DNA of 64,000 nucleotides from Hymenopellis radicata (Eukaryota > Basidiomycota > Agaricomycetes > Agaricales > Physalacriaceae). The stretch lies in assembly GCA_015501595.1 (NCBI GenBank), contig JADNRX010000035.1:186001-250000 (forward strand), in the 5' to 3' direction. The number at the start of each line of letters is the position of its first letter. The first letter of the stretch is position 1. This document shows, piece by piece, positions 1 through 64,000 of the stretch. Below the pieces are notes generated by a model. That model was not told where the DNA came from. It ran no database searches and saw only the letters and a program-made list of their open reading frames with translations. A program made the position numbers and the translations under genes.

Positions 1-566
1 ACGGTACCGACCATTGCTGGACCGATGGAATGCGTGACGTAGACTCTACGCTTTGAACAGAGTCGGTCATCTGTTCTGGCTCAGTATCTTCGGGGACAAT
101 CAGATAATCGTTTGGCGCCACAATATAGCTATTCACCTTGGGTGATGGACACGTCTCCAGATCGACCCCTAGCAAGTGAAGCACGCCACTCTTGTACTAG
201 GGGTAGCGAGGCGTCCTCATGCTGCATGGGCGACGTGGACGAGGAAGTAGCGGGCGACTGTGATAAAGCAGATTGCGCATCAACGTCCAAATCGGCGAGT
301 CGTGTTCTCGAGAATCGTGCACGGATCCAGAGCGCCATAAGTTGCAAGATGAATGCCAGGATGATGGTGAACGTAGTTGACGAGGCAACGGCCCATTGGG
401 CGTGCTCCAATAGCAGTGGCAAGCTCCTACACTGATTGGCAGGTACACTCGTTGTTGTCGATGTCGTCGAGGCTGGGGGCAAAGGGAGCGAAGCAGACGC
501 AGAATCGTCTTGCTCCTCTGGCAGTTTCCTTTCTTCGGAAAGTCGTGGGGATGGTTCGTATAGCAT
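1..566 (-). CDS. Hypothetical single-pass membrane protein, partial
   Basis: No family is recognised. The frame from 566 down to 129 encodes about 145 residues. A Ser/Thr/Pro-rich N-terminal part is followed by one hydrophobic segment near residues 60-82, then a basic run and a Ser-rich tail, the look of a small membrane protein. The frame stops at 129. Below it, 1-88 is open in another frame, rich in Asp/Glu/Ser. A 61-nt intron starting GTGAAT at about 137 and ending CCAG could connect the two and would remove the stop. If so, the gene runs off the left edge. The start at 566 is the first ATG but could be internal if an upstream exon exists. Without that splice it could be a chance frame. 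Confidence 0.35.
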
Positions 567-961
567 GTCGATGTCGTTTGATCGTAAGGTCGTAAAGAGT
601 AGAAGTGCGTGTCGTGAATGTGGCTGATAGTTCGTTGTATTAGAGAAAGTCCGTCGCGCCTCGCTGGTTCTTGTATTGTTTTGTCTTCTTGTTGTCGATA
701 CTGGGAATCGCTAAATTAAGACAAGGGTCGGATAAAACAATACCGGAGAAGAACAAAAAGCTGAATTGAGAACAATACCATTTGGACCTACAAGATCGGG
801 TTGCCAAGCGATGGCCCGAGGATAAGATCAAGAAGATCCTGATGGAGAACAAAAGCAGGAAAAACCCTTCCCAGGCCTGCGAGCGCCATGGTCTCATAAG
901 ATGATGACTTGATTCGTGATATCCGACTCGCATAAGTGTGCAAACTGGAACTCTTTCGACA
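567..961. other. Intergenic, nothing recognised
   Basis: Between the hypothetical gene on the left and the stop codon of the P450 gene. Only short open frames without family resemblance. Confidence 0.5.
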
Positions 962-2630
962 CTAGTTACGTGCTACCAAAGAAATGTTACATTTCCTCAA
1001 CCTCCGATTGAAATGCTCCTTTGGCCTGGCCTGATGTAGTATAATGAGCAAAGACCATAAGTGATGAGTCGGACGGCGCGCGCCACTTACTGGACCAGTC
1101 TCGAGAAGCTTGAGCTCGTATCTCAGAACAATCATTTCGTAGGCAGTTCGGAGTTCCGCCAACGCGAGCGCTTTACCCAAACACGCCCTGTATACCAAGT
1201 CAGTCAAGTATTCCAAGAACGAGACGTCTTGAAAGCGTACATCGGTCCTTCAGAAAACGGCTGAAACTCCCTCTTCTTCGCGTTCATATTCTCATCGTCT
1301 TCCAGCCAGCGTTCGGGCCGGAAGTCCTCTGCATCGGGTCCCCAGACAGACGCGTCGCGACTGGCAGTATAGTATGGTGCGGCTATCGTCGTTCCAGGAG
1401 TCAGTGTTTGTCCGTATACCGTTAAGCCTTGTGGTGGAACAATGCGAGGGAGGCCGAGTCCGACAGTGGGTTGGACACGCAACATTTCGTTGACGCACGC
1501 GTGGAGATAATCCCTCGACGCGCCGCTGATGAATTCCTTGTGAAGTTTATCTTGTACGTGCGGATGTAGAGCGAGGTGGAACAGCCCAGTCGCCAGAGAA
1601 CTGTACAGATTGCGTTAGTACTCGCCGCACAAACAAACGAACACGACTCTGACGTGGTCATCGTGTCTGATCCCGCAATCATCAGACCCATCATAGCCGA
1701 CCCAGGACGGACGTGGTCCTGCTTCAGGTTCCAAAAGAGCGCATTGGGTCCAGAGCGATGTATCATCCTCATCGTCAGGTTTATTACGTGTTGGGAAGAG
1801 ATCATCTGTTTCCGCATAGCGAGCTTTACCAGCGGACGCCACCAGGATGGGACCATGGCCAAAGTGATCGCAATCTGAGCACGCTCGCTTAAGATGGAGA
1901 TGGCTGGGACGTTAATGGTGTCGTCCAGATGGGTGGCATCTTTGGGTACGGCGACCGTGTCCTCGCCTGCATTGACCACTCCCCATGGGTTATCGAAAAG
2001 GAGTGCAGTAATCCAATCCATAGCAAGATAGCTACACCCTGTAAAATGAGCGCGTCAGATGACAGCGACTGAAAATGCCAAGACGAACACGGAAGACAGT
2101 CGAAGCCTTCTTTGGGCATGTGCTCCCACTTGTCGAGCATTGCATTGACGAATTGCTTCATCCGCGGCGTGAAATCCGCAATAATCTTCCCGGAGAAAAT
2201 GTGCGACATATCCTTTCGGATGGGGGCGTGCTGCGCGCGGTTCACCGTTGAGAATATGCTGCGCGATCCATTTGACATGAAACCGTCGTAGAAGTCGGCT
2301 TTGAAGACGCCGTTGGTGCGAGGGCTGTAGATCTCGGACATGGCGCCTGGAGCGGAGAAGGATATCTCGCATGGAGAGATGCGGACGATGGGACCTGATG
2401 GTGTCTGTACCGTCAGCGTTTCGACTGAGTAGCGTGGACTGACCATATTTCTTATGAGTTTCTGCAAGGATTTCGGAGTACCGACCACTGCAGAATGTCC
2501 ACAACTTCCACAGGTACGAGAATTTGGCGAGGAATGGGCCTGGGTACCTCCGCAGAGAGTAGCGGTCCACGAAGTACGGGACGATGTGGAAAGAAAGGAA
2601 GAGCACTAGAACAGTCTCGATGATGAGCAT
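962..2630 (-). CDS. Cytochrome P450 monooxygenase
   Basis: Haem-thiolate monooxygenase, expected to be anchored in the ER membrane. The hand-spliced model has exons 2630-2444, 2394-2089, 2038-1654, 1600-1241, 1187-1091 and 1030-962 (introns 49-60 nt). All phases close and give 467 residues, somewhat short for a fungal P450. In order it shows an N-terminal hydrophobic anchor (residues 1-20), the YPGP hinge, the I-helix AGSDT, the K-helix ExxR as EMLR, the PERW motif and the Cys loop FSEGPMACLG. The Cys ligand is present, but the Arg normally two residues before it is Met. This junction is formed by splicing (intron 1188-1240). The spacing of the I-helix and of the 'LPW' segment fixed two of the splice sites. 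Substrate cannot be read from sequence; the fold resembles fungal benzoate-hydroxylase-like P450s. A TTAAAAG box lies near 2683-2689. Confidence 0.9.
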
Positions 2631-3487
2631 GGCGTAGCAGTTCCAGTGGAAGTGGAATGGTTCTCACAGGACGGTTGTCAGGCTTTTAAGGCGACGTGTG
2701 ACTCAAGGATGATTATCCGCGGAGAATAAGGCTACGTTTTCTCGTAAGAGGGATTGTGCTCTCTAATCATGCGTTTAACCATGGCATCTAAGAAGCTTGC
2801 GCCGTGTCAACTATTAATAACACAAGAGAGAGACCGGATTTCGCCTTCATTGGCCAGAGAACACAAGTCTCTTTTTTTACCGGCGCACTACAACATTGTA
2901 GTGTGTATGTGCATGGTAGAGCCACCCCCCTAATTGAGAGACATCTTGCTGGTGGTCGACAAGAAAGCGATAGAGATCGGGCCGGGCGATCCCGGCTGCA
3001 CTCTTCATACAACCTCACTGATGAAACGGCTGCCCAATACCCTTCGCGCGAACTTTGTCCCGTGCGGCCATGGCCATTGAGTTGGCTCCGTGAAAATCCA
3101 CGGATGACGCGTTAAGATGAGTGAGTCTTGTTCGACGTGTCCTGTCGGGGCTGCCCAACGCGCGTACGTGAGTCAAGATGCTGCGGCCTATGATTCAAGG
3201 AGGCTTCAGACAATTTGTTTATCTGAGCCCAAATCTACCGCGTATAGGCTTACTACCTACGTCGCATCAATCGAAGAGTGAAAGAGAAGTCAGTTGACTG
3301 CTCCACTTGATTAGATGTCGTTGGTACACATTGCAAAGTGAGTAATAGTGTTTATGATCACAACGATGCGGTAGAATAGTCGGTTAGATAGAACGTAAAC
3401 TGTTACGAAAAGGGCATGCCTGGAACGTCAACGTCAACATAAACGGGTTCCAACACATGGATCAGTTCCCCAATACTCGAAGTAGCT
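2631..3487. other. Intergenic
   Basis: Upstream of the P450 and downstream of the T1 gene. Small open frames overlap on both strands at 2788-3115 without any family signature. Nothing else seen. Confidence 0.5.
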
Positions 3488-4742
3488 TCATATCTCAGGT
3501 GCCCCGCGATAAGTAGTGGCAGCCGACAGGCCACCAACGCTTGGCGTTGGAGCATGAGTCGTCCCCTGAAGACTCGCGTACGGTGGAGGCGTGTATCGAC
3601 CAGTGGAACCTTGGAACGGCGACGTGGACGAAGGGAACGTCGAAGGGTCGTTTGGATCCTACACGCGTCTCAAGATCAGCCACCATCTCGTATTGATAAC
3701 GCCAAGAAACACGTACATAAACCCTCTGCGCCATCCCGGACTGACCGGTCATCAATGGCTGCTGGTAGCTGAATGGATGCACCGCGCCCTCCCGGTTGTC
3801 GTCTACGTCCTTCACCGGTTTGAGAGGAACGTCTCGCTTTCTGCGCTTGAGGAAGAAGAATATCCCTGTGGCAATGAGTGCGAGGCCGACGACACCGCCT
3901 ACAACACCCCCTGCTATTGGTCCTGCTTTAGACGAGCCACCGCCTGACGATGATGCGGGAGATGTCGATGTCGACGTCGATTGGGAACCCGAGGATGTGG
4001 GTGAGGATGTCTGTGAAGTGGAAGAGGGCCCTGCTCCCGCGGTTGCTTCTGCGCCTGATGATATGTTGTCAAACCTGTGTAGATTGGAATGCTATACGGA
4101 GACCGGACATACCGTGATCCGCCAATGCCGCGTTAAAATCGAACGTGCCATTGCTCAGGAGTGGAAGGTAGGCGTAGTGCGGCACGGCGGTGTCGTTGGG
4201 TATCGTATTGGGGTAGCTGTTGAATGGGGAAGTGCAATTTGTGCTCCAGCTTGGGAATCTGTGAGATGGAATCTTAAGTCGGTAGGGATTCATTGATGGC
4301 AAGACCAAGGAACGCACGCGGATACACCGGCTCCTTGACATGCAGCACAGACGTTGAGTATTGACCAATAAACGTGGTTGCAGACACAGTTTGTGGCCGC
4401 AGTAGCCGCGATGCCAGCATAGTGGAATCCCGCCGGTATGGGTTGAATAGTGAAGCCTGTGAATTGTCCAACTATTCAGGTCTGAAGTCCAAGAGGAAGA
4501 AAGAGCCACGTACTTCCATCGCTGGTACACTGGTTCCCGAGAGCCTCGCCTATCTGGCACGGGCTCTGCTTGAGGGAGTTGAAAGACTACAGCGGCACAA
4601 AAAGTCGCGTGAATCAGCAGCTGATTCCATTCGTCTAGACGGAGATAACCCGCACCCACGAGAACTCCGGGTTTGAGCAGACGGCGTGCTGTTGTGCCAT
4701 AGCACCCAGACTGAGCGCAGCGAGAACCAAGAGAGCAGTCAT
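3488..4742 (-). CDS. Secreted-type single-pass surface protein (module T1, intact)
   Basis: A basidiomycete family with a Cys-bearing ectodomain, a Ser/Thr-rich stalk, one membrane span and a cytoplasmic tail; its function is unknown to me. Exons 4742-4656, 4586-4514, 4456-4318, 4258-4113, 4054-3717 and 3658-3488 close in phase to 317 residues. Visible parts: signal peptide (residues 1-16, ending AMA), Cys-containing stretch with LKQSPC, NCVCN and CAACQG, the WSTNC motif, a Ser/Thr-rich stalk, a Gly/Val-rich span (GGVVGGVVGLALIATGIFFF), the stop-transfer KRRKR, and a Pro/Ser-rich tail ending YRGAPEI. Donors include GTGCGG, GTACGT and GTATGT. An open frame of 330 residues across the same DNA is a read-through of introns, not the protein. 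Decayed relatives T2 and T3 lie at 16.1-16.7 kb and 25.1-25.4 kb. Confidence 0.85.
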
Positions 4743-5140
4743 GGCGGTACTCGGGGAAGAGATCAATCACTGCATCGCATAATGAAGCGTGCTTTAAAGG
4801 TCCGCCAAACACCGAAGAAGAGCGGAGCCACGAGGATTGGAATGATGCATTGTCTAGAAGCGCTGTACAAAAAGTGTGGGATGGTACGATGATAACGGAG
4901 TTTTTGAAGCCGTATGTTCGTTCTAAAGATCCATGGAAGATGGAGAAGACACCGGTGTGGGAGTGAGTGATCATTTGCTGATAGCGAAGGGCGGCGGAGG
5001 AAGCATATGCTACATTGGCCCCAGACAAAAGAGCATTGGTACGCTGGACGCCCAAGAACACGCTGGTCCGCTAACGAGAGGGGCGCAGGAATCAGCACGC
5101 CATGGGGAAGATCAAAGCGCTTGCCAAACAGACGCACACA
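4743..5140. promoter_or_regulatory. T1 upstream region shared with T2 and T3
   Basis: This stretch resembles the upstream sides of the T2 copy (16.75-16.98 kb) and, inverted, the T3 copy (24.77-25.12 kb). Shared words include GAAGATCAAA near 5106 and the tract around 4960-5060. I infer it was copied as part of the T module. No core promoter element stands out. Confidence 0.45.
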
Positions 5141-6559
5141 TATTCTCCTGGTGACTTACCGTCATGTCGCGCAATGCGGCTGCTACTCGATACACGACGC
5201 GCCCCACGTTCTTGCCGGCGTGCTGGACGGCGTCAGACCCTTCCTTTTCTCGGACCCGGACTTTGTCCAGCATCGCCGTGTCGGCACCGTGCAATGGAGA
5301 CCAGGTATGTCGCGGTCCCTCGTTTACGCTAGGCGATACTCATTGTGTACAGCGAGCAAGCAGCTACATAATGGAGGAATTCGGACTGGCGCGACTCGCG
5401 GTTGAACAGCCATAGCGACAGAACAGCCCCGCATATACGAAGTCCGCCAATACGCGTCTACCAGATGTGTCGCGTTTATCTGCTTCGGGCATTCACGCGA
5501 GGTCGCTTCGGAGGCGCGGCTTTCTATCATTACAGAACGTTTTCCGCCAGTTTAGCCCTCTAACGGGGCTATTGTTCAGCCTGGATGGTAGACCAAGCCA
5601 GGAAGCGGTCCCCGATGGTCTACGAAATTTTTTGGCGGGGAAATCCAGCACTTCCTTCGCTCGCGCGCCCCACCCACGGCCATCACACTCACCGTATATA
5701 TGCGACTCTATTCGTAAGTCGCAACCGCTAGCCGTTCTTCCACGCCCCTAATTGCCTTGCAGCCCACGAGATACCCGATATCCTTAGGAAGCCTCAACTA
5801 CTCTCCTTTACGACCTACCCCGTACATATTCATTTCCTTCACTTCCTTCCATGAATTGTCGTTCTTACTTTATACGTTCGTCCTATCCTTCTCCCTTCAT
5901 TTCCAACCTTCCTGCACTTATATCTGACTTCCGTACCTTCTTCATGAGATATGTCCTATTTCTAGGTGACAACTGCTACAACACATTCTATATATTTCTT
6001 CCGCTTCCATCTTCTGTTATCTATGCGTTTTTTTTTTGCCATTGAGCATATGTGGCGCAGTTTCTTGGACTCAATGTCTGTCAAAAGTTTCTATTCTTGC
6101 CAAGGAAAACGACATCAAGGAGGGACTCGAAATCGTCGTAGACCGCTGTCTAGATCATTTTGCTAGCGTCGTTGAAGGTGCATAGTACTCGGAGAAAGGT
6201 CGTCGTCGGACTCGGAACTCGTTTTATCCTAGTATGGCCCTGGTACGGCCGTCGTCCTGTTAAACACTTTCATGTAGCGTGGTTTAACACTTTCATCTTG
6301 CAAAACCATGCTACTTCGGAGCCCACATGTCCCGTCCAAACGGATGACAGGTGGAATGCAGACACTGCCGAGAATTTGTCACCGAACGAAACAGGCGCTG
6401 GTTAATCTTGATTTATATCAGCACTGTTGAACACCCTGGATGGATCCTATGCAGTACGTGGCTCCGTGCGCACACTTTTAATGAGCTGATCTCTGCTGCT
6501 GTAGACCTAAAGTCATACTCTATAGTCGGTCTGCGCACGGCTAAGAGTTGTGGAAGATT
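5141..6559. other. Intergenic, pyrimidine-rich stretch
   Basis: No gene recognised. The + strand from about 5760 to 6050 is strongly C+T-rich with many TTCC/CCTT words. The small open frames here are by-products of that composition. Confidence 0.5.
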
Positions 6560-7070
6560 CTGATTATCTGCTAGACTTCATCTGGAAGATCTTCGATAAT
6601 GTGCCACCGAATACGGCGAGTATCACACTGCGATTGAATGGCTGGAGCAGGGCAGATCCATCATTTGGGATCAGCCTCTGCAGCTGCGCGCTCCTTTGGA
6701 GGATTTGAAAGACCTCTCGCTGAGAGGTTAGCTGGGACTGCGAAGGAACTCGCCCTTTCCAGTGCTCAGACTCGTTTCGGGACGGTTGGAGTTTCTAGAG
6801 GGCGAGTCTAGATGACAGACACACAAAAAGTTGTCAATGGACTGACGGCGGCGCGGAGCTTGCCGGGGTATGACAAGTTCCGAAAGAGTTCGACGATCTC
6901 CTCCTCGCGGCGAGCGATTCTACAGTTATTATCATCAATTTTGATGTTGAGAGATGGGATGACCTTGTCATTTTTCTCCCGGCGACACTGGCGATCCCGA
7001 AGGACACCGCATTCTTCACGTTCCTCTCAGCAAGATTGAAGGATTCCTTCAGGACGTCCGCAATCTGTAC
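6560..7070 (+). pseudogene. Decayed F-box/LRR-type gene relic
   Basis: Conceptual translation gives family-like pieces interrupted by stops and shifts. One is a segment with IFDNVPPNTASITLRL near 6571-6660. Others are LRR-like words (LEDLKDLSLRG and a following piece) near 6690-6800, and a piece with VIIINFDVERWDDLVIFLP near 6915-6990. No ATG-to-stop model joins them. I read it as a dead member of the large basidiomycete F-box-like family. No clear nucleotide match to the F1-F4 copies nearby. Confidence 0.35.
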
Positions 7071-7565
7071 GTAGAATTGCTTGACCTTACTCGCTCGTCT
7101 GGGCGCAAGCGATGTCGAGATGTCAGACCGCGTTTAACATACGTGCTTATAGTTATCTTATCAGAGAGCCATCACTTAATACAAACCGTTCATAGAGTAC
7201 GACTACGACAAGCGCTACACGACCTCGCGTTCGTTGGTACCCGACCGGACCATTGACGTTTCTTCCTCTTCACGAAGCGTGCGACTACAGTCTCTCTGAA
7301 AAGGGACACAAGGTGTATGACCTCGTCGTCTCCTCATACATACATAGCCTCAATTCCATTATTCGTCCCGGATTAACGCACAGGCGCGCCGACGAAAAAG
7401 CCCAAGATTCTCGCAGTTTCTTGCGCTTCACCGAAAGGATATGGAGCCATATTCTGAACTCAGCGAGAACTGAGAAGCCTACAGGCTCATGCCGCGTCCT
7501 CAGGTTGCCACATGGTTGAAGTCAAGGAAGAAAACGCGACCGCCGACCAAGTATTAGAGAAGATG
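7071..7565. other. Intergenic or relic sequence
   Basis: One open frame (7253-7519, +) lacks family resemblance. Otherwise nothing seen. Confidence 0.4.
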
Positions 7566-7965
7566 CGTCACGCTCGTTAGTTTCAGAAAGTATTTCCGAA
7601 GGAGGTCCAGTAGTGGCAGTAGGTGGAGATTGTCCAACTCAGAGCGACATTGGAACGTGACGGAGCGCACGGAGTTGCGAAGCGCGGGCGTGTTGCATAC
7701 ACCTCTGAAAGTAGGGTAGAAGCGATGTCGACTGTTGATTGGAAGTCGACGCAGATACGCAGGTCGCGCAGCATGAGGTTTTGAGCGATGGCCGTCAGCG
7801 CCCTATGCCCGGTCAACGAGACGATTTTGAGAGAGACATTCTCGTCATGCAAATGACCGAGTATGAGGGTCATCACTTCTGGAGGACGGTCAGGTAGGAG
7901 CACCATATTGAGGAGGTAGTGCAAAGTAAAGCAGTCAGAGTAGTAACCCCTAAACAATCCGGTGA
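7566..7965 (-). pseudogene. F-box-like gene fragment F1
   Basis: The first ~350 nt of the F-box-like family whose intact members are F3 (17.3-18.7 kb) and F4 (23.0-24.4 kb). The start codon is at 7916 and the LPxEVxxLIL motif is retained. A one-base loss after RICVDFQ shifts the frame relative to F4. Similarity stops at 7566, just after the segment matching 'SVTH' of the intact copies. Truncated and frame-shifted, so a relic. Confidence 0.75.
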
Positions 7966-8184
7966 TCGGCGAATTCTTAGCAGGACAAACTTCTTCGACA
8001 AAGGATTTGCTCCATCTTGATCAGCGCCCTTGACAGACAGACCCTTAAGCTATCGTTCAAGACATGTAGTAGTTTTGTAAGACGAGAGCAGCGCGGCATG
8101 TGAGGAAAGAAGAAAATTAGGTGACAGCGTGTTTGCTGAAGATGAGTTCTGCAGAGACCATGTCGGGATGGTTATGCGTCAAAG

Positions 8185-8587
8185 TTAAACGCTATGAAAG
8201 AGCCATCGTCGCGGTGGGAAAACGTAAGTATGTCCGATCACCTGACTGATGGTTCGATTGCTCAGGGTTGCTGACTCCTTCATCCTCGACATGGTCCTCC
8301 TACCTGACCTTCCTCCGGAAGGGCTCACCCTCATACTCGGTAATTTGCATGACGAGAATGTCTCTCTCACAAGCGTCTCATTGACCGGCAACAGGGCGCT
8401 GACGGCCATCGCCCAAAACCTCATGTTACGCGACCTGCGTATCTGCCTCAAGCTCCCAATCGACGGTGGGCATCGCTTCTATCCTACTTTCAGACGTATA
8501 TGCAACTCCGCGCCTCGCAACGCGGTGCGCTCCGTCACGTTCAAATGTCGCTCAGAGTCGGGGCTAACTAATCCTAGGCGTAGCTAG
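8185..8587 (+). pseudogene. F-box-like gene fragment F2
   Basis: A second truncated copy, opposite in orientation to F1. It keeps the 5' flank of the family, including a clear GTAAGT donor at 8226-8231 and a TTGCTCAG acceptor, consistent with a 5'-leader intron. The start codon is at 8291, followed by LPPEGLTLILGNLH and MLRDLRICL. Similarity to F3/F4 ends near 8563 and unrelated sequence supplies a stop. F1 and F2 together look like the two sides of an older inverted duplication. Confidence 0.7.
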
Positions 8588-8679
8588 CTCATTACCCTTT
8601 TACCATCATGTCGTAGTATTGTACTGGAAATCCACTTGATTCCAGTCCTCTCGTGCGACTAAAGGGCCACGCCTCTTAC

Positions 8680-9010
8680 AGGTGTAGATTCGGAGACGAC
8701 GGACGAAGGCCTATTCACCCACCGAATCCTTCAAGTTGATTTCATTGGAAGCCTCAGCGTGCTGAACTGTACGCTATCGGTTCTCGTCAAAGTGCCGCAT
8801 AGATCTCCAGAAAAAGATCAGCTGCATATAGAATTCGTCAATGCCCCATCCGGTGTCGCCTTCTCAAAGGAAGCTTACATTTAACATTGCAGAGTGACAT
8901 GCACGATTGACGCAGGTCAGCGTTTCAGGATTGAGAACCTACTGTCGACAGATCGCACTCCGTACTCTTCGCCTCCTCCTCTCGTCCCTCGGGAGTGAAT
9001 TCGTGCATTT
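8680..9010 (+). pseudogene. Unidentified coding relic beside G1
   Basis: Translation on the + strand gives a long stretch (words VDFIGSLSVLN, LVKVPHRSPEK, EFVNAPSGVAF) followed by stops and a short piece near 8935-8990. The stretch around 8955-9060 resembles 28.53-28.66 kb in inverted orientation, the outer end of the inverted duplication. Function not recognised. Confidence 0.3.
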
Positions 9011-9068
9011 CCTTTTCCCAAACAACTCAAGGTACCCTATGTAACCAGAATCATACAAACACCTGAAA

Positions 9069-10649
9069 TCATTCTGGACTACCTGTAGAATCATAGGCGG
9101 CGAAGGCTACCGTTCCGACACTACTTCCCAAGTCACCGATTGTTCCTTGACTTCCACGAATCACCTGCTTCTTCGCCTGGGCACGGATATTCGTGATAAC
9201 TCGGCAAGCCAGCATGGCGTGGATAATCCGTATTAACCTACGGTCAGTAGCATGAACCTGTAAGTTCGATCATAGTAGTGGACTGAGGACTTACAGACCG
9301 AGCAAGCTAAGAAGGTCGGGCTGTTGAACCAGTTGGATTCTGCACAATGCCTAGAAGTACAGATAGATGACGCACGGCAACACTGCTGATCACAATTATG
9401 TTCGTAATGTTCAAGACTGAGGGATGATCAGCGCTCTGTATCGAGGGAAGGGAACGAGTTCTACCGGAGAGATAGAGATAGTACATGACGCCTGGAGTGC
9501 TTGGTTATCAGTGGTGGCTCCCGTTAGTGATAGGCGGAGACATACCATCCTTCAAGATAACGTTCAATAGCCGTGATGAACTGATTTCTCGTGCCTCACG
9601 AACTATCCCACTGATCATCAATCGAACACAATGCCAACCAGAGAACTTACACTGCTGGTAGGATTTAGCTACCATGAGTAGTAGCATGACTAGAGCGGGT
9701 GAGTACAGAGTGGTAGTATTCGAGGGTGATACTCGCCTCCTTCATACATCATCGAGGTTATAAAGTCCCACCGGAAAATCGGATTGGCGGCAGAGACAAG
9801 ACAGCCTTTAAGATCCGGAAGCGGGAGGATTAGGACTTGAGAGCCCGTTAGTAACTTCTCTTGGCCAACATTCATCACTCACATTGTATGGAGCTCAGAA
9901 AGATACCCATTACTGTGAAGACAGCGACGAAGTGCGCCAAAAAAAGAACCGGCATGCAAACTGTGAGAAAGCGATGCCGATTCCAGACGGCCCAAGTTCG
10001 AAGTGTGAGTATAACTAGTCGAATAATGAGATCACAGAGATGCCGAGAGTACGAGTATGCTTACCTTCAGCCAGCACAACGCCAGCAGTGGCCAACCCTG
10101 ATGTTACCGTGAATATAAGCAACATCGAACGATCGTGACGACACACATCCATCCATCTTGTATACGACTAGGCAGTTCTCTGCACTCATATTTGGTGTAA
10201 CATCCGCTACCAGATTATTAGAATGACACACACATTCGATGACTTGAGAAAACGTACTCCACAGGAACACACCCGCGGTTACAAAGGTGGAATACCGTGT
10301 GACGAGGTAGAGCAGCTTGGTTATAGTCCATTTGGAACCCCATATAAGATCCACCTCCTGCTCGAGTGTCAAGAGGTAGTCGAACACCTGAATTGACGTG
10401 GAATTAGGTGCCCCGATACAGCCAGTGTGAAGAACGGGGCATACGTAGAGTGCCGTAGCCGAAACTGTCGTAGATGAAGATTAGGTGGCAAGCATTTCCG
10501 TATCTCGTGGGATCGTACCATCAAAGTACTACAGGCAATGTGTTAGCACAGGGCAGTTCTGAGAGATCGAAATTATTCACGGTGGAAAGTCGCAGGTGCT
10601 GCAACGCCTCAAAGAGTGCAAGCGATTGGGCTTGGGACTGGGCATCCAT
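9069..10649 (-). CDS. DUF6533-type multi-pass membrane protein G1 (possibly inactivated)
   Basis: Predicted membrane protein of the DUF6533 family, common and multi-copy in agaricomycetes; function unknown. It starts at 10649. Exon 1 (23 codons) is followed by a 10-nt exon (TACTTTGATG), a 20-nt exon and an exon with FDYLLTLEQEVDLIWGSKW, the DUF6533 signature. Later exons give TM-like segments. The C-terminal exon reads MLACRVITNIRAQAKKQV and ends at 9069-9071. Exon order and splice sites match the paralogue G2 at 26.95-28.53 kb. I could not close the reading frame around the third span (about 10110-10200) or after the fifth, so lesions are possible. An LTR retrotransposon sits 16 bp upstream of the ATG and separates the gene from its ancestral promoter at 15.5-16 kb. 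Confidence 0.6.
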
Positions 10650-10660
10650 CGAGAGGGTGT

Positions 10661-10665
10661 GAATG
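10661..10665. repeat. Target-site duplication, left copy (GAATG)
   Basis: GAATG here and at 15510-15514 directly flank the LTR element. Paralogous arm B has a single copy (as CATTC) at the same site near 26.94 kb. Confidence 0.95.
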
Positions 10666-11315
10666 TGTAAGGGGGCATTTCCCGATATGGACATTATGTG
10701 CACGGACCTTATGTTGATCGCGTGTCCGCGATCCTTACTTACACTTACACTACGACTATTGGCTTTGTTTTCTATCCGTTCTTACGCTCGACGGGTCCCC
10801 GTTAGAGATCACCACGAGTCCTGACTCGAGTCGATTCGTGACTCATCAGGCGAGTACTCATGGGGGTCAAAAGCTGTTCATGACTCGTGCATGACTCGAG
10901 TCTCCCTGACTCACGAGTCGAGTCGAGTCGAGTATTTGACCCTGCGAGTCCGAGTTGATTCGCGAGTACTCTCCAAACTCATCTAGTATATTGCTGTAGT
11001 TAAACCTTATTTAAGCTATTTAGCAGGTATTTTCATTGATTCATGTGTTCATGCACGAGTCAACACGAGTCAGGACACAAGTCAGATATTCGCCTTAGGC
11101 TGTTCATGACTCTTGCCTAACTCGAGTCCCCCTGACTCACGAGTCGAGTCGAGTCGAGTATTTGACCCTGCGAGTCCGAGTTGATTCGCGAGTACTCTCC
11201 AGACTCATGCGACTCGTGGTGATCTCTAGTCCCCGTGGTCCCATTGGACTCAATTATATTGCTTTTCGTATTCTTTCGGACCCTCCGGATCTCGACAGTG
11301 TATCTACGGCTTACA
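10666..11315 (+). repeat. 5' LTR, interrupted by a MITE
   Basis: 216 bp of LTR split at 10802/11229 by a 426-bp insertion plus its 8-bp duplication. The LTR parts are identical to the 3' LTR. Confidence 0.93.
10803..11228. mobile_element. hAT-like MITE inside the 5' LTR
   Basis: Perfect 18-bp terminal inverted repeats: it begins TAGAGATCACCACGAGTC and ends with the exact reverse complement. It is flanked by the 8-bp duplication GTCCCCGT (10795-10802 and 11229-11236), present once in the 3' LTR. An 8-bp duplication and TAGAG ends are the hallmarks of hAT elements. The interior is packed with CGAGTC/GACTCG words, including triple runs at about 10917 and 11143. It also contains a direct duplication of roughly 110 bp (10874-10983 and 11098-11207). 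No coding capacity, so it needs transposase from elsewhere. It is absent from the 3' LTR, so it arrived after the retrotransposon. Confidence 0.92.
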
Positions 11316-11576
11316 CTTTTTTGAATACGCAACACGTTGCGTCCAACAGGGAGCGCAAAAAGCTTCGACAACAGGCCGAAGCTGCCGTGCTTGGAGACGA
11401 CAGGTCTCCATTCTATAGAGGTGTGTTAGACACCATTTGTTACTGCTGAAAAATTTTTTTAGCCCCCCACGGACGTCGGCGAGTCAGTCGCCGTCGCCCA
11501 TTCTCCACGTTGGTTGTCAAAGGACACCAGCGCTCCCCCATTTCCCCCACTCTCGTCGACGCTCTAGGCTACGACC

Positions 11577-12599
11577 ATGAGTGAAATCTCTCGCGCGTCG
11601 AAACAGTCGGCGCCGACTCAGGTGTCGAGGCAGTCGGCACCCTCACATGTGTCGCGACAGTCGGCACGCGTGCGAAAGGAACCTCCCGCCTTCACGGAGA
11701 GCGACCTGCCGCAGCGCACACGGCGACGACAGCCCCATACAGCTGGGGATGTCCCGCTACCCACTAGCTTGGACGACGCGGATGATGCTGGAGGTGCACA
11801 GGCCTTCCAGCCCCCGATCACGTCGACCGAGCCGGCGCGGTTCCAGTCGGGACTGCCGCCTTCTCCAACCCACATCGTCTCGAGCCCGCCGCCCAAGTTC
11901 ATAACTATGCGGCAGGTTCGAGGCGACTATCATCTATCGCCGGATAGCTGGTTTGCCGCGATGAACACGCCAACTCGTCGGTCAGACGATCCTGGGGCAG
12001 CACGAGCGAAAGCAAGTGTCAGCCCTCGGGCCATCGTATCTGACGGAGCGAAGGATGCTCCTGCGAACGTTGCCTGCTTTGAGGCCAGCGTACGTGAGGG
12101 GTGTCGGACACCTGCTTTGCCATCGCAGGTTACGACACACCTCGAGAGGTATGTCGAATCATTTCGCAGCCATGCTGCGCGAGGTGATTTGGCTGACCTA
12201 AATACCAGTTTTGATCAAACGATGGACGCGGTCCAGCAACATCTGTCTCTTCCTTGCCAGGATGATGAGTCGGACTCGCAGTACGCGCGTCGCATAGAGG
12301 TGATGGAACGTTCAAAGACGGAGAAGCCGGCGAGTCTTGTTCGCCCGGCGTCGTCATCGTCGACTGCTTCACGGTCTTCAGGTCGGACAGCGCGCTGTTC
12401 TGCTTTGTTGCGGGCGTGGTATCAGGACGTGTTTGAACGTGGTGTTTTACAAATGATTTATGACCGGCATATGTTGGTGTACAATACTACTACAGTACCC
12501 AAACAGGATGTGGTCAAGGGGGTTCCAAAATTAAAATTTTGTACACTGGGCTGTTTAATTTTTTTCGGACCTCGGCGTAGACCCTACCTACCTCTATGA
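11577..12599 (+). CDS. Retroelement ORF1 (gag-like, unrecognised)
   Basis: 340 residues, the first long frame after the 5' LTR, in the position of gag. It is hydrophilic and rich in Ser, Arg and Pro. The N-terminus repeats a SRQSAP-like unit (about residues 10-35). A mid-part holds a possible helical region (residues 205-250). There is no CCHC zinc knuckle. The last ~35 residues (YNTTTVPKQDVV onward) run into a T/A-rich stretch resembling 13340-13420, so the end may be truncated. Assigned by position only. Confidence 0.55.
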   Translation: MSEISRASKQSAPTQVSRQSAPSHVSRQSARVRKEPPAFTESDLPQRTRRRQPHTAGDVPLPTSLDDADDAGGAQAFQPPITSTEPARFQSGLPPSPTHIVSSPPPKFITMRQVRGDYHLSPDSWFAAMNTPTRRSDDPGAARAKASVSPRAIVSDGAKDAPANVACFEASVREGCRTPALPSQVTTHLERYVESFRSHAARGDLADLNTSFDQTMDAVQQHLSLPCQDDESDSQYARRIEVMERSKTEKPASLVRPASSSSTASRSSGRTARCSALLRAWYQDVFERGVLQMIYDRHMLVYNTTTVPKQDVVKGVPKLKFCTLGCLIFFGPRRRPYLPL

Positions 12600-12887
12600 C
12601 ATCATATATAGCACGTGATGCGCTATTTACCGTATTGGACCTTGGTACTAGCCCCTGATCTCACTTCCTTTCTCGCGCCATCATCCACGGCACTTTCCTT
12701 CTCTTGTGCCACAGCCGCCGCATGCCCAATGCAGCGGAATAAAGTCCATGCCTATGGAACTTCCCTTCTGGTCAGTAAGATTGTTATTTGATGTGAAGAT
12801 GGCACTGACCCATCCTATCTCACACCCACCTCGTGTGCACTTGGCTGCACTTTCTCTCTCTTCACCACATATCATTCACTGAGCATA

Positions 12888-13141
12888 CTGTACCGTTTCG
12901 ACCGGATATTCCCATATCGCATCACACGGGCCGGCGAAGCGAACCTATATATATCCCATATCGCGTCATGGAGCCTCGGAGCCAGGCACACCCTTCCAAA
13001 AGCGGAAATTTTCGGTCCCGCCTGCGGCGGGACAGTCCGAATCGGGTAATTCCCGCGCGCGTGCCTGGCAATGAAGCTGTTCGCTGTAAGTTCGCGGCAT
13101 ATCGCGTCACATGCCGCGAACCTACGGTCGAAACACTACAG
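12888..13141 (+). mobile_element. TA-flanked hairpin element E1 (254 bp)
   Basis: Inverted ends CTGTACCGTTTCGACCG and CGGTCGAAACACTACAG, flanked by TA on both sides (12886-12887, 13142-13143), as for mariner-like MITEs. Internally it has a central hairpin CCCGCC-TGC-GGCGGG (about 13019-13033), a second hairpin with an 11-bp stem (GTTCGCGGCAT, about 13090-13122), and three copies of CATATCGCRTCA at 12913, 12957 and 13098. Element E2 is its diverged relative in opposite orientation. Confidence 0.8.
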
Positions 13142-13310
13142 TATCCGCCACTGTCTTCCGCTTCAATGTCTGAGAAGGTCTACCAGTGTTCGTGCTCGCT
13201 GTACTCGTGAGCGAAGGTGGAGCAAGGGTAGTTACTATATTTGGACTGCTGTCATCTGCTACATGTTTTAGCATTGCCGCAGGCGCGGATATGTCTCATT
13301 ATAGTATAGA

Positions 13311-14930
13311 ATGACAGCTAATACTTCAATACACAATTTGGGACCCAAATATGACCCGAAATATTATAGTTTAAGAAAACTTTTTTGGGACCCCGAGGCT
13401 GACCCTACCTACCTGCCGGATGTATCGGACTTTAAGTCCGGAACCCCCTTGGATGTGGTCCTAGAAATAAAGAATGGTTACACAATGGGCTGTATTCCTT
13501 CTAAACCGACCATCCAAGTGAGAATTCCTGACCTGGATGATGTGCGGTGTGCGCCATTTCTTGAGCGATATCCGTCGCCTACCCGGGAGATTGAGGAGTG
13601 GGTGGGCAAGGATGAGCCAAGGCTGGAATACACTGATCCGGTTGTTCCTGTAGCCCCAGTGGTACAGACTCAGAAGGAGCCTGAGACCATTTTGGAGCAC
13701 AAGATAAGAAAGAGGGAACCAGCAGCAGAAGCAGCATGTGCCAAGCACAACCATGTGGCGCCATTAGACAATCGGGAGGTTGACGAGGCGCACATTGATG
13801 TGCAGACGCTAATGCCAGAGAAGCCGCCCGCACCACTATCAGACGTGTTCGGACGGCATGGCATATTCGAACAACGTGGTGCGTTGGTGGAGGATGATGT
13901 TGAGATCCCAGTATTGAAGGGGATCAAGACTCAAGTGCCGGAGCCGGTCCAGGGGCCGCGCCGCACGAGTATTCACATATTGGCTGGCAAGGAGACCGCC
14001 TCACCCAGGAAGACAAACATGTCTGAAGGGGCACCGAGACGTCAACCACTGCCGCCACCTCCAGACCCGGATCCAAGTGATGGTGGTACTGAGGGAAGTG
14101 ACGGCGAGGGTGCTGATCCTGAACAAGGATCAGTCAATCCAGACTGTGATATGCCTGGTCCTGGGGGTGGGATACCACCTCTGAGAGCAGGTAATGGAGA
14201 AGATGATGGTGATGGTCAAAGTGACCATTCCACGGTCACATACTTGCTTAGTTCTGAGAGAAACCGCCTCTTACACTTTTTTGAGCCTGACAAGCCTGTT
14301 ACAATTGAACATGGCTATGTGAAGGTCAAACAGTCTATGCCTACTCTACTAGAGAAGGAAGAGCTGCAGGAGATTGCCCAACAATATTCGGCAAGCATTC
14401 AACCAAAGAAGAAGCTGGAGGGTCTAGTCGTTCCAACAGAGCCAAGGCCCAGCCAGTCTATTCCTAGGAAGTACGCAATGTCAGATAAGAAGGGCAGGGA
14501 CGGGGCTTCTGCTGAGGGGGAGCGATATGCTCACCTCAAGGAGAAACTGCAGAACCAACAGTCCCCACCTCGGGTATTCAACCAAGGTTGGGAAGATCGT
14601 GCACCGCTCTTCGGGAAAACCGAGAGTGATGAATCAAGTGAATCTACACCTCCAGGGCTCAGTCAGCACTTGCCGGTCTTGCTGGGTCCTGAGGATGGGA
14701 TAACAATTGAAGATGTTGAAGAGATTGTGAATCGAGCGATGGCTATGGACATCGCCGACCTGCAGACAAAAATCTATAGAGTGAAGAGGGATATACTTGA
14801 ATGGCCAGCAAGTGGCCGGGCACTTTATCGATGGCACAAAGTGTTGATGCGCCGAAAGGATCCTGACGACAAGGCGCAACAAGCAAAGACCGAGGACGGA
14901 AGGATGTGGTGGTGGCAGACACTACTGTAG
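13311..14930 (+). CDS. Retroelement ORF2, 539 residues, unknown
   Basis: Long open frame with no recognised domain. The N-terminus (residues 1-90) has a DPEADPTYLPD motif. The middle is Pro/Asp/Gly-rich (PPPPDPDPSDGG near residue 250). The C-terminal third is charged with probable helices. Its stop TAG (14928-14930) lies inside element E2. If E2 and one TA are removed, the frame continues about 45 codons to a TGA abutting the purine tract before the 3' LTR. So the present protein appears truncated by the insertion. No RT, RNase H or integrase signature (no YxDD, no HHCC). Could be a structural or accessory protein of a non-autonomous element. Confidence 0.55.
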   Translation: MTANTSIHNLGPKYDPKYYSLRKLFWDPEADPTYLPDVSDFKSGTPLDVVLEIKNGYTMGCIPSKPTIQVRIPDLDDVRCAPFLERYPSPTREIEEWVGKDEPRLEYTDPVVPVAPVVQTQKEPETILEHKIRKREPAAEAACAKHNHVAPLDNREVDEAHIDVQTLMPEKPPAPLSDVFGRHGIFEQRGALVEDDVEIPVLKGIKTQVPEPVQGPRRTSIHILAGKETASPRKTNMSEGAPRRQPLPPPPDPDPSDGGTEGSDGEGADPEQGSVNPDCDMPGPGGGIPPLRAGNGEDDGDGQSDHSTVTYLLSSERNRLLHFFEPDKPVTIEHGYVKVKQSMPTLLEKEELQEIAQQYSASIQPKKKLEGLVVPTEPRPSQSIPRKYAMSDKKGRDGASAEGERYAHLKEKLQNQQSPPRVFNQGWEDRAPLFGKTESDESSESTPPGLSQHLPVLLGPEDGITIEDVEEIVNRAMAMDIADLQTKIYRVKRDILEWPASGRALYRWHKVLMRRKDPDDKAQQAKTEDGRMWWWQTLL

Positions 14931-15168
14931 CGTTTCGACCGTAACTTCACAGCCTGTGACCCGTTATGGTCTGAAGTTACAGCGAACAGCTTCACAGACC
15001 CTTAAATTGCCTTATTTGGACAGTCCCGCCTATGGCGGGACCTGAAATTTCCTTATTTGGAGGCTTGTGCCTGGCCAAAGTGGTCCGTGACCCGTTATGG
15101 TGTATATATAGCTTCACTTCAAAGACCTCCGTGACCCGTGATGTGAATTTGCGGTTGAAACGCTACAG
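14925..15168 (-). mobile_element. TA-flanked hairpin element E2 (244 bp)
   Basis: Ends CTGTAGCGTTTCGACCG and CGGTTGAAACGCTACAG with TA duplications (14923-14924, 15169-15170). On the minus strand it aligns with E1 throughout: TATATATA box, CCCGCC-ATA-GGCGGG hairpin, GAAGCTGTTCGCTGTAA word. A second hairpin has stem GTAACTTCA (about 14941-14980). Three copies of CCGTGACCCGTTATG-type motifs lie at 14953, 15085 and 15129. It truncates ORF2. Confidence 0.8.
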
Positions 15169-15293
15169 TACTACTGCATCCGGGGATCTGGGGGGTGCGT
15201 CAGGAAATGCACCCCTCGAACCGTCATCCACCGAGTCGGAATAGTGTCTTTGGGTCAAGACCTTCGTCGATGACTTGGTCTTGAGGGGGAGAA

Positions 15294-15509
15294 TGTAAGG
15301 GGGCATTTCCCGATATGGACATTATGTGCACGGACCTTATGTTGATCGCGTGTCCGCGATCCTTACTTACACTTACACTACGACTATTGGCTTTGTTTTC
15401 TATCCGTTCTTACGCTCGACGGGTCCCCGTGGTCCCATTGGACTCAATTATATTGCTTTTCGTATTCTTTCGGACCCTCCGGATCTCGACAGTGTATCTA
15501 CGGCTTACA
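15294..15509 (+). repeat. 3' LTR (216 bp, intact)
   Basis: TGTAAG...CTTACA, preceded by the purine tract and followed by the GAATG duplication at 15510-15514. Identical to the 5' LTR apart from the MITE. Confidence 0.95.
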
Positions 15510-15990
15510 GAATGTTTGATGGGCCACAAAAACTGAGCCGTTCCTTTAAGGTGCGGACGGTGCATTCGGGGGGCTGCGATGTTGATGTATGAGCATCTGA
15601 AGAGATGGGGAAGCGCTAACTGTGTCCGAATGAGTCAGAATGATGATGGGACGTTTCGATACTAATGCGATCACATACTTATATCAACATGACAACATAG
15701 GGTAATGTTAATCCGAAAATAAGACCACAAGAAAAGAACGGACTGGAAGTCACAAGACGGCGGGAGAAAGACTGGTAAGATGTCGGTCTGCAAGAGCAAG
15801 ACCGAAAATATTCGACCAAGACTCGGAAAGATGGGCCGCGCAAGACCAAGACTGAAAAGACGCCTTTGCCGGTTACCTGATGTCGAATACAGTCCACGTA
15901 GTCGACCACCATCTGTGAGGGCATTCAATCTGATCAATTGGGATACACAAATAGAAAGCATTCTGAAGCGCCTGATTGCCGCGGCAGTGT
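15510..15990 (-). promoter_or_regulatory. Displaced upstream region of G1
   Basis: Reverse-complement similarity to 26.46-26.94 kb, immediately upstream of paralogue G2. It includes degenerate ~30-bp tandem units rich in GGTCTTG (here CAAGACC, 15780-15870). The retrotransposon now separates it from G1 by 4.8 kb. Confidence 0.7.
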
Positions 15991-16137
15991 GAGAGAAGAT
16001 ATCAAAGAGCGATTTCAGAAATCACGTTGCATTGAGAGATGATTAGCACAACACTGAGATTATCGAACATCAAGTAGATGACCGCGGATTCATCAGGTGG
16101 AGATAGAGCAATGGGACGCTTCCTGCAGGAGGCCTCA

Positions 16138-16683
16138 GGGAAGAGGGCTCTGCTCCCGCGGTTGCTTCTGCGCCTGATGATATGTTGTCAAACCTGTGTA
16201 GATTGGAATGCTATATGGAGGCCGGACATACCGTGATATGCCAATGCCGCGTTAAAATTGAACGTGCCATTGCTCAGGAGCGGAAGGTAGGTGTAGTGCG
16301 GCACGGCGGTGTCGTCGGGTATTGTATTGGGGTAGCTGTTGAATGGGCTAGAGTAACCGCGATGCCAGCGTAGTGGAATCCCGCCGGTATGGGCTGAATA
16401 TTGAAGCCTGTGAATTGTCCGACTACTCAGTTCCGATGTCCAAGAGGAACAAAGAGCCACGTACTTCCATCGCTGGTACACTGGTTCCCGAAAGCCTCGC
16501 ATATCTGGCACGGGCTCTGCTTGACGACTCCAGCCACACAAAAAGTCACGCGAATCAGCAGCGGATTCCATTCGTCTAGACGGAGATAACCCGCACCCAC
16601 GAGAACTCCGGGTTTGAGCAGACTGCGTGCTGTTGTGCCGGAGCACCAAGACTGAGCGCAGCGAGAACCAAGAGAGCACTCAT
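16138..16683 (-). pseudogene. Surface-protein relic T2
   Basis: Close copy of T1. It keeps the start codon at 16683 and a signal-peptide-like start. About ten bases are lost just after the first acceptor (frameshift). An internal deletion removes most of the Cys-rich exon 3, joining sequence near 16341-16350. It ends inside the Ser-rich stalk near 16138, so the membrane span and tail are missing. Not able to encode the family protein. Confidence 0.8.
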
Positions 16684-16739
16684 GGTGGTACTCGGGGAAG
16701 AGATCAATCACTCCATCGCATGATGAAGTGCCTGCTTTA

Positions 16740-17200
16740 AAGGTGATGCATTGTCTAGAAGCACTGACGACACCGGTGTAGCAGTGGATGATCATCTGCC
16801 GATGGCGAAGTAGATGAGTATAAAAGGAATGCTACATGAGGCCCAGGTAGAGCAGGAAGTAAGCTAGGCGCTGGCCAAGAATACGCTGCGGTAACGAGAG
16901 GCTCATTAAGAATCAGCACAGCATATGGAAGATCAAATCACTTGCCAAACAGATGCACATATGTCCTCCTTGCGATTTTCCATCAGGGGAAGCTGATAAT
17001 CCGTGCGCGGCGAGCCTTGTCTCCCCGCCGGGATTCAGCCATGATTCCACGGAGCCAGGACGACAGAAAAACGACCACTCAACTTTCATGATTCCCAGCC
17101 ACGTGTTTTCCGTCGTTCTTGCCGTTTTTGCTGATGTAGGATTCTCAGTCTATATGCCTCACGAGACGGAGTGCCGTTGACTGCTTTGAAAGAGCCATCA
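16740..17200. repeat. Inverted-duplication spacer, arm A
   Basis: Matches 24.5-24.99 kb in reverse orientation: shared tracts around CATATGGAAGATCAA, GATTCCCAGCCACGTG and CTTTGAAAGAGCCATCACGG. It lies between T2 and F3 as it does between T3 and F4. No coding sequence seen. Confidence 0.75.
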
Positions 17201-17288
17201 CGGTCGGACGAACGTGTTACCGATCACGTGACTGATGGTTCGATTGCTCAGGGTTGCTGACACCTTTGCTTTGCATTCCATCCTCGAC

Positions 17289-18704
17289 ATGGTCCTCCTA
17301 CCTGACCTTCCTCCGGAAGTGCTCGCCCTCATACTCGGTAATTTGCATGACGAGAATGTCTCTCTCACACGCGTCTCCTTGACTGGAAATACGGCGCTGA
17401 GGACCATCGCCCAAAACCTCATGTTACGCGACTTGCGTATCTGCCTCAACTTCCCAATCGACAGTAGACATCCCTCCTATTCTAATTTCAGACGTATATG
17501 CAAGGAGCCCGCGCTCTGCAACTCCGTGCGCTCCGTCACGTTCCAATGTCGCTCAGAGCCGGGCAATCTCGACCTCCTGCCAGTACTAGACCTCCTTCGG
17601 AAATACTTTGTGAAGCTGAAGAGCGTGACGCATGTTCGCATTTACTGCAGCGCTCATGTTGTCAATCGACGTTATACCTGCGTTACCCCCACTGTGTTCA
17701 TTTGGGCGCTACGCCTTCCGGGCCTCCGGACGTTGGTCGTTGAGGATTGCCTCAGCATAAGCCACCGCGTTATTCAAGGCTCCCGCCGCTCCCATGGCCT
17801 CCGCGTGCTGGTCCTTAACGCCTCTGCTTCACATGTGCCATTGGACTTCCAAGACCCTCCCCCTCACTCCCTTCTCGAGTACACTCCCGCGGTGAGCGTG
17901 ATAGAGATAAGGGGCGCAGAGTTGAAAGACGACCTGCCGATGGGATATCAATCCTGTCTGTCGGGTGTCTTCAGGTGGATAGTTCCGGGAGCTGAAAACA
18001 ACGTTGACTCCCGACGGCCGCGGAGGATACATTTCGTGTGCGACTGTCAGTCTTCTTCGTGTTGCTATCTTGATGTAATTGTTCGTCTCTCCGTAAGCCT
18101 TCACACTTTGTTCTAGGTGTGATTTCTGACTCTCCCCCCGAAAGACTGCCCTTGAATCATTCAAAATGCTGGAAGAGCTTGTCTTCGACAAGGTCATCAA
18201 ACGGGACGCACTGGAAGCGGCGCGCCGCTCGTTTACAGACCTTTCTGTGGCGGGTCGTGGGATTCTCAAGAGACTGTCGCTACTGTTCGGGATATCAGAC
18301 TATGGCAAGGAAACGCCGTACATCTGCGAAGCCCTGCAGCGCCTATCCGATCTAGAAGAAGTGACTCTTGAGTGCGATGGTACTGATGTAAGCGAAGCAT
18401 CTCTTGCTGAATCGGTGTTAACTATGAATCCCCGTAGGAGGCTCTACTCGCCTGCATTGCCGCGCATCCGTCGCTGCGATGTGTCTACTTCCATGTTGCA
18501 CCGTCGATTGACCTGGATATACAGGACCTTGCGCAGCGGATTTCCCAGCAGGCGCGCCAACTCACTCTCGTCGCATGGGTGCCTGCATATGTAATGGCAC
18601 AGATGAATGCAGATTGTACGATTGAGATGAAGGTATACGAGGAGCCGAGATGGTTACAATTTGGCGGTGAGGATACAAAGTGGTGGGAGGAATGTCGATT
18701 CTGA
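17289..18704 (+). CDS. F-box-like protein F3 (intact)
   Basis: Probable substrate adaptor of the fungal F-box/LRR-like type; partner and target unknown. Exons 17289-18092, 18145-18387 and 18438-18704 (introns 52 and 50 nt, both GTAAGC donors) close to 437 residues. The N-terminus has an F-box-like segment, LPPEVLALILGNLHDENVSL. Repeated leucine-rich stretches follow (DLLPVLDLLRKYF, LRLPGLRTLVV, ALQRLSDLEEVTLEC). The protein ends WWEECRF. An ATG at 17235 is in frame, but the intervening DNA looks like a 5'-leader intron (acceptor TTGCTCAG), so I chose 17289. F4 in arm B has identical exon lengths (804, 243, 267). Confidence 0.85.
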
Positions 18705-19502
18705 TGAATAACGGATGTTGCTTGACCGCCCTTCCTGCGTGTAGTTAGTCTATTACACCGGCTGCGCATGCGGGAGTCGTAATGTGTCGTACCAGCACTC
18801 ATCTATAACAATGCTTACCTTGAGTCAGCACATTGTGTAGTAGTTGATTACCCTCTTTCCATTGAAAGTTTGCCTTGGTCGGTCGTCGATGCATCCGTAA
18901 TACCAGCTCCGACTGACAAGTGATGGTTGGCCTGTCTAGCGTGTTATGTAAGAGCGAAGAACGTCTGTTGCGTTTAATTTTGAATCACAAGGGCAGCTGC
19001 TTATTCGTATACATGTTCCGAAAAACAACCTGGAAAGATGTGTTTTTACCTAGTAGCCTGTCAATATATCAACTATCAAGTACATCCTATCGATAAGCGC
19101 CCGCCAGGTCCCAACTCGAAGGCGGGACTCGGGAGGTTGTAGAATATCGCGCCACGAGGTCCCCAAAATACTTGAATAGGATATACACCAGACGCATTGG
19201 TGCTCTTTCTTTCTCAGTCAGCTCCTGTGCACCCATTGATTGGCATTTTACCTAGTCAAACTGAACGAGGGGAGTAGCATTCAGCGCAGGCCCGTCGGCA
19301 ATTGAGACTCGTGAAAGTTCGCGAGGTGTCACTGTTCAATTTGACTGGATTAGCTGCAACCGCGTCTGAACCTTCGGGTCGCACTCGACGTTCCGCTGTT
19401 CGCACGCTGTTACTATTAGGATTCCTGGCGCCAAAGCTGTCGGGCTTCATTCTTCCTAAAAGCGGACACCATCGTGTAAAGAACTTGACAACGACACGCA
19501 TC
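18705..19502. other. Start of the unique spacer, no gene
   Basis: Similarity to arm B stops exactly at the F3 stop codon. Nothing coding is recognised from here to the tRNA-like sequence at 19503. Confidence 0.5.
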
Positions 19503-19577
19503 GGGCACATGGTGTAGTTGGTTTATCACGCCCGCTTAGCATGCGGGAGGTGTTGGGTTCAATTCCCAATGTGTCCA
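19503..19577 (+). tRNA. tRNA-Ala(AGC)-like sequence, copy 1
   Basis: 75 nt folding as a cloverleaf. Acceptor GGGCACA pairs with TGTGTCC (one G-T). The anticodon arm is CCCGC-TTAGCAT-GCGGG with anticodon AGC, and the T arm is TTGGG-TTCAATT-CCCAA. A box TGGTGTAGTTGG and B box GGTTCAATTCC are intact, and TTTT follows at 19597. Identical to copies at 32099 and 35751. Downstream DNA (19578-19760) resembles that of copy 3, so it may be a tRNA-derived repeat rather than a gene in use. Confidence 0.65.
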
Positions 19578-19883
19578 CTCTGAGTCCTTTCAGCCCTTTT
19601 GCTATCTCTGGTGACTGGTCAGATATTGTTTTGCAGCTTCAGACAGTAGACTGTTGAACACCTCGAGAACCGATAATATCTATGCTTTCGAATCATCACA
19701 TATTTGTGAATGTGCGCCACATGTTTCTGACGCCCGCATGATGATGGTAGATATATGTGGCCTTTCCTCGACAATAGATGCGTAAGATACCCTCTGTACG
19801 CATGAAGGTACATTACGATTACATCCCGTAGTGTACATATATACACTGCTCGGCGTCGCCAATAAAGGATACCCGCGAGCAAT
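19578..19883. repeat. Body of a tRNA-headed dispersed repeat
   Basis: Shares ordered words with 35826-36020 (GACTGGTC, AGATATTGTTT, CTCGAGAACCGATA, TGCGCCACA, GTTTCTGAC). Both follow a tRNA-Ala-like head. Confidence 0.5.
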
Positions 19884-21573
19884 TCAGTTGTCCCCATGCT
19901 CCTCATATCCCACCTCACTCTCCACCTCACCAGGGATATCCTCGAGCTACAAGAAACCGGCTCATCAGAAACAGAAAACGGTCAACCGGGAAACCAAACA
20001 CACCTGATCCAGCTCCTCATAACACTCCCCAATAATCTTGATCGCCCGCCTCATATCCTCCTCCTCAATCACCAGCGGAGGGGCAAACCGCACGATATTA
20101 ATGTGCGTCGGTTTCGCGAGAACACCCCGGCTCTTCAGCAGCAAACAGAACTGCCACGCACTCCGCTTCTTGTCGCTCTCTTGGAATACCACAGCATTCA
20201 GCAGACCGCGTCCGCGCACAGTCATCCCCAGCGCCGCCACCTCCGTTCTGAAGATCTCGCCCAGTCTCTGCGCGCGCTCCGCCAGGTTCTCGTCCCGAAG
20301 CACGTCCAGCGCGGCAATCGCTACCGCGCACCCCAGCGGATTCCCACCATACGTCGACCCGTGCTCGCCTGGCTTGATGCACAACATCACCGCCTTGTCT
20401 GCTAGGACAGCCGAGACTGGGTACAAACCACCGCTCAGGGCTTTACCCAAGAGAACAATGTCCGGTCGTACACCGTCCCACTCGGATGCGAGCATCTTTC
20501 CTGTCCGACAAAGCCCAGTCTGAATCTCGTCGCAGATGAAGAGGACGTTGTGCGCCTTGCACAGCTCCGCCACACGTGCGAGGTAGCCTTCTGGGGGAAC
20601 GACGATCCCTGCCTCGCCCTGAATAGGTTCTACAAGGAACGCAGCGACCTTCTCTCCATAAAGCGCCAGCGCACGCTCAACGTCCTCCGCCACCCCGTAC
20701 CGAATGGTCTTCGTCTCCTTTCCGTCAACAAACGTCGGCCCCACGCCCGCTAGGTACGGCCCGAATCCCGCCCGACAGTCTGGGTCTGTGCTGAGACTGA
20801 CGACGCCTAGTGTGCGTCCGTGAAAGTTGCCTTCCACGCTAAGTATGATGGCCGAGTTTTCTGGGACGCCTTTGACCATGTACGCCCACTTGCGGGAGAG
20901 CTTGAGGGCGGTCTCGACGGCTTCGGCGCCGGTGTTCATGGGGAGGACCATGTCGTAGCCGAGGGTGGCGGTGATTTTTTGGGCAAAGGAGGGAAAGACG
21001 GAGTTGTAGAAGGCGCGGGAGGAGAGCGACAGCCGTTGGGCTTGGGTGACGAGGGCGGAGACGATGCGCGGGTGGCAGTGGCCTTGGTTTACGGCTCTGT
21101 GAATTTGTTTAGTTTGATTTGAGATGGATGGAGGGTGGGACGCACGAATAAGCAGATAACATATCGATATATTCTTTCCCCTCGGGATCCCAGACCTTGG
21201 CGCCCAGCGCGCGGTCAAAGACGACGGGGAGCGGGTGGTAGCTGTAAAATGCGATATGAGCATGCAGGTTGAATTGGGGAAAGGACGAGATGCAACAAGG
21301 GGTGGGAATTGAGTCGAAGGCTATAATCGCGCAGAGGGAATTATGATAGGCTCGGGGTCATGCTGCCGTGTAGGCGCTCGTATGCTGTGCGGGATGATGT
21401 GATACAATAAAGTATAGACGCCGTGTGGGCGCCTGTGGACGCCTGCTTCGCTGTCGTGTGCCGCCATCGGGGCGTCGTCGAAAAAAAGTGGCTACTCACT
21501 TGTGTGCACCAAACTCGTGTTCCATGCGGATCACGTCTGCGCTCGACAGATGGACTCCGTTTGTGTTCGCCAT
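19884..21573 (-). CDS. CAR2: Ornithine aminotransferase
   Basis: PLP enzyme transferring the delta-amino group of ornithine to 2-oxoglutarate, giving glutamate-5-semialdehyde (arginine catabolism to proline/glutamate); cytosolic in yeast. Exons 21573-21500, 21241-21146, 21096-20004 and 19946-19884 close to 441 residues, the usual size. Landmarks: [62 protein letters not shown], and LLGKALSGG with the PLP lysine, followed by [11 protein letters not shown]. Intron 1 is unusually long (258 nt); the others are 49 and 57 nt. The last exon adds an acidic tail ([12 protein letters not shown]). A TATAAAAGG box lies 125 bp upstream of the ATG. It is the only intact gene between the two arms of the inverted duplication. 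Confidence 0.95.
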
Positions 21574-21696
21574 ATTTCTGTAATTGTCGTGTCGTGCGTC
21601 GATGGGTGCGATGGCAGGTAAAATCGATGGGTAGCGATGACGGTCACGGTGGATGTGAAACCCGCGTCGTGATCGGGGTAGTCTAGGTCCGCCCGC

Positions 21697-21705
21697 CCTT
21701 TTATA
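21697..21705 (-). promoter_or_regulatory. TATA box of ornithine aminotransferase
   Basis: TATAAAAGG on the minus strand, about 125 bp before the start codon at 21573. Confidence 0.6.
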
Positions 21706-23010
21706 CGGGGCTTATGGCATGCTCCGCCCGGCTCCCCACCCAAAGCACATCTCCCTTGGCAATCATGACGAAGTGGATGGAGGACGTGGACGGCGGAATT
21801 TGCTAATTGCGAATTACAATTGTCCAGGGCCGGGGGATCGTCGGGTCCTGCCAATCGGGGGCGCGGGGTTGGGAAGCGGGCCGAGTTCGAAATACCTAAA
21901 AGCTGTTTCCGTCGCTGGTGGGAAAGGTTGGACGCTGGAGAGAAGGAGGCGAAGACACAGAGAATGTATGTAGCCTTCGAGTTGGGACCTGGGCCTGGGC
22001 GTCTATTCCCGGCGCTTAACCGGGCGCTTATCGACCCAGAGATCTGATGGCTCACTGACACTCCTTCTTATACTGTTTCATCTTGCATCTAGTCTACTCT
22101 CGTTCGACACTTCTAAATACGTATAGAGGCAAGAAAATTACTCGGCCTAGTCCACCGTCTCGAGGACCTGAAAATACTGCACTCGACCTCATGGTACATG
22201 ACCTTCAAGACAATCATAATTGACTTCGAACGTAGGTGGACACCATGTCCAGGTGGTACTCACTGCCGTGCCGGGTTCATCTTTCACGGGTCAAAGGTGA
22301 GTCCTGATGTTTGGTCTGGTCCTCGGCAAGAATCAGTCCTGGGGCGACGGCAGCGTTCAGCATGGGTAGCTTGATCAAGTTCGTGTCCCTACTACCTTTA
22401 AATGTCACTCGATAACTCTCGACCACTCTCAGTTTTCTTCCGCTCGTACACAAGCACATGCCCAGGGAAACAATCTTGTTGCCCCGAACTATTGTCAATG
22501 CATCGATTTCGCCACGTTAAGCCGGCGGTGAAGTGGAGTTCTGGCTTTAGTATTGTGCGTCGTACAAAGTCCATACTCTCGGCGACGTTCTTCATTCGTA
22601 TGTCTTTCTCGTTCATCACCGTTCGTCTGTTATTCACGTTGGATGACGCCTCGTTGAAACCTTCGAGATGTCGGTTCCAACTTCTTAGTTGGTCAGCGTT
22701 ACCTTTTCGAACTGTCCGGTAGAGATTCGAGGTATGCGCAGCAAGAATTGAAAAGGTTTCCGCTACATGGCTTCCCCCTCCGTTTCATAGCGGAAGCGGA
22801 TCATTCAGGTCATTGGCAGCTCAATAAACGTACTATCGCTATCAGCTTCGGGTTCACTCTGTTATGCGAGCTGCCTAAAACCGGTACCCGCCTGGTAATA
22901 AAAAACCATGTGCGCCTGCATGATCGGGAATTGAAAGAAACCACCGGCATCGTAATAAACCAACTAAGTACACAAACGAAGGGCAGTCAAACACATCCAT
23001 TCGACACGTA
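21706..23010. other. Intergenic, rest of the unique spacer
   Basis: No gene recognised. A minus frame at 22398-22637 lacks a known motif. A short tract, 22855-22890, nearly repeats part of the acylaminoacyl-peptidase gene near 63.42 kb (see findings). Confidence 0.45.
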
Positions 23011-24431
23011 CTAGAATCGAGATTCCTCCCACCACTTCGTATCCTCACCGCCAAACTGTAACCATCTCGGCTCCTCGTATTCCTTCATCTCAATCGTACG
23101 ATCTGCATTCATCTGTGCCATTACATCTACAGGCACCCATGCGACGAGAGTGAGTTGGCGCGCCTGCTGGGCAATCCGCTGCGCGAGGTCCTGTATCTCT
23201 GGATCACTCAACGGTGCATCATGGAAGTAGACACATCGCAGCGAGGGATGTGCCGCAATGCAGGCTAGTAGATCCTCCTAGGGGAATTCGTGGTTAACAC
23301 CGAGTCAGCCCGACGCGTAATTGCACTGTACTTACATCAGTACCATCACACTCAAGAGTCACTTCTTCTAGATTGGATAGGCGCTGCAGGGCTTCGCAGA
23401 TGTACGGTGTTTCCTTGTCATAGCCTGATATCCCGAAGTTTAGAGACAGTCTCTTGAGAACTCCACGACCCGCCAAAGAAAGCTCTGTAAATGAGTGGTG
23501 CGCCGCTTCCAATGGGCCCCATTCCATGTCTTTGTCGAAGACAAGCTCTTCGAGCACTTTGAACGATTTAAGGGCAGTCTTTCGGGTGAGTTAGGAATCA
23601 CACCTAGAACAAAGTGTGGGGGCTTACGCAGAGACGAGCGATTACAGGTCGATAGAGACAATAATCAGCCTCACATTCGCACACGAGATGCATCCTACGC
23701 GGCTGCCGGGAGTCAAGGTTGTTTTCGACTCCCGGAACTATCCACTTGAAGACACCCGACAGACAGGATTCATATCCCATCGGCAGGTTGTCTTTAAACT
23801 CTACACCCATCATCTCTATCACGCTGACTGCGGGAGTGTACTTGAGAAGGGAGTGAGGGGGAGGGTCTTGGGAGTAAAATGGCACACGTTTGGAAGTAGA
23901 GGCGTTGAGAATGAGCGTGCGGAGGCTGCGGCAACGGAGCGAGTCTGGAATAACGTGGTGGTTTATAATGCAATTGTCAACGACCAACGTCCGGAGGGCC
24001 GGAAGGCGCAGAACCGAAATGAGCAAAGTAGGGGTAAGGCAGGTGCCATGTCGATCGGGACAATGAGCAATGCAGCGAATGTGAACATGCGTCACGCTCG
24101 TTAATTTCAGAAAGTATTTCCGAAGGAGGTCCAGTAGTGGCAGTAGGTCGAGATTGTCCAACTCGGAGCGACATTTGAACGTGACGGAGCGCACGGCGTT
24201 GCGCAGCGCGTGCGTGTTGCATATACGTCTGAAAGTAGGATAGAAGCGATGCCCACTGTCAATTGGGAGCTTCAAGCAGATACGCAGGTCGCGAAGCATG
24301 AGGTTTTGGGCAATGGCCGTCAGCGCCCTGTTTCCGGCCAAGGAGACGCTTGTGAGAGAGACATTCTCGTCATGCAAGTGGCCGAGTGTAAGGGTGAGCA
24401 CCTCCACAGGTAGGTCAATTAGGAGCACCAT
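23011..24431 (-). CDS. F-box-like protein F4 (intact paralogue of F3)
   Basis: Exons 24431-23628, 23578-23336 and 23277-23011 close to 437 residues. Lengths 804, 243 and 267 are the same as F3; introns are 49 and 58 nt. It has the same F-box-like start (MVLLIDLPVEVLTLTLGHLH), Leu-rich middle and C-terminus ending WWEESRF. An upstream in-frame ATG at 24506 exists but lies in the probable leader-intron region. Similarity to F3 continues into the 5' flank and stops at the stop codon (TAG here, TGA in F3). Both copies are open and keep their splice sites, which suggests both are under some constraint. Likely a ubiquitin-ligase adaptor by family, target unknown. Confidence 0.85.
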
Positions 24432-24499
24432 GTCGAGGATGGAGTGCAAAGCAAAGGAGTCGCAGTAACCCCTGAACAATCGAAACCGAGCCGCCAAAT

Positions 24500-24990
24500 C
24501 AGTCATGTGATCGGTAACACGTTCGTCCTACCGTGATGGCTCTTTCAAAGCAGTCAACGGCACTCCGTCTTGTAAACCATATACACTTAGAATCGTACAT
24601 CAGCGAAACCAGCAAGAACGACGGAAAACACGTGGCCGGGAATCATGAAAGTTGAGTGGTCGTTTTTCTGTCGTCCCCGTGGAATCATGGCTGAATTCCT
24701 CGGCGGGAACACAAACTCATCGCGCAGAGATTATCAGCTTCGCATGATGGTAAATCGCAAGGAGGACAGATGTGCATCTATTTGGCAAGTGGCTTGATCT
24801 TCCATATGCTGTGCTGATTCTTAATGAAGCCTCTCGCTACCACAGCGTATTCTTAGCGTACCAATACTCTTGACTTGTCTGGGGACAATGTACCATATGC
24901 TTCCTCCGCCTCCCTTCGCCATCAGCAGATGATCACTCACTCCCACACCCGTGTCTTCTCCATCTTGCATGGATCTTTAGCATACGAACA
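24500..24990. repeat. Inverted-duplication spacer, arm B
   Basis: Reverse-orientation counterpart of 16.74-17.20 kb, upstream of F4 and of T3. Confidence 0.75.
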
Positions 24991-25122
24991 TGCAGTTTCA
25001 AGAACCTCCGTTATCATCATACCTCCCACACTCTTCATACAGCGCTTCTAGACAATGCATCGCCTTTAAGGCACGCACTTCATTATGCGATGGAGTGATT
25101 GATCTCTTCCCCGAGTACCGCC

Positions 25123-25355
25123 ATGACTGCTCCCTTGGTTCTCGCTGCGCTCAGTCTGGGTGCCTTGGCACAAAAGCACGCCGTCTGTTCCAACTCGGAG
25201 TTCTCGGGTTATCTCTGTCTAGACGAATGGAATCAGCTGTGATTCACGCTACTTTTTGTGAGGCTGCTGTAGCCTTCCAACTCCCTCAAGCAGAGCCCGT
25301 GCCAGATAGGCGAGGCTCTCGGGAACAAGTGTACCAGCAAGCCGCTGCATCTTGA
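25123..25355 (+). pseudogene. Surface-protein relic T3
   Basis: Third copy of the T module. The start codon and signal-peptide-like N-terminus are kept (25123 on). Eight bases are lost at the end of exon 1, removing the TGG codon and the GTGCGG donor that T1 and T2 retain. Similarity ends after the piece matching 'GNQCTS' of T1 at about 25340. Not functional as this family. Confidence 0.8.
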
Positions 25356-26430
25356 CTCACATACGTGCGTTGGGAACCCCCGCTGAGCAGGATACGTCGA
25401 ACAAGATGTACTCCTCTTAACGCGTCATCGGTGAATGTATTGTCGCTAACTCAATGGCAGAACGGGACAACGTACTCGTGAAGGGGAGAGGCGCACGGCC
25501 GCGTCCGGCGGAGTGGAATACCACATTCGCATTTCCAAGAGAAGGAACGTAATTATCTTGTCATACAGAAAGTGTCAGCGACATACACGATGGCGTCTTC
25601 GGATGGAGAGAACGAAAGGAATCCAAAAGACTTTATGACTAAGTATGATATAAGGCGCGAGGAAGTTTTCAAGCGCGCACCATCGGCATAGAATTCTCCA
25701 TGGTCATCGCTGACATCCTCGGTTAGGATCTGTCGGAACCCGAAAAGAAGATCGTCTTCGTAGTTGTGCGTTTGATGTCACGAACGTGGTCGGCTATGCT
25801 GTACGTGACTTCTAGACCTTGAATTGATATTGAGCAAATTTCCAGAACAGATGTGCGAGGAGGATACCTTTGTACCGCGCATCCGTCTCTACAAGGAAGT
25901 GTGCTGCGGTGGGGGGACAGGAATGGAGGAGGACTTTGGACATCGACATAATCCACTTTTGGGCAGAAACATAAAATGCTCCGTAGTGCGACGCTTCGTT
26001 GTCCGTCTGCAAGGAGTTGGTATTGAAGGAACGCCGGCGGCGAACTGGGCCGGCATTTACAGCCAATCATGTGATTCGATCAGCGGGCGAATAGGGGCGT
26101 ACAGTCTTTTGCTTCTGGCGTTCACCGTGGTAAGACGAAGTCGGTACTGCTCTCTCTCTAGCTAAGCGCGCTCGGAGGATTCTTCCCTGGGCGTGGACGC
26201 AAAGGCGGCGGGCACGCGGTCAGGGATCTTGTCGCCTGATCCATTCGCCATCCACCGCTGCTAGCAGGGCTTCATTGGTTGATGTTGATGTCTTCTCATC
26301 TGTAAATGCGGTACGGTCACATACGGCCTTGGAATCAACCCTCTCTCTCCGACTTAGTGAATTGCCTCCCACAGGCAGCGCCCCATTGTTAGAGCTCCAT
26401 GATGAAACCGCGGTCATCTTCGATATCTCG
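25356..26430. other. Intergenic, nothing recognised
   Basis: Between T3 and the G2 upstream region. Overlapping small frames on both strands (25.7-26.1 kb, 26.2-26.4 kb) without motifs. Confidence 0.45.
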
Positions 26431-26459
26431 TGTTGGAGATCGTCTCTCTGATATCTTTT

Positions 26460-26948
26460 GTCGCACTTCGGAGGTCATCAGGCCTCATTGTGTCCTGCGT
26501 GTGGTACAAATGCTTGGTCTACTTATTCGTGTGACCACATGGAATGTATTCGACATCAGGAAAACAGCAAAGGCGTCATTTCAGTCTTGGTCTTGCGCGG
26601 CCCATCTTTCCGAGTCTTGGTCTTGCGGCTCGGATCTTTTCGGTCTTGCTCTTGCAGACCGACATGTTTCCAGTCTTTCTCTTGCCGTCTTGTGGCTTCC
26701 CACCCGTTCTTTTTCTGGGCGTCTTATTTTCGGATTCACATTACCGTATGTTGATATATGTGATCGCATTGGTGTCGATATGTCCCATCAGCGTTCAGAC
26801 GCGGTTAGCGCTTCCCCATCTCTTCGGATGATCATACATCAACGTCCTAGCTTCTCTGATCCACAGATACAGAACGGAACAGTACACACCGTCCGCACCT
26901 TAAAGGAGCGGCTCAGTATTCGTTGCCCATCAAACATTCACACCCTCG
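26460..26948 (+). promoter_or_regulatory. G2 upstream region with ~30-bp tandem units
   Basis: Conserved with 15.51-15.99 kb. Four degenerate units built on GTCTTGGTCTTGC lie at about 26577-26700. The site CATTC near 26.94 kb is the unoccupied counterpart of the retrotransposon target in arm A. A 196-residue open frame over this region is not supported as a protein. Confidence 0.6.
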
Positions 26949-28533
26949 ATGGATGCCCAGTCCCAATCCCAACTGCTTGCACTCTTTGAGGCGTTGCAGC
27001 ACCAGCGACTTTCCACCGTGATTACTGTTCGATCTCTCTAAAGTGCCCTGTGCTAACAGAATGACTGTAGTACTTTGATGGTACGACCCAACGAGATACG
27101 GAAACACCTGCCAACTAATCTTAATCTACAACACAGTTTCGGCTACCGCACTCTACGTATGCCCCGTTCTTTACACTGGCTGTATCGGTGTACCTAATTG
27201 GAGGTCAATTCAGGTGTTCGACTACCTCCTGACACTCGAGCAGGAGGTGGAGCTGATATGGGGTTCAGAATGGACTATAACCAAGCTGCTCTACCTCGTC
27301 ACACGGTATGCCCCCTTTGTAAATGCGTGTGTGCTCCTTTGGCGTACGCTTTCTCAAGTCATCAAATGTGTGTGTCATCTAATAATCTGGTAGCGCAAGT
27401 TACACCAAATATGAGTGAAGAGAACTGCCTACTCGCATATAGGATGGATGGATGTGTGTTATCACAATCATTCGATGTTGCTTCTATTCACGGTAACACC
27501 AGGGATGGCCACTGCAGGCATTATGCTGGCTGAAGGTACCCACACTCGTCCTCTCGGCATCTTCGTGACCTCATTATCCGAGTAGTTATACTCACAGTCC
27601 GAACTTGGGCCGTCTGGAATCGGCATCGCTTTCTCACAGTTTGCATGCCGGCTCTTTTTTTAGCATCCTCCGTCGCTGCCTTCACAGTAATGGGTATCTT
27701 CCTGAGCTCCCTGCAATGTGAGTGATGAATGTTGGCCAAGAGAAGTTGCTAACAGGTTTTCAAGTCCTAATCCTCCCGCTTCCGGATCTTAAGGGCTGTC
27801 TTCTGTCTGCCGCCAATCCGATTTTTCGGTGGGACTTTATAACCTACATGATATATGAAGTAGGCGAGTATCACTGCTGCATGAATACTGCCACTCTGTA
27901 CTCACCCGCTCTAGTCATGCTACTACTCATGGTAGTTAAATCCTACCAGCAATGTAAGTTCTCTCGTCGGCATTGTGTTCGATCGATGACCCGTGGGGTA
28001 GTTCGGGAGGCACGAATCGGTTCGTCACAGCTATTAAACATTGTCTTGAAGGATGGTATGTCTCCGCCTATCATTAATGAGAGCCGCAACTGATCAAGCG
28101 CTCCAGGCGTCATGTACTATATCTATCTCTCTGGTATGGCTCGTTCCCTTCAATCGATTGATACAGAGCGGTGATCATTCCTCAGTCTTGAACATTACAA
28201 ACGTGATTTTGATAAGCAGTCTTGCAGTACGTCCTTTCCGTTTACCTTTATGCATCGTGTAGAAGCCAACTTGTTCTACAGCCTGACCTTCTTGGCTTGC
28301 TCGCTCTGTAAGTACTCAGTCCACTACCATGATCGAACTGACAGGTTCATCCTACTGATCGTAGGTTAGAACGTGTTGTCCACGCAATGCTGGCTTGCCG
28401 AGTCATCACGAATATCCGTGCCCAGGCGAAGAAGCAGGTGATTGATGGAAGTAAAAGAACAATCGGTGACTTGGGAACTAGTGTCGGAACGGTAGCTTTC
28501 GTCGCGCACGATTCTGCAGGCAGTCTGGAATGA
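26949..28533 (+). CDS. DUF6533-type multi-pass membrane protein G2
   Basis: Paralogue of G1 with its own promoter intact. Exons that I can fix: 26949-27017, 27071-27080 (10 nt), 27137-27156 (20 nt) and 27214-27343, which carries FDYLLTLEQEVELIWGSEW, the DUF6533 signature. Later come 27598-27717 (RTWAVWNRHRFL, membrane-like) and 27756 onward (LPDLKGCLLSAANPIF). The last exon contains LERVVHAMLACRVITNI and ends at 28531-28533. The region around 27394-27535 and the junction at about 27859 did not close in frame in my hands. Either my splice choices are wrong or the gene has lesions. Function of the family is unknown; it is not an assigned receptor. Confidence 0.6.
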
Positions 28534-28979
28534 TTTCGGGTGTTTGTATGATTCCGCTGACATACGGTACCTTGAGTTGCAATAGACGGGAATTCACGAA
28601 TTCAGTACACGAGCGCTGAATCAAGTCCGCGAAGAGGACACGAAGAGTACAGAGCGCGCTCGCTCTAAGTTGCACATTACTTAGAGCCAAATTTACTAAA
28701 CGGACGTCTTGGGACTCTGCAAGGCCAACAACAGCTGTGTCATGACGGGGGGATCAATAAGACGAGACTCAGGCAAGATTCAGGCCCTGCAAGCAGGAGA
28801 GTACCGAAGTATTTCGCTAGAGATTGACGATATCTACTTGAGACGGCATGCGCCATCAACTACCAGGGAGCTCCCGAGCCGAGATGCTACATTTTCAGTA
28901 GTACTCTTGCAGCGAGAACGAACAGTGCCAGGATCCCAGATGTCGGCATATACTTGAGGCAGGATGGCTGGATGAGGGA
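28534..28979. other. Outer end of arm B and intergenic DNA
   Basis: 28534-28660 resembles 8.95-9.07 kb in reverse. Beyond that nothing is recognised. Confidence 0.45.
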
Positions 28980-30250
28980 ACAGCAAGAGTTTTCGGTAAC
29001 ATGAACAAACAAGCGCGTCTTGCTATTTACGATCATCGTATCTGTGCGAGGTTTTCAGCTTGCCTGCGTCAAAGCCTTCATGGACGACTACTCAATCGGC
29101 GTCTCATTGTCTACACGCAATAAAAGCCGCTCACGGCTCCATGTCGGTGGACAACGCCAGCGGTCACCTGAAAATGGTAACGTTAAACGCATTGTTTGAA
29201 TCGCACAATGACCGACTCGCCTCAGAACGACAACAGCACGTCACGACCCTCACGCGTTGCTTGGCACATACACAGAGGACGGCACCCTCCTCTCGCGGTC
29301 TCGGCTATGAGTCTCTCCAGCGATCAACTTGAGCGGTACTTTGCCTATGTCTACTAGTCACTCACCTCTACCTAGGAAATATGTCGGCGCTCAATCGATG
29401 TCGAGGCCGAACTCGTCGGTGAGTATGTCATCGTAGCCTAATCCGACTCTTTTACCAGACTCACAAGAGCTGCGCGCGACGCCTTGGACGGAGAACGCAT
29501 ATCACTACGCCGTGTACTTTCCGGCCCCCCAACCCTCCCGCGGCCATGACGCCGAGTGTGCGGCGGAGACGGGGAATTCTCCTCTTGGGCATCTATTCTG
29601 TCGTGCGCCGGAAGCCTTGGTACGGGCCGTGATGCAGGAAATCTTTCGGTAAATGACGAAACTTGGACGTTGGCGTTGGGATCAGACTGCGACAACAAAA
29701 GAAGGCGCCCCGGGCTCTTCTCAATGACAATGACGGAGCGGGATTTACACGCTGACAAAGTCTACCTCGAACGCGACGAAGAGGTGTACCGATGCGACGT
29801 CGGAATGATTGTTTGGCTTGATTCTTATAGTCCTCGTGTTGCTTTATTACCTGCACTAATTACTTGCATCCTCCTGACTTATATATGGGGTGTGACCTCC
29901 CTCAGTGCTGCACGCCTTCCTTGAGGTCTGGGATTCGATCAACATCCGACTTTTGAGTCTCTCCGTCGTTCACTGGGTAGATCTAGGGGACACGACTAAT
30001 TCTGCCTCATGTAACAAGGGAGCTCGAGCTGGTCTGAGCTTGAACCTTACCAGCTATTGCGCCGCTGAGATCTCAGTCATCAATCCACTTTACTCGACTA
30101 ATGATTCGTTTGTATCCCGTACGCTAAGACATTCCTTAAGCTGTAATACTTATTCGAAAACCTTTCCCGGGCATTCTCTCGCACCACATACGCTCTCCCG
30201 TCGTTCGATTCGGGAATGCTTCCTTTCAAGTGTAGATGGGAGGAAAAAAA
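28980..30250 (+). repeat. Tandem unit 1 with gene relic U1
   Basis: Starts with the word AACATGAACAAACAAGCGCG at 29000. It contains a relic of the U gene: ATG at 29307, a first exon ending at 29335, and an acceptor CCTAG at 29375 followed by KYVGAQSMSRP. A C-terminal part reads ETWTLALGSD and ADKVYLERDEE, matching U4 (WTLEQWDSDS, ADFQKVYLG). The joining frames do not close and the intron before the acidic exon is missing, so it is probably a pseudogene. Confidence 0.6.
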
Positions 30251-31312
30251 ATTGTTTGGTAACATGAACAAACAAACGCGTCTTGCCATTTACAATCATC
30301 TATATCGTGTCAGCATCCTCCACCTCATTGTCACCTCCCAGAACATTCCCTCGACTCAGACGCGCACCTGTTATTTGGTCCTCACAGCTCAAAATGGCAA
30401 CCCAGTTGTCTAGATAACAATGGCCGCCTCACTCCGAAAATGGTACGCGCTTTGTGCGGGAATACATAGAACGCGACGCCCTGCTGCCGTTCTCTAATTC
30501 CAGCGTTCACTTATGGTGTTCTTTATCGTTATCCATTTCTCTTAACTCACAACCTAGGAAAAGCCCCGACTGTTAACAGCACTCATCGCGCCTCCAAGTA
30601 AGCAGTTTCTCTCTAGTGATCGCCGCCTTCTAGACTAGAACGCTTTGGCCAAGGAACGCACTTGCGATTATCTCATGCACGCACCTCCGGGATGCCCAGC
30701 TCAACCCAACCCCGACAATCTGATCGCTCCTCTCAGTGGGTGTGAGGAGGAGACGAGGAGTCCTCCCGTCACAGATCTGCATCGCCGTGCATTGAAAGAG
30801 AGGTAGGCATTCTTATTGTTTTTGAGTGATATTGTGTTGCTCGTCGACGAACTTGTAGGGCGGCCAGCGATGGGGATCCTCCACTGAGGACGACGAGCGG
30901 ATTCTAATCATGTGCACCTCCATAACTGGCGGTGTCGTCTCCCGTCCCCCACCACTGTCGCTCGTCCCCCCCGCGGCCATGACTTGTGGGAGGAAGCCTA
31001 CCTGATCTCTCGTGCGCTGGAAGCCTGGGTACGGGATCACGCTGCTGTAAATCTTGGTGTAGATGACGAATACGACAATGAATCTTCTACGCCTGGGACG
31101 TCGACATCGGAATTGGACTGCGGCAACAAAGAAGCTGCTCCGCGCTCGTATACTAAAGACTCGTCTGTATGTACGCTAAGACTTTCTCTAAACACTAACA
31201 TTCGAAAACCGTTCCATTGCATTCTCCCAGCTCCGGATATATCAAAGTACATCAGCTCCCCCTCGTTCGACTCGGGCATTCTTCCTTTCAAGCGCATGAT
31301 AGAACGAAGGTA
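30251..31312 (+). repeat. Tandem unit 2 with gene relic U2
   Basis: Begins with the same AACATGAACAAACAA word (30262). It has the promoter-like tract ending GAACGCGACGCCCTGC (near 30467) and pieces matching U4: ETRSPP (about 30747) and ELDCGNKEAA (about 31110). Frames are interrupted. Confidence 0.6.
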
Positions 31313-31934
31313 ACAAGAAAAACAAACGCGTCTTTCCACTTACGATCATACCCCTCGCAGATTCTGATTCACGCAGAACATTCCGGATGCGCAAATATAT
31401 TATATTCGCTCTCACACCTCAAAATGGCAACCCGTAACAATGGCCGCCGCACCCCGAAACGGTAACCATACGCGCGACTTTCGCGCTTTGTGCGGGAATA
31501 AATAGAACGCGACGCCCTGCTGGCATTCTCTAATTCCAGCGTTCACTTCTGGTGTTCTTTATCGTTATCCATTTCTCTCAACTCACAACCTAGGAAAAGC
31601 CCCAACACTCGTCGCGCCTCCAAGTAAGCAGTTTCTCTCTAGTGATCACTGATCGCTGCCTTCTAGACTAGAACTCTTTGGACAAGGAACGCACTTGCGA
31701 TTATCATATGCTCGCACCTCCGGGACGCCCAGCTTCCAACCCCACCAATCTGATCGCTCCTCGCAGAGTGTGACTCGTGAGGAGGAGACGAGGAATCCTC
31801 CTGTCACAGATCTGCATCTCCGTGCATTAGGCATTCTTATTGATATTGTGTTCCTCATCGATGACTTTGTAGGGCGCCCAGCGATGGGAATCCACTGAGG
31901 CCGACGAGCGGATTCTAAGGTTGCATTGGAGCGA
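31313..31934 (+). repeat. Tandem unit 3 with truncated relic U3
   Basis: About 85-90% like unit 2 by eye, with period 1,034 bp measured at GAAYAAATAGAACGCGAC (30461 vs 31495 region). It stops at about 31920, before the acidic C-terminal exon. Confidence 0.6.
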
Positions 31935-32098
31935 AGACGGGTGAACGGATTTGGCATCGGCGAGGACTGTTATGTTGTGGCTTAATTCTACTTGCTGAAT
32001 CAAGACAATCTATTGATTTAGGATGTGCTGAGCGCCGGGAAACACGGTCCATTACGCCACACTGAGCAGTCCTATGGATTTGGCGTGCACCTCGTGCA

Positions 32099-32173
32099 GG
32101 GCACATGGTGTAGTTGGTTTATCACGCCCGCTTAGCATGCGGGAGGTGTTGGGTTCAATTCCCAATGTGTCCA
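32099..32173 (+). tRNA. tRNA-Ala(AGC)-like sequence, copy 2
   Basis: Identical over 75 nt to copy 1, with intact A and B boxes and anticodon AGC. A TTTT run follows about 20 nt downstream. The flank does not resemble copies 1 and 3, so this is the best candidate for an ordinary gene. Confidence 0.65.
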
Positions 32174-32388
32174 TTTCGCCTTCAAAAAAGTGTTTTGTTG
32201 CGATACCGCACGTTATGGTTATGGCGCTGTGTTTTTGTGTGACGGATTCCTCAAGTTCTAACATTACCAGCGAATCAACTGAATGAACCCATAATATCTG
32301 TTCTGCATCACCACCATGCCATGCTGACGGGCAGAAGATAGAACACGCGAGGAGTTGAGAAATCCAGCCATCGCATGTCGACTCGCAG

Positions 32389-32450
32389 GGGCACATAATG
32401 TAGTTGGTGTATCGCGCCCGCTGTGTTGGGTTCAATCCCCACTGTGTCCA
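32389..32450 (+). pseudogene. tRNA-Ala pseudogene, anticodon arm deleted
   Basis: Same head (GGGCACATAATGTAGTTGG) and tail (TGGGTTCAATCCCC...GTGTCCA) as the intact copies, but about 13 nt covering the anticodon loop and following stem are missing. Confidence 0.7.
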
Positions 32451-32707
32451 TTAGCAACATCACCCTGAGTTGATGACTTTTTTGTGCAACCTCCCGAGCC
32501 GAGCCATACGTCGTTGGGTAAATCACTAAAGATGTATATTTCAGGACTCCCATAATTCTGCTAGCCACTATGGGGCGGTACTCTTTCCTTACTGAGCGGA
32601 GGGTGCTGCACGGACAAGCCGTTCGTTTACTTGTTACACACCACCAACGAAAACGAACAAATTTGGAAAAAAATCTTGAGCATCACACTATCCTATCCTA
32701 CGCTACC
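32451..32707. other. 3' flank of NST1
   Basis: No feature seen beyond the end of NST1. Confidence 0.4.
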
Positions 32708-35400
32708 TCACCTCGGGGGCGTATACCGCCCCTGGCCAACAAAAAAACCCGGGCCCTGGGGCATGCCATTCCACATCTCCTGCGGATGCTGATGTGGCGG
32801 CGGCGGCGGAGGCGCCCACCCCGAATAGCCCCACTGCTGCTGTTGCTGCTGCTGCACACCCACACCCACCGCAGGAGACCCCCACACCGCGCCCGCAGGC
32901 GCCGTATTCCTTCTCCCGCCCGCACTCCCCACAATCTCGTCCTCCTCCTCCACCAGCGCCTTGCTCCCGAGCTTCGGCGACGCAGGCGAGGCCGTCCCGC
33001 TCCCGCCCGCGCTCCCAATGTTAGACGAGGACCCGATGACACCTGGGAACGCGCTCCCCGAGGCCGAGGGCGGCGGAGGCGCGATGATCCCCGCAGAGGA
33101 CGATCCGATGACGCCTGCCGAGGAAGAACCGATGATTCCAGCGGATGAAGAACCGATGATCCCAGCAGATGAAGACCCGATTACCCCAGCCGAGTTGGGC
33201 GGGGGCGGCGGGCCGCCACCGATGACGCCGACACCCATAGGTCGCGCTATCGGGTTCACGCTTGCCCGTCGCGGCTGGGGCGCTGGCATCTGCTGTTGGG
33301 GTGGCGGAGGAGGCGGCGCGAACCCGCCGTTCACGAAGCGCTGCACGGGGACCATGGCGGGGTTTGGTGTAGGAGGCATGTACATGGGGGGAACATACTG
33401 CTGTTGCTGTGGAGGAACAGGTCGCTGGGCTTGTTGGGGGATGGAGTAGAGCGGTGGCGGTGCGGTCGGCTTTCGTTGTGGCTGCTGGGGCTTGGGCAGG
33501 ATCTTCTTGACGCCATTCGCCTGGGTTGGTGTCGGCGCTGGTGTGGGCTTGGCGGCCTCCCGTTGCTTGCGCTCCCGCTCCTTGCGCTCACGCTCTAGGC
33601 GTTCCTTCTCCTCCTTGGCGTCATTCTCCCTCTTCTCCCTCTCTTCCTTTTCCCGCTCCTTCCTTAACCGTTCCCTCTCTTCGCGCTCTTTCCTCTCCTT
33701 CTCCTCGCGTTCCTTCCTCTCCTTCTCCTCCTTCTTCCTTCGCTCTTCGCGTTCGCGATCCTCCTTGTCCTTCTTCTCGCGATGACGTTTCTCCTCCTCC
33801 TCGCGCTTCTTACGCTTCTCCTCCTCCTTCTTTAGGCGCTCCTCCTCTGCGGCTTTACGAACAGCCTCCCTCCTGACGCGCTCCTCCTCCCGCTTGCGTT
33901 TCTGCTGTTCCTCGAGGGCGTTCTGTTTTGCCTTGATCTCTGCCTCCTCTGCAGCCTTGGTCGCAGCCTTGACCGCCTTCTCCTCCTCCTTGGCCTGCTT
34001 TTGCTGGCGCTTCTTGTCCTTCTTCTTCTCTTTCTCCCGCTGCTTCTTGGCCTCTCGCTCCTTTGTGACCTTGTCCTCGTCCTCGAGCTCGCGAAGAAGT
34101 TGGAGCTGCCGTTCCTGGGCGACCTTTTCGCGATAGGCATGTAGCACTCGTTGTTCAAACATGCGTGCGGCGAAAATGCTGAACATCCGCTTTCCTTCTT
34201 CCATCTTTTGCTCTTCCGTCAAGATCTGCGAAATCGTAAGCGACAGCTGAAACATACGGAAAAAAACACACACCTCTTCCTCCTCGTCATCGTCGTCATC
34301 TTCATCATCCTCATCATCGTCCTCATCGTCTTCATCCTCGCTCCCGCCACCTGCGCCATCACTGCCTGCATCCTCCTCACTACTTTCGCTCTCCACGTCG
34401 CCCGCCGCTTCCTCCTCCCGCTGCATACGCCGCTCCGCTAGCTGCTCCATCATCTCCAAAAATTTCTGTCCATCATTCTTCAAAAGATCATCCGCCACCG
34501 TCAAAATGTTCCCAGGCCCCGTCACAGTCAGACTCCCGCCGAGACTAAACAGCCCCGGAGCAGGCGGCGCCGATGTCTCCCGCACTCCCGCCCCGTCCCT
34601 TGCCGGATCCCGCCCTCCTACGCTCGCTACCGGCACACCGGCACCAACACCGGCATCTCCATCCGGCACATCCTCCTCCTCGTCCTCATCCTCTTCATCG
34701 TCCTCCTCCACCTCGTATTCGTCATCGCCGCCGGGACTAGCGGGTGTAGGCGGCAGCGGGTCTTTGTGTCGGCCGCGTGCATGCAGATGAGAAGGCTGGA
34801 CAACCGCCCCGTCGCGGTCTAGCTCCACGCTCCAGGAAACGGACCCGGGCCGGGTGGGGGCGGGATAGTCCCCCCAGAGGATACGTAGCGTTGTTGATAG
34901 TGCGCATACTGCTCTAGTTCCTCGTAGTATGCGTCGTATAGCACTTCCAGCTCCTCTTCAATGGCGTTTCTGGTGGCGAGACGCGCGCGATAATCAGATC
35001 GGAGACCGTTTCCGCGGAAAAAGACGCACCTTTTCCTGCCGCACACCGCGCAGCCACACGAATGCCGCTGCTGCTCCTTCATCTTGCGCAGCACCGCCTC
35101 CTTCTCCACCTTGACCAGCCCCCGCCGCTCGTCCACGCTCAGCCCCAGCCAAAACTCCTTAATCCGCTCCCGCTCCTCCGTCGACGACGTGCTCCAGATC
35201 TTTTTCGCCTTTTCCTTGTCCTTGGTGGCGTCTCGCTGTGGCCCGCCGTTCGGGTGCGGATGCGTAGGCGGCGGCACCTTTCCTTTCCCTTTGCCTTTCG
35301 TCGCACCCGCTCCAGTCCCGCCGCCGTTCGCCGCGCTCGTGTACGCCATTGGCTTTTTCCCGATCGACACTTGTGACGGCTGGCGCCCTACCGGTGCCAT
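32708..35400 (-). CDS. NST1: Stress response protein NST1-like
   Basis: Fungal NST1 proteins affect salt/stress tolerance and are thought cytoplasmic; the biochemical role is unclear. Exons 35400-35030, 34969-34274 and 34225-32708. The N-terminal part has the conserved [20 protein letters not shown] and CAVCGRKR, then [20 protein letters not shown]. After an acidic tract comes [21 protein letters not shown] ~180-residue Lys/Glu/Arg coiled coil follows, then a Pro/Gln-rich tail with repeats of IGSSSAG. Total near 861 residues. Between GPGPFPG and ELDRDGAVV (34829-34835) the frame is off by one base. This is either a one-base deletion or an 89-nt intron (GTATCC...GTCCAG) I find less convincing. 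Intron 2 (48 nt) has no stop and is a multiple of three. The 193- and 706-residue frames here are two parts of this one gene. Confidence 0.85.
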
Positions 35401-35750
35401 TGTCGTGGTACGGTGAAAAGAATTTACAGGGCTAGGGCGCTGAGTAAGCCGGTGGCTGCGTCGCGCGCATCGAGGTTAGGGTTCGGCATATCGGCTAGAA
35501 CGCGTCTACAAAATGTCGTATTTCACTTTCCGCATTCCTCTCATCGTCTTCCTGTGTCAGCAACACCGTGACTCGTGCAGCGCACCAAGTGGACGTCGTG
35601 GCACCTAACACTACAGTTTCATTCAATGCTAGGAATATCTTTCGACGCGAATTGCTGCCCGAGTTTTCTTATATCATTCAAGCTGTTCCCACCGATTCCG
35701 ACATATCTTGAGGCGCAAAAGAATGTGAGACCGCCTTTGTCCGCCCTCCA
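35401..35750. other. NST1 upstream region
   Basis: No coding sequence recognised. Confidence 0.4.
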
Positions 35751-35825
35751 GGGCACATGGTGTAGTTGGTTTATCACGCCCGCTTAGCATGCGGGAGGTG
35801 TTGGGTTCAATTCCCAATGTGTCCA
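35751..35825 (+). tRNA. tRNA-Ala(AGC)-like sequence, copy 3
   Basis: Identical to copies 1 and 2 over 75 nt. It is followed by a TTTT run and by a body resembling that after copy 1 (35826-36020), so it may be a tRNA-derived repeat. Confidence 0.6.
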
Positions 35826-36030
35826 CTCAAGTGAGGTAGACGGTCTTCTTTTATCTTTTGTATATCCTGACTGGTCTTCCAGAGATATTGTTTCAACTTG
35901 CATCTAACCACTCGAGAACCGATACTTTGCATGCCACGAATGCATTTACTTACTAGAACCTGCGCCACACTGCGCCTGCAGCAACTCTTAAGCCCACGTT
36001 TCTGACTCCCACGTGGGTCGTACGACGATT
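35826..36030 (+). repeat. Body of tRNA-headed repeat, second copy
   Basis: Ordered similarity to 19578-19760 after an identical tRNA-like head: GACTGGTC, AGATATTGTTT, ACTCGAGAACCGATA, CTGCGCCACA, GTTTCTGAC. Confidence 0.5.
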
Positions 36031-36251
36031 TGAACACCTGGGATATACATACTCAACGGTGTAGCCGAGTAAACTCTGCTGACTTGGGTGGCGCACCACA
36101 TACTTAAGTCGTTTTGCCACACTAGTTAACGATAGGTAAAAAAACGGTAACGAAACACAGAGCGTTGGACTGGACCGTTTATGAACCTAGCACCGGGCGC
36201 GGGAGGTTCGAATTTTACTGCTGCCCAAAAAATTCCTCCATTTTCCCATCA

Positions 36252-36326
36252 TAGACACATTGGGAATCAAGCCCAACACCTCCCACATGCTACGGAGGCG
36301 TGATAATCCAACTACACCATGTGCCC
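36252..36326 (-). pseudogene. tRNA-Ala pseudogene, minus strand
   Basis: 75 nt with the family head and tail, but a mismatched anticodon stem (CCTCC/GTGGG) and a T loop reading CTTGATT instead of TTCAATT. Confidence 0.65.
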
Positions 36327-36476
36327 TGTGAGCTACCACGTCCGCCTGCATCAGTTTACGGGCGCAAGGGTCCTGCGAATCAATGAGGCGTACATCCTTT
36401 ACCAGCAAAGTTCATTTTCGGCAATACAGTACACACTATGAACTAAAACAATGTGCCCCTACGTATGAATTCATTT

Positions 36477-38239
36477 TTAAGAGTGTCCGAAAACGGCCTG
36501 AGTCTGATACGGCTCCTCCAAGTACTCCTTCTCCTCATCCGTAAGTGTGATGTGCGTTGCGGCTGTGAACAATGTCAAACGAGGGCGTGGAGGAAGGCAA
36601 ATACGACTACTAACCTATCAGCTCCTTCAAGTTCTCGATCGACGACGTGCCAACAATGGGTGCTGCGACACCTGAAGATTATTAGTACTACGGACGACAC
36701 CTATTTCAGGGTACACGTACCTGGGCGACTGAGCACCCACGCCAAAGCGAGCTGGGCCATAGTCAAGCCCCTTTTCTTCGCAATCTCTTCGACCCTACAG
36801 GCGAGTTCAGCCTCTTCTATCCAGAAGCATAGGAAACGAACCTGTTGATGATGTCGTCGTTCTTCTTATAACCTTGCTGTACCCTAAGTACCAACACCAT
36901 CAGCCCGTGCCTGGCAGTGGTTGGAAGAGGGCATACCTGTCGCTGGTACCTCTCTTCGTCTGCTCACACAACGGCCTAGTGAGTAAACCGCGCGCGAGGG
37001 GCGACCATGGGATGGATCCGACGCCAAAGTGCTATGAAGATCAAAAAATACGAACACAAACATATGAAGAGCCCAAGTTGGTACCTGCAGTGTAGGAAAC
37101 ATCTCGCGTTCTTCCTCTCGATAGACCAAGCTGTAATGGTTCTGCATCGAGATGAACGGCGTCAGATGGCGCGTGATCGCGTAATCTGTGCAGTGAAGAG
37201 GTTAGCATCACCGGCTGAATAAGAGAGGCTACTCTGCATGATATGGACTGTTCGGCGACTTGATTAGCAATGAGTCAACGGTGAGAAGGAGAATGTAGTC
37301 ACATTGATAGGCGTGGCAAGACGACATCCCGATGTAGCGGACCCAACCGGCTTTCACAACGTCGTGGAGAGCTTGCATCTACACGCCTAGTTAAGTATGT
37401 CGCAGTGAACAGATGAACCGAAAGGAACGCGCCGTCTCCTCAATAGGTGTATTGTAGTCAAAGCGATGACCTATTACGCTGGCATGTCAGAATTAAAAGC
37501 AAGCGCCTTGAACGGTAGACCATGTACATTGGAGAACATCGATGTAATCGAGACCGAGACGCTCGAGACTGTTTTTCACAGAGTGGAAAATATGCTGTGG
37601 GCGGGCGAAAGGAAATTCAGCGGTACTTTCCGGCGAGTGGCCAGATACATACCTTGCGACTTAAGCCATGCTGGTTAGCGTAGCCCTTACTATCGAGTCC
37701 CGGTGCCCCAAACAGCTGATCGCCAACGTTATGCGTCGACACCGCGCCCCAGACCTACGCAGCATTATAAATGATGAACAGCAAAAGCCGCACGTCGTAC
37801 ATACCTTGGTGAGAACGACTATTTCCTCCCGCGGAAGATCGTACTGCTTAATCGCCTTGCCGAGGATCTTCTCCGATTCGCCATTGGAGTACACCTGCAG
37901 CTATGAGTGAGCGCGAGGCGATAAGGATAAACACTGACATCGGCCGTGTCGAACGCGTTGATGCCGGCATCGTAGCTGTGAACGACTTCATAAGTAGGGT
38001 AGGGAAGGGTATGGATATAGGACTCACGCTGCCTTGATGTGCTTCACACCCTCGTCGGCGTCCAACACCCAGTCGTACCACGCCGGGCTCCCGAACGACA
38101 TGCACCCCATGATGATCTTGGATACCTTCAATCCCGAGTTTCCCAGACGCACTACCGAAAGGTCTGACTCCACTGTCTGGTTTGAAGGGCAAAGAACGGA
38201 CGTACCGTATTCAATCTTCTTGCCAGTGGTCTCAGCCAT
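36477..38239 (-). CDS. Aldo/keto reductase
   Basis: NADPH-dependent reductase of the fungal AKR class; substrate unknown. About a dozen short exons can be followed from the ATG at 38239 to the stop at 36477. Order of pieces: [168 protein letters not shown]. The catalytic Asp, Tyr, Lys and His (DTAD, VYSNG, LTK, CHR) are all present. Nearly all introns are GT-AG. The junction before MQALHD (about 37379-37430) has only GC (ACG|GCGCGT) as a donor: a GC-AG intron or a lesion. Everything downstream is in order, so I favour an intact gene. Confidence 0.85.
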
Positions 38240-40614
38240 GATGGGAGGAGCGATTCGGCTTTTGATATGATATGAATCTGTAATGAGTCAGAAGGATTAC
38301 AGTGAGCGAGGAGTAAGCAAGCTTAAGCCGAGTTGACGAAAGCAATCGGCTTTTATAGACGATCGTTGATGAGAAGAGAAGTTGGAGCGAGAAGTGCCTC
38401 CGTCATACATGATGGTGGCATGACATAGTTCATAGTTCACGGGAAAGCAATGACGCGAGTCGCCCACGGAGAGGAGCATGCAGAAGGCGAGGAGGGTTAG
38501 CCGTAGGATCGCACAAACAGCACACCAAGAAGCGGATGCTCTGGGGATCATCTGCCTCTTCGAAGGATCTCGTTCGTCGGAATACTTTGTCGGTGAAGAA
38601 AGTTTCAAAGGAACTCACACATGATAGTAGCCATCCTTTCCTCGAATCACTACTCGCCAGCACGCGCACTATCCTGTCCTGCTTGCGGGAGCGGCCGTCG
38701 AGCATGAATATGAACGTAGTGGAGATGGCGGACGCAGTATGAGTCCTTGCAACTCGATGTTTCAGGGATGAGAGATAGTGTCCCTACGTCGTTTGCGGGC
38801 GTGTAGAATCTATCCTGGCGGCAGCCGCTTGTACCTCGCAAACAAGGCAAGCTATTCCCATTAAGTGTTGGTTTGAACCAGGAAAAAGACGTATAGGGAG
38901 TGTTCTGGAGGGGGCGATAATGGCGGTCAATTTGACCTTGTCCTTACGTTACGTGACTTCGTCCCGCGTACTCGGGCCGCTTGCCGAAACGTGGTTTTGC
39001 CCTTCATCTAGGTGCACAAGCTGGCGACTAAAGTGTCAGGGTATCGCTTGCTTTTCGTTCTTCTTTTTACGCAGCCGGTCACTTCTCTCAGTCCTGCCTT
39101 GAAGGGACTTACAGCGATGACGTGCCAACTTTCGAATTTTATGTCGAGCATAAACTACCTGCCTATCACGACACGCCACCTCCTTACTGTCCTCTGCACG
39201 TCTAGTATCTGGTGGCGATGTCGATCTCTTGTGTCAACTGGAACCTGCTTGCTTCGTGGTAGGCATGAGGACCAAGATGAGGACCTATTTTAGGAGTCAT
39301 AGCAGCGGCATACTGTTATACCAGCGAAATGTACGCATCTTTCCCGGGCTACACTCCGAGATTCTCAGGGGTATGAACTCGAGGCGCAAAACATCCTTTG
39401 GATCTACCTTGAAATGTGCAGCATGGGAATAAATTCAAGACTCCGCTTCTTCAAGATTACCTCTGTCTCCAAAGGTTCAAGGACGCTTTTTTACCTCTAA
39501 CACAACGTGGACGCTTATGATTACATGTCAAAGTAGATATCTGCTCCGCTGACTCGATGGCGAGACGGGGTGAGTCTCGCTCTTCACCCTCATCTCGCAC
39601 TAAGCTTCAGATCCCTTGAAGGATCGGCGAATGAGAATGTAGATCGCTACCGCGTGTTTTGTGCTCGTGTCTGTCCATGAGACACAGCCGGGACCCACTA
39701 TGGTCCCAGCTCAACTCCTCGACATGCCTACAACAATACTGCTGGGTATCCTCGGGCCTAGTCGTCTCTCGGTGTCGCTATTCTCACACACAATTACGTC
39801 GCTGGCGAGTCCTTCAACCTCGTTCAAAAACAAGAGTTCTCCCGCAGGCTTCTAATTCCGCTCCTGCTTCAAAGCGGTCGCTCCGGCGTATCCCCATTCC
39901 GAGGAGCACACTGAGCTTCGTTAACTTCGTTCTCGTCGCAACACGTTAACTGAATTCGCTAGGTCATTCCGCCTCTCTTGGCAAATGAATGTCGCGGTGG
40001 CGGCGTACCATGGGCTTGGGTTTAATCGTGGATGGATGGAATTGTCGTGTCAACTTGTCAACTTGCAGTTTTGAGTAGGCCGCCAACACTCCTCCGCCAC
40101 GAGCCCCATTAAGAATGCTTCCGGGCCGGGCATAGAGGGGAACTTGGTGTCAACCCTGGAAACGTTTGGCTTCCCCATTTACCTTTCCGCCAACATCATT
40201 AGCATCAGCTTTCGACGGCCGGCTCCAAAGGGACTTACATACGCGATGGCGATGACTGGGCATCAACGACGGATATGCTTCATCCATCTCGACGTCCAAC
40301 AGCAAGACCGAGACACCGAACATCCAGCGTCCACTGGTGTCGCACCCGACGCAGAATGAAATGGCTTTGGTCATTTGTCATCTAGTGTGCGGTCCTAGTG
40401 TCCTGGTCCTGCATCAATCTTTGATCAAACATGGTGCTGTCATAACTGTTACCTGCGCGTAACAAATTCTTACCCACAGTTACCCTTCGACTTTACATCA
40501 TCATCAAACTGCTGGCGTTGATGTGCTCTGGATCCGTTTAAAAGAGGCGAGTCGTCTCATCTATACTTCAGCTTACCGTGCCTACCACTCTTCCTCAGCC
40601 CCTCACTCGGTAAA
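38240..40614. other. Long intergenic region, no gene recognised
   Basis: Only short overlapping frames. One at 39661-39855 (+) has an F-box-like word (LLDMPTTILLGIL), but nothing around it supports a gene. Confidence 0.4.
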
Positions 40615-41252
40615 ATGTAGGCTGGTTACTTCGATCCCTTATCCTTGCTAACGAGGTGCGACATTGCAGGGCGTACTTCCTTCCGCTCACCCGCGTCATT
40701 GCGACTTCGAATGCGGAGCAATATCATGTCGTAGAGATTACCGGGGCGCCTAATGGAAGCTATATCCGAGAGCGAATCCTTTCCAAGGTGCGTAGCGGAC
40801 ATTTTCCGGCTGGGGCAGTTGATAATCCACGCATAGCTGTGTATACCCGACGACAGTCATTCCCACTTCCGCATCTACAAATCACAAGTCGGCGCGTACG
40901 CCACGAGTAACGAGCTTTCCGATTCTACGATGTTCGACCTCTGCATGCAACACGGCGACGCGTCGGGCTCGCTCACGTTCTTCGTGTCGACACGTCCCGA
41001 CAGGCCGCCTCCGAAAATAGAGCCAGACTATTCCGATAGCTATCTGCTGTCCAAGCCATCACAGTACGTCCCTTTTCTCGTCTCGAGTTGTACCCCATCC
41101 CGGCAACGTCGTGATATCTCCTTCCTTTGTTCGTGCCCATGGGTACTTTCTTGTCTGCCTTCCATATGCTCTCGGCAGCCCCGCCTTACCCGTCATCGCT
41201 GACCCTTTGCCACCTGTCCAGGAGTCGCCGCCATTATGCAAGAGGGTCGTAA
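40615..41252 (+). CDS. Short protein like a MAPKKK N-terminal region
   Basis: Resembles the N-terminal part of basidiomycete Ste11/Bck1-type MAP kinase kinase kinases, without any kinase domain. Model: 40615-40616, 40670-40787, 40837-41063 and 41222-41252, 125 residues, all phases closing. The ATG itself is split: AT lies before intron 1 (GTAGGC...TTGCAG) and G after it. Family words: EQYHVVEITGAPNGSYIRER, ILSKLCIPDDSHSHFRIYKS, STMFDLCMQHGDASGSLTFF. Intron 2 (49 nt) restores a continuous match across ILSK|LCIPDD. The last intron (158 nt) and tail are the weakest part. Could be a truncated duplicate of a MAPKKK gene elsewhere, or a free-standing interaction module. Confidence 0.6.
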
Positions 41253-41886
41253 TAGCAGGTGCTGAAGTGCGCGCGCGCTTGGTGCAGGGTGGTTCCCATC
41301 GATTTGTATTGTTTCCTTACTCGATATCGCGGTCTCTTTGTTGGATTTGTTGTACTACCATGACCTTTGTAAAGTGGAATTGTACGATTATCGTGGCGAA
41401 TGATGCATGATTTGTGCCCCGAATGCCTGGATTATGCACTCTACTGGCGGAATCCATTTCGGCGATCGTGTTTGATCATCATCATCACGTCGTTAAAATA
41501 CGTCCTTGATCGGGCAAAAGCTGATTCGATTGGGGTGACATCCGAGTGATTATCGATCCACTGGACGAGGGTCAGGGAACGTGGATCATCCTCCCACTTC
41601 CACACGTTAAGTGACGCCACGAAGTCCATGATGAGAATTTTCCGCATCTTCCGATTGGGCATTCCCACTCTAATGGGGGTCAGCAGAGCGCAAAGTGTAA
41701 ATCTGAAACTTGAGAAGCCCATTGTGCATCAACTCGTGTCAGCCTCAACGTCGGCCATGGATGAGCCATTAACGATAGATAACAATAGGTGAGACCTTAC
41801 GCTGATGAGGATGGAGAGGAGCGGACACGGGACTGTGGGCTTGGGACGGGAAGTCTAGACGGAGGATAAAAGTCCGGCTAGAGCTA
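41253..41886. other. Intergenic
   Basis: A 93-residue minus frame (41441-41722) has no recognised motif. Nothing else seen. Confidence 0.4.
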
Positions 41887-42646
41887 CTACTTTGAGGCGA
41901 ATGTGTACATTGTCCCGATCCCAGAACTGTCATCACGCCACAGGGCAGAAATCCGTTGCTCGTTGAATGCTAGAACTCGCTGATTCTGATTCATGAAAAC
42001 GTTGTCACCGTGAGTGCATTGAACGAGGCTTGATAACTGTATCGACGCACATTCGGACGCTCCTACAGAACAAACTGGTTCAATATGTTTGTTAATGTAT
42101 GTTATGAGGAGCAAAGTGGCGTCAACTTAACAAGATACCGAAGGTCTCCAACACGCGGACGAGGAGGCATACCATCACGCCGAAAGATTTAAACTTCCGG
42201 CGATAAGAGAGCGGGATGGCGAACCTCCGAGCTAATTGTGTCGGTCCATGCGAACTACGCATGTCTCGGTGATTTCGACGTCGTATGGAAGGTGTCCGAT
42301 TGTTTCGGTAGACGCTGGGCTCACTTCCGTATTCCTAGACTCCGAGAAACGTTTCTCTCTGCATCGTGTATGCCGCACTGTCGCGTTATCTCACCATCGA
42401 TCTGTCAATCATAGCCAAGAACAGATTCTCGCACCTCACAGAATAGAGCATACCGGAGGTCAAGTTTGTCATCCCGCGGGGCTGAGTAGTCTCCCGTCCC
42501 ATCATCCATCGGAGCATGGGGTATGCACATTCAATAGACGCCTGGAAATCTCCCATCGTGCAAAGTTCATGACCGTGAGGCGATGCAGCAATGACACGAG
42601 ATAACTCCTTCAGTCGCACAATGCATGTGCAGAACGCCCACTTCAA
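41887..42646 (-). CDS. Hypothetical gene, possibly multi-exon
   Basis: Not recognised. The 3' part reads from an acceptor TTCTGTAG near 42062 (words HGDNVFMNQNQRVLAFNEQR, GIGTMYTF) to a stop at 41887. Upstream, 42646-42420 is open (FQASIECAYPMLRW), and an intermediate stretch near 42250-42340 encodes EVSPASTETIGHLPYDVEIT. A full spliced model was not closed. It may be a degraded gene. Confidence 0.25.
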
Positions 42647-43481
42647 TCAACGCGGGAGTGGTCATGCAACTCCCGTGAAATGTCTCCCAGTCCATGGTAC
42701 GGAATGGAAGTCTAATTCGAATTGAGAATGAGTATGCTGCGATAGTCTATGCATCGGCGAGGCACTTCCTCACCGATCATGATCGGGAAGGCACCAAGAA
42801 AGACAGGGCTAACATACCGTCAGGCCGCTGGTGGATCCGTCTAGGAACTTGATAGAGGAATGCGCTTACCACGGATCTGGCTTAAGGCGACTCCGTGTCA
42901 AGATAGCCTCGCGTGTCCGATGGGTGAGGTCGAGCGCTGGAAAAACCGTCCGAAAATCTCCACGTCCGACATCTAGAACGCAATAAAGTGCCGTGAGCTA
43001 TTTCACGGAACCAAAGTTTCTTACTAGTGAAACGCATGCGCTTGTCGCAGTTCCGTGAGCTACGGTACTGGAGCACTATGAGTATTAGGGTTAGTGTCCT
43101 TCACTGTCGAGTCTTAGACTCAACCAATAAGCCGCTCGCTCGAAGGTGGCTATATCCTTGCTCTAGCAGATGATAAAACTATGAAACCAGCGTGATGTCC
43201 AGTCAGCGAGTACTGTAGTTCGGGCTAAGCAGTAAGTACGCTGCTAACGGGACAATGTGGAAGTAACTCGGCATTGTAGCCTCACGCTTCTTGATATTAT
43301 ATGACATTTGTAGGGCAAAAATTGAGCCAGGATTTTGCTGGACGTGTGTGTTGTTGAAGATCAAGTTGGTCATGGGACGATGCCGGGCATGTGCCTGCCG
43401 TGGACCACGTGATCCGGCTTCGACCGAGAACATTTTGTCCTTAGTCACTAGTTTGGCGGAGGCGGATATCATAACTTCTCT
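42647..43481. other. Intergenic
   Basis: No gene recognised; a repeat begins near 43.42 kb. Confidence 0.4.
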
Positions 43482-43511
43482 GGGTACTGGCGTTTGGGTG
43501 GGAGACCCTGG
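43482..43511 (+). repeat. Inverted 30-bp repeat, copy 1
   Basis: Starts GGGTACTGGCGTTTGGGTGG, continues GGAGACCCTGG; perfect inverted match at 44162-44191, within longer weaker similarity on its upstream side (about 43425-43481). Confidence 0.75.
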
Positions 43512-44161
43512 CCAATTGGCTTTGTTTGGATCAAGAGGCGCAATCACTCGGCTCATGCGCGGCGAGTGATGGGGCCACGGCATTTGCCGACATCACGTCC
43601 AAGGCAAATTGGTCTGCTCACTCAAGTTTGGCAGAATTCACTTGCCCTCCTCTCAAACTCCGGTAAATACATATCTAGAATGTTTCTTATGCTAGTATAT
43701 TTCGATTAGAGCACTTGTTTTTGTGATTATGTCTCAATAAATAGGGATTTATCTGCATTGTACATCAATTTACTAAAAGCTAGCTTTCAATGCTCCAGAT
43801 ACATATAGAAATGCCGGATGTGCTTCAGAAGCAGTATTTTTGTTCTTGGAATCGAGCCCTGGAAGCGGATTTCTCATCTAGACTTCCATTACTTTGCCAG
43901 GTTGCCGTGCAAATTCAGCTAGGGAAATGATTGGCGCAACAAAAGAGAAATGAAAAAATCTGCTCCCAGGGCTCGATTCTAAATTGAATTCTAAGTTGTC
44001 TAGATATAAAAAATGTGCGGATTGGTGGGGATTACACCCTAATACCTACGTTTCGAGTGCGAGGACGCGTCAAGTGATGGGGAAGGGCTTGAGGCTTGAT
44101 CGATCCGAGTTGGGCACCGTTGCCGGATCGGCATTATCAGTCATTGGCATTTGTAAGCCGA
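43512..44161. other. Sequence between the inverted repeats
   Basis: A/T-rich in parts; no gene seen. Confidence 0.4.
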
Positions 44162-44191
44162 CCAGGGTCTCCCACCCAAACGCCAGTACCC
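44162..44191 (-). repeat. Inverted 30-bp repeat, copy 2
   Basis: Exact reverse complement of 43482-43511. Confidence 0.75.
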
Positions 44192-44554
44192 AACTTCTCA
44201 TTCTCAGAAACTTTAGGGCCGAATCTCCTGCTTCTACTTACGACAAGAACAAGGACAGAATGACAGACTTCAAAAACGAACCCTCCGTGGCTCAGCTCAG
44301 TCCGCTTGTACTCGCGTTTTTGTTTTCGTACGCTTATCCTCCTAGATTTTGCAGTAAGTCTTGACACTTCCCTCGCATTTTCGAATTGCCTTTGATCACA
44401 TCCCACATAGCTTCCCCGTACCCCAAATGAACATATCTGGCAATGCTCTACGAGTTCCACGTTGTTGTGTCGCCAAACAACAGACTTACAGTCGGGGCAG
44501 AAGCGACCGAGTTCGTATCGAAGCGCTCGTACGATCGACAGACCTAGGGGCACA
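44192..44554. other. Upstream of the GH47 gene
   Basis: Includes the weaker flank of the inverted repeat (to about 44.26 kb). No gene. Confidence 0.4.
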
Positions 44555-44560
44555 TATAAA
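44555..44560 (+). promoter_or_regulatory. TATA box of the GH47 gene
   Basis: TATAAA, 99 bp before the ATG at 44659. Only 15-20 bp before an earlier ATG at 44575, which argues for the later start. Confidence 0.5.
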
Positions 44561-44658
44561 GCTGAATTCTCGTTATGGGCTCTAGCTTCCTTCTTCTCTC
44601 GCACTTGGACACCCACCCTCTCTCCAGCAAACCCTCCTTCGTGTCCGGCCTTCCTTCT

Positions 44659-46743
44659 ATGCGCGTACTGGCACTACTTCTACTGCCCCCGCTGCAGGCA
44701 TGCGCCGTTCAGATGCCAGGACTCGCCTTACCGGATTACGCGGCCCAGCAACGCGAAACTGTAAAGGCGATGTTTATAGAAAGCTACAAGCAGTATTCGT
44801 ACGTCAATTTGCTCTTCCACAAATGTACTCGACTGCTGAAAATGCTTCTAGGCGGTTTGCGTGGGCCCACGATGACTTGCAACCGGAGAGTCTATCATAC
44901 AAGGACTCCAGGAATGGATGGGGCGCGTCAATTGTTGATTCCATGTCTACCATGGTGCGCTTCTTGACAGTTATTCTCTCAAGGTGGTTTTACTGACGCC
45001 GTTGTCGCATAGCACATCATGGGCCTCGAAGTACGTGTCACCTACACCTTTCTTGTTGCTATCGTACTTGTGTACTTACTGCCAGCGACAGGCGGACCTG
45101 GAAAGAGCCATCGCCTATGCGACGAAGATCGACTTCACGCGATCCAAGACCTCGGATACCGTGAGCGTGTTTGAAACGACGATCAGATACATGGCTGGCC
45201 TGCTGAGCGTGTACGAACTTCGTGGAGAGAGGCTGGAGGATAGGGCGCTTGTGGATAAAGCCCGAGAAGTGGCGGATAAGCTAGCGTTTGCGTGGGTTGG
45301 GGTAAGCATTAGTTCCAACCTTTTACAGTTTTGACTGACGATATATATAAATTAATTCGACAGGATAATGACATCCCGTACGGGCATATCGACTTTGCAA
45401 ATGACCAACCGACGACGGAGACAGTACGGGCTATCCGTCAGTTTCCCCCCCGATGTACTGACGTGCCTCTAGTCAAATATCGCTGAAGCGGGCACACTGA
45501 TACTCGAATGGGCGACGCTTAGCAAACATCTCAACGATAGCAAGTATGCCGGACTTGCGGAGAAGTCGTTTAGGCATATAATCGCCATGGTCTGTCTATC
45601 GTTTGTTCCTACGCTCCTTGTTTGAAGTGGCCTTAGGACACGCCCTTACCTGGAATGCCCGCGCAAGACATTGACCCGTCGACAGGTCAGGCTGTCGGAG
45701 GGTTGATTGTACGTCTCGTTTATTGAACACTACCTTTCACTTTTCTTGACTGGCGGCGTAGTGTTGGGATGGCGGATCAGATAGCTACTTCGAATATCTC
45801 CTCAAGTATGCCCGCCTGTTCAACCCCGAAGACCCGATATTCGTCGACGCATGGATTACAGCTATTGATTCGAGCATCACTACGCTTTTGCACGTAAGGT
45901 TTTTACATTTTCAACATGTTCAACCGAGATTCGACATTCCATTGCAGCGCTCGACAGTCGGAAATCACCTCTATACTGCACGGTATAACTCTGTTTCCCG
46001 CAGTTTACAGCACGCATCCTCTCACCTAGCATGCTTCCACGGTGGGAACTGGCTATATGGCGGCACGCTCCTCAAGAACGACACCATTGTCTCCCTTGGG
46101 CTCGACCTCATCGATGCGTGTTGGAACACCTACTCCTCTACAGCTACCGGCATCGGCCCAGACGAGTTCGCGTTCGACTCTGTGGATGGAGGATACGCCA
46201 CGGAAGCTGGGTATATCTCCCCCGAACAAACATCTTTCTATTCTGCCCACGGGTTTTACGTGACCAGCGCGTATTATTTGTTACGCCCAGAGGTGCTGGA
46301 AAGCAACTTTTACGCCTGGAGGATTACGGGGGATGTGAAGTATGTTGACCGTGCACGCGATTTTGTGGGGAGTGTGCAGCGATATTTGAAGGGTCGTGTG
46401 GCATATGATGGGCTAGTCGACGTGATGGATGCGCGCGCAAATGGACGCAAAATTAACGACATGGAGAGCTTTTGGTTCGCGGAAGTGCTTAAGTATCTGT
46501 ATCTGACCTTCGATGATCCTGCACATGTGTCAATTGATGACTGTGAGTCAGTTTTGTTCCTTCTGCGACTACCTGACTCTTTCGACAGACGTCTTCAATA
46601 CTGAGGCCCACCCATTTAAGGCACCACCGGAGGCTCCGTGGTATGGGTCTGGTAATTTCTTGCCGCATCGCAGTCCGCACTCTACGTCAGACGAAGCTCC
46701 GCCCCACCCTATGCACAGTGGAATGAATGTTCCATTAAGGTGA
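44659..46743 (+). CDS. GH47 alpha-1,2-mannosidase
   Basis: Class I mannosidase that trims alpha-1,2-linked mannose from N-glycans in the secretory pathway, or is secreted. Ten exons (44659-44798, 44852-44954, 45013-45030, 45092-45301, 45364-45423, 45473-45589, 45637-45708, 45762-45893, 45948-46542, 46589-46743) close to 533 residues. A signal-peptide-like start (MRVLALLLLPPLQACAVQ) is followed by RFAWAHDDLQPES, RNGWGASIVDSMSTMHIMGL, DFTRSKTSDTVSVFETTIRY, CWDGGSDSYFEYLLKYA, ACFHGGNW, NDMESFWFAEVLKYLYLTF and, at the end, YVFNTEAHPF with the metal-binding Thr. Exon 3 is only 18 nt (HIMGLE). HDDL replaces the HDEL of animal ER mannosidases, a change I recall from secreted fungal members. A start at 44575 is possible but would bury the signal peptide. 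Confidence 0.93.
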
Positions 46744-46936
46744 ATGCCTCTATTGATGTATGCGTCAATTAGTTAACCGGTGTCGTTATAGATTCGAAGA
46801 GGGCAGAACGCGATAGATATCAGCTAGATGCAGTACACATACTATACCATAATAATCTAAATATTCGCCATTACTAGTCGACTATCGTAAGGACGGTATG
46901 CCATACCAAATGGCAATCCATCGTGCGGAGTATATA
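46744..46936. other. 3' flank of GH47
   Basis: No gene. Confidence 0.4.
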
Positions 46937-47375
46937 CAACTATCGTAAGATTAGTTATAGCTGTAATAACTAAATTTGGGCGAATAACTGAAATCAGCGA
47001 GACTCCATGGCACTGCCACCGATGCGTGCGCGTATTTCCAGAACGGGACATCTCCCGCCGCTTCTGTAGATTGGGTGATCAAATGTAACATACTCAGTCC
47101 CGTCCTGAAACTGCCTCCCCGACAAGTCTTAGACGAAACCTTCGCACACAGCAGTCAACTCTACATCGAAGAGGGGGGTTGATGCGCCACACTAGAGCGC
47201 ACTCCGGCGGCCATGTTCCTCAAGCAGGAGCAGCACGGCGCTCCCCATTTCAGGTATTGAACCTGCATTTTGCCAACTCCAGTTATTGATGAGTGTATTT
47301 CGTCGAGTTGAACGCTAATTTAAGTTATTAGGACCAATTTTAGTTATTCTACAATAACTAATCTTACGAGAGTTG
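46937..47375. mobile_element. Candidate MITE with ~38-bp inverted ends
   Basis: Left end CAACTATCGTAAGATTAGTT; the right end, reverse-complemented, reads CAACTCTCGTAAGATTAGTT and continues matching through AATAACTAAA. 439 bp, no coding capacity. No clean target duplication. A 13-bp direct word CCATCGTGCGGAG lies just outside both ends (6 and 8 bp away). Confidence 0.6.
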
Positions 47376-48357
47376 TCGTGCCTCCATCGTGCGGAGGTAC
47401 GGCGGTCTAATGCATCCCACTCACTCCGTCGTGACGAGGATCCGCCACAGAAGAAATCATTACACCTTGGCCTGAAGCCGACTCACGTTTTGTGGAAGGC
47501 AAGGTAAACCAGACAGCCGACCCCAACTCATATTCGTACTCATACTTATCACTGATGGCGTGGAGTGTTCAGGTTGAATGGACTACAGGTTACACGGAAT
47601 GTCCCTGGAGATCACAATGTCGACGAAGATATCCGAGGGAAATTTGCGCCTAGCGTTGAATGACATTGATAGCAAGCGGTTGGTTTGCTTGGGGCTTCAG
47701 TTGATCGAGGCGGACAACGGCGCCAAATAAAAGCACTGCCACCGACACCTTCCTCTTCCCTTCGACGACAAACAACTGTATGGACGAACGTTACCATTGT
47801 AGCATGCGCTCAGCATTGAGTCCGTGAAATTCCCGTGGTGATTGAAGTCGGTTTCTGGCCCGTCCGTCAAACTGATTATGCACAGCCATGCCTTAAGCGT
47901 TGATCGTACTTGGAAACTTGTTGACTTGGCATGATATGACAGGTGATCTAATCTCATTACATTCGTTACACGGAACTCATTGTCAGCGGGATTCGAAGAT
48001 GCGTGAAGATGTCATATCCGTGCTTGACAGGTGTTCCCGATATGATACTTCTTGTCCTTGTCCTCCGTCGTCATCAGCATCTTCTCATCTTTAGTCCCGA
48101 CGAGGATACCCGACGACTCAAGCCCCCCCGCTCTCTCTACCGCGTCAAATGATAGCACCATCCAAATATTCAGTTGCTATGTTATCGTCGACATCGAATC
48201 TGTCCTCAATGCATGATTTTTCTACAGCCATCTAATTGCCCCTACTCAATTCATATCATGCTTCGCGATGCAATGATATCACGCCTTCCAACAAGACTGG
48301 TACTCGCGCCCGACATCCCAAATCATGATCCTGGTCGTCAAGTCGTGTCGCACTAAA
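47376..48357. other. Intergenic
   Basis: No gene recognised upstream of the S53 protease. Confidence 0.4.
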
Positions 48358-48363
48358 TATAAG
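48358..48363 (+). promoter_or_regulatory. TATA box of the S53 protease
   Basis: TATAAG, 66-71 bp before the ATG at 48429. Confidence 0.5.
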
Positions 48364-48428
48364 ACTTCCCGGCTTGCTCGTCTTTCCTCTCAAATCAAAC
48401 TCACCTACCCTCTTTTGTTGATTGAATC

Positions 48429-50653
48429 ATGCGCATGCGACTCTCACTTTCCCTCACACTCCTTTCCACTTTGACGGCCCTGGCGGCCGGCCGTCCCATG
48501 AACCAGAAGAACAGGAAGAACGCGCCTCCCAGGTCGTATAAAAAGACGCACGGCTTCGTGGACCAGAAACAGGTCATTAGCCTTGGGATCTCGCTGACCC
48601 CAGCAGATCGAGCGGGTTTGGAAGAGCGCACGAATGCGGTTAGTACACCGGGGAATGCGCTGTATGGGAAACATTTGTCGACAAAGGAGGTTCGTTTCCT
48701 TTTTCTCCCATTCACAGTGCTGAGAGATTAACGTTTTGGGTAGATCAAGACCTTTGCCGCGCCGAAGCAGGATACCGTAGAGGCTGTGAACGCCTGGCTT
48801 AAAGAGAGCGGTGTAAACAGCACCACGACAGGAGGGGCCTTCGGCGACTGGCTCAATTTCAACATTACTGTGGGAGACGCCAATGCCCTTCTGAACGCGA
48901 CATTCGAGTCATTCGCGGACGTGGATTCGGGATCGACGACGCTCAGGACTTTGGCGTATTCCCTTCCAGCGGATATGTCTGACCACATCCGCTTCGTGCA
49001 TCCCACGACGTCGTTTGTCAAACCGTTGAATTTCAGACCTGTTATGAGCACGCCTCTCATTCGAAAGAGACAACTTTCAGGGGACTGTACGACGCAGGTG
49101 ACACCGGAGTGTCTGCAGACGTTGTACGGGATTCCGAATACGCCTGCTTCGCCGAGCAGCGGCCAATTGGGGGTTCCCGGGTATATTGAGCAGTTTGCAC
49201 AGGTTGGTGATGTCAGTGATCTTTTCATCGCTGATGGATCTTTACCTTGCTTGTATCATAGGAAGCCGATCTCGCGTTGTTCTTGCAGAAGCTTCGTCCT
49301 GATATAGATCCCAACACGACTTTCACATTGGAGACGCTTGATGGGGGCGTGAATACACAGGATCCGGCGCTTGCTGGCGTTGAGGCTGTACGTGCTTCTT
49401 CCCTCGCTTCTCCTTACGCGAGGTGACAGATGTGATAGAACCTCGACATTCAATACACGGTTGGCCTCGCGACGGGCGTTCCGACTGTTTTTATATCTGT
49501 TGGGGAGGATAATCAGGATGGGCTTGGGGGCTTTTTGGATATTGCGATGTTCTTGATTGAGCAGGATATGCCGCCTACTGTGAAGATTCTTTTCTGTGAG
49601 ATGTGGTTGTGGTTGATTTGAGGTGTGATAGGTGTTGACGACGAGCTATGGCTTTGATGAGGATGCGTTGGAACCTGATGCTGCTGTGTATGTTCATTTC
49701 AGGTGGATGCCAGTCACTGACGTGCTTTTTTGTTCTCAGGATGCTGTGCGACGCGTACATGCAGCTCTCTGCACGGGGCGTGTCACTCCTCTTTGCGTCT
49801 GGTATGTCAACCTTCTGACTTTTGAAAAGTCTATTCTGATTATGATGCCACAGGTGATGGTGGTGTCGCAGGAAGCCAACGTGAGATTAGAGTTCCGTCT
49901 GACGCCAGCGTTCATTAATCATTTGCTCTCTCAGCTCAAGAATGTACCCAATTCTTACCAACCTTTCCCGCCGCTTGCCCTTACATCACCGCTGTGGGCG
50001 CAACCACCGGCGGGGTCTCACCCGAAACTGCAGCCAACTTCTCCACCGGTGGATTCTCCAACGTTTTCCCTCGTCCCGCCTATCAGAACGATGCCGTCTC
50101 CGCGTACCTCGACTCCATTGGAACGGAGAATGAAGGCTTGTTCAACGCTTCTGGACGCGCCTTCCCGGATGTATCTGCACAGGGGCAGAATCTTGTTATT
50201 GCCGTGGCAGGGCAGGGGATGCTTGTGGACGGGACGTCGGCTTCGAGTCCAATCTTTGCGAGTGTGGTGGCACTGGTTAATGATCAGTTGGTTCAGGCGG
50301 GACGGGCGCCCTTGGGATTTTTGAATCCTTTGTGAGTTGCTCGGATTCACAAGGGACGGTGTGTTGTGGAATACTGATTCTACGATGTAGCTTGTACAGT
50401 AATCCGGATATGTTCTTTGATGTTCTATCTGGCAATAATCCGGGTTGTGAGTAGCCACTGTTATGGCTCGACGTTCGCGTGGATCTGATTTTCCCGATAG
50501 GCGGTACCGACGGGTTTCCTGCTGTACAAGGATGTGCGTTTTTCATTCTCGTGGTAAACGACATCAATCTGATGAAAAGCTTGTGTAGGGGACGCGGTTA
50601 CGGGTCTTGGAACGCCGAACTTTGCGGCGATGCTGAAGGCTGCTGGGCTTTGA
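48429..50653 (+). CDS. S53 sedolisin-type serine-carboxyl protease
   Basis: Secreted acid protease of the sedolisin family (fungal tripeptidyl-peptidase type), made as a proenzyme. Eleven exons (48429-48689, 48744-49202, 49262-49387, 49439-49579, 49632-49687, 49740-49801, 49854-49880, 49935-50331, 50391-50446, 50501-50533, 50589-50653) close to 560 residues. Signal peptide (residues 1-20); pro-kumamolisin domain with GKHLSTKEIKTFAAP and VNAWL; possible processing site IRKRQ. The catalytic Glu/Asp pair is in GVEANLDIQYTVG, the oxyanion Asp in FASGDGGVAGS, and the Ser in DGTSASSPIFASV. The Ca-binding end is WDAVTGLGTPNF. All key residues are present; one exon is just 27 nt. An in-frame ATG at 48435 is a second possible start. 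Confidence 0.93.
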
Positions 50654-51680
50654 TTTTGTCTTTATGGAATGTGGGCTACATGGTCTTGTAATAGGATGTC
50701 GTTAATTCTCGGCATTCAGTAATGAGGTCTCCAACTTGGCATTACTTATCTGGTTGATCGATTCCAAGCGACTGTAGCACTTTCAAACTAAATTCCTTCA
50801 AACGAGCTAGTGAATTGAACTGGTACCGAGGCGTTCTCGGAAACTTGGGTCGTATATAGGATTTCCTTCCTTGTAGTAACGAGAGACAGACGGACATGCT
50901 CCGAGGGATTTCTCAACGTAGAGGATCCCTAGTTTATTCTTGAAACCATGGATCTTATTAAGAACATCTCGACGTGATTCATGTGTTCGGCTCCGCTTTA
51001 GGATCCTTAAGGGAAATACATCGTGTGAGGACCTGCTCTGTCCCCCCTCAATCGTCTGACTTTCTTGTACGAAACCCATGTATCCAATTCTCCTTCGAGC
51101 TTCGAGTCGCGACCATCTCATTGCGCCACAACCGTAAGCGGGCCCAGAGTTGGCGACCGAATAATGTTCTACATCCCAGCCATTGTCAAGATGACAACGG
51201 GCTGCAAGCCTGCCTTCAGAAGCCATTGAGGATGTAGACTCGGGCGCGACGGGAATCCGGACCTGTGGCGTAATGTTGCGATTCGATTACAAGCCTGATT
51301 GTGCGCGGGTACTCTCAGGTCGGGAATAAGAAAATATCTAGACTGGGTGTACCACAAATAAATGGGGAGGACATGAAGTGTGCCACAAGATCTGTCAATC
51401 GATTGGTAACTTTGTCAATATCGGCGACACCAGTGATAAAGTGCCCGTCGTTACTCAACAACATATTGCACAAGGCGGTTCGTATCCTATCCGCTTTGAC
51501 GAGGCCACGAGTGCGTATACCAAGGGCCTCCCTTTCCTTGAGCAGCAGATTTCCGAGCGAGTGAACGCTGTTGATGATTCTGTCCTCGTCACACGAGAAT
51601 CGAGAGCGACTGCACATCCAAATAGAGGTGGGGGACACAGAACATAGCAGAGAAGGGCAATATAAGCGTAATGAGGACAA
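50654..51680. other. Intergenic
   Basis: A minus frame of 121 residues (51315-51680) is the longest. It has no recognised family and no partner in the other arm. Nothing else seen. Confidence 0.4.
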
Positions 51681-51959
51681 CGAGTGCTGCCGTATCCGTG
51701 TCCTTCTAAAGTCATTCAGTCGAAGAAAGTCTGCGTTTAGGTGGACCAGCCGATTCGATACGCGTTGTCAGACTGGCCCTGATAAAGACGGAGAAGGGTA
51801 AAACATCATGAAGACTGAGAGTGACTCATACACAGAGAAGAAGTCCCGGGTGTCTTTGAGACTACCTCCAAAAAGTGGATGACTGTTAGGAAAGGTTGAG
51901 AGTGGCTGTGCTGTGTCATGCCGGTGTATTCCGGCATCACGTTTCTCTTCTGCACCGCC

Positions 51960-52300
51960 ATGTCATCCGTCTCCGAAGAAACCAAGGTGCGCTGCGCTGC
52001 CTGTCCCTGTATCGGGGAGTAAAAGTCTTTACTGACCACCGTGATTTATGTAGGAAATTATCAACAAAGCCGTCGAGCTGGGCCGGGTGCGTCTTCCGTC
52101 TTCTTCTGGACGCGTTTTTTTGGACTCTGACGTCCGAGCCGAGCAGATTGCGGTCCACTGGGGTTGGATCCCGTTCATTATCTATGTCGGCTTCACGCGG
52201 AGTAACCCTCAGCCGTCGCTCATAAAGTGCGTTTTCTGAATTGCAGACGTGTTTGGTTAACTAGTTCCCTGCTCCTAGGCTAATAAGTCCCTTGGCCTAA
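51960..52300 (+). CDS. TOM7: Mitochondrial import receptor subunit TOM7, copy a
   Basis: Small tail of the TOM complex in the mitochondrial outer membrane, modulating complex assembly. Exons 51960-51986, 52054-52086, 52147-52226 and 52279-52300 give 53 residues: MSSVSEETK, EIINKAVELGR, IAVHWGWIPFIIYVGFTR, then SNPQPSLIKLISPLA. The WGWIPFIIYVG span and the NPQPSLIKLISPLA tail are typical of fungal TOM7. The introns (60, 60 and 52-67 nt) are GT-AG with GTGCGY donors. It was missed by simple ORF finding because the exons are 22-80 nt. Copy b in the opposite arm differs by two residues. Confidence 0.93.
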
Positions 52301-53460
52301 TATGTTCAGCTAACATTAGCACCCTGGGATAGCTACTGGTGAGCATTACTCACCGATTCCTCCACGTTGATAGCGATGATTATAAATGTCGTGGTTAATA
52401 TTCGGAATGCTGGCCCCCTCTGTGTGTAGGCCGGCATGTCGATACGACGAGGCCAGATCTGAGTGCTTCATTCTTTTGTTTTGTGTTTTACTACTTCCGT
52501 TGCCAGTCCTGATTGATATCTGCAGACCGTGATATGCTATGATCTGCCTGCCGTCGGATGTTTTTAATCCTCTGCTTAGTCGTTAGTTGTACTGTCATCT
52601 CTTGTGCGAGTTTCACTATTCAAGAATCTAAAACGAAGTGATCCTCAGCCCTTGTTTTCACTCCGTCTCTCGAATTATTATCGGTTCTCGCCGAAGCGCT
52701 TATTCTAGGGCCTACCGCTTCCAGTCATCACCCGCTTGCTCATGTGCTATTCATTCACTTCTACAGTACTGAGACCGCATAAACAGCCTTTCGTGAATCT
52801 CGGGCATTATATGGAAGGTCTTCAATCGACGCACCAGTCTTGCGGACCGTGGTACAGTTATCTACGCGGTATGTACAGTCAATAACGGATCGACAGCTAG
52901 GCTGACTTTCAATCATATCGCCTATAGGTGCCTTTCGGTGATTTGAAGTAGACCGAGAAGTCTGTGGCGCATCTTCGAAAGGAGCCGGTGTATCCCAGAA
53001 CAATTACGCCACACAGTCATCCCCTCCGATGGATAACCAACATGAAGTGCATGCTTATCTCTTGAGAAGCGTCTTGGGCTTAAACGTGCAGGACAGATGG
53101 GAGTACGGACCGATGTGCATAAACGGTGACGTTAGCCATTTCGGTGATTGATATCACATAGACGAGGTGGATATCGGGCCGGTCTGGGGTGACATCAGCG
53201 AATGTGGGGCCGGGTTCTTCGGTGCGTTGTGCGCGCGTCCAATTCTCCGTTGCGCATCCGTGAGTGGCTGCTCTTTTGGCTGAAACAGTTCGTAAGTCTC
53301 CTTCTTTCTTGTTCGCTTCGCGGCCGGTGACTGAATAATAACCAACAGACAAAATTGAAGCGCACATCGACGTCTAGCGCATAATGGTCATCATCTTTGC
53401 AATTCCCTTCCGGCGGATAGAGGCGACGGGCATCAAAGCACAATGGAGGTGCGCGCGCTC
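52301..53460 (-). other. Small conserved minus frames in arm C
   Basis: Frames at 53443 (MCFDARRLYPPEGN) and 53003 (FEDAPQTSRSTSNHRKAPI) correspond to one continuous frame in arm D (60110-60391). Whether they are a gene is uncertain. 53457 onward holds the arm-C counterpart of the HLNQPGRCWVKVSFPG frame, which here is broken by a stop. Confidence 0.3.
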
Positions 53461-53900
53461 GCTTTAAACGGTCACTTGAATCAACCCGGCCGCTGCTGGG
53501 TCAAGGTCTCTTTCCCTGGATACACGTCCTAACTTCAATTCAGTGCCGGCGCATTCCCGCGTCACTCTATACTCTTCGTTGAATCATGGTCAACACGGAC
53601 ATCATGTAGTAATGGATACAAGTAAGTGCACGTCAGTAGAAGTTGACCTCCATACCTGTTTCTTACTCTGCCCTCGGACTCGTACGCAGGACGACTGCGC
53701 TGGGAGCCACAGTTTCTGCCGGGTCGTGGTGTGGGATGGGATGAATCGAAGCGTGAGTCTAGGGTCCTCGCGAACAGTACAAGTTTATTATCGGAGTACT
53801 AGGCTCTTGCGCTTCACGAGAAGGACCTTAAGGAGAGCTCGGACGCAACCTTCCTTTAAATACGGCATTCTGCGCAAACCCTGCCTGCAGAAACACCCGG

Positions 53901-54620
53901 CCCTTGCTGTGCTTTGACTGATTTCATTTCTCTCCCCACTCTCATTGGGTGGAGCACTCACATCAATAGTGACTCAGTAAGCGCGCCGATACGTCTGATA
54001 TGTGGTTTTCGTTTCGATCACGCTGACAAGCGTCTTGCTGAATCGTGATGCGTGGCCGATATGGTGTCTATTCTCTGATGGTAGGGTCGAGTGTAAAGCT
54101 GTAGTGCATGCACTTCGGGGCGATCTAAAGTCCTCCAGAGCTGACTAGAGTACGTATCTCAGTCTCAAGAGTTAGAAGTGACATAACGCGTTCAACCCTC
54201 GACGTCTTCCAGGATAACTCAAACGCGTTCGCACACCACTCCCCACACACGGCTCTCGGTCACAACTCCGCCCTCCCCGCTATCTCTATGCAGTACAGTC
54301 TGTACAACGCACCGAGCGATGCGTCTTTTGCGGAACCCATCTTCTCGGAGCCATTCGAGATTTACGGGTTGCCGGGCTTCCCTGGCAATCCATTTCTCCA
54401 TTGAGTGCTAATTTGATACGATGACGAGACATAATGGCAGGAAACATGAGGAGGCCGGGTGCAGACCAAGGATTCCGAGGACATAACTTGTTTCTCCTGG
54501 CACGTGACCCCAATGTGCTTGCGATCAATCTCGATGTCCCACTTAATATGCCATTTGGGATGACCCGTACAGCTTTAAATAAGGACACACGGGGGAGTGG
54601 TACGCCTCCCCAACCCCTCG
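53901..54620. other. Upstream of the class V aminotransferase
   Basis: No feature beyond a possible promoter. A 120-residue + frame (54434-54796) reads across exon 1 of the next gene in another frame. Confidence 0.4.
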
Positions 54621-56391
54621 ATGGCGTATCAATGGCACAAGTCGTGGAATATGGACTACAAGATTGCGCATGCGGGGCTGTACGACAGCACGCAGGCGCC
54701 GCCCGAGTTCGGGCATGCAATGCTCAAGTACTTTTCCCTCGAGTCCGGCTACGTGAACCTGAACAACGGTTAGCCGCTTCTTGCTCCTCGGTTTAGCGGT
54801 ACTCTGCGCTGATGCCTGGCGCGTATGAAGGTTCCTATGGCTGCGTGCCGCGGCCTGTGACCCGCTTCTGCAGCGAGCTGACAAACAAGGTCGAGGCGAA
54901 CCCGGACAGGTATCACCGCTTCAGCTTCAAGCCGCTGCTCGTTGACTCGAGGGAGCGTATCGCCAAGCTCGTCGGGGCACACCCGGATGAATGCGTTTTC
55001 GTATCCAACGCGACTGCGGCAGTTAATACGATCATGCGCAACATAGAGTGGAATTCCGAGGATATCATTGTTCAAAGTACATCATTCTCCTCCACCCTCA
55101 CCTTCCAAACTTACGCCCCGGCAGCATCAACGACATGGCTCTCAACAAGCCGCGCACTGACCTACCTGTCCGACACGCGTCCATATCCCATGCTCTCCAC
55201 GTTCAAGCTCACCTTTCCGACCACACACGCTGCGATACTCGATGCCTTCCGTGCACACATCTCCGGCCTGAAAAAGAACATGGCGACCGTCTCCGTGTCC
55301 GGGGACACCCCACCTAAACGCAAACCCAAGATCCTTGCGGTCATCGACTCGGTGGTCGCGAACCCGGCGGCGTACATGCCCTGGAAGGAGATGGTCGCCA
55401 TCTGCCGTGCGGAGGGAGTTATGTCCCTCGTGGACGCTGCACATTCACTGGGTCAGGAGCTGAATATTGATTTAGAGGCTGTGAAGCCGGATTTTTGGAT
55501 CTCTGTGAGTCTGTTAATACACGAATTGAAATGAAGTGTTGACCCCGTTTCCCCAGAATTGCCATAAGTGGCTCTTTGCGCGGAGGGGCTCGGCTGTGAT
55601 GTATGTTCCGTTCCGGTATGTTTATAATTCGTATTCACGGCTGCACGTTCAATCTGATGTTCTGAGAAGAAATCAACACCTCATCAAAACCTCTATACCC
55701 ACCTCAACAAACTATGTTTCGCCGAAAGACCCCCCAGGTGGTCCGTCCGCGCCCAATTTCGTTATGCAGCATGAATGTGTGTTTCTCTTCCCCTCTTCTC
55801 CTTCTCCTCCTCCATATTTAATTCATCTCACACACTCGCAGGGCCCGGCGCGGTCGACTTCACATCCTACCTCTGCATCCCCACCTGCCTCGACTTCCGC
55901 GCGTGGCTCGGCGGCGAAGAAAAGATCAGCAGCTACAATAGGTGCCTCGCCATCGACGGCGGGCGGCGCCTCGCGCACATGTTCGGCACGCGCGTCATGG
56001 ACGAGACGCCCCATGCGCAGCTCACGCTCAATATGGTATGGTGTGTTTTCCCTGCCCTTCATGTTGTACGTTGAAATTGGAACTTGGACTAGACAAACGT
56101 GAAGCTCCCGCTCCCGACAAAAGTACCCAAGGACAAGAGAACAGAGGTGAACGATTTCTTGGAGCTGAGTCTGTTGAGGGAGTATAATGTGTTTGCTGTG
56201 ACGTTTTACCATGGAGATGCGTTCTGGGTGCGCTGTAGTGCGCAGGTTTTTAACGATGTCAGTCCTCGCGTTGCCTTATTCTGTTCGTCCCTCATGATAA
56301 ACCGCAGATGAGCGACTTTGAACGACTAGGCATCGCATTACTCGAATTGTGTAACGAAGCCAAAGACACCCTCCTCAAAGGGTTCACCTGA
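54621..56391 (+). CDS. Class V PLP aminotransferase / C-S lyase family
   Basis: Fold-type I PLP enzyme of the isopenicillin-N-epimerase/cysteine-desulfurase branch. A fungal hercynylcysteine sulfoxide lyase (Egt2-like) role is possible but not proven. Exons 54621-54768, 54831-55076, 55125-55504, 55557-55615, 55670-55776, 55842-56035, 56093-56257 and 56308-56391 close to 460 residues. Landmarks: YVNLNNGSYGCVPRPV, CVFVSNATAAVNTIMRN, STFKLTFPTTHAAILDAF, LVDAAHSLGQELNIDL, DFWISNCHKWLFARRGSAV (PLP Lys in NCHKW), WPGAVDFTSYL. Intron 2 (48 nt) is stop-free and a multiple of three, but splicing it out gives the better family alignment. The start is supported by the immediate onset of family sequence. 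Confidence 0.88.
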
Positions 56392-57233
56392 TTCTGATTT
56401 CATGGCATACCAATCACGTTGTACATACATACCACACATCTGTCACTGTATAACAATATCTCTCTATCCGCTCTGATATGTTTTCCTGGGAATAAGCAGT
56501 AAGGAACGACGACAGAAGCACGGAACGCAGAGTAGGCGGTAGCGGTCAGCATGTTATTTATGCAGGAAATGCATGCAAGACGCGTTTGGTACCTGTTTCT
56601 ATTACGTTCAGAGCCCAGCTAGAGGATAGGGGGAACAATCACGAAGATTTGTCCTTGACCGAGGAGCGCGAAGCCTAAGGTGATGGTCGATGATCAACTG
56701 CCATACCGTTCTGGTGGTCTGGCAGAAGCCGCCCTGAAAACACGTCAACCCTCTACAGTACAAGGATTCAATGGTCTCATCTCGACGCGCATTGACTGAC
56801 CAAGGATCCAGATGTCCTCAATGTCTACCACCTTTGCAGCCTGGAAATGACACGTTTTTTCTTTGACAAAGGCTACTCTTTTCTCCACGGATGGTACAGG
56901 ATGTTGGTAGAGTCCACACCCGTGAGAGCGTTCCGACGCTGACTACTTCAAGTCCTGTAGCAGCTCAGTACAGTCGTGTCCGCCATCCAGGATCCACTAC
57001 GTCTCGAGGGGTCATCTCTGGTGGCGGCTTCCGGACAAGCTTCTATTCCAGTCAAGATTCCAGTATAGAGCAGTCCAGGTCGCCGTAAGCAACTTGTTAC
57101 ACTTCTCATGTTTAAACAGTGCGTAATGTTTGAGCGAATGTATTGAAATCTGATGCTTGAGCAAAGTTCAAGAAAAGTCAGGAATAAATGATAATAATAT
57201 AAAGCATCCCATGCACACTCTACGAACATCGGC
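56392..57233. other. Convergent intergenic region
   Basis: Between the 3' ends of the aminotransferase and channel genes. No feature recognised. Confidence 0.45.
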
Positions 57234-59299
57234 TCACCTCGCTCGCAGCCCCAGCGGTGGCGGTTGCATCCTCGGCGAAGGCATCGGCCCTCTCGACTGC
57301 AGCAGCATCGGCTGCACAGGCAAATAATACCTGACATCCAGGTCCTCCAAGATCGCTTTCAGCTTCTTCATAAATGCCGTACGCCTCGCCCACCTCCCAC
57401 CCCAATCTTGCCAATTCTTCCGATCTACAAGCAAGTCAACATCGTCATCTAGAAAGGAAAAGATAGACTCACGCTCCATAGCGACAATAATATGAATCGC
57501 ATTCTGATACTCCATCTTATCGATATTCAAATCATACCCACTCCAATCCCGACTATTCTCCGCCACATACGCCTTGATCCGCCCCTTCAACACCTCAATA
57601 TCCTCCAACGGCGTGTTATACGACACCACCAACGTCGTCGTCTCCCACATTGAATTGCTCCGCCTCAGATTATGCACCGTCTTGGCGCTCGCCAGCAGCG
57701 CGTTCGGAGCGACAATCTCCTGCCCGTCCACACGTCTGAACGTTGTAGCAAAGAGCCCAAACTCGCGCACGAAGAGCGGCTGGTCGTCGATCAGGATGAG
57801 ATCGCCGACGTCAAAGACGTGTGTGGAGAAGATGAATATAAGGGATTCGAAAAGTGTGGATGCGGCGTTCCCGAATATGAAGGAGAAGCCGAGGATGATT
57901 GTGCCGAGAGGAACTAGGGATGCCACGGTATTTGCTCGGTTGAATATGAGGAGGAAGACAAAGAGGATGGCGAGAAAGGCGACGCCGAGCATGACGGCAT
58001 CGAGCTTGCGCACGGCGGAGCTGGCGTCTTTGAGACTCGAAACGAGGGCCTTGCGCTCACGATATATGTTCTGCACAGCTTCTCGCATCTCCTTTTTTGT
58101 GAGATCCCCGTTGCCATCCTTGTCAAAGACAGCAAACGCGTCTTGTGCTTCTGTCGCAGAGCGGAAGTAGGGATAAAAGTCTGAGGGTATATATTAGTAT
58201 GATGCAGTGGAAAGAGACACTATACACACCTTCAACAAGGATGTGCGCACGGGGCGGGTACACGCCGTTCAACGCGCCAAACAGCTTCCGTGCGAGTCTC
58301 CGGGCATTATGCAGTCCACCCAAATCTCTCGCCTTGTTAAGCTCCGAGTCCTTCAACGCAACCTGTCTGACCTGGTCGAGGATAACCGACGTCATGGCCT
58401 TCCTCTTATGCCTCCTCTCCTTCCTAAAATTGGGCTTTGGACTGGCCTGCACCTGGGTCAGATCTACAGACGCCATGCTCTTGGTATGCCGTTTGGGGTG
58501 TGCATTCGACAGTCGGTCCAGGGCGCGCAGGGCAATCTGGTTGTCAGCAATCCGGTCTGCGAGTGCCTTTTGGTGGAATTTGATAGCGATGAGGTGGAGA
58601 CCAAGTTTCTCGACGAGGAGGATGATACTGGCGCCAAAGAAGGCTTGCATGACGCGGTTGATGTCGGTCCAGTACGGTTGGGGTGGGTCGTAGATATGTC
58701 GGATGACGCCCAATGCAATCCAGCCCCATGAGATGTCCAGTACGAGCTTAAGCCAGCCAGAAACGGCTACTGCGAGCTGTTGGTAGATCAGCGTATGAAG
58801 AAAGGGCAGGGATGACACAGACCTCGACTTGGATCTTCAACCGTTCCACCTTGCCATTAAACATCATAACAAGGGAGATTATGACCCTCGGGAGCAAATC
58901 CACAACGAGGTACGTGACGCATGCCGCCGCCCAGGTTATCGTCAGCCACAGCGACCACATATACACCTGCATCCGAGCAGAGCTGTCTTTGAACTGGAAG
59001 TATCCAACGAGGAGGGGCGTGATGAAGATGCCTCCGCCGATAAGGGCGACGAGGAGCGTGCGGATGGGGCGCGCGAGCTTCATGAAGGCGACGTAGACGA
59101 GACGCATGCGCCGCGCCTTCACCGCAGTCACATTTCGCTTCTCGTCGTCCTCGTCCCAGTCAAACTCGTCCGACGAGCCCGTCGCCGTTGTGTCCGTGTC
59201 GGCGACAGACGCCTTGTCGTTGGTAATCTCGACGTCCTGGTCCGAGTGGAAATGCACAGGCGGCGCATTCGGCGCGTAGTCGTGCGCCTTGGGGTCCAT
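57234..59299 (-). CDS. MscS-family mechanosensitive channel with EF hand
   Basis: Fungal MscS-like channel (Msy1/Msy2 type); in yeast such proteins sit in the ER and help control Ca2+ under hypo-osmotic stress. Exons 59299-58823, 58776-58230, 58180-57473 and 57424-57234 close to 640 residues. A hydrophilic N-terminus is followed by spans near LVALIGGGIFITPLLVGYF and VYMWSLWLTITWAAACVTYL, then further spans. The EF hand is FDKDGNGDLTKKE. The MscS core has DAVMLGVAFLAILFVFLLIF, the pore/gate helix ending GFSFIFGNAASTLFESLIFI, HVFDVGDLILIDDQ and VVSYNTPLEDIEVLKGRI; the β-domain ends RYYLPVQPMLL. The donor GTGAGT at 57472 gives MEHRKNWQDWGGRW, as in relatives. Complete. Confidence 0.93.
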
Positions 59300-59780
59300 G
59301 GTGGTGGTGCGAGACGAAGGATGGACGACGAGAATTCAAGGAGTCTGGGTCGTCATTCGCTCCAATCCCCTAAGAGACGATGGAAGGGAGCCTCAGGGAG
59401 GGCGCGATCGTCGTTGCGAAGGATTCCAAATTGCAAAAACCAAGATCTTATCTTATCGGATTTCCCACGGGTGCCTGTGTCCTCATTTGGCTCAATAGCT
59501 CCCTTGGACTCAAAATCATGTAGCAACTGATATCCTCGCAATCATTGATACCAGTGGGTGACAGAGGGCCCTTGAAATCACATGAGCAGGTTTCCCATGA
59601 CAGCGCCGTCTGTATTCTAACGTTAATGCAAAGCGGAAAGGGATACTTAGAAGACAACGGAGAAGCCCGAGAAAATGACCGCCTCGTCCATATAACTTGA
59701 GTTCCATAAAAGACAGAATCAACGCCCAGCAGCCGTCAAAACCGCCGCAAAGTTTGGCGTTCCAGGACCCGTAACCGTGT
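59300..59780. other. Upstream of the channel gene
   Basis: Small frames only. Confidence 0.4.
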
Positions 59781-59873
59781 CCCCTAGAAAAGCGACCTAA
59801 TTAGGCTTGATTATGATGGAAAACAAGTACATCTTTGAAGCGCAAGAACCTAGTACTCCGACAATAAACTTGT

Positions 59874-60104
59874 TCAGTTCGCGAGGACCGTAGAGTCAGG
59901 CTTCGACTCATCCCATTCCACACCATGACGCGGCGGAAACTGTGGCTCCCAGTACAGTCGTCCTGCGCAGGGCGAGAAGAGGATAGAGCGACGCGGGAAT
60001 ACGCCCGCACCGGATTGAAGTTGGGACGCGTATCCAGGGAAAGAGACCTTGACCCAGCAGCGGCCGGGTTGATTCAAGTGACCGTGTAAAGCGAGCGCGT
60101 GCAT
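59874..60104 (-). CDS. Small hypothetical protein in arm D
   Basis: 76-residue frame starting MHALALHGHLNQPGRCWVKV, with FSPCAGRLYWEPQFPPRHG later. The arm-C counterpart is interrupted by a stop and an insertion. Not recognised; it could be non-coding conserved DNA. A frame on the other strand starts 5 bp away (60110), so at most one is likely real. Confidence 0.25.
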   Translation of the reverse strand: MHALALHGHLNQPGRCWVKVSFPGYASQLQSGAGVFPRRSILFSPCAGRLYWEPQFPPRHGVEWDESKPDSTVLAN

Positions 60105-60109
60105 CTCCG

Positions 60110-60391
60110 TTGTGCTTTGATGCCCGTCGCCTCTATCTGGCGGAAGGGAATCGCAACCTTTATGCGCTACACGTCGATCTTTGGCTTAACAAGAAAGAAG
60201 GCCTAATCGTCCTAGGATCCACCGGCTTCGAAGATGCGCCACAGACTTCTCGGTCTACTTCTAATCACCGAAAGGCACCTATAGCCTATAGGCGATATGA
60301 TTGTGCTACATACCGCGTAGATATCATGGTCTGGAAGACCGGCGCCCAAGCGCTTCGGCGAGAACGAATAATAATTGGAGAGACGAGGTAA
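60110..60391 (+). CDS. Small hypothetical protein in arm D, + strand
   Basis: 93 residues beginning MCFDARRLYLAEGN and containing GFEDAPQTSRSTSNHRKAPI. The matching pieces in arm C (minus strand, 53443 and 53003) are separated by about 300 bp of extra DNA, so the frame is continuous only here. No family recognised. Confidence 0.3.
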   Translation: MCFDARRLYLAEGNRNLYALHVDLWLNKKEGLIVLGSTGFEDAPQTSRSTSNHRKAPIAYRRYDCATYRVDIMVWKTGAQALRRERIIIGETR

Positions 60392-60744
60392 AGCACCGGG
60401 TGAAGATCAGTTCATTTTAGACGCCGCTGAACTTTTGAATAGTGAAACTGGCACAAGAGATGACAGTACAACTAACGACTAAGCAGAGGCTTAAGAACAT
60501 TCGACGGCAGGCAGATCATAGCATATCACGGTCTGCAGATATCAATCAGGACTGGCAACGGAAGTAGTAAAACACAAAAGAAAAGAATGAAGCACTCATA
60601 TCTGGCCTCGTCGTATCGACATGCCGGCGCACACACAGAGGGGGCCAGCATTCCGAATATTAACCACGACGTTTGTAATCATCGTTATCGACTTGAAGGA
60701 ATCGCTGAATAACGCTCACCAGTAGATAATTTTAAATCCACCTC

Positions 60745-61077
60745 TTAAGCCAAGGGACTTATTAGTCTAGGAGCAGGAGACTGGTTAGACCAAACAGTTA
60801 TGCAATACAGAAAACGCACTTTATGAGCGACGGCTGAGGGTTACTTCGCGTGAAGCCGACATAGATAATGAGCGGGATCCAACCCCAGTGTACCGCAATC
60901 TACTCGGCTCGGACGTCAGAGTCCAAAAAAAACGCGTGACGGAAGACGCACCCGGCCCAGCTCGACGGCTTTGTTGATAATTTCCTACAGAAATGACGGT
61001 GTTCAGTCAAGACTTTTACCCCCGATACAGGGACATGCAGCGCAGCGCACCTTGGTTTCTTCGGAGACGGATGCCAT
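60745..61077 (-). CDS. TOM7: Mitochondrial import receptor subunit TOM7, copy b
   Basis: Exons 61077-61051, 60984-60952, 60899-60820 and 60766-60745, same lengths as copy a (27, 33, 80, 22), 53 residues. Differences from copy a: Ala for Ser at position 2 and Leu for Phe in WGWIP(L)IIY. Exon 2 is identical and exon 3 differs at three of 80 bases, while introns and flanks differ more. Intron 2 is 8 nt shorter. All splice signals are intact, so both copies look functional. Confidence 0.92.
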
Positions 61078-61400
61078 GATGGTCGGGGAGAGAGCAACGT
61101 GATGCCGCAATACGCCGAGATTACTCAGCACAGCCACTCCCAACCTTTCCCTAACAGTCATCCACTTTTTGAGGTGACCAATCTCAAAGACCACCCGATT
61201 CATTTGGGACTATTCCACGTTCAGTCTTCATGATGTGCTATCCTTTTCCGTCTTTGACAGGGGCAGTCTGACAACGTGTATCGAATAAGTATTAGTCTCG
61301 TCCACCTCCAGTTAGTGAATGGATTCCCGTCGCAGGTCAACGTCGCCGAACGCCACAAGCGGCACATTCGAAAGCGCCTTGCCGTCTTGATGAACATGCC

Positions 61401-61801
61401 AATTACGATCATCGTCAAACTGGTGCCTCGACTAGATCTGTGAGGATTGCTCTCCGCCACGCCGGCATCATTCTCTTGCTTCCCGGCTGTGGACGTACTC
61501 AAGCTCATTGTTCCCGCCGCTAAGGCCGTCCACGTCTATCAGCGCATTTTATCGACGAGCACACTGGCCACTGGCAGGGACTCTCATTGTTCTCGGTGAG
61601 GATGACGTTTTCGTCATGGTCCACATAACACAACAATGGCCGCTTCCAGCTGGAAGACTGTGGACATTTCCATGTACACCCGAAATGGTAATTCCAGTCG
61701 ATACTGGCCGCCTCATTGTCTTGCGAGGAACAATGGGAGCCACTCGGTAAGAACGGAAACCCCAGGTCTCTCCTTGTCACGACCCTCGCGCACTGTTTGG
61801 C
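61401..61801. other. Upstream of U4
   Basis: The part near 61.76-61.80 kb (CACGACCCTC...TTGGCA) matches the upstream side of U1 at 29.25 kb. Otherwise no feature. Confidence 0.4.
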
Positions 61802-61809
61802 ATAAATAG
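61802..61809 (+). promoter_or_regulatory. TATA-like box of U4
   Basis: ATAAATAG, followed by AGCGCGAC; the same ATAAATAGAACGCGAC tract occurs upstream of U3 (31.49 kb) and, with one change, U2 (30.46 kb). Confidence 0.5.
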
Positions 61810-61870
61810 AGCGCGACAGGCTCCTCGCATTCTCTCATTCCACTCTTGAATTCCTCTTCCACTGCCAGCC

Positions 61871-62652
61871 ATGGGCCAGCCTCTCTATAGCGTTCAACTT
61901 GAGCAGTACGTGTTGTGTTCTTGTTCTGTATCTATATACTCAATTCTATTAGGAAGTATCATGCAGCTCGGACGATGTCGACGCCCAGGCGACCAAGGAC
62001 GTCGAACAGTATCAGGTATTAGTAAGCAGTGCTCGTCATCTCTCAAATAACAGTGAACTCATCTCTGCATTCCAGTGTCCCAAGAGTTCCTCCGAACTCT
62101 TCTTCCAGCGTGGAGAGAGAAAGCGCTCCCCGTATTCAATTCCGCGACAGGCCGGAGTCTCCTCTCCAGCGCAGGGTTCGGTCTAGACTTCCTCGCAGTC
62201 CCGCTCCAAGAACGTTGTCCCGCCCGAATGGCTTCTCACCTGCTCCCACCATTCTGTTCGCTGAAACCCCTGCTACGTCCCGCGGCGCACATCCTGATTT
62301 CGCGTCGGATGCCGAGACGAGGAGTCCTCCCGCCAACCTCCCTCGTCCAGTTGAAGGCTTAGTCCGCCCTGAGCGTTATTCCGAAAATGACGACCCGTAA
62401 GCATACAAGTTTTTTACAGCCCGGAATGTGTTGCTCATCGATAAATACAGCTTCAGTGACGACTATAAACGCGAAACACCATCAGCCGACTCGGACAGCG
62501 ACGACGAATTCTCCGCGGCTTGGACGTTGGAGCAGTGGGACTCGGACAGTGACGATGACGAAGTTGAAGAACCGCGCCAGCGCTCTCGTGCGATGCAGGC
62601 CGATTTCCAAAAAGTCTACCTCGGAGCCAATGCCCGTGGCCAGGAGATCTAG
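61871..62652 (+). CDS. Small acidic Ser-rich protein U4 (intact U-family member)
   Basis: No known domain. Exons 61871-61905, 61953-62008, 62054-62396 and 62451-62652 close to 211 residues. It starts MGQPLYSVQLEQKYHAARTM. The middle is Arg/Ser/Pro-rich, with SSSSVERESAPR and DAETRSPP. The last exon is acidic (PSADSDSDDEFSAAWTLEQW, DSDSDDDEVEEP) and ends ADFQKVYLGANARGQEI. Intron lengths are 47, 45 and 54 nt. The relics U1-U3 at 29-32 kb share the promoter tract, the KY start of exon 2, the ETRSPP word and the VYLE end, which supports the model. Likely intrinsically disordered; function unknown. Confidence 0.6.
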
Positions 62653-63227
62653 GGATTTGACATGGGCAACAACCGCTATATTTTGGGTTAATTCTAGAGG
62701 CCTCATCACGATGCTGGTTCCTTCCTGTTATGCTCCTCTTTTTATATGCACTATGTACTTGTATGCTTTCGTCGCTCTACCATTCAATCATACATCCTTT
62801 ACAATCAAATTGTGGGTATAGCCTCGTTGACTGCAGTACCTTCAATCAATAAGTACGCCATTTCGCCAACAGAGCTCGAACTGACATCGTCATATCTGAT
62901 GGGAGCTCAAGGAACTCGATGAGCGTACGAATACTATGGACAGCACACTTCTAGCCGTCGCGGTGCGCTGTATCTCTAACCTCGGGAATTTCGCTAGGTG
63001 GCGTGGACAGATAGACTCGGCCCATTCTCTACATCCCACACAGCCTGTCACGTAGAGCAGCACGGTTTATAATAAAACTCGAGCTGTAGAGGGCCTCGAT
63101 AAAATCAATGGTAGATTCGAGGAAGTTATCGCGTCGCTAAGATCTCGAGCTAGTACTCGGCTCGTGCAGAAACTTGAACTTACTGTGCTACCATCGGTTC
63201 GTATACGTTACTTAACATAGAACCTCC
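62653..63227. other. Intergenic
   Basis: No feature recognised. Confidence 0.45.
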
Positions 63228-64000
63228 TTAAGCTCTGACGTTCGCAAACCAATCCCTCGTACTCTCCCAGGCGACCCTCGCAGCCTCGACGCCCTCAATC
63301 GGATGTCCTTCTCCCTCGAACCACATCAGGTCTACCTTGCCCTTGCTCTTCGCACCCTCTTCTTTGGACCCGGGAGTTCTTCCCTTCAATGCATGATAGA
63401 ATCCCAGCCCCTGCTTCGGGTTCACTCTGTTATCCGAGCCGCCTAAAAGGATGAGCACAGAGGCCTGCACGTCCTGCACGTAGGAAATGGGCGAAGCCGC
63501 CTGGAGGGCAGTGTACTGGTCCGATGTGATGGTGTATGGGACCCTCTCCGATGTGTTCTTCGGGAAGAACGGGAAATTAAATTCTTCAAAGTACCACTCG
63601 GGGATGTCTGTTCCCCAGACGTCGCCGGCTGAGATAACTGGGTTCCGGAGGACAGCGGCTGTGAACAATGTCGGGAATCGGGCAACCACTGACACGGACG
63701 TGAGTGTTAGGCGGAAAGGAGGAACCATGTACGTACAATGGGCACCCAGAAATCCGCCATGACTCCCTCCCGATATAAACAGTTTCCCTTCGCCTTCTTC
63801 AGCAATTCCCAACGCGATAAGGTGTCGCACTGAAGCTATACAATCTTCGACGTCGAGAGTGCCACATTGACCACGTAACGCTTGGACGTATCGCTCGCCA
63901 TAGCCGAGCGAACCGGTGTAGTTGGGCAGCAATATCGTGTCTACTGAAATCAGTCATCTGGACATCACGATGGACCCGGAAACGTACATCCTTCCAGTGC
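63228..64000 (-). CDS. Acylaminoacyl-peptidase-like S9 serine peptidase, 3' part
   Basis: C-terminal catalytic domain of a prolyl-oligopeptidase-family enzyme, cut by the window edge. Exons 64000-63988 (partial), 63943-63737 and 63688-63228, with introns of 44 and 48 nt. Catalytic Ser in ISGGSHGGFLGAH, Asp in LILLGGSDNRVNP, His in WFEGEGHPIEG. Preceding words NYTGSLGYGERYVQ and LRNPVISAGDVWGTDIPEWY are typical of acylaminoacyl-peptidases, which release N-acylated amino acids from peptides. The protein ends TRDWFANVRA. Nothing suggests damage in the visible part. Confidence 0.9.

What the first reader, a model, noticed from the sequence alone, without database searches (positions are those of the whole stretch)
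8950..28660. Large inverted duplication around ornithine aminotransferase
Seen: order G(-)-T(-)-F(+) in arm A is mirrored by F(-)-T(+)-G(+) in arm B. The two F genes have identical exon lengths and similarity ends exactly at their stop codons (18701/23013). The T and G copies and the intervening spacers also match. A ~4.3-kb unique spacer holds a single-copy ornithine aminotransferase. Inference: a modular family cassette was copied in inverted orientation around an essential-type gene, a layout that could promote inversion of the spacer or gene conversion.
Basis: partly seen in the sequence, partly recalled or inferred. Interest (0 to 1): 0.75.

Follow-up and report, generated by a model that had tools for sequence, protein, structure and literature searches.

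The report
Old mirrored gene cassette around OAT
In a mushroom genome, an old and decaying copy of a three-gene cassette sits in mirror image on the other side of an ordinary metabolic gene; both haplotypes seen carry it the same way round, so it looks like an everyday duplication rather than a genetic switch.

Summary
The mirrored layout is real: G(-)-T(-)-F(+) at 9023-18749 is matched by F(-)-T(+)-G(+) at 22963-28579 around one ornithine aminotransferase (OAT) gene. The window is contig C685 of a 75.5-Mb assembly, identified as Hymenopellis radicata by protein names and contig lengths. Contig C756, the other haplotype, has both arms and the spacer in the same orientation: no inversion in 2 of 2 haplotypes. 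The arms are old (main blocks 81-88% identical, longest exact match 52 bp, F dS about 0.2) and broken: a young LTR element sits in arm A only and T is truncated in arm B. The edge "at the stop codons" does not hold: against C756, similarity runs hundreds of bases further. F shows no inter-arm conversion since the haplotypes split (175 arm-specific, 0 haplotype-specific, 1 crossed site). G is a dispersed DUF6533 family, at least 12 copies in both haplotypes together; G_A is closer to a copy on C851 than to its mirror partner. The outer arm-B block holds non-sister copies in the two haplotypes. Verdict: an ordinary diverged inverted duplication in a turnover-prone cluster.

The parts
9023..10666 (-). 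G_A: DUF6533 gene copy of arm A (NCBI model P0130)
   Evidence: Inverted match to 28579-26934, 87.9%; DUF6533 E=1.2e-13 on a hand-joined model, 1.1e-16 on P0130; P0130 placed here
10666..15509 (+). Young LTR element in arm A: 216-bp LTRs (10666-11315 with a nested insert; 15294-15509), flanked by GAATG at 10661-10665 and 15510-15514; strand follows its two ORFs
   Evidence: LTRs identical over the 213 bases compared apart from the nested insert and its 8-bp duplication; empty site in C756
15510..15903 (.). Spacer of arm A next to G_A
   Evidence: Inverted match to 26939-26533 in two pieces
16139..16766 (-). T_A: T copy of arm A
   Evidence: Inverted match 16472-16766/25338-25040 (84.1%); direct match 16139-16744 to 4020-4801
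17289..18704 (+). F_A: orphan F-box-like/LRR-like gene, 437 aa (P0122)
   Evidence: Splice model equals P0122; start; inverted match 84.7%
19884..21573 (-). Ornithine aminotransferase (P0001) in the spacer
   Evidence: tblastn of P0001 and start/stop positions; Aminotran_3 E=4.4e-119; one further copy in the assembly, on C756
23011..24431 (-). F_B: mirror copy of F, 437-aa core (P0121; the NCBI model starts 25 aa upstream)
   Evidence: Splice model equals the last 437 aa of P0121; start
25040..25433 (+). T_B: truncated T copy of arm B
   Evidence: Inverted matches to 16766-16472 (84.1%), 4800-4521 (89.8%) and 3187-3099 (83.9%)
25575..26533 (.). Spacer upstream of G_B, closer to C768/C685:252 kb than to its C756 allele
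   Evidence: 87.4% to C768a, 86.1% to C685:252 kb, 81.4% to C756, over 25575-26900
26934..28579 (+). G_B: DUF6533 gene copy of arm B (NCBI model P0132)
   Evidence: Inverted match to 10666-9023; DUF6533 E=4.7e-14 on P0132; placed
4020..5166 (-). T': third T copy, outside arm A
   Evidence: Direct match to 16139-16744 (95% and 90%), inverted match to 25338-24743 (90% and 82%)
7559..8562 (.). Two F fragments in inverted orientation outside arm A (7559-7959 -, 8191-8562 +)
   Evidence: Matches to F_A and F_B, 84-89%

Best explanation
This is an old inverted segmental duplication of a lineage-restricted F-T-G cassette, lying on both sides of a bystander OAT gene. Shown here: both haplotype contigs carry A-OAT-B in the same order and orientation; the main aligned blocks are 81-88% identical; an LTR element, deletions and a broken F_A allele are eroding the arms; and G belongs to a dispersed family. 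Inferred: F already stood next to OAT before Hymenopellis and Mucidula split; the cassette was then copied in inverted orientation during a burst of G-cassette copying; and the copies now undergo birth-and-death turnover with occasional exchange or replacement between non-allelic copies. F probably encodes an F-box/LRR adaptor and G a membrane protein (both inferred). The pair has no shown joint function, and OAT is a passenger.
For: Mirrored matches; same arrangement and spacer orientation on C756; arm-specific F sites 175 against 0 haplotype-specific and 1 crossed; F dS 0.19-0.22 between arms against about 0.03 between F_B alleles; LTR element with empty site in C756; F_A allele of C756 broken by 1-bp and 23-bp deletions; at least 12 G copies in the assembly; M. 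mucida F P0124 and OAT P0003 on contigs of the same length, 40,119 bp; A and B F proteins separated from the other four family members with 100/100 support.
Against: G_A is more similar to C851 (90.5%) than to G_B (88.7%), and window G_B and C756 G_B are not sisters, so G may not have been duplicated together with F as one unit; the spacer trees agree that outer arm B is mixed. Contig-length equality for Mucidula is indirect. Only one strain was available. The F tree is unrooted, so older duplication followed by homogenisation is not excluded.
Confidence: 0.8

Rival explanations
1. Invertible spacer: the arms recombine and flip the OAT segment.
For: Inverted arms of about 5 kb around a 4.3-kb spacer.
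Against: Same orientation in 2 of 2 haplotypes; longest exact inter-arm match 52 bp; an LTR element and gaps interrupt the arms.
Confidence: 0.04
2. Ongoing gene conversion between the mirror arms keeps them alike.
For: 14 derived G sites shared by arm A and C756 G_B, all in alignment columns 1200-1599; C756 G_B joins A with 99 bootstrap; the stretch upstream of F has only 1 arm-specific site in columns 200-299.
Against: F: 0 haplotype-specific and 1 crossed site against 175 arm-specific. Within the G tract A and C756 G_B still differ, and the spacer of window G_B points to the C685:252 kb/C768 copy, not to arm A.
Confidence: 0.1
3. Assembly artefact: a false palindrome from joining haplotypes or reads.
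For: The window contig does switch haplotype at about 3.75-4.75 kb, within the T' repeat, and C756 has small indels that look like assembly errors.
Against: The arms differ by 12-19% in the main blocks, and C756 carries the same A-OAT-B arrangement.
Confidence: 0.02
4. Independent insertions: F was duplicated around OAT, while G cassettes landed on either side separately as members of a dispersed family.
For: G_A is closer to C851 than to G_B; G copies elsewhere carry the upstream spacer but no T or full F.
Against: Order G-T-F is mirrored on both sides, and C756 shows A/B similarity outside G as well.
Confidence: 0.2

Closest known systems
Inverted segmental duplication in a fast-turnover, lineage-specific fungal gene cluster
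   Same: Diverged mirrored copies, further copies near by and elsewhere, pseudogenised allele, transposon insertion
   Different: An unrelated housekeeping gene (OAT) sits in the spacer; the outer arm B differs between haplotypes as much as paralogues do
DUF6533 (PF20151) family of Agaricomycetes
   Same: G copies match it above cut-off
   Different: The subfamily found by the search is 9 H. radicata and 1 Mucidula mucida protein (10 hits among 2482 candidates); function unknown
F-box/LRR substrate adaptors (e.g. TIR1, COI1, D3, Skp2)
   Same: Weak F-box-like signal at the N-terminus of 3 of 6 members (P0122, P0124, P0125); the predicted fold's matches are LRR and F-box/LRR proteins
   Different: All Pfam scores are below cut-off and F_B (P0121) has none; the model is of low confidence (mean pLDDT 57); SKP1 binding not testable here

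Membership tests
Inverted segmental duplication | Two copies of the same multi-gene stretch in opposite orientation | tested here: met
   seen again within C756
Inverted segmental duplication | The two copies are each other's closest relatives | tested here: inconclusive
   F: no other full copy outside this locus in the assembly. G: G_A is closer to C851 than to G_B
Invertible DNA switch | Both orientations of the spacer occur | tested here: not met
   Same orientation in 2 of 2 haplotypes; no other strain available
Concerted evolution by inter-arm gene conversion | Copies within a haplotype share changes absent from the other haplotype | tested here: not met
   F: 0 such sites, 1 crossed, 175 arm-specific. 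Not tested in this way for T
DUF6533 (PF20151) | Profile match above Pfam cut-off | tested here: met
   51.3 bits on a hand-joined G_A model; 61.1 (P0130) and 52.6 (P0132) against 24.1
F-box/LRR protein | F-box profile match above cut-off | tested here: not met
   Best 16.3 bits against 24.3; none for P0121, P0123, P0126
F-box/LRR protein | LRR-like solenoid after an N-terminal F-box | tested here: inconclusive
   Low-confidence model matches LRR proteins, 17 at E up to 0.001, with TM-scores of about 0.2-0.5
LTR retrotransposon (insert in arm A) | Two LTRs, target-site duplication, empty site | tested here: met
LTR retrotransposon (insert in arm A) | gag/pol coding region | tested here: inconclusive
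   Two ORFs gave no Pfam match above cut-off; other frames not scanned, so it may be non-autonomous

The most novel reading that the evidence does not exclude
The outer part of arm B (about 24.5-32.5 kb) is a divergent haplotype block (83-94% identity in the 500-bp bins that align, with long unaligned gaps, against mostly 92-99% elsewhere in 4.6-43 kb) in which the same allelic position holds different cassette copies, brought in by exchange with other members of the cluster. Such a block could be a diversity-generating or recognition locus kept by balancing selection.
Probability: 0.08. Interest if true: 0.55.

Novelty: new member of a known kind. Interest (0 to 1): 0.22.

Why it matters
It shows how a rapidly turning-over, lineage-restricted gene cluster can wrap around a conserved housekeeping gene, and it warns that a sharp duplication edge seen in one haplotype may be a later loss. 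If the divergent arm-B block were kept by selection, the locus would be a candidate for allele-diversity studies in H. radicata.

Tried and rejected
Rejected: a sharp duplication edge at the stop codons; spacer inversion in the two haplotypes at hand; F gene conversion between the arms since the haplotypes split; an assembly palindrome. A subtelomeric location found no support: no run of TTAGGG/CCCTAA in the six contig ends looked at (300-600 bases each; the telomere unit is recalled). dS of OAT alleles was attempted, but the C756 exon does not read through in one frame, so no value was obtained. The T tree has weak inner support (60-70%) and rests partly on a poor alignment. The hand-joined T model had no Pfam match. 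A simple gene-model search gave inconsistent G models, so G was followed exon by exon. The 1-bp deletion in the F_A allele of C756 could be an assembly error, since C756 also has small indels in OAT; the 23-bp deletion alone would still shift the frame. Paper searches: Hymenopellis radicata + genome (13 papers, 12 listed), DUF6533 (2), F-box + Agaricomycetes + gene family expansion + lineage-specific (2), inverted duplication + fungal genome + basidiomycete (3), Hymenopellis radicata + gene duplication (0). Only listings and abstract beginnings were seen, except passages of PMC8480192, which names H. radicata IJFM A160 as a sequenced strain; that this assembly is that strain is my inference.
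Full report
What is there. Self-comparison of the window gives inverted matches between 9.0-18.7 kb and 23.0-28.6 kb: G 9023-10666/28579-26934 at 87.9%, a spacer 15510-15903/26939-26533 in two pieces, T 16472-16766/25338-25040 at 84.1%, and F 16877-18749/24854-22963 at 84.7%. With the LTR insert left out, 4374 of 4884 bases of arm A and 4425 of 5617 of arm B are covered; the three main blocks are 82-86% identical with gaps counted, and one 58-bp piece is 81%. The longest exact inter-arm match is 52 bp; for comparison, G_A and G_B match the G copy on C851 exactly over 64 and 62 bp.

Genome and haplotypes. The window is C685:186001-250000 of a 75.5-Mb, 1405-contig assembly. The OAT protein is 99% identical over 85% of its query to an ornithine aminotransferase of Hymenopellis radicata on a contig of 275,686 bp, the length of C685. 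Another H. radicata OAT model (P0112) sits on a contig of 45,588 bp, the length of C756. C756 is collinear with window 1-48650, antiparallel, with identity near 100% at both ends and lower between. It has A, OAT and B in the same order and orientation. C683 matches window 1-8163; site patterns show the window following C756 up to about 3.75 kb and C683 from about 4.75 kb, with a mixed stretch between in which 19 sites differ from both. The window is thus a phase-switched contig. The finding begins to the right of the switch; beyond 8163 C683 gives no further check of phase.

Arm A insert. An LTR element occupies 10666-15509, flanked by GAATG; C756 has the empty site. Its LTRs, 216 bp each, are identical over the 213 bases compared, except for a nested insert of about 427 bp with an 8-bp duplication in the 5' LTR. 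Two ORFs inside (11577-12599, 13311-14930) gave no Pfam match above cut-off.

F. Both copies encode 437-aa proteins with identical exon 1 and 2 lengths. The protein search scored the 7995 candidates that share most words and 6 matched: 2 H. radicata, 3 Mucidula mucida and 1 unnamed. In a tree of 7 rows (these 6 and the C756 F_B; the broken C756 F_A left out) the H. radicata A and B proteins are separated from the other four with 100/100 support, which fits duplication after the split from Mucidula, or later homogenisation; the tree is unrooted. M. mucida P0124 and OAT P0003 are on contigs of the same length, 40,119 bp, so F probably stood beside OAT earlier. Between window A and B, dN is 0.14-0.15 and dS 0.19-0.22; between F_B alleles, dS is about 0.03. 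The F_A allele of C756 carries a 1-bp and a 23-bp deletion and four in-frame stops when read with the window's splice sites. Four-way site patterns: 175 arm-specific, 0 haplotype-specific, 1 crossed, 86 single-copy changes and 9 other, beside 1390 invariant. The arm-specific sites are not even: columns 200-299, upstream of the gene, have 1, with 15 single-copy changes, so there the four copies look equally far apart. Three of six family members show a sub-threshold F-box-like signal. The predicted fold (mean pLDDT 57, pTM 0.64) matches LRR proteins including TIR1, COI1, D3 and Skp2 with low TM-scores.

Inner edge. In the window the A and B flanks align only about 45 bp beyond the stops. Window A against C756 B aligns over about 316 bp (score 97; maximum of 100 shuffles 29), and within C756 the flanks align for about 430-440 bp (score 227, including about 30 coding bases; maximum of 100 shuffles 28). 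The sharp edge is therefore best read as a later loss in the window's arm-B flank.

G. G copies are DUF6533 genes. The genome search gave 13 long matches (E at most 1.7e-238) among 40, which make 12 copies over both haplotypes because the two at C685:261 kb and 269 kb are complementary parts of one interrupted copy; the tool calls its counts lower bounds. I put 11 of these 12 into the tree and left out the interrupted one. The two G_A alleles group together (100); C756 G_B joins A (99); window G_B falls elsewhere with weak support. G_A is 97.4% identical to its allele, 90.5% to C851, 90.3% to C756 G_B and 88.7% to window G_B; the two G_B alleles are 88.0% identical. Polarised with three outgroup copies, 14 derived sites are shared by A and C756 G_B, all in columns 1200-1599; 4 are shared by the two G_B alleles and 3 by A and window G_B. 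In the spacer upstream of G_B, the window copy is 87.4% identical to C768a and 86.1% to C685:252 kb, but 81.4% to its own allele and 81.2% to C851, while the C756 copy groups with C851 (100; 5 sequences). The outer arm B is therefore not simply allelic.

T. There are three T copies in the window. C756 T_B is 94-95% identical to the T' copies, and about 89% to T_A in the BLAST match; the 76-77% of the multiple alignment includes badly aligned stretches. In the columns present in window T_B, C756 T_B is 96.6-97.4% identical to T' and 92.3% to window T_B. The identification of T as a secreted or membrane protein rests on reading the translations and on recalled motifs, not on a family match.

Wider cluster. 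C685 carries four G loci with orientations -, +, +, - in window sense, all four with NCBI models. C851 keeps an F 3' fragment and a spacer beside its G, but with the F fragment on the same strand as G, unlike in the arms. The mirrored pair is one part of a small, mixed-orientation cluster.

Interpretation. The best reading is an old inverted cassette duplication around OAT, decaying in a turnover-prone cluster; the inversion-switch and F-conversion ideas are not supported. It remains open whether G arrived with F or separately, and why the outer arm-B block is so divergent between haplotypes.

Noticed in passing
window 3750-4750: The contig switches haplotype here, inside the T' repeat: C756-like to the left, C683-like to the right, with 19 sites that differ from both.
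   Followed up: yes
window 10803-11228: Nested insert of about 427 bp in the 5' LTR with terminal inverted repeats and an 8-bp duplication (MITE-like, hAT-like by recall); a 97% copy lies in T_B of C756.
   Followed up: partly
window 51753-53816 and 59836-61286: A second inverted pair, 86-92% identical, about 6 kb apart; no long ORF recognised by eye, no family search made.
   Followed up: partly
window 24500-32500: Block of low identity between the haplotypes, with long unaligned gaps, between more similar flanks.
   Followed up: partly
C685:261490-270184 (beyond the window): A G copy split by about 7 kb of inserted sequence, inverted relative to the G copy at 252 kb; C768 also has two G copies in inverted orientation.
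   Followed up: partly
window 19503-19578, 32099-32173, 35751-35826: Three tRNA-Ala(AGC) genes, near-identical; one lies between F_A and OAT.
   Followed up: no
window 30446-30907 and 31482-31918: Direct repeat, 84% identical, to the right of arm B.
   Followed up: no
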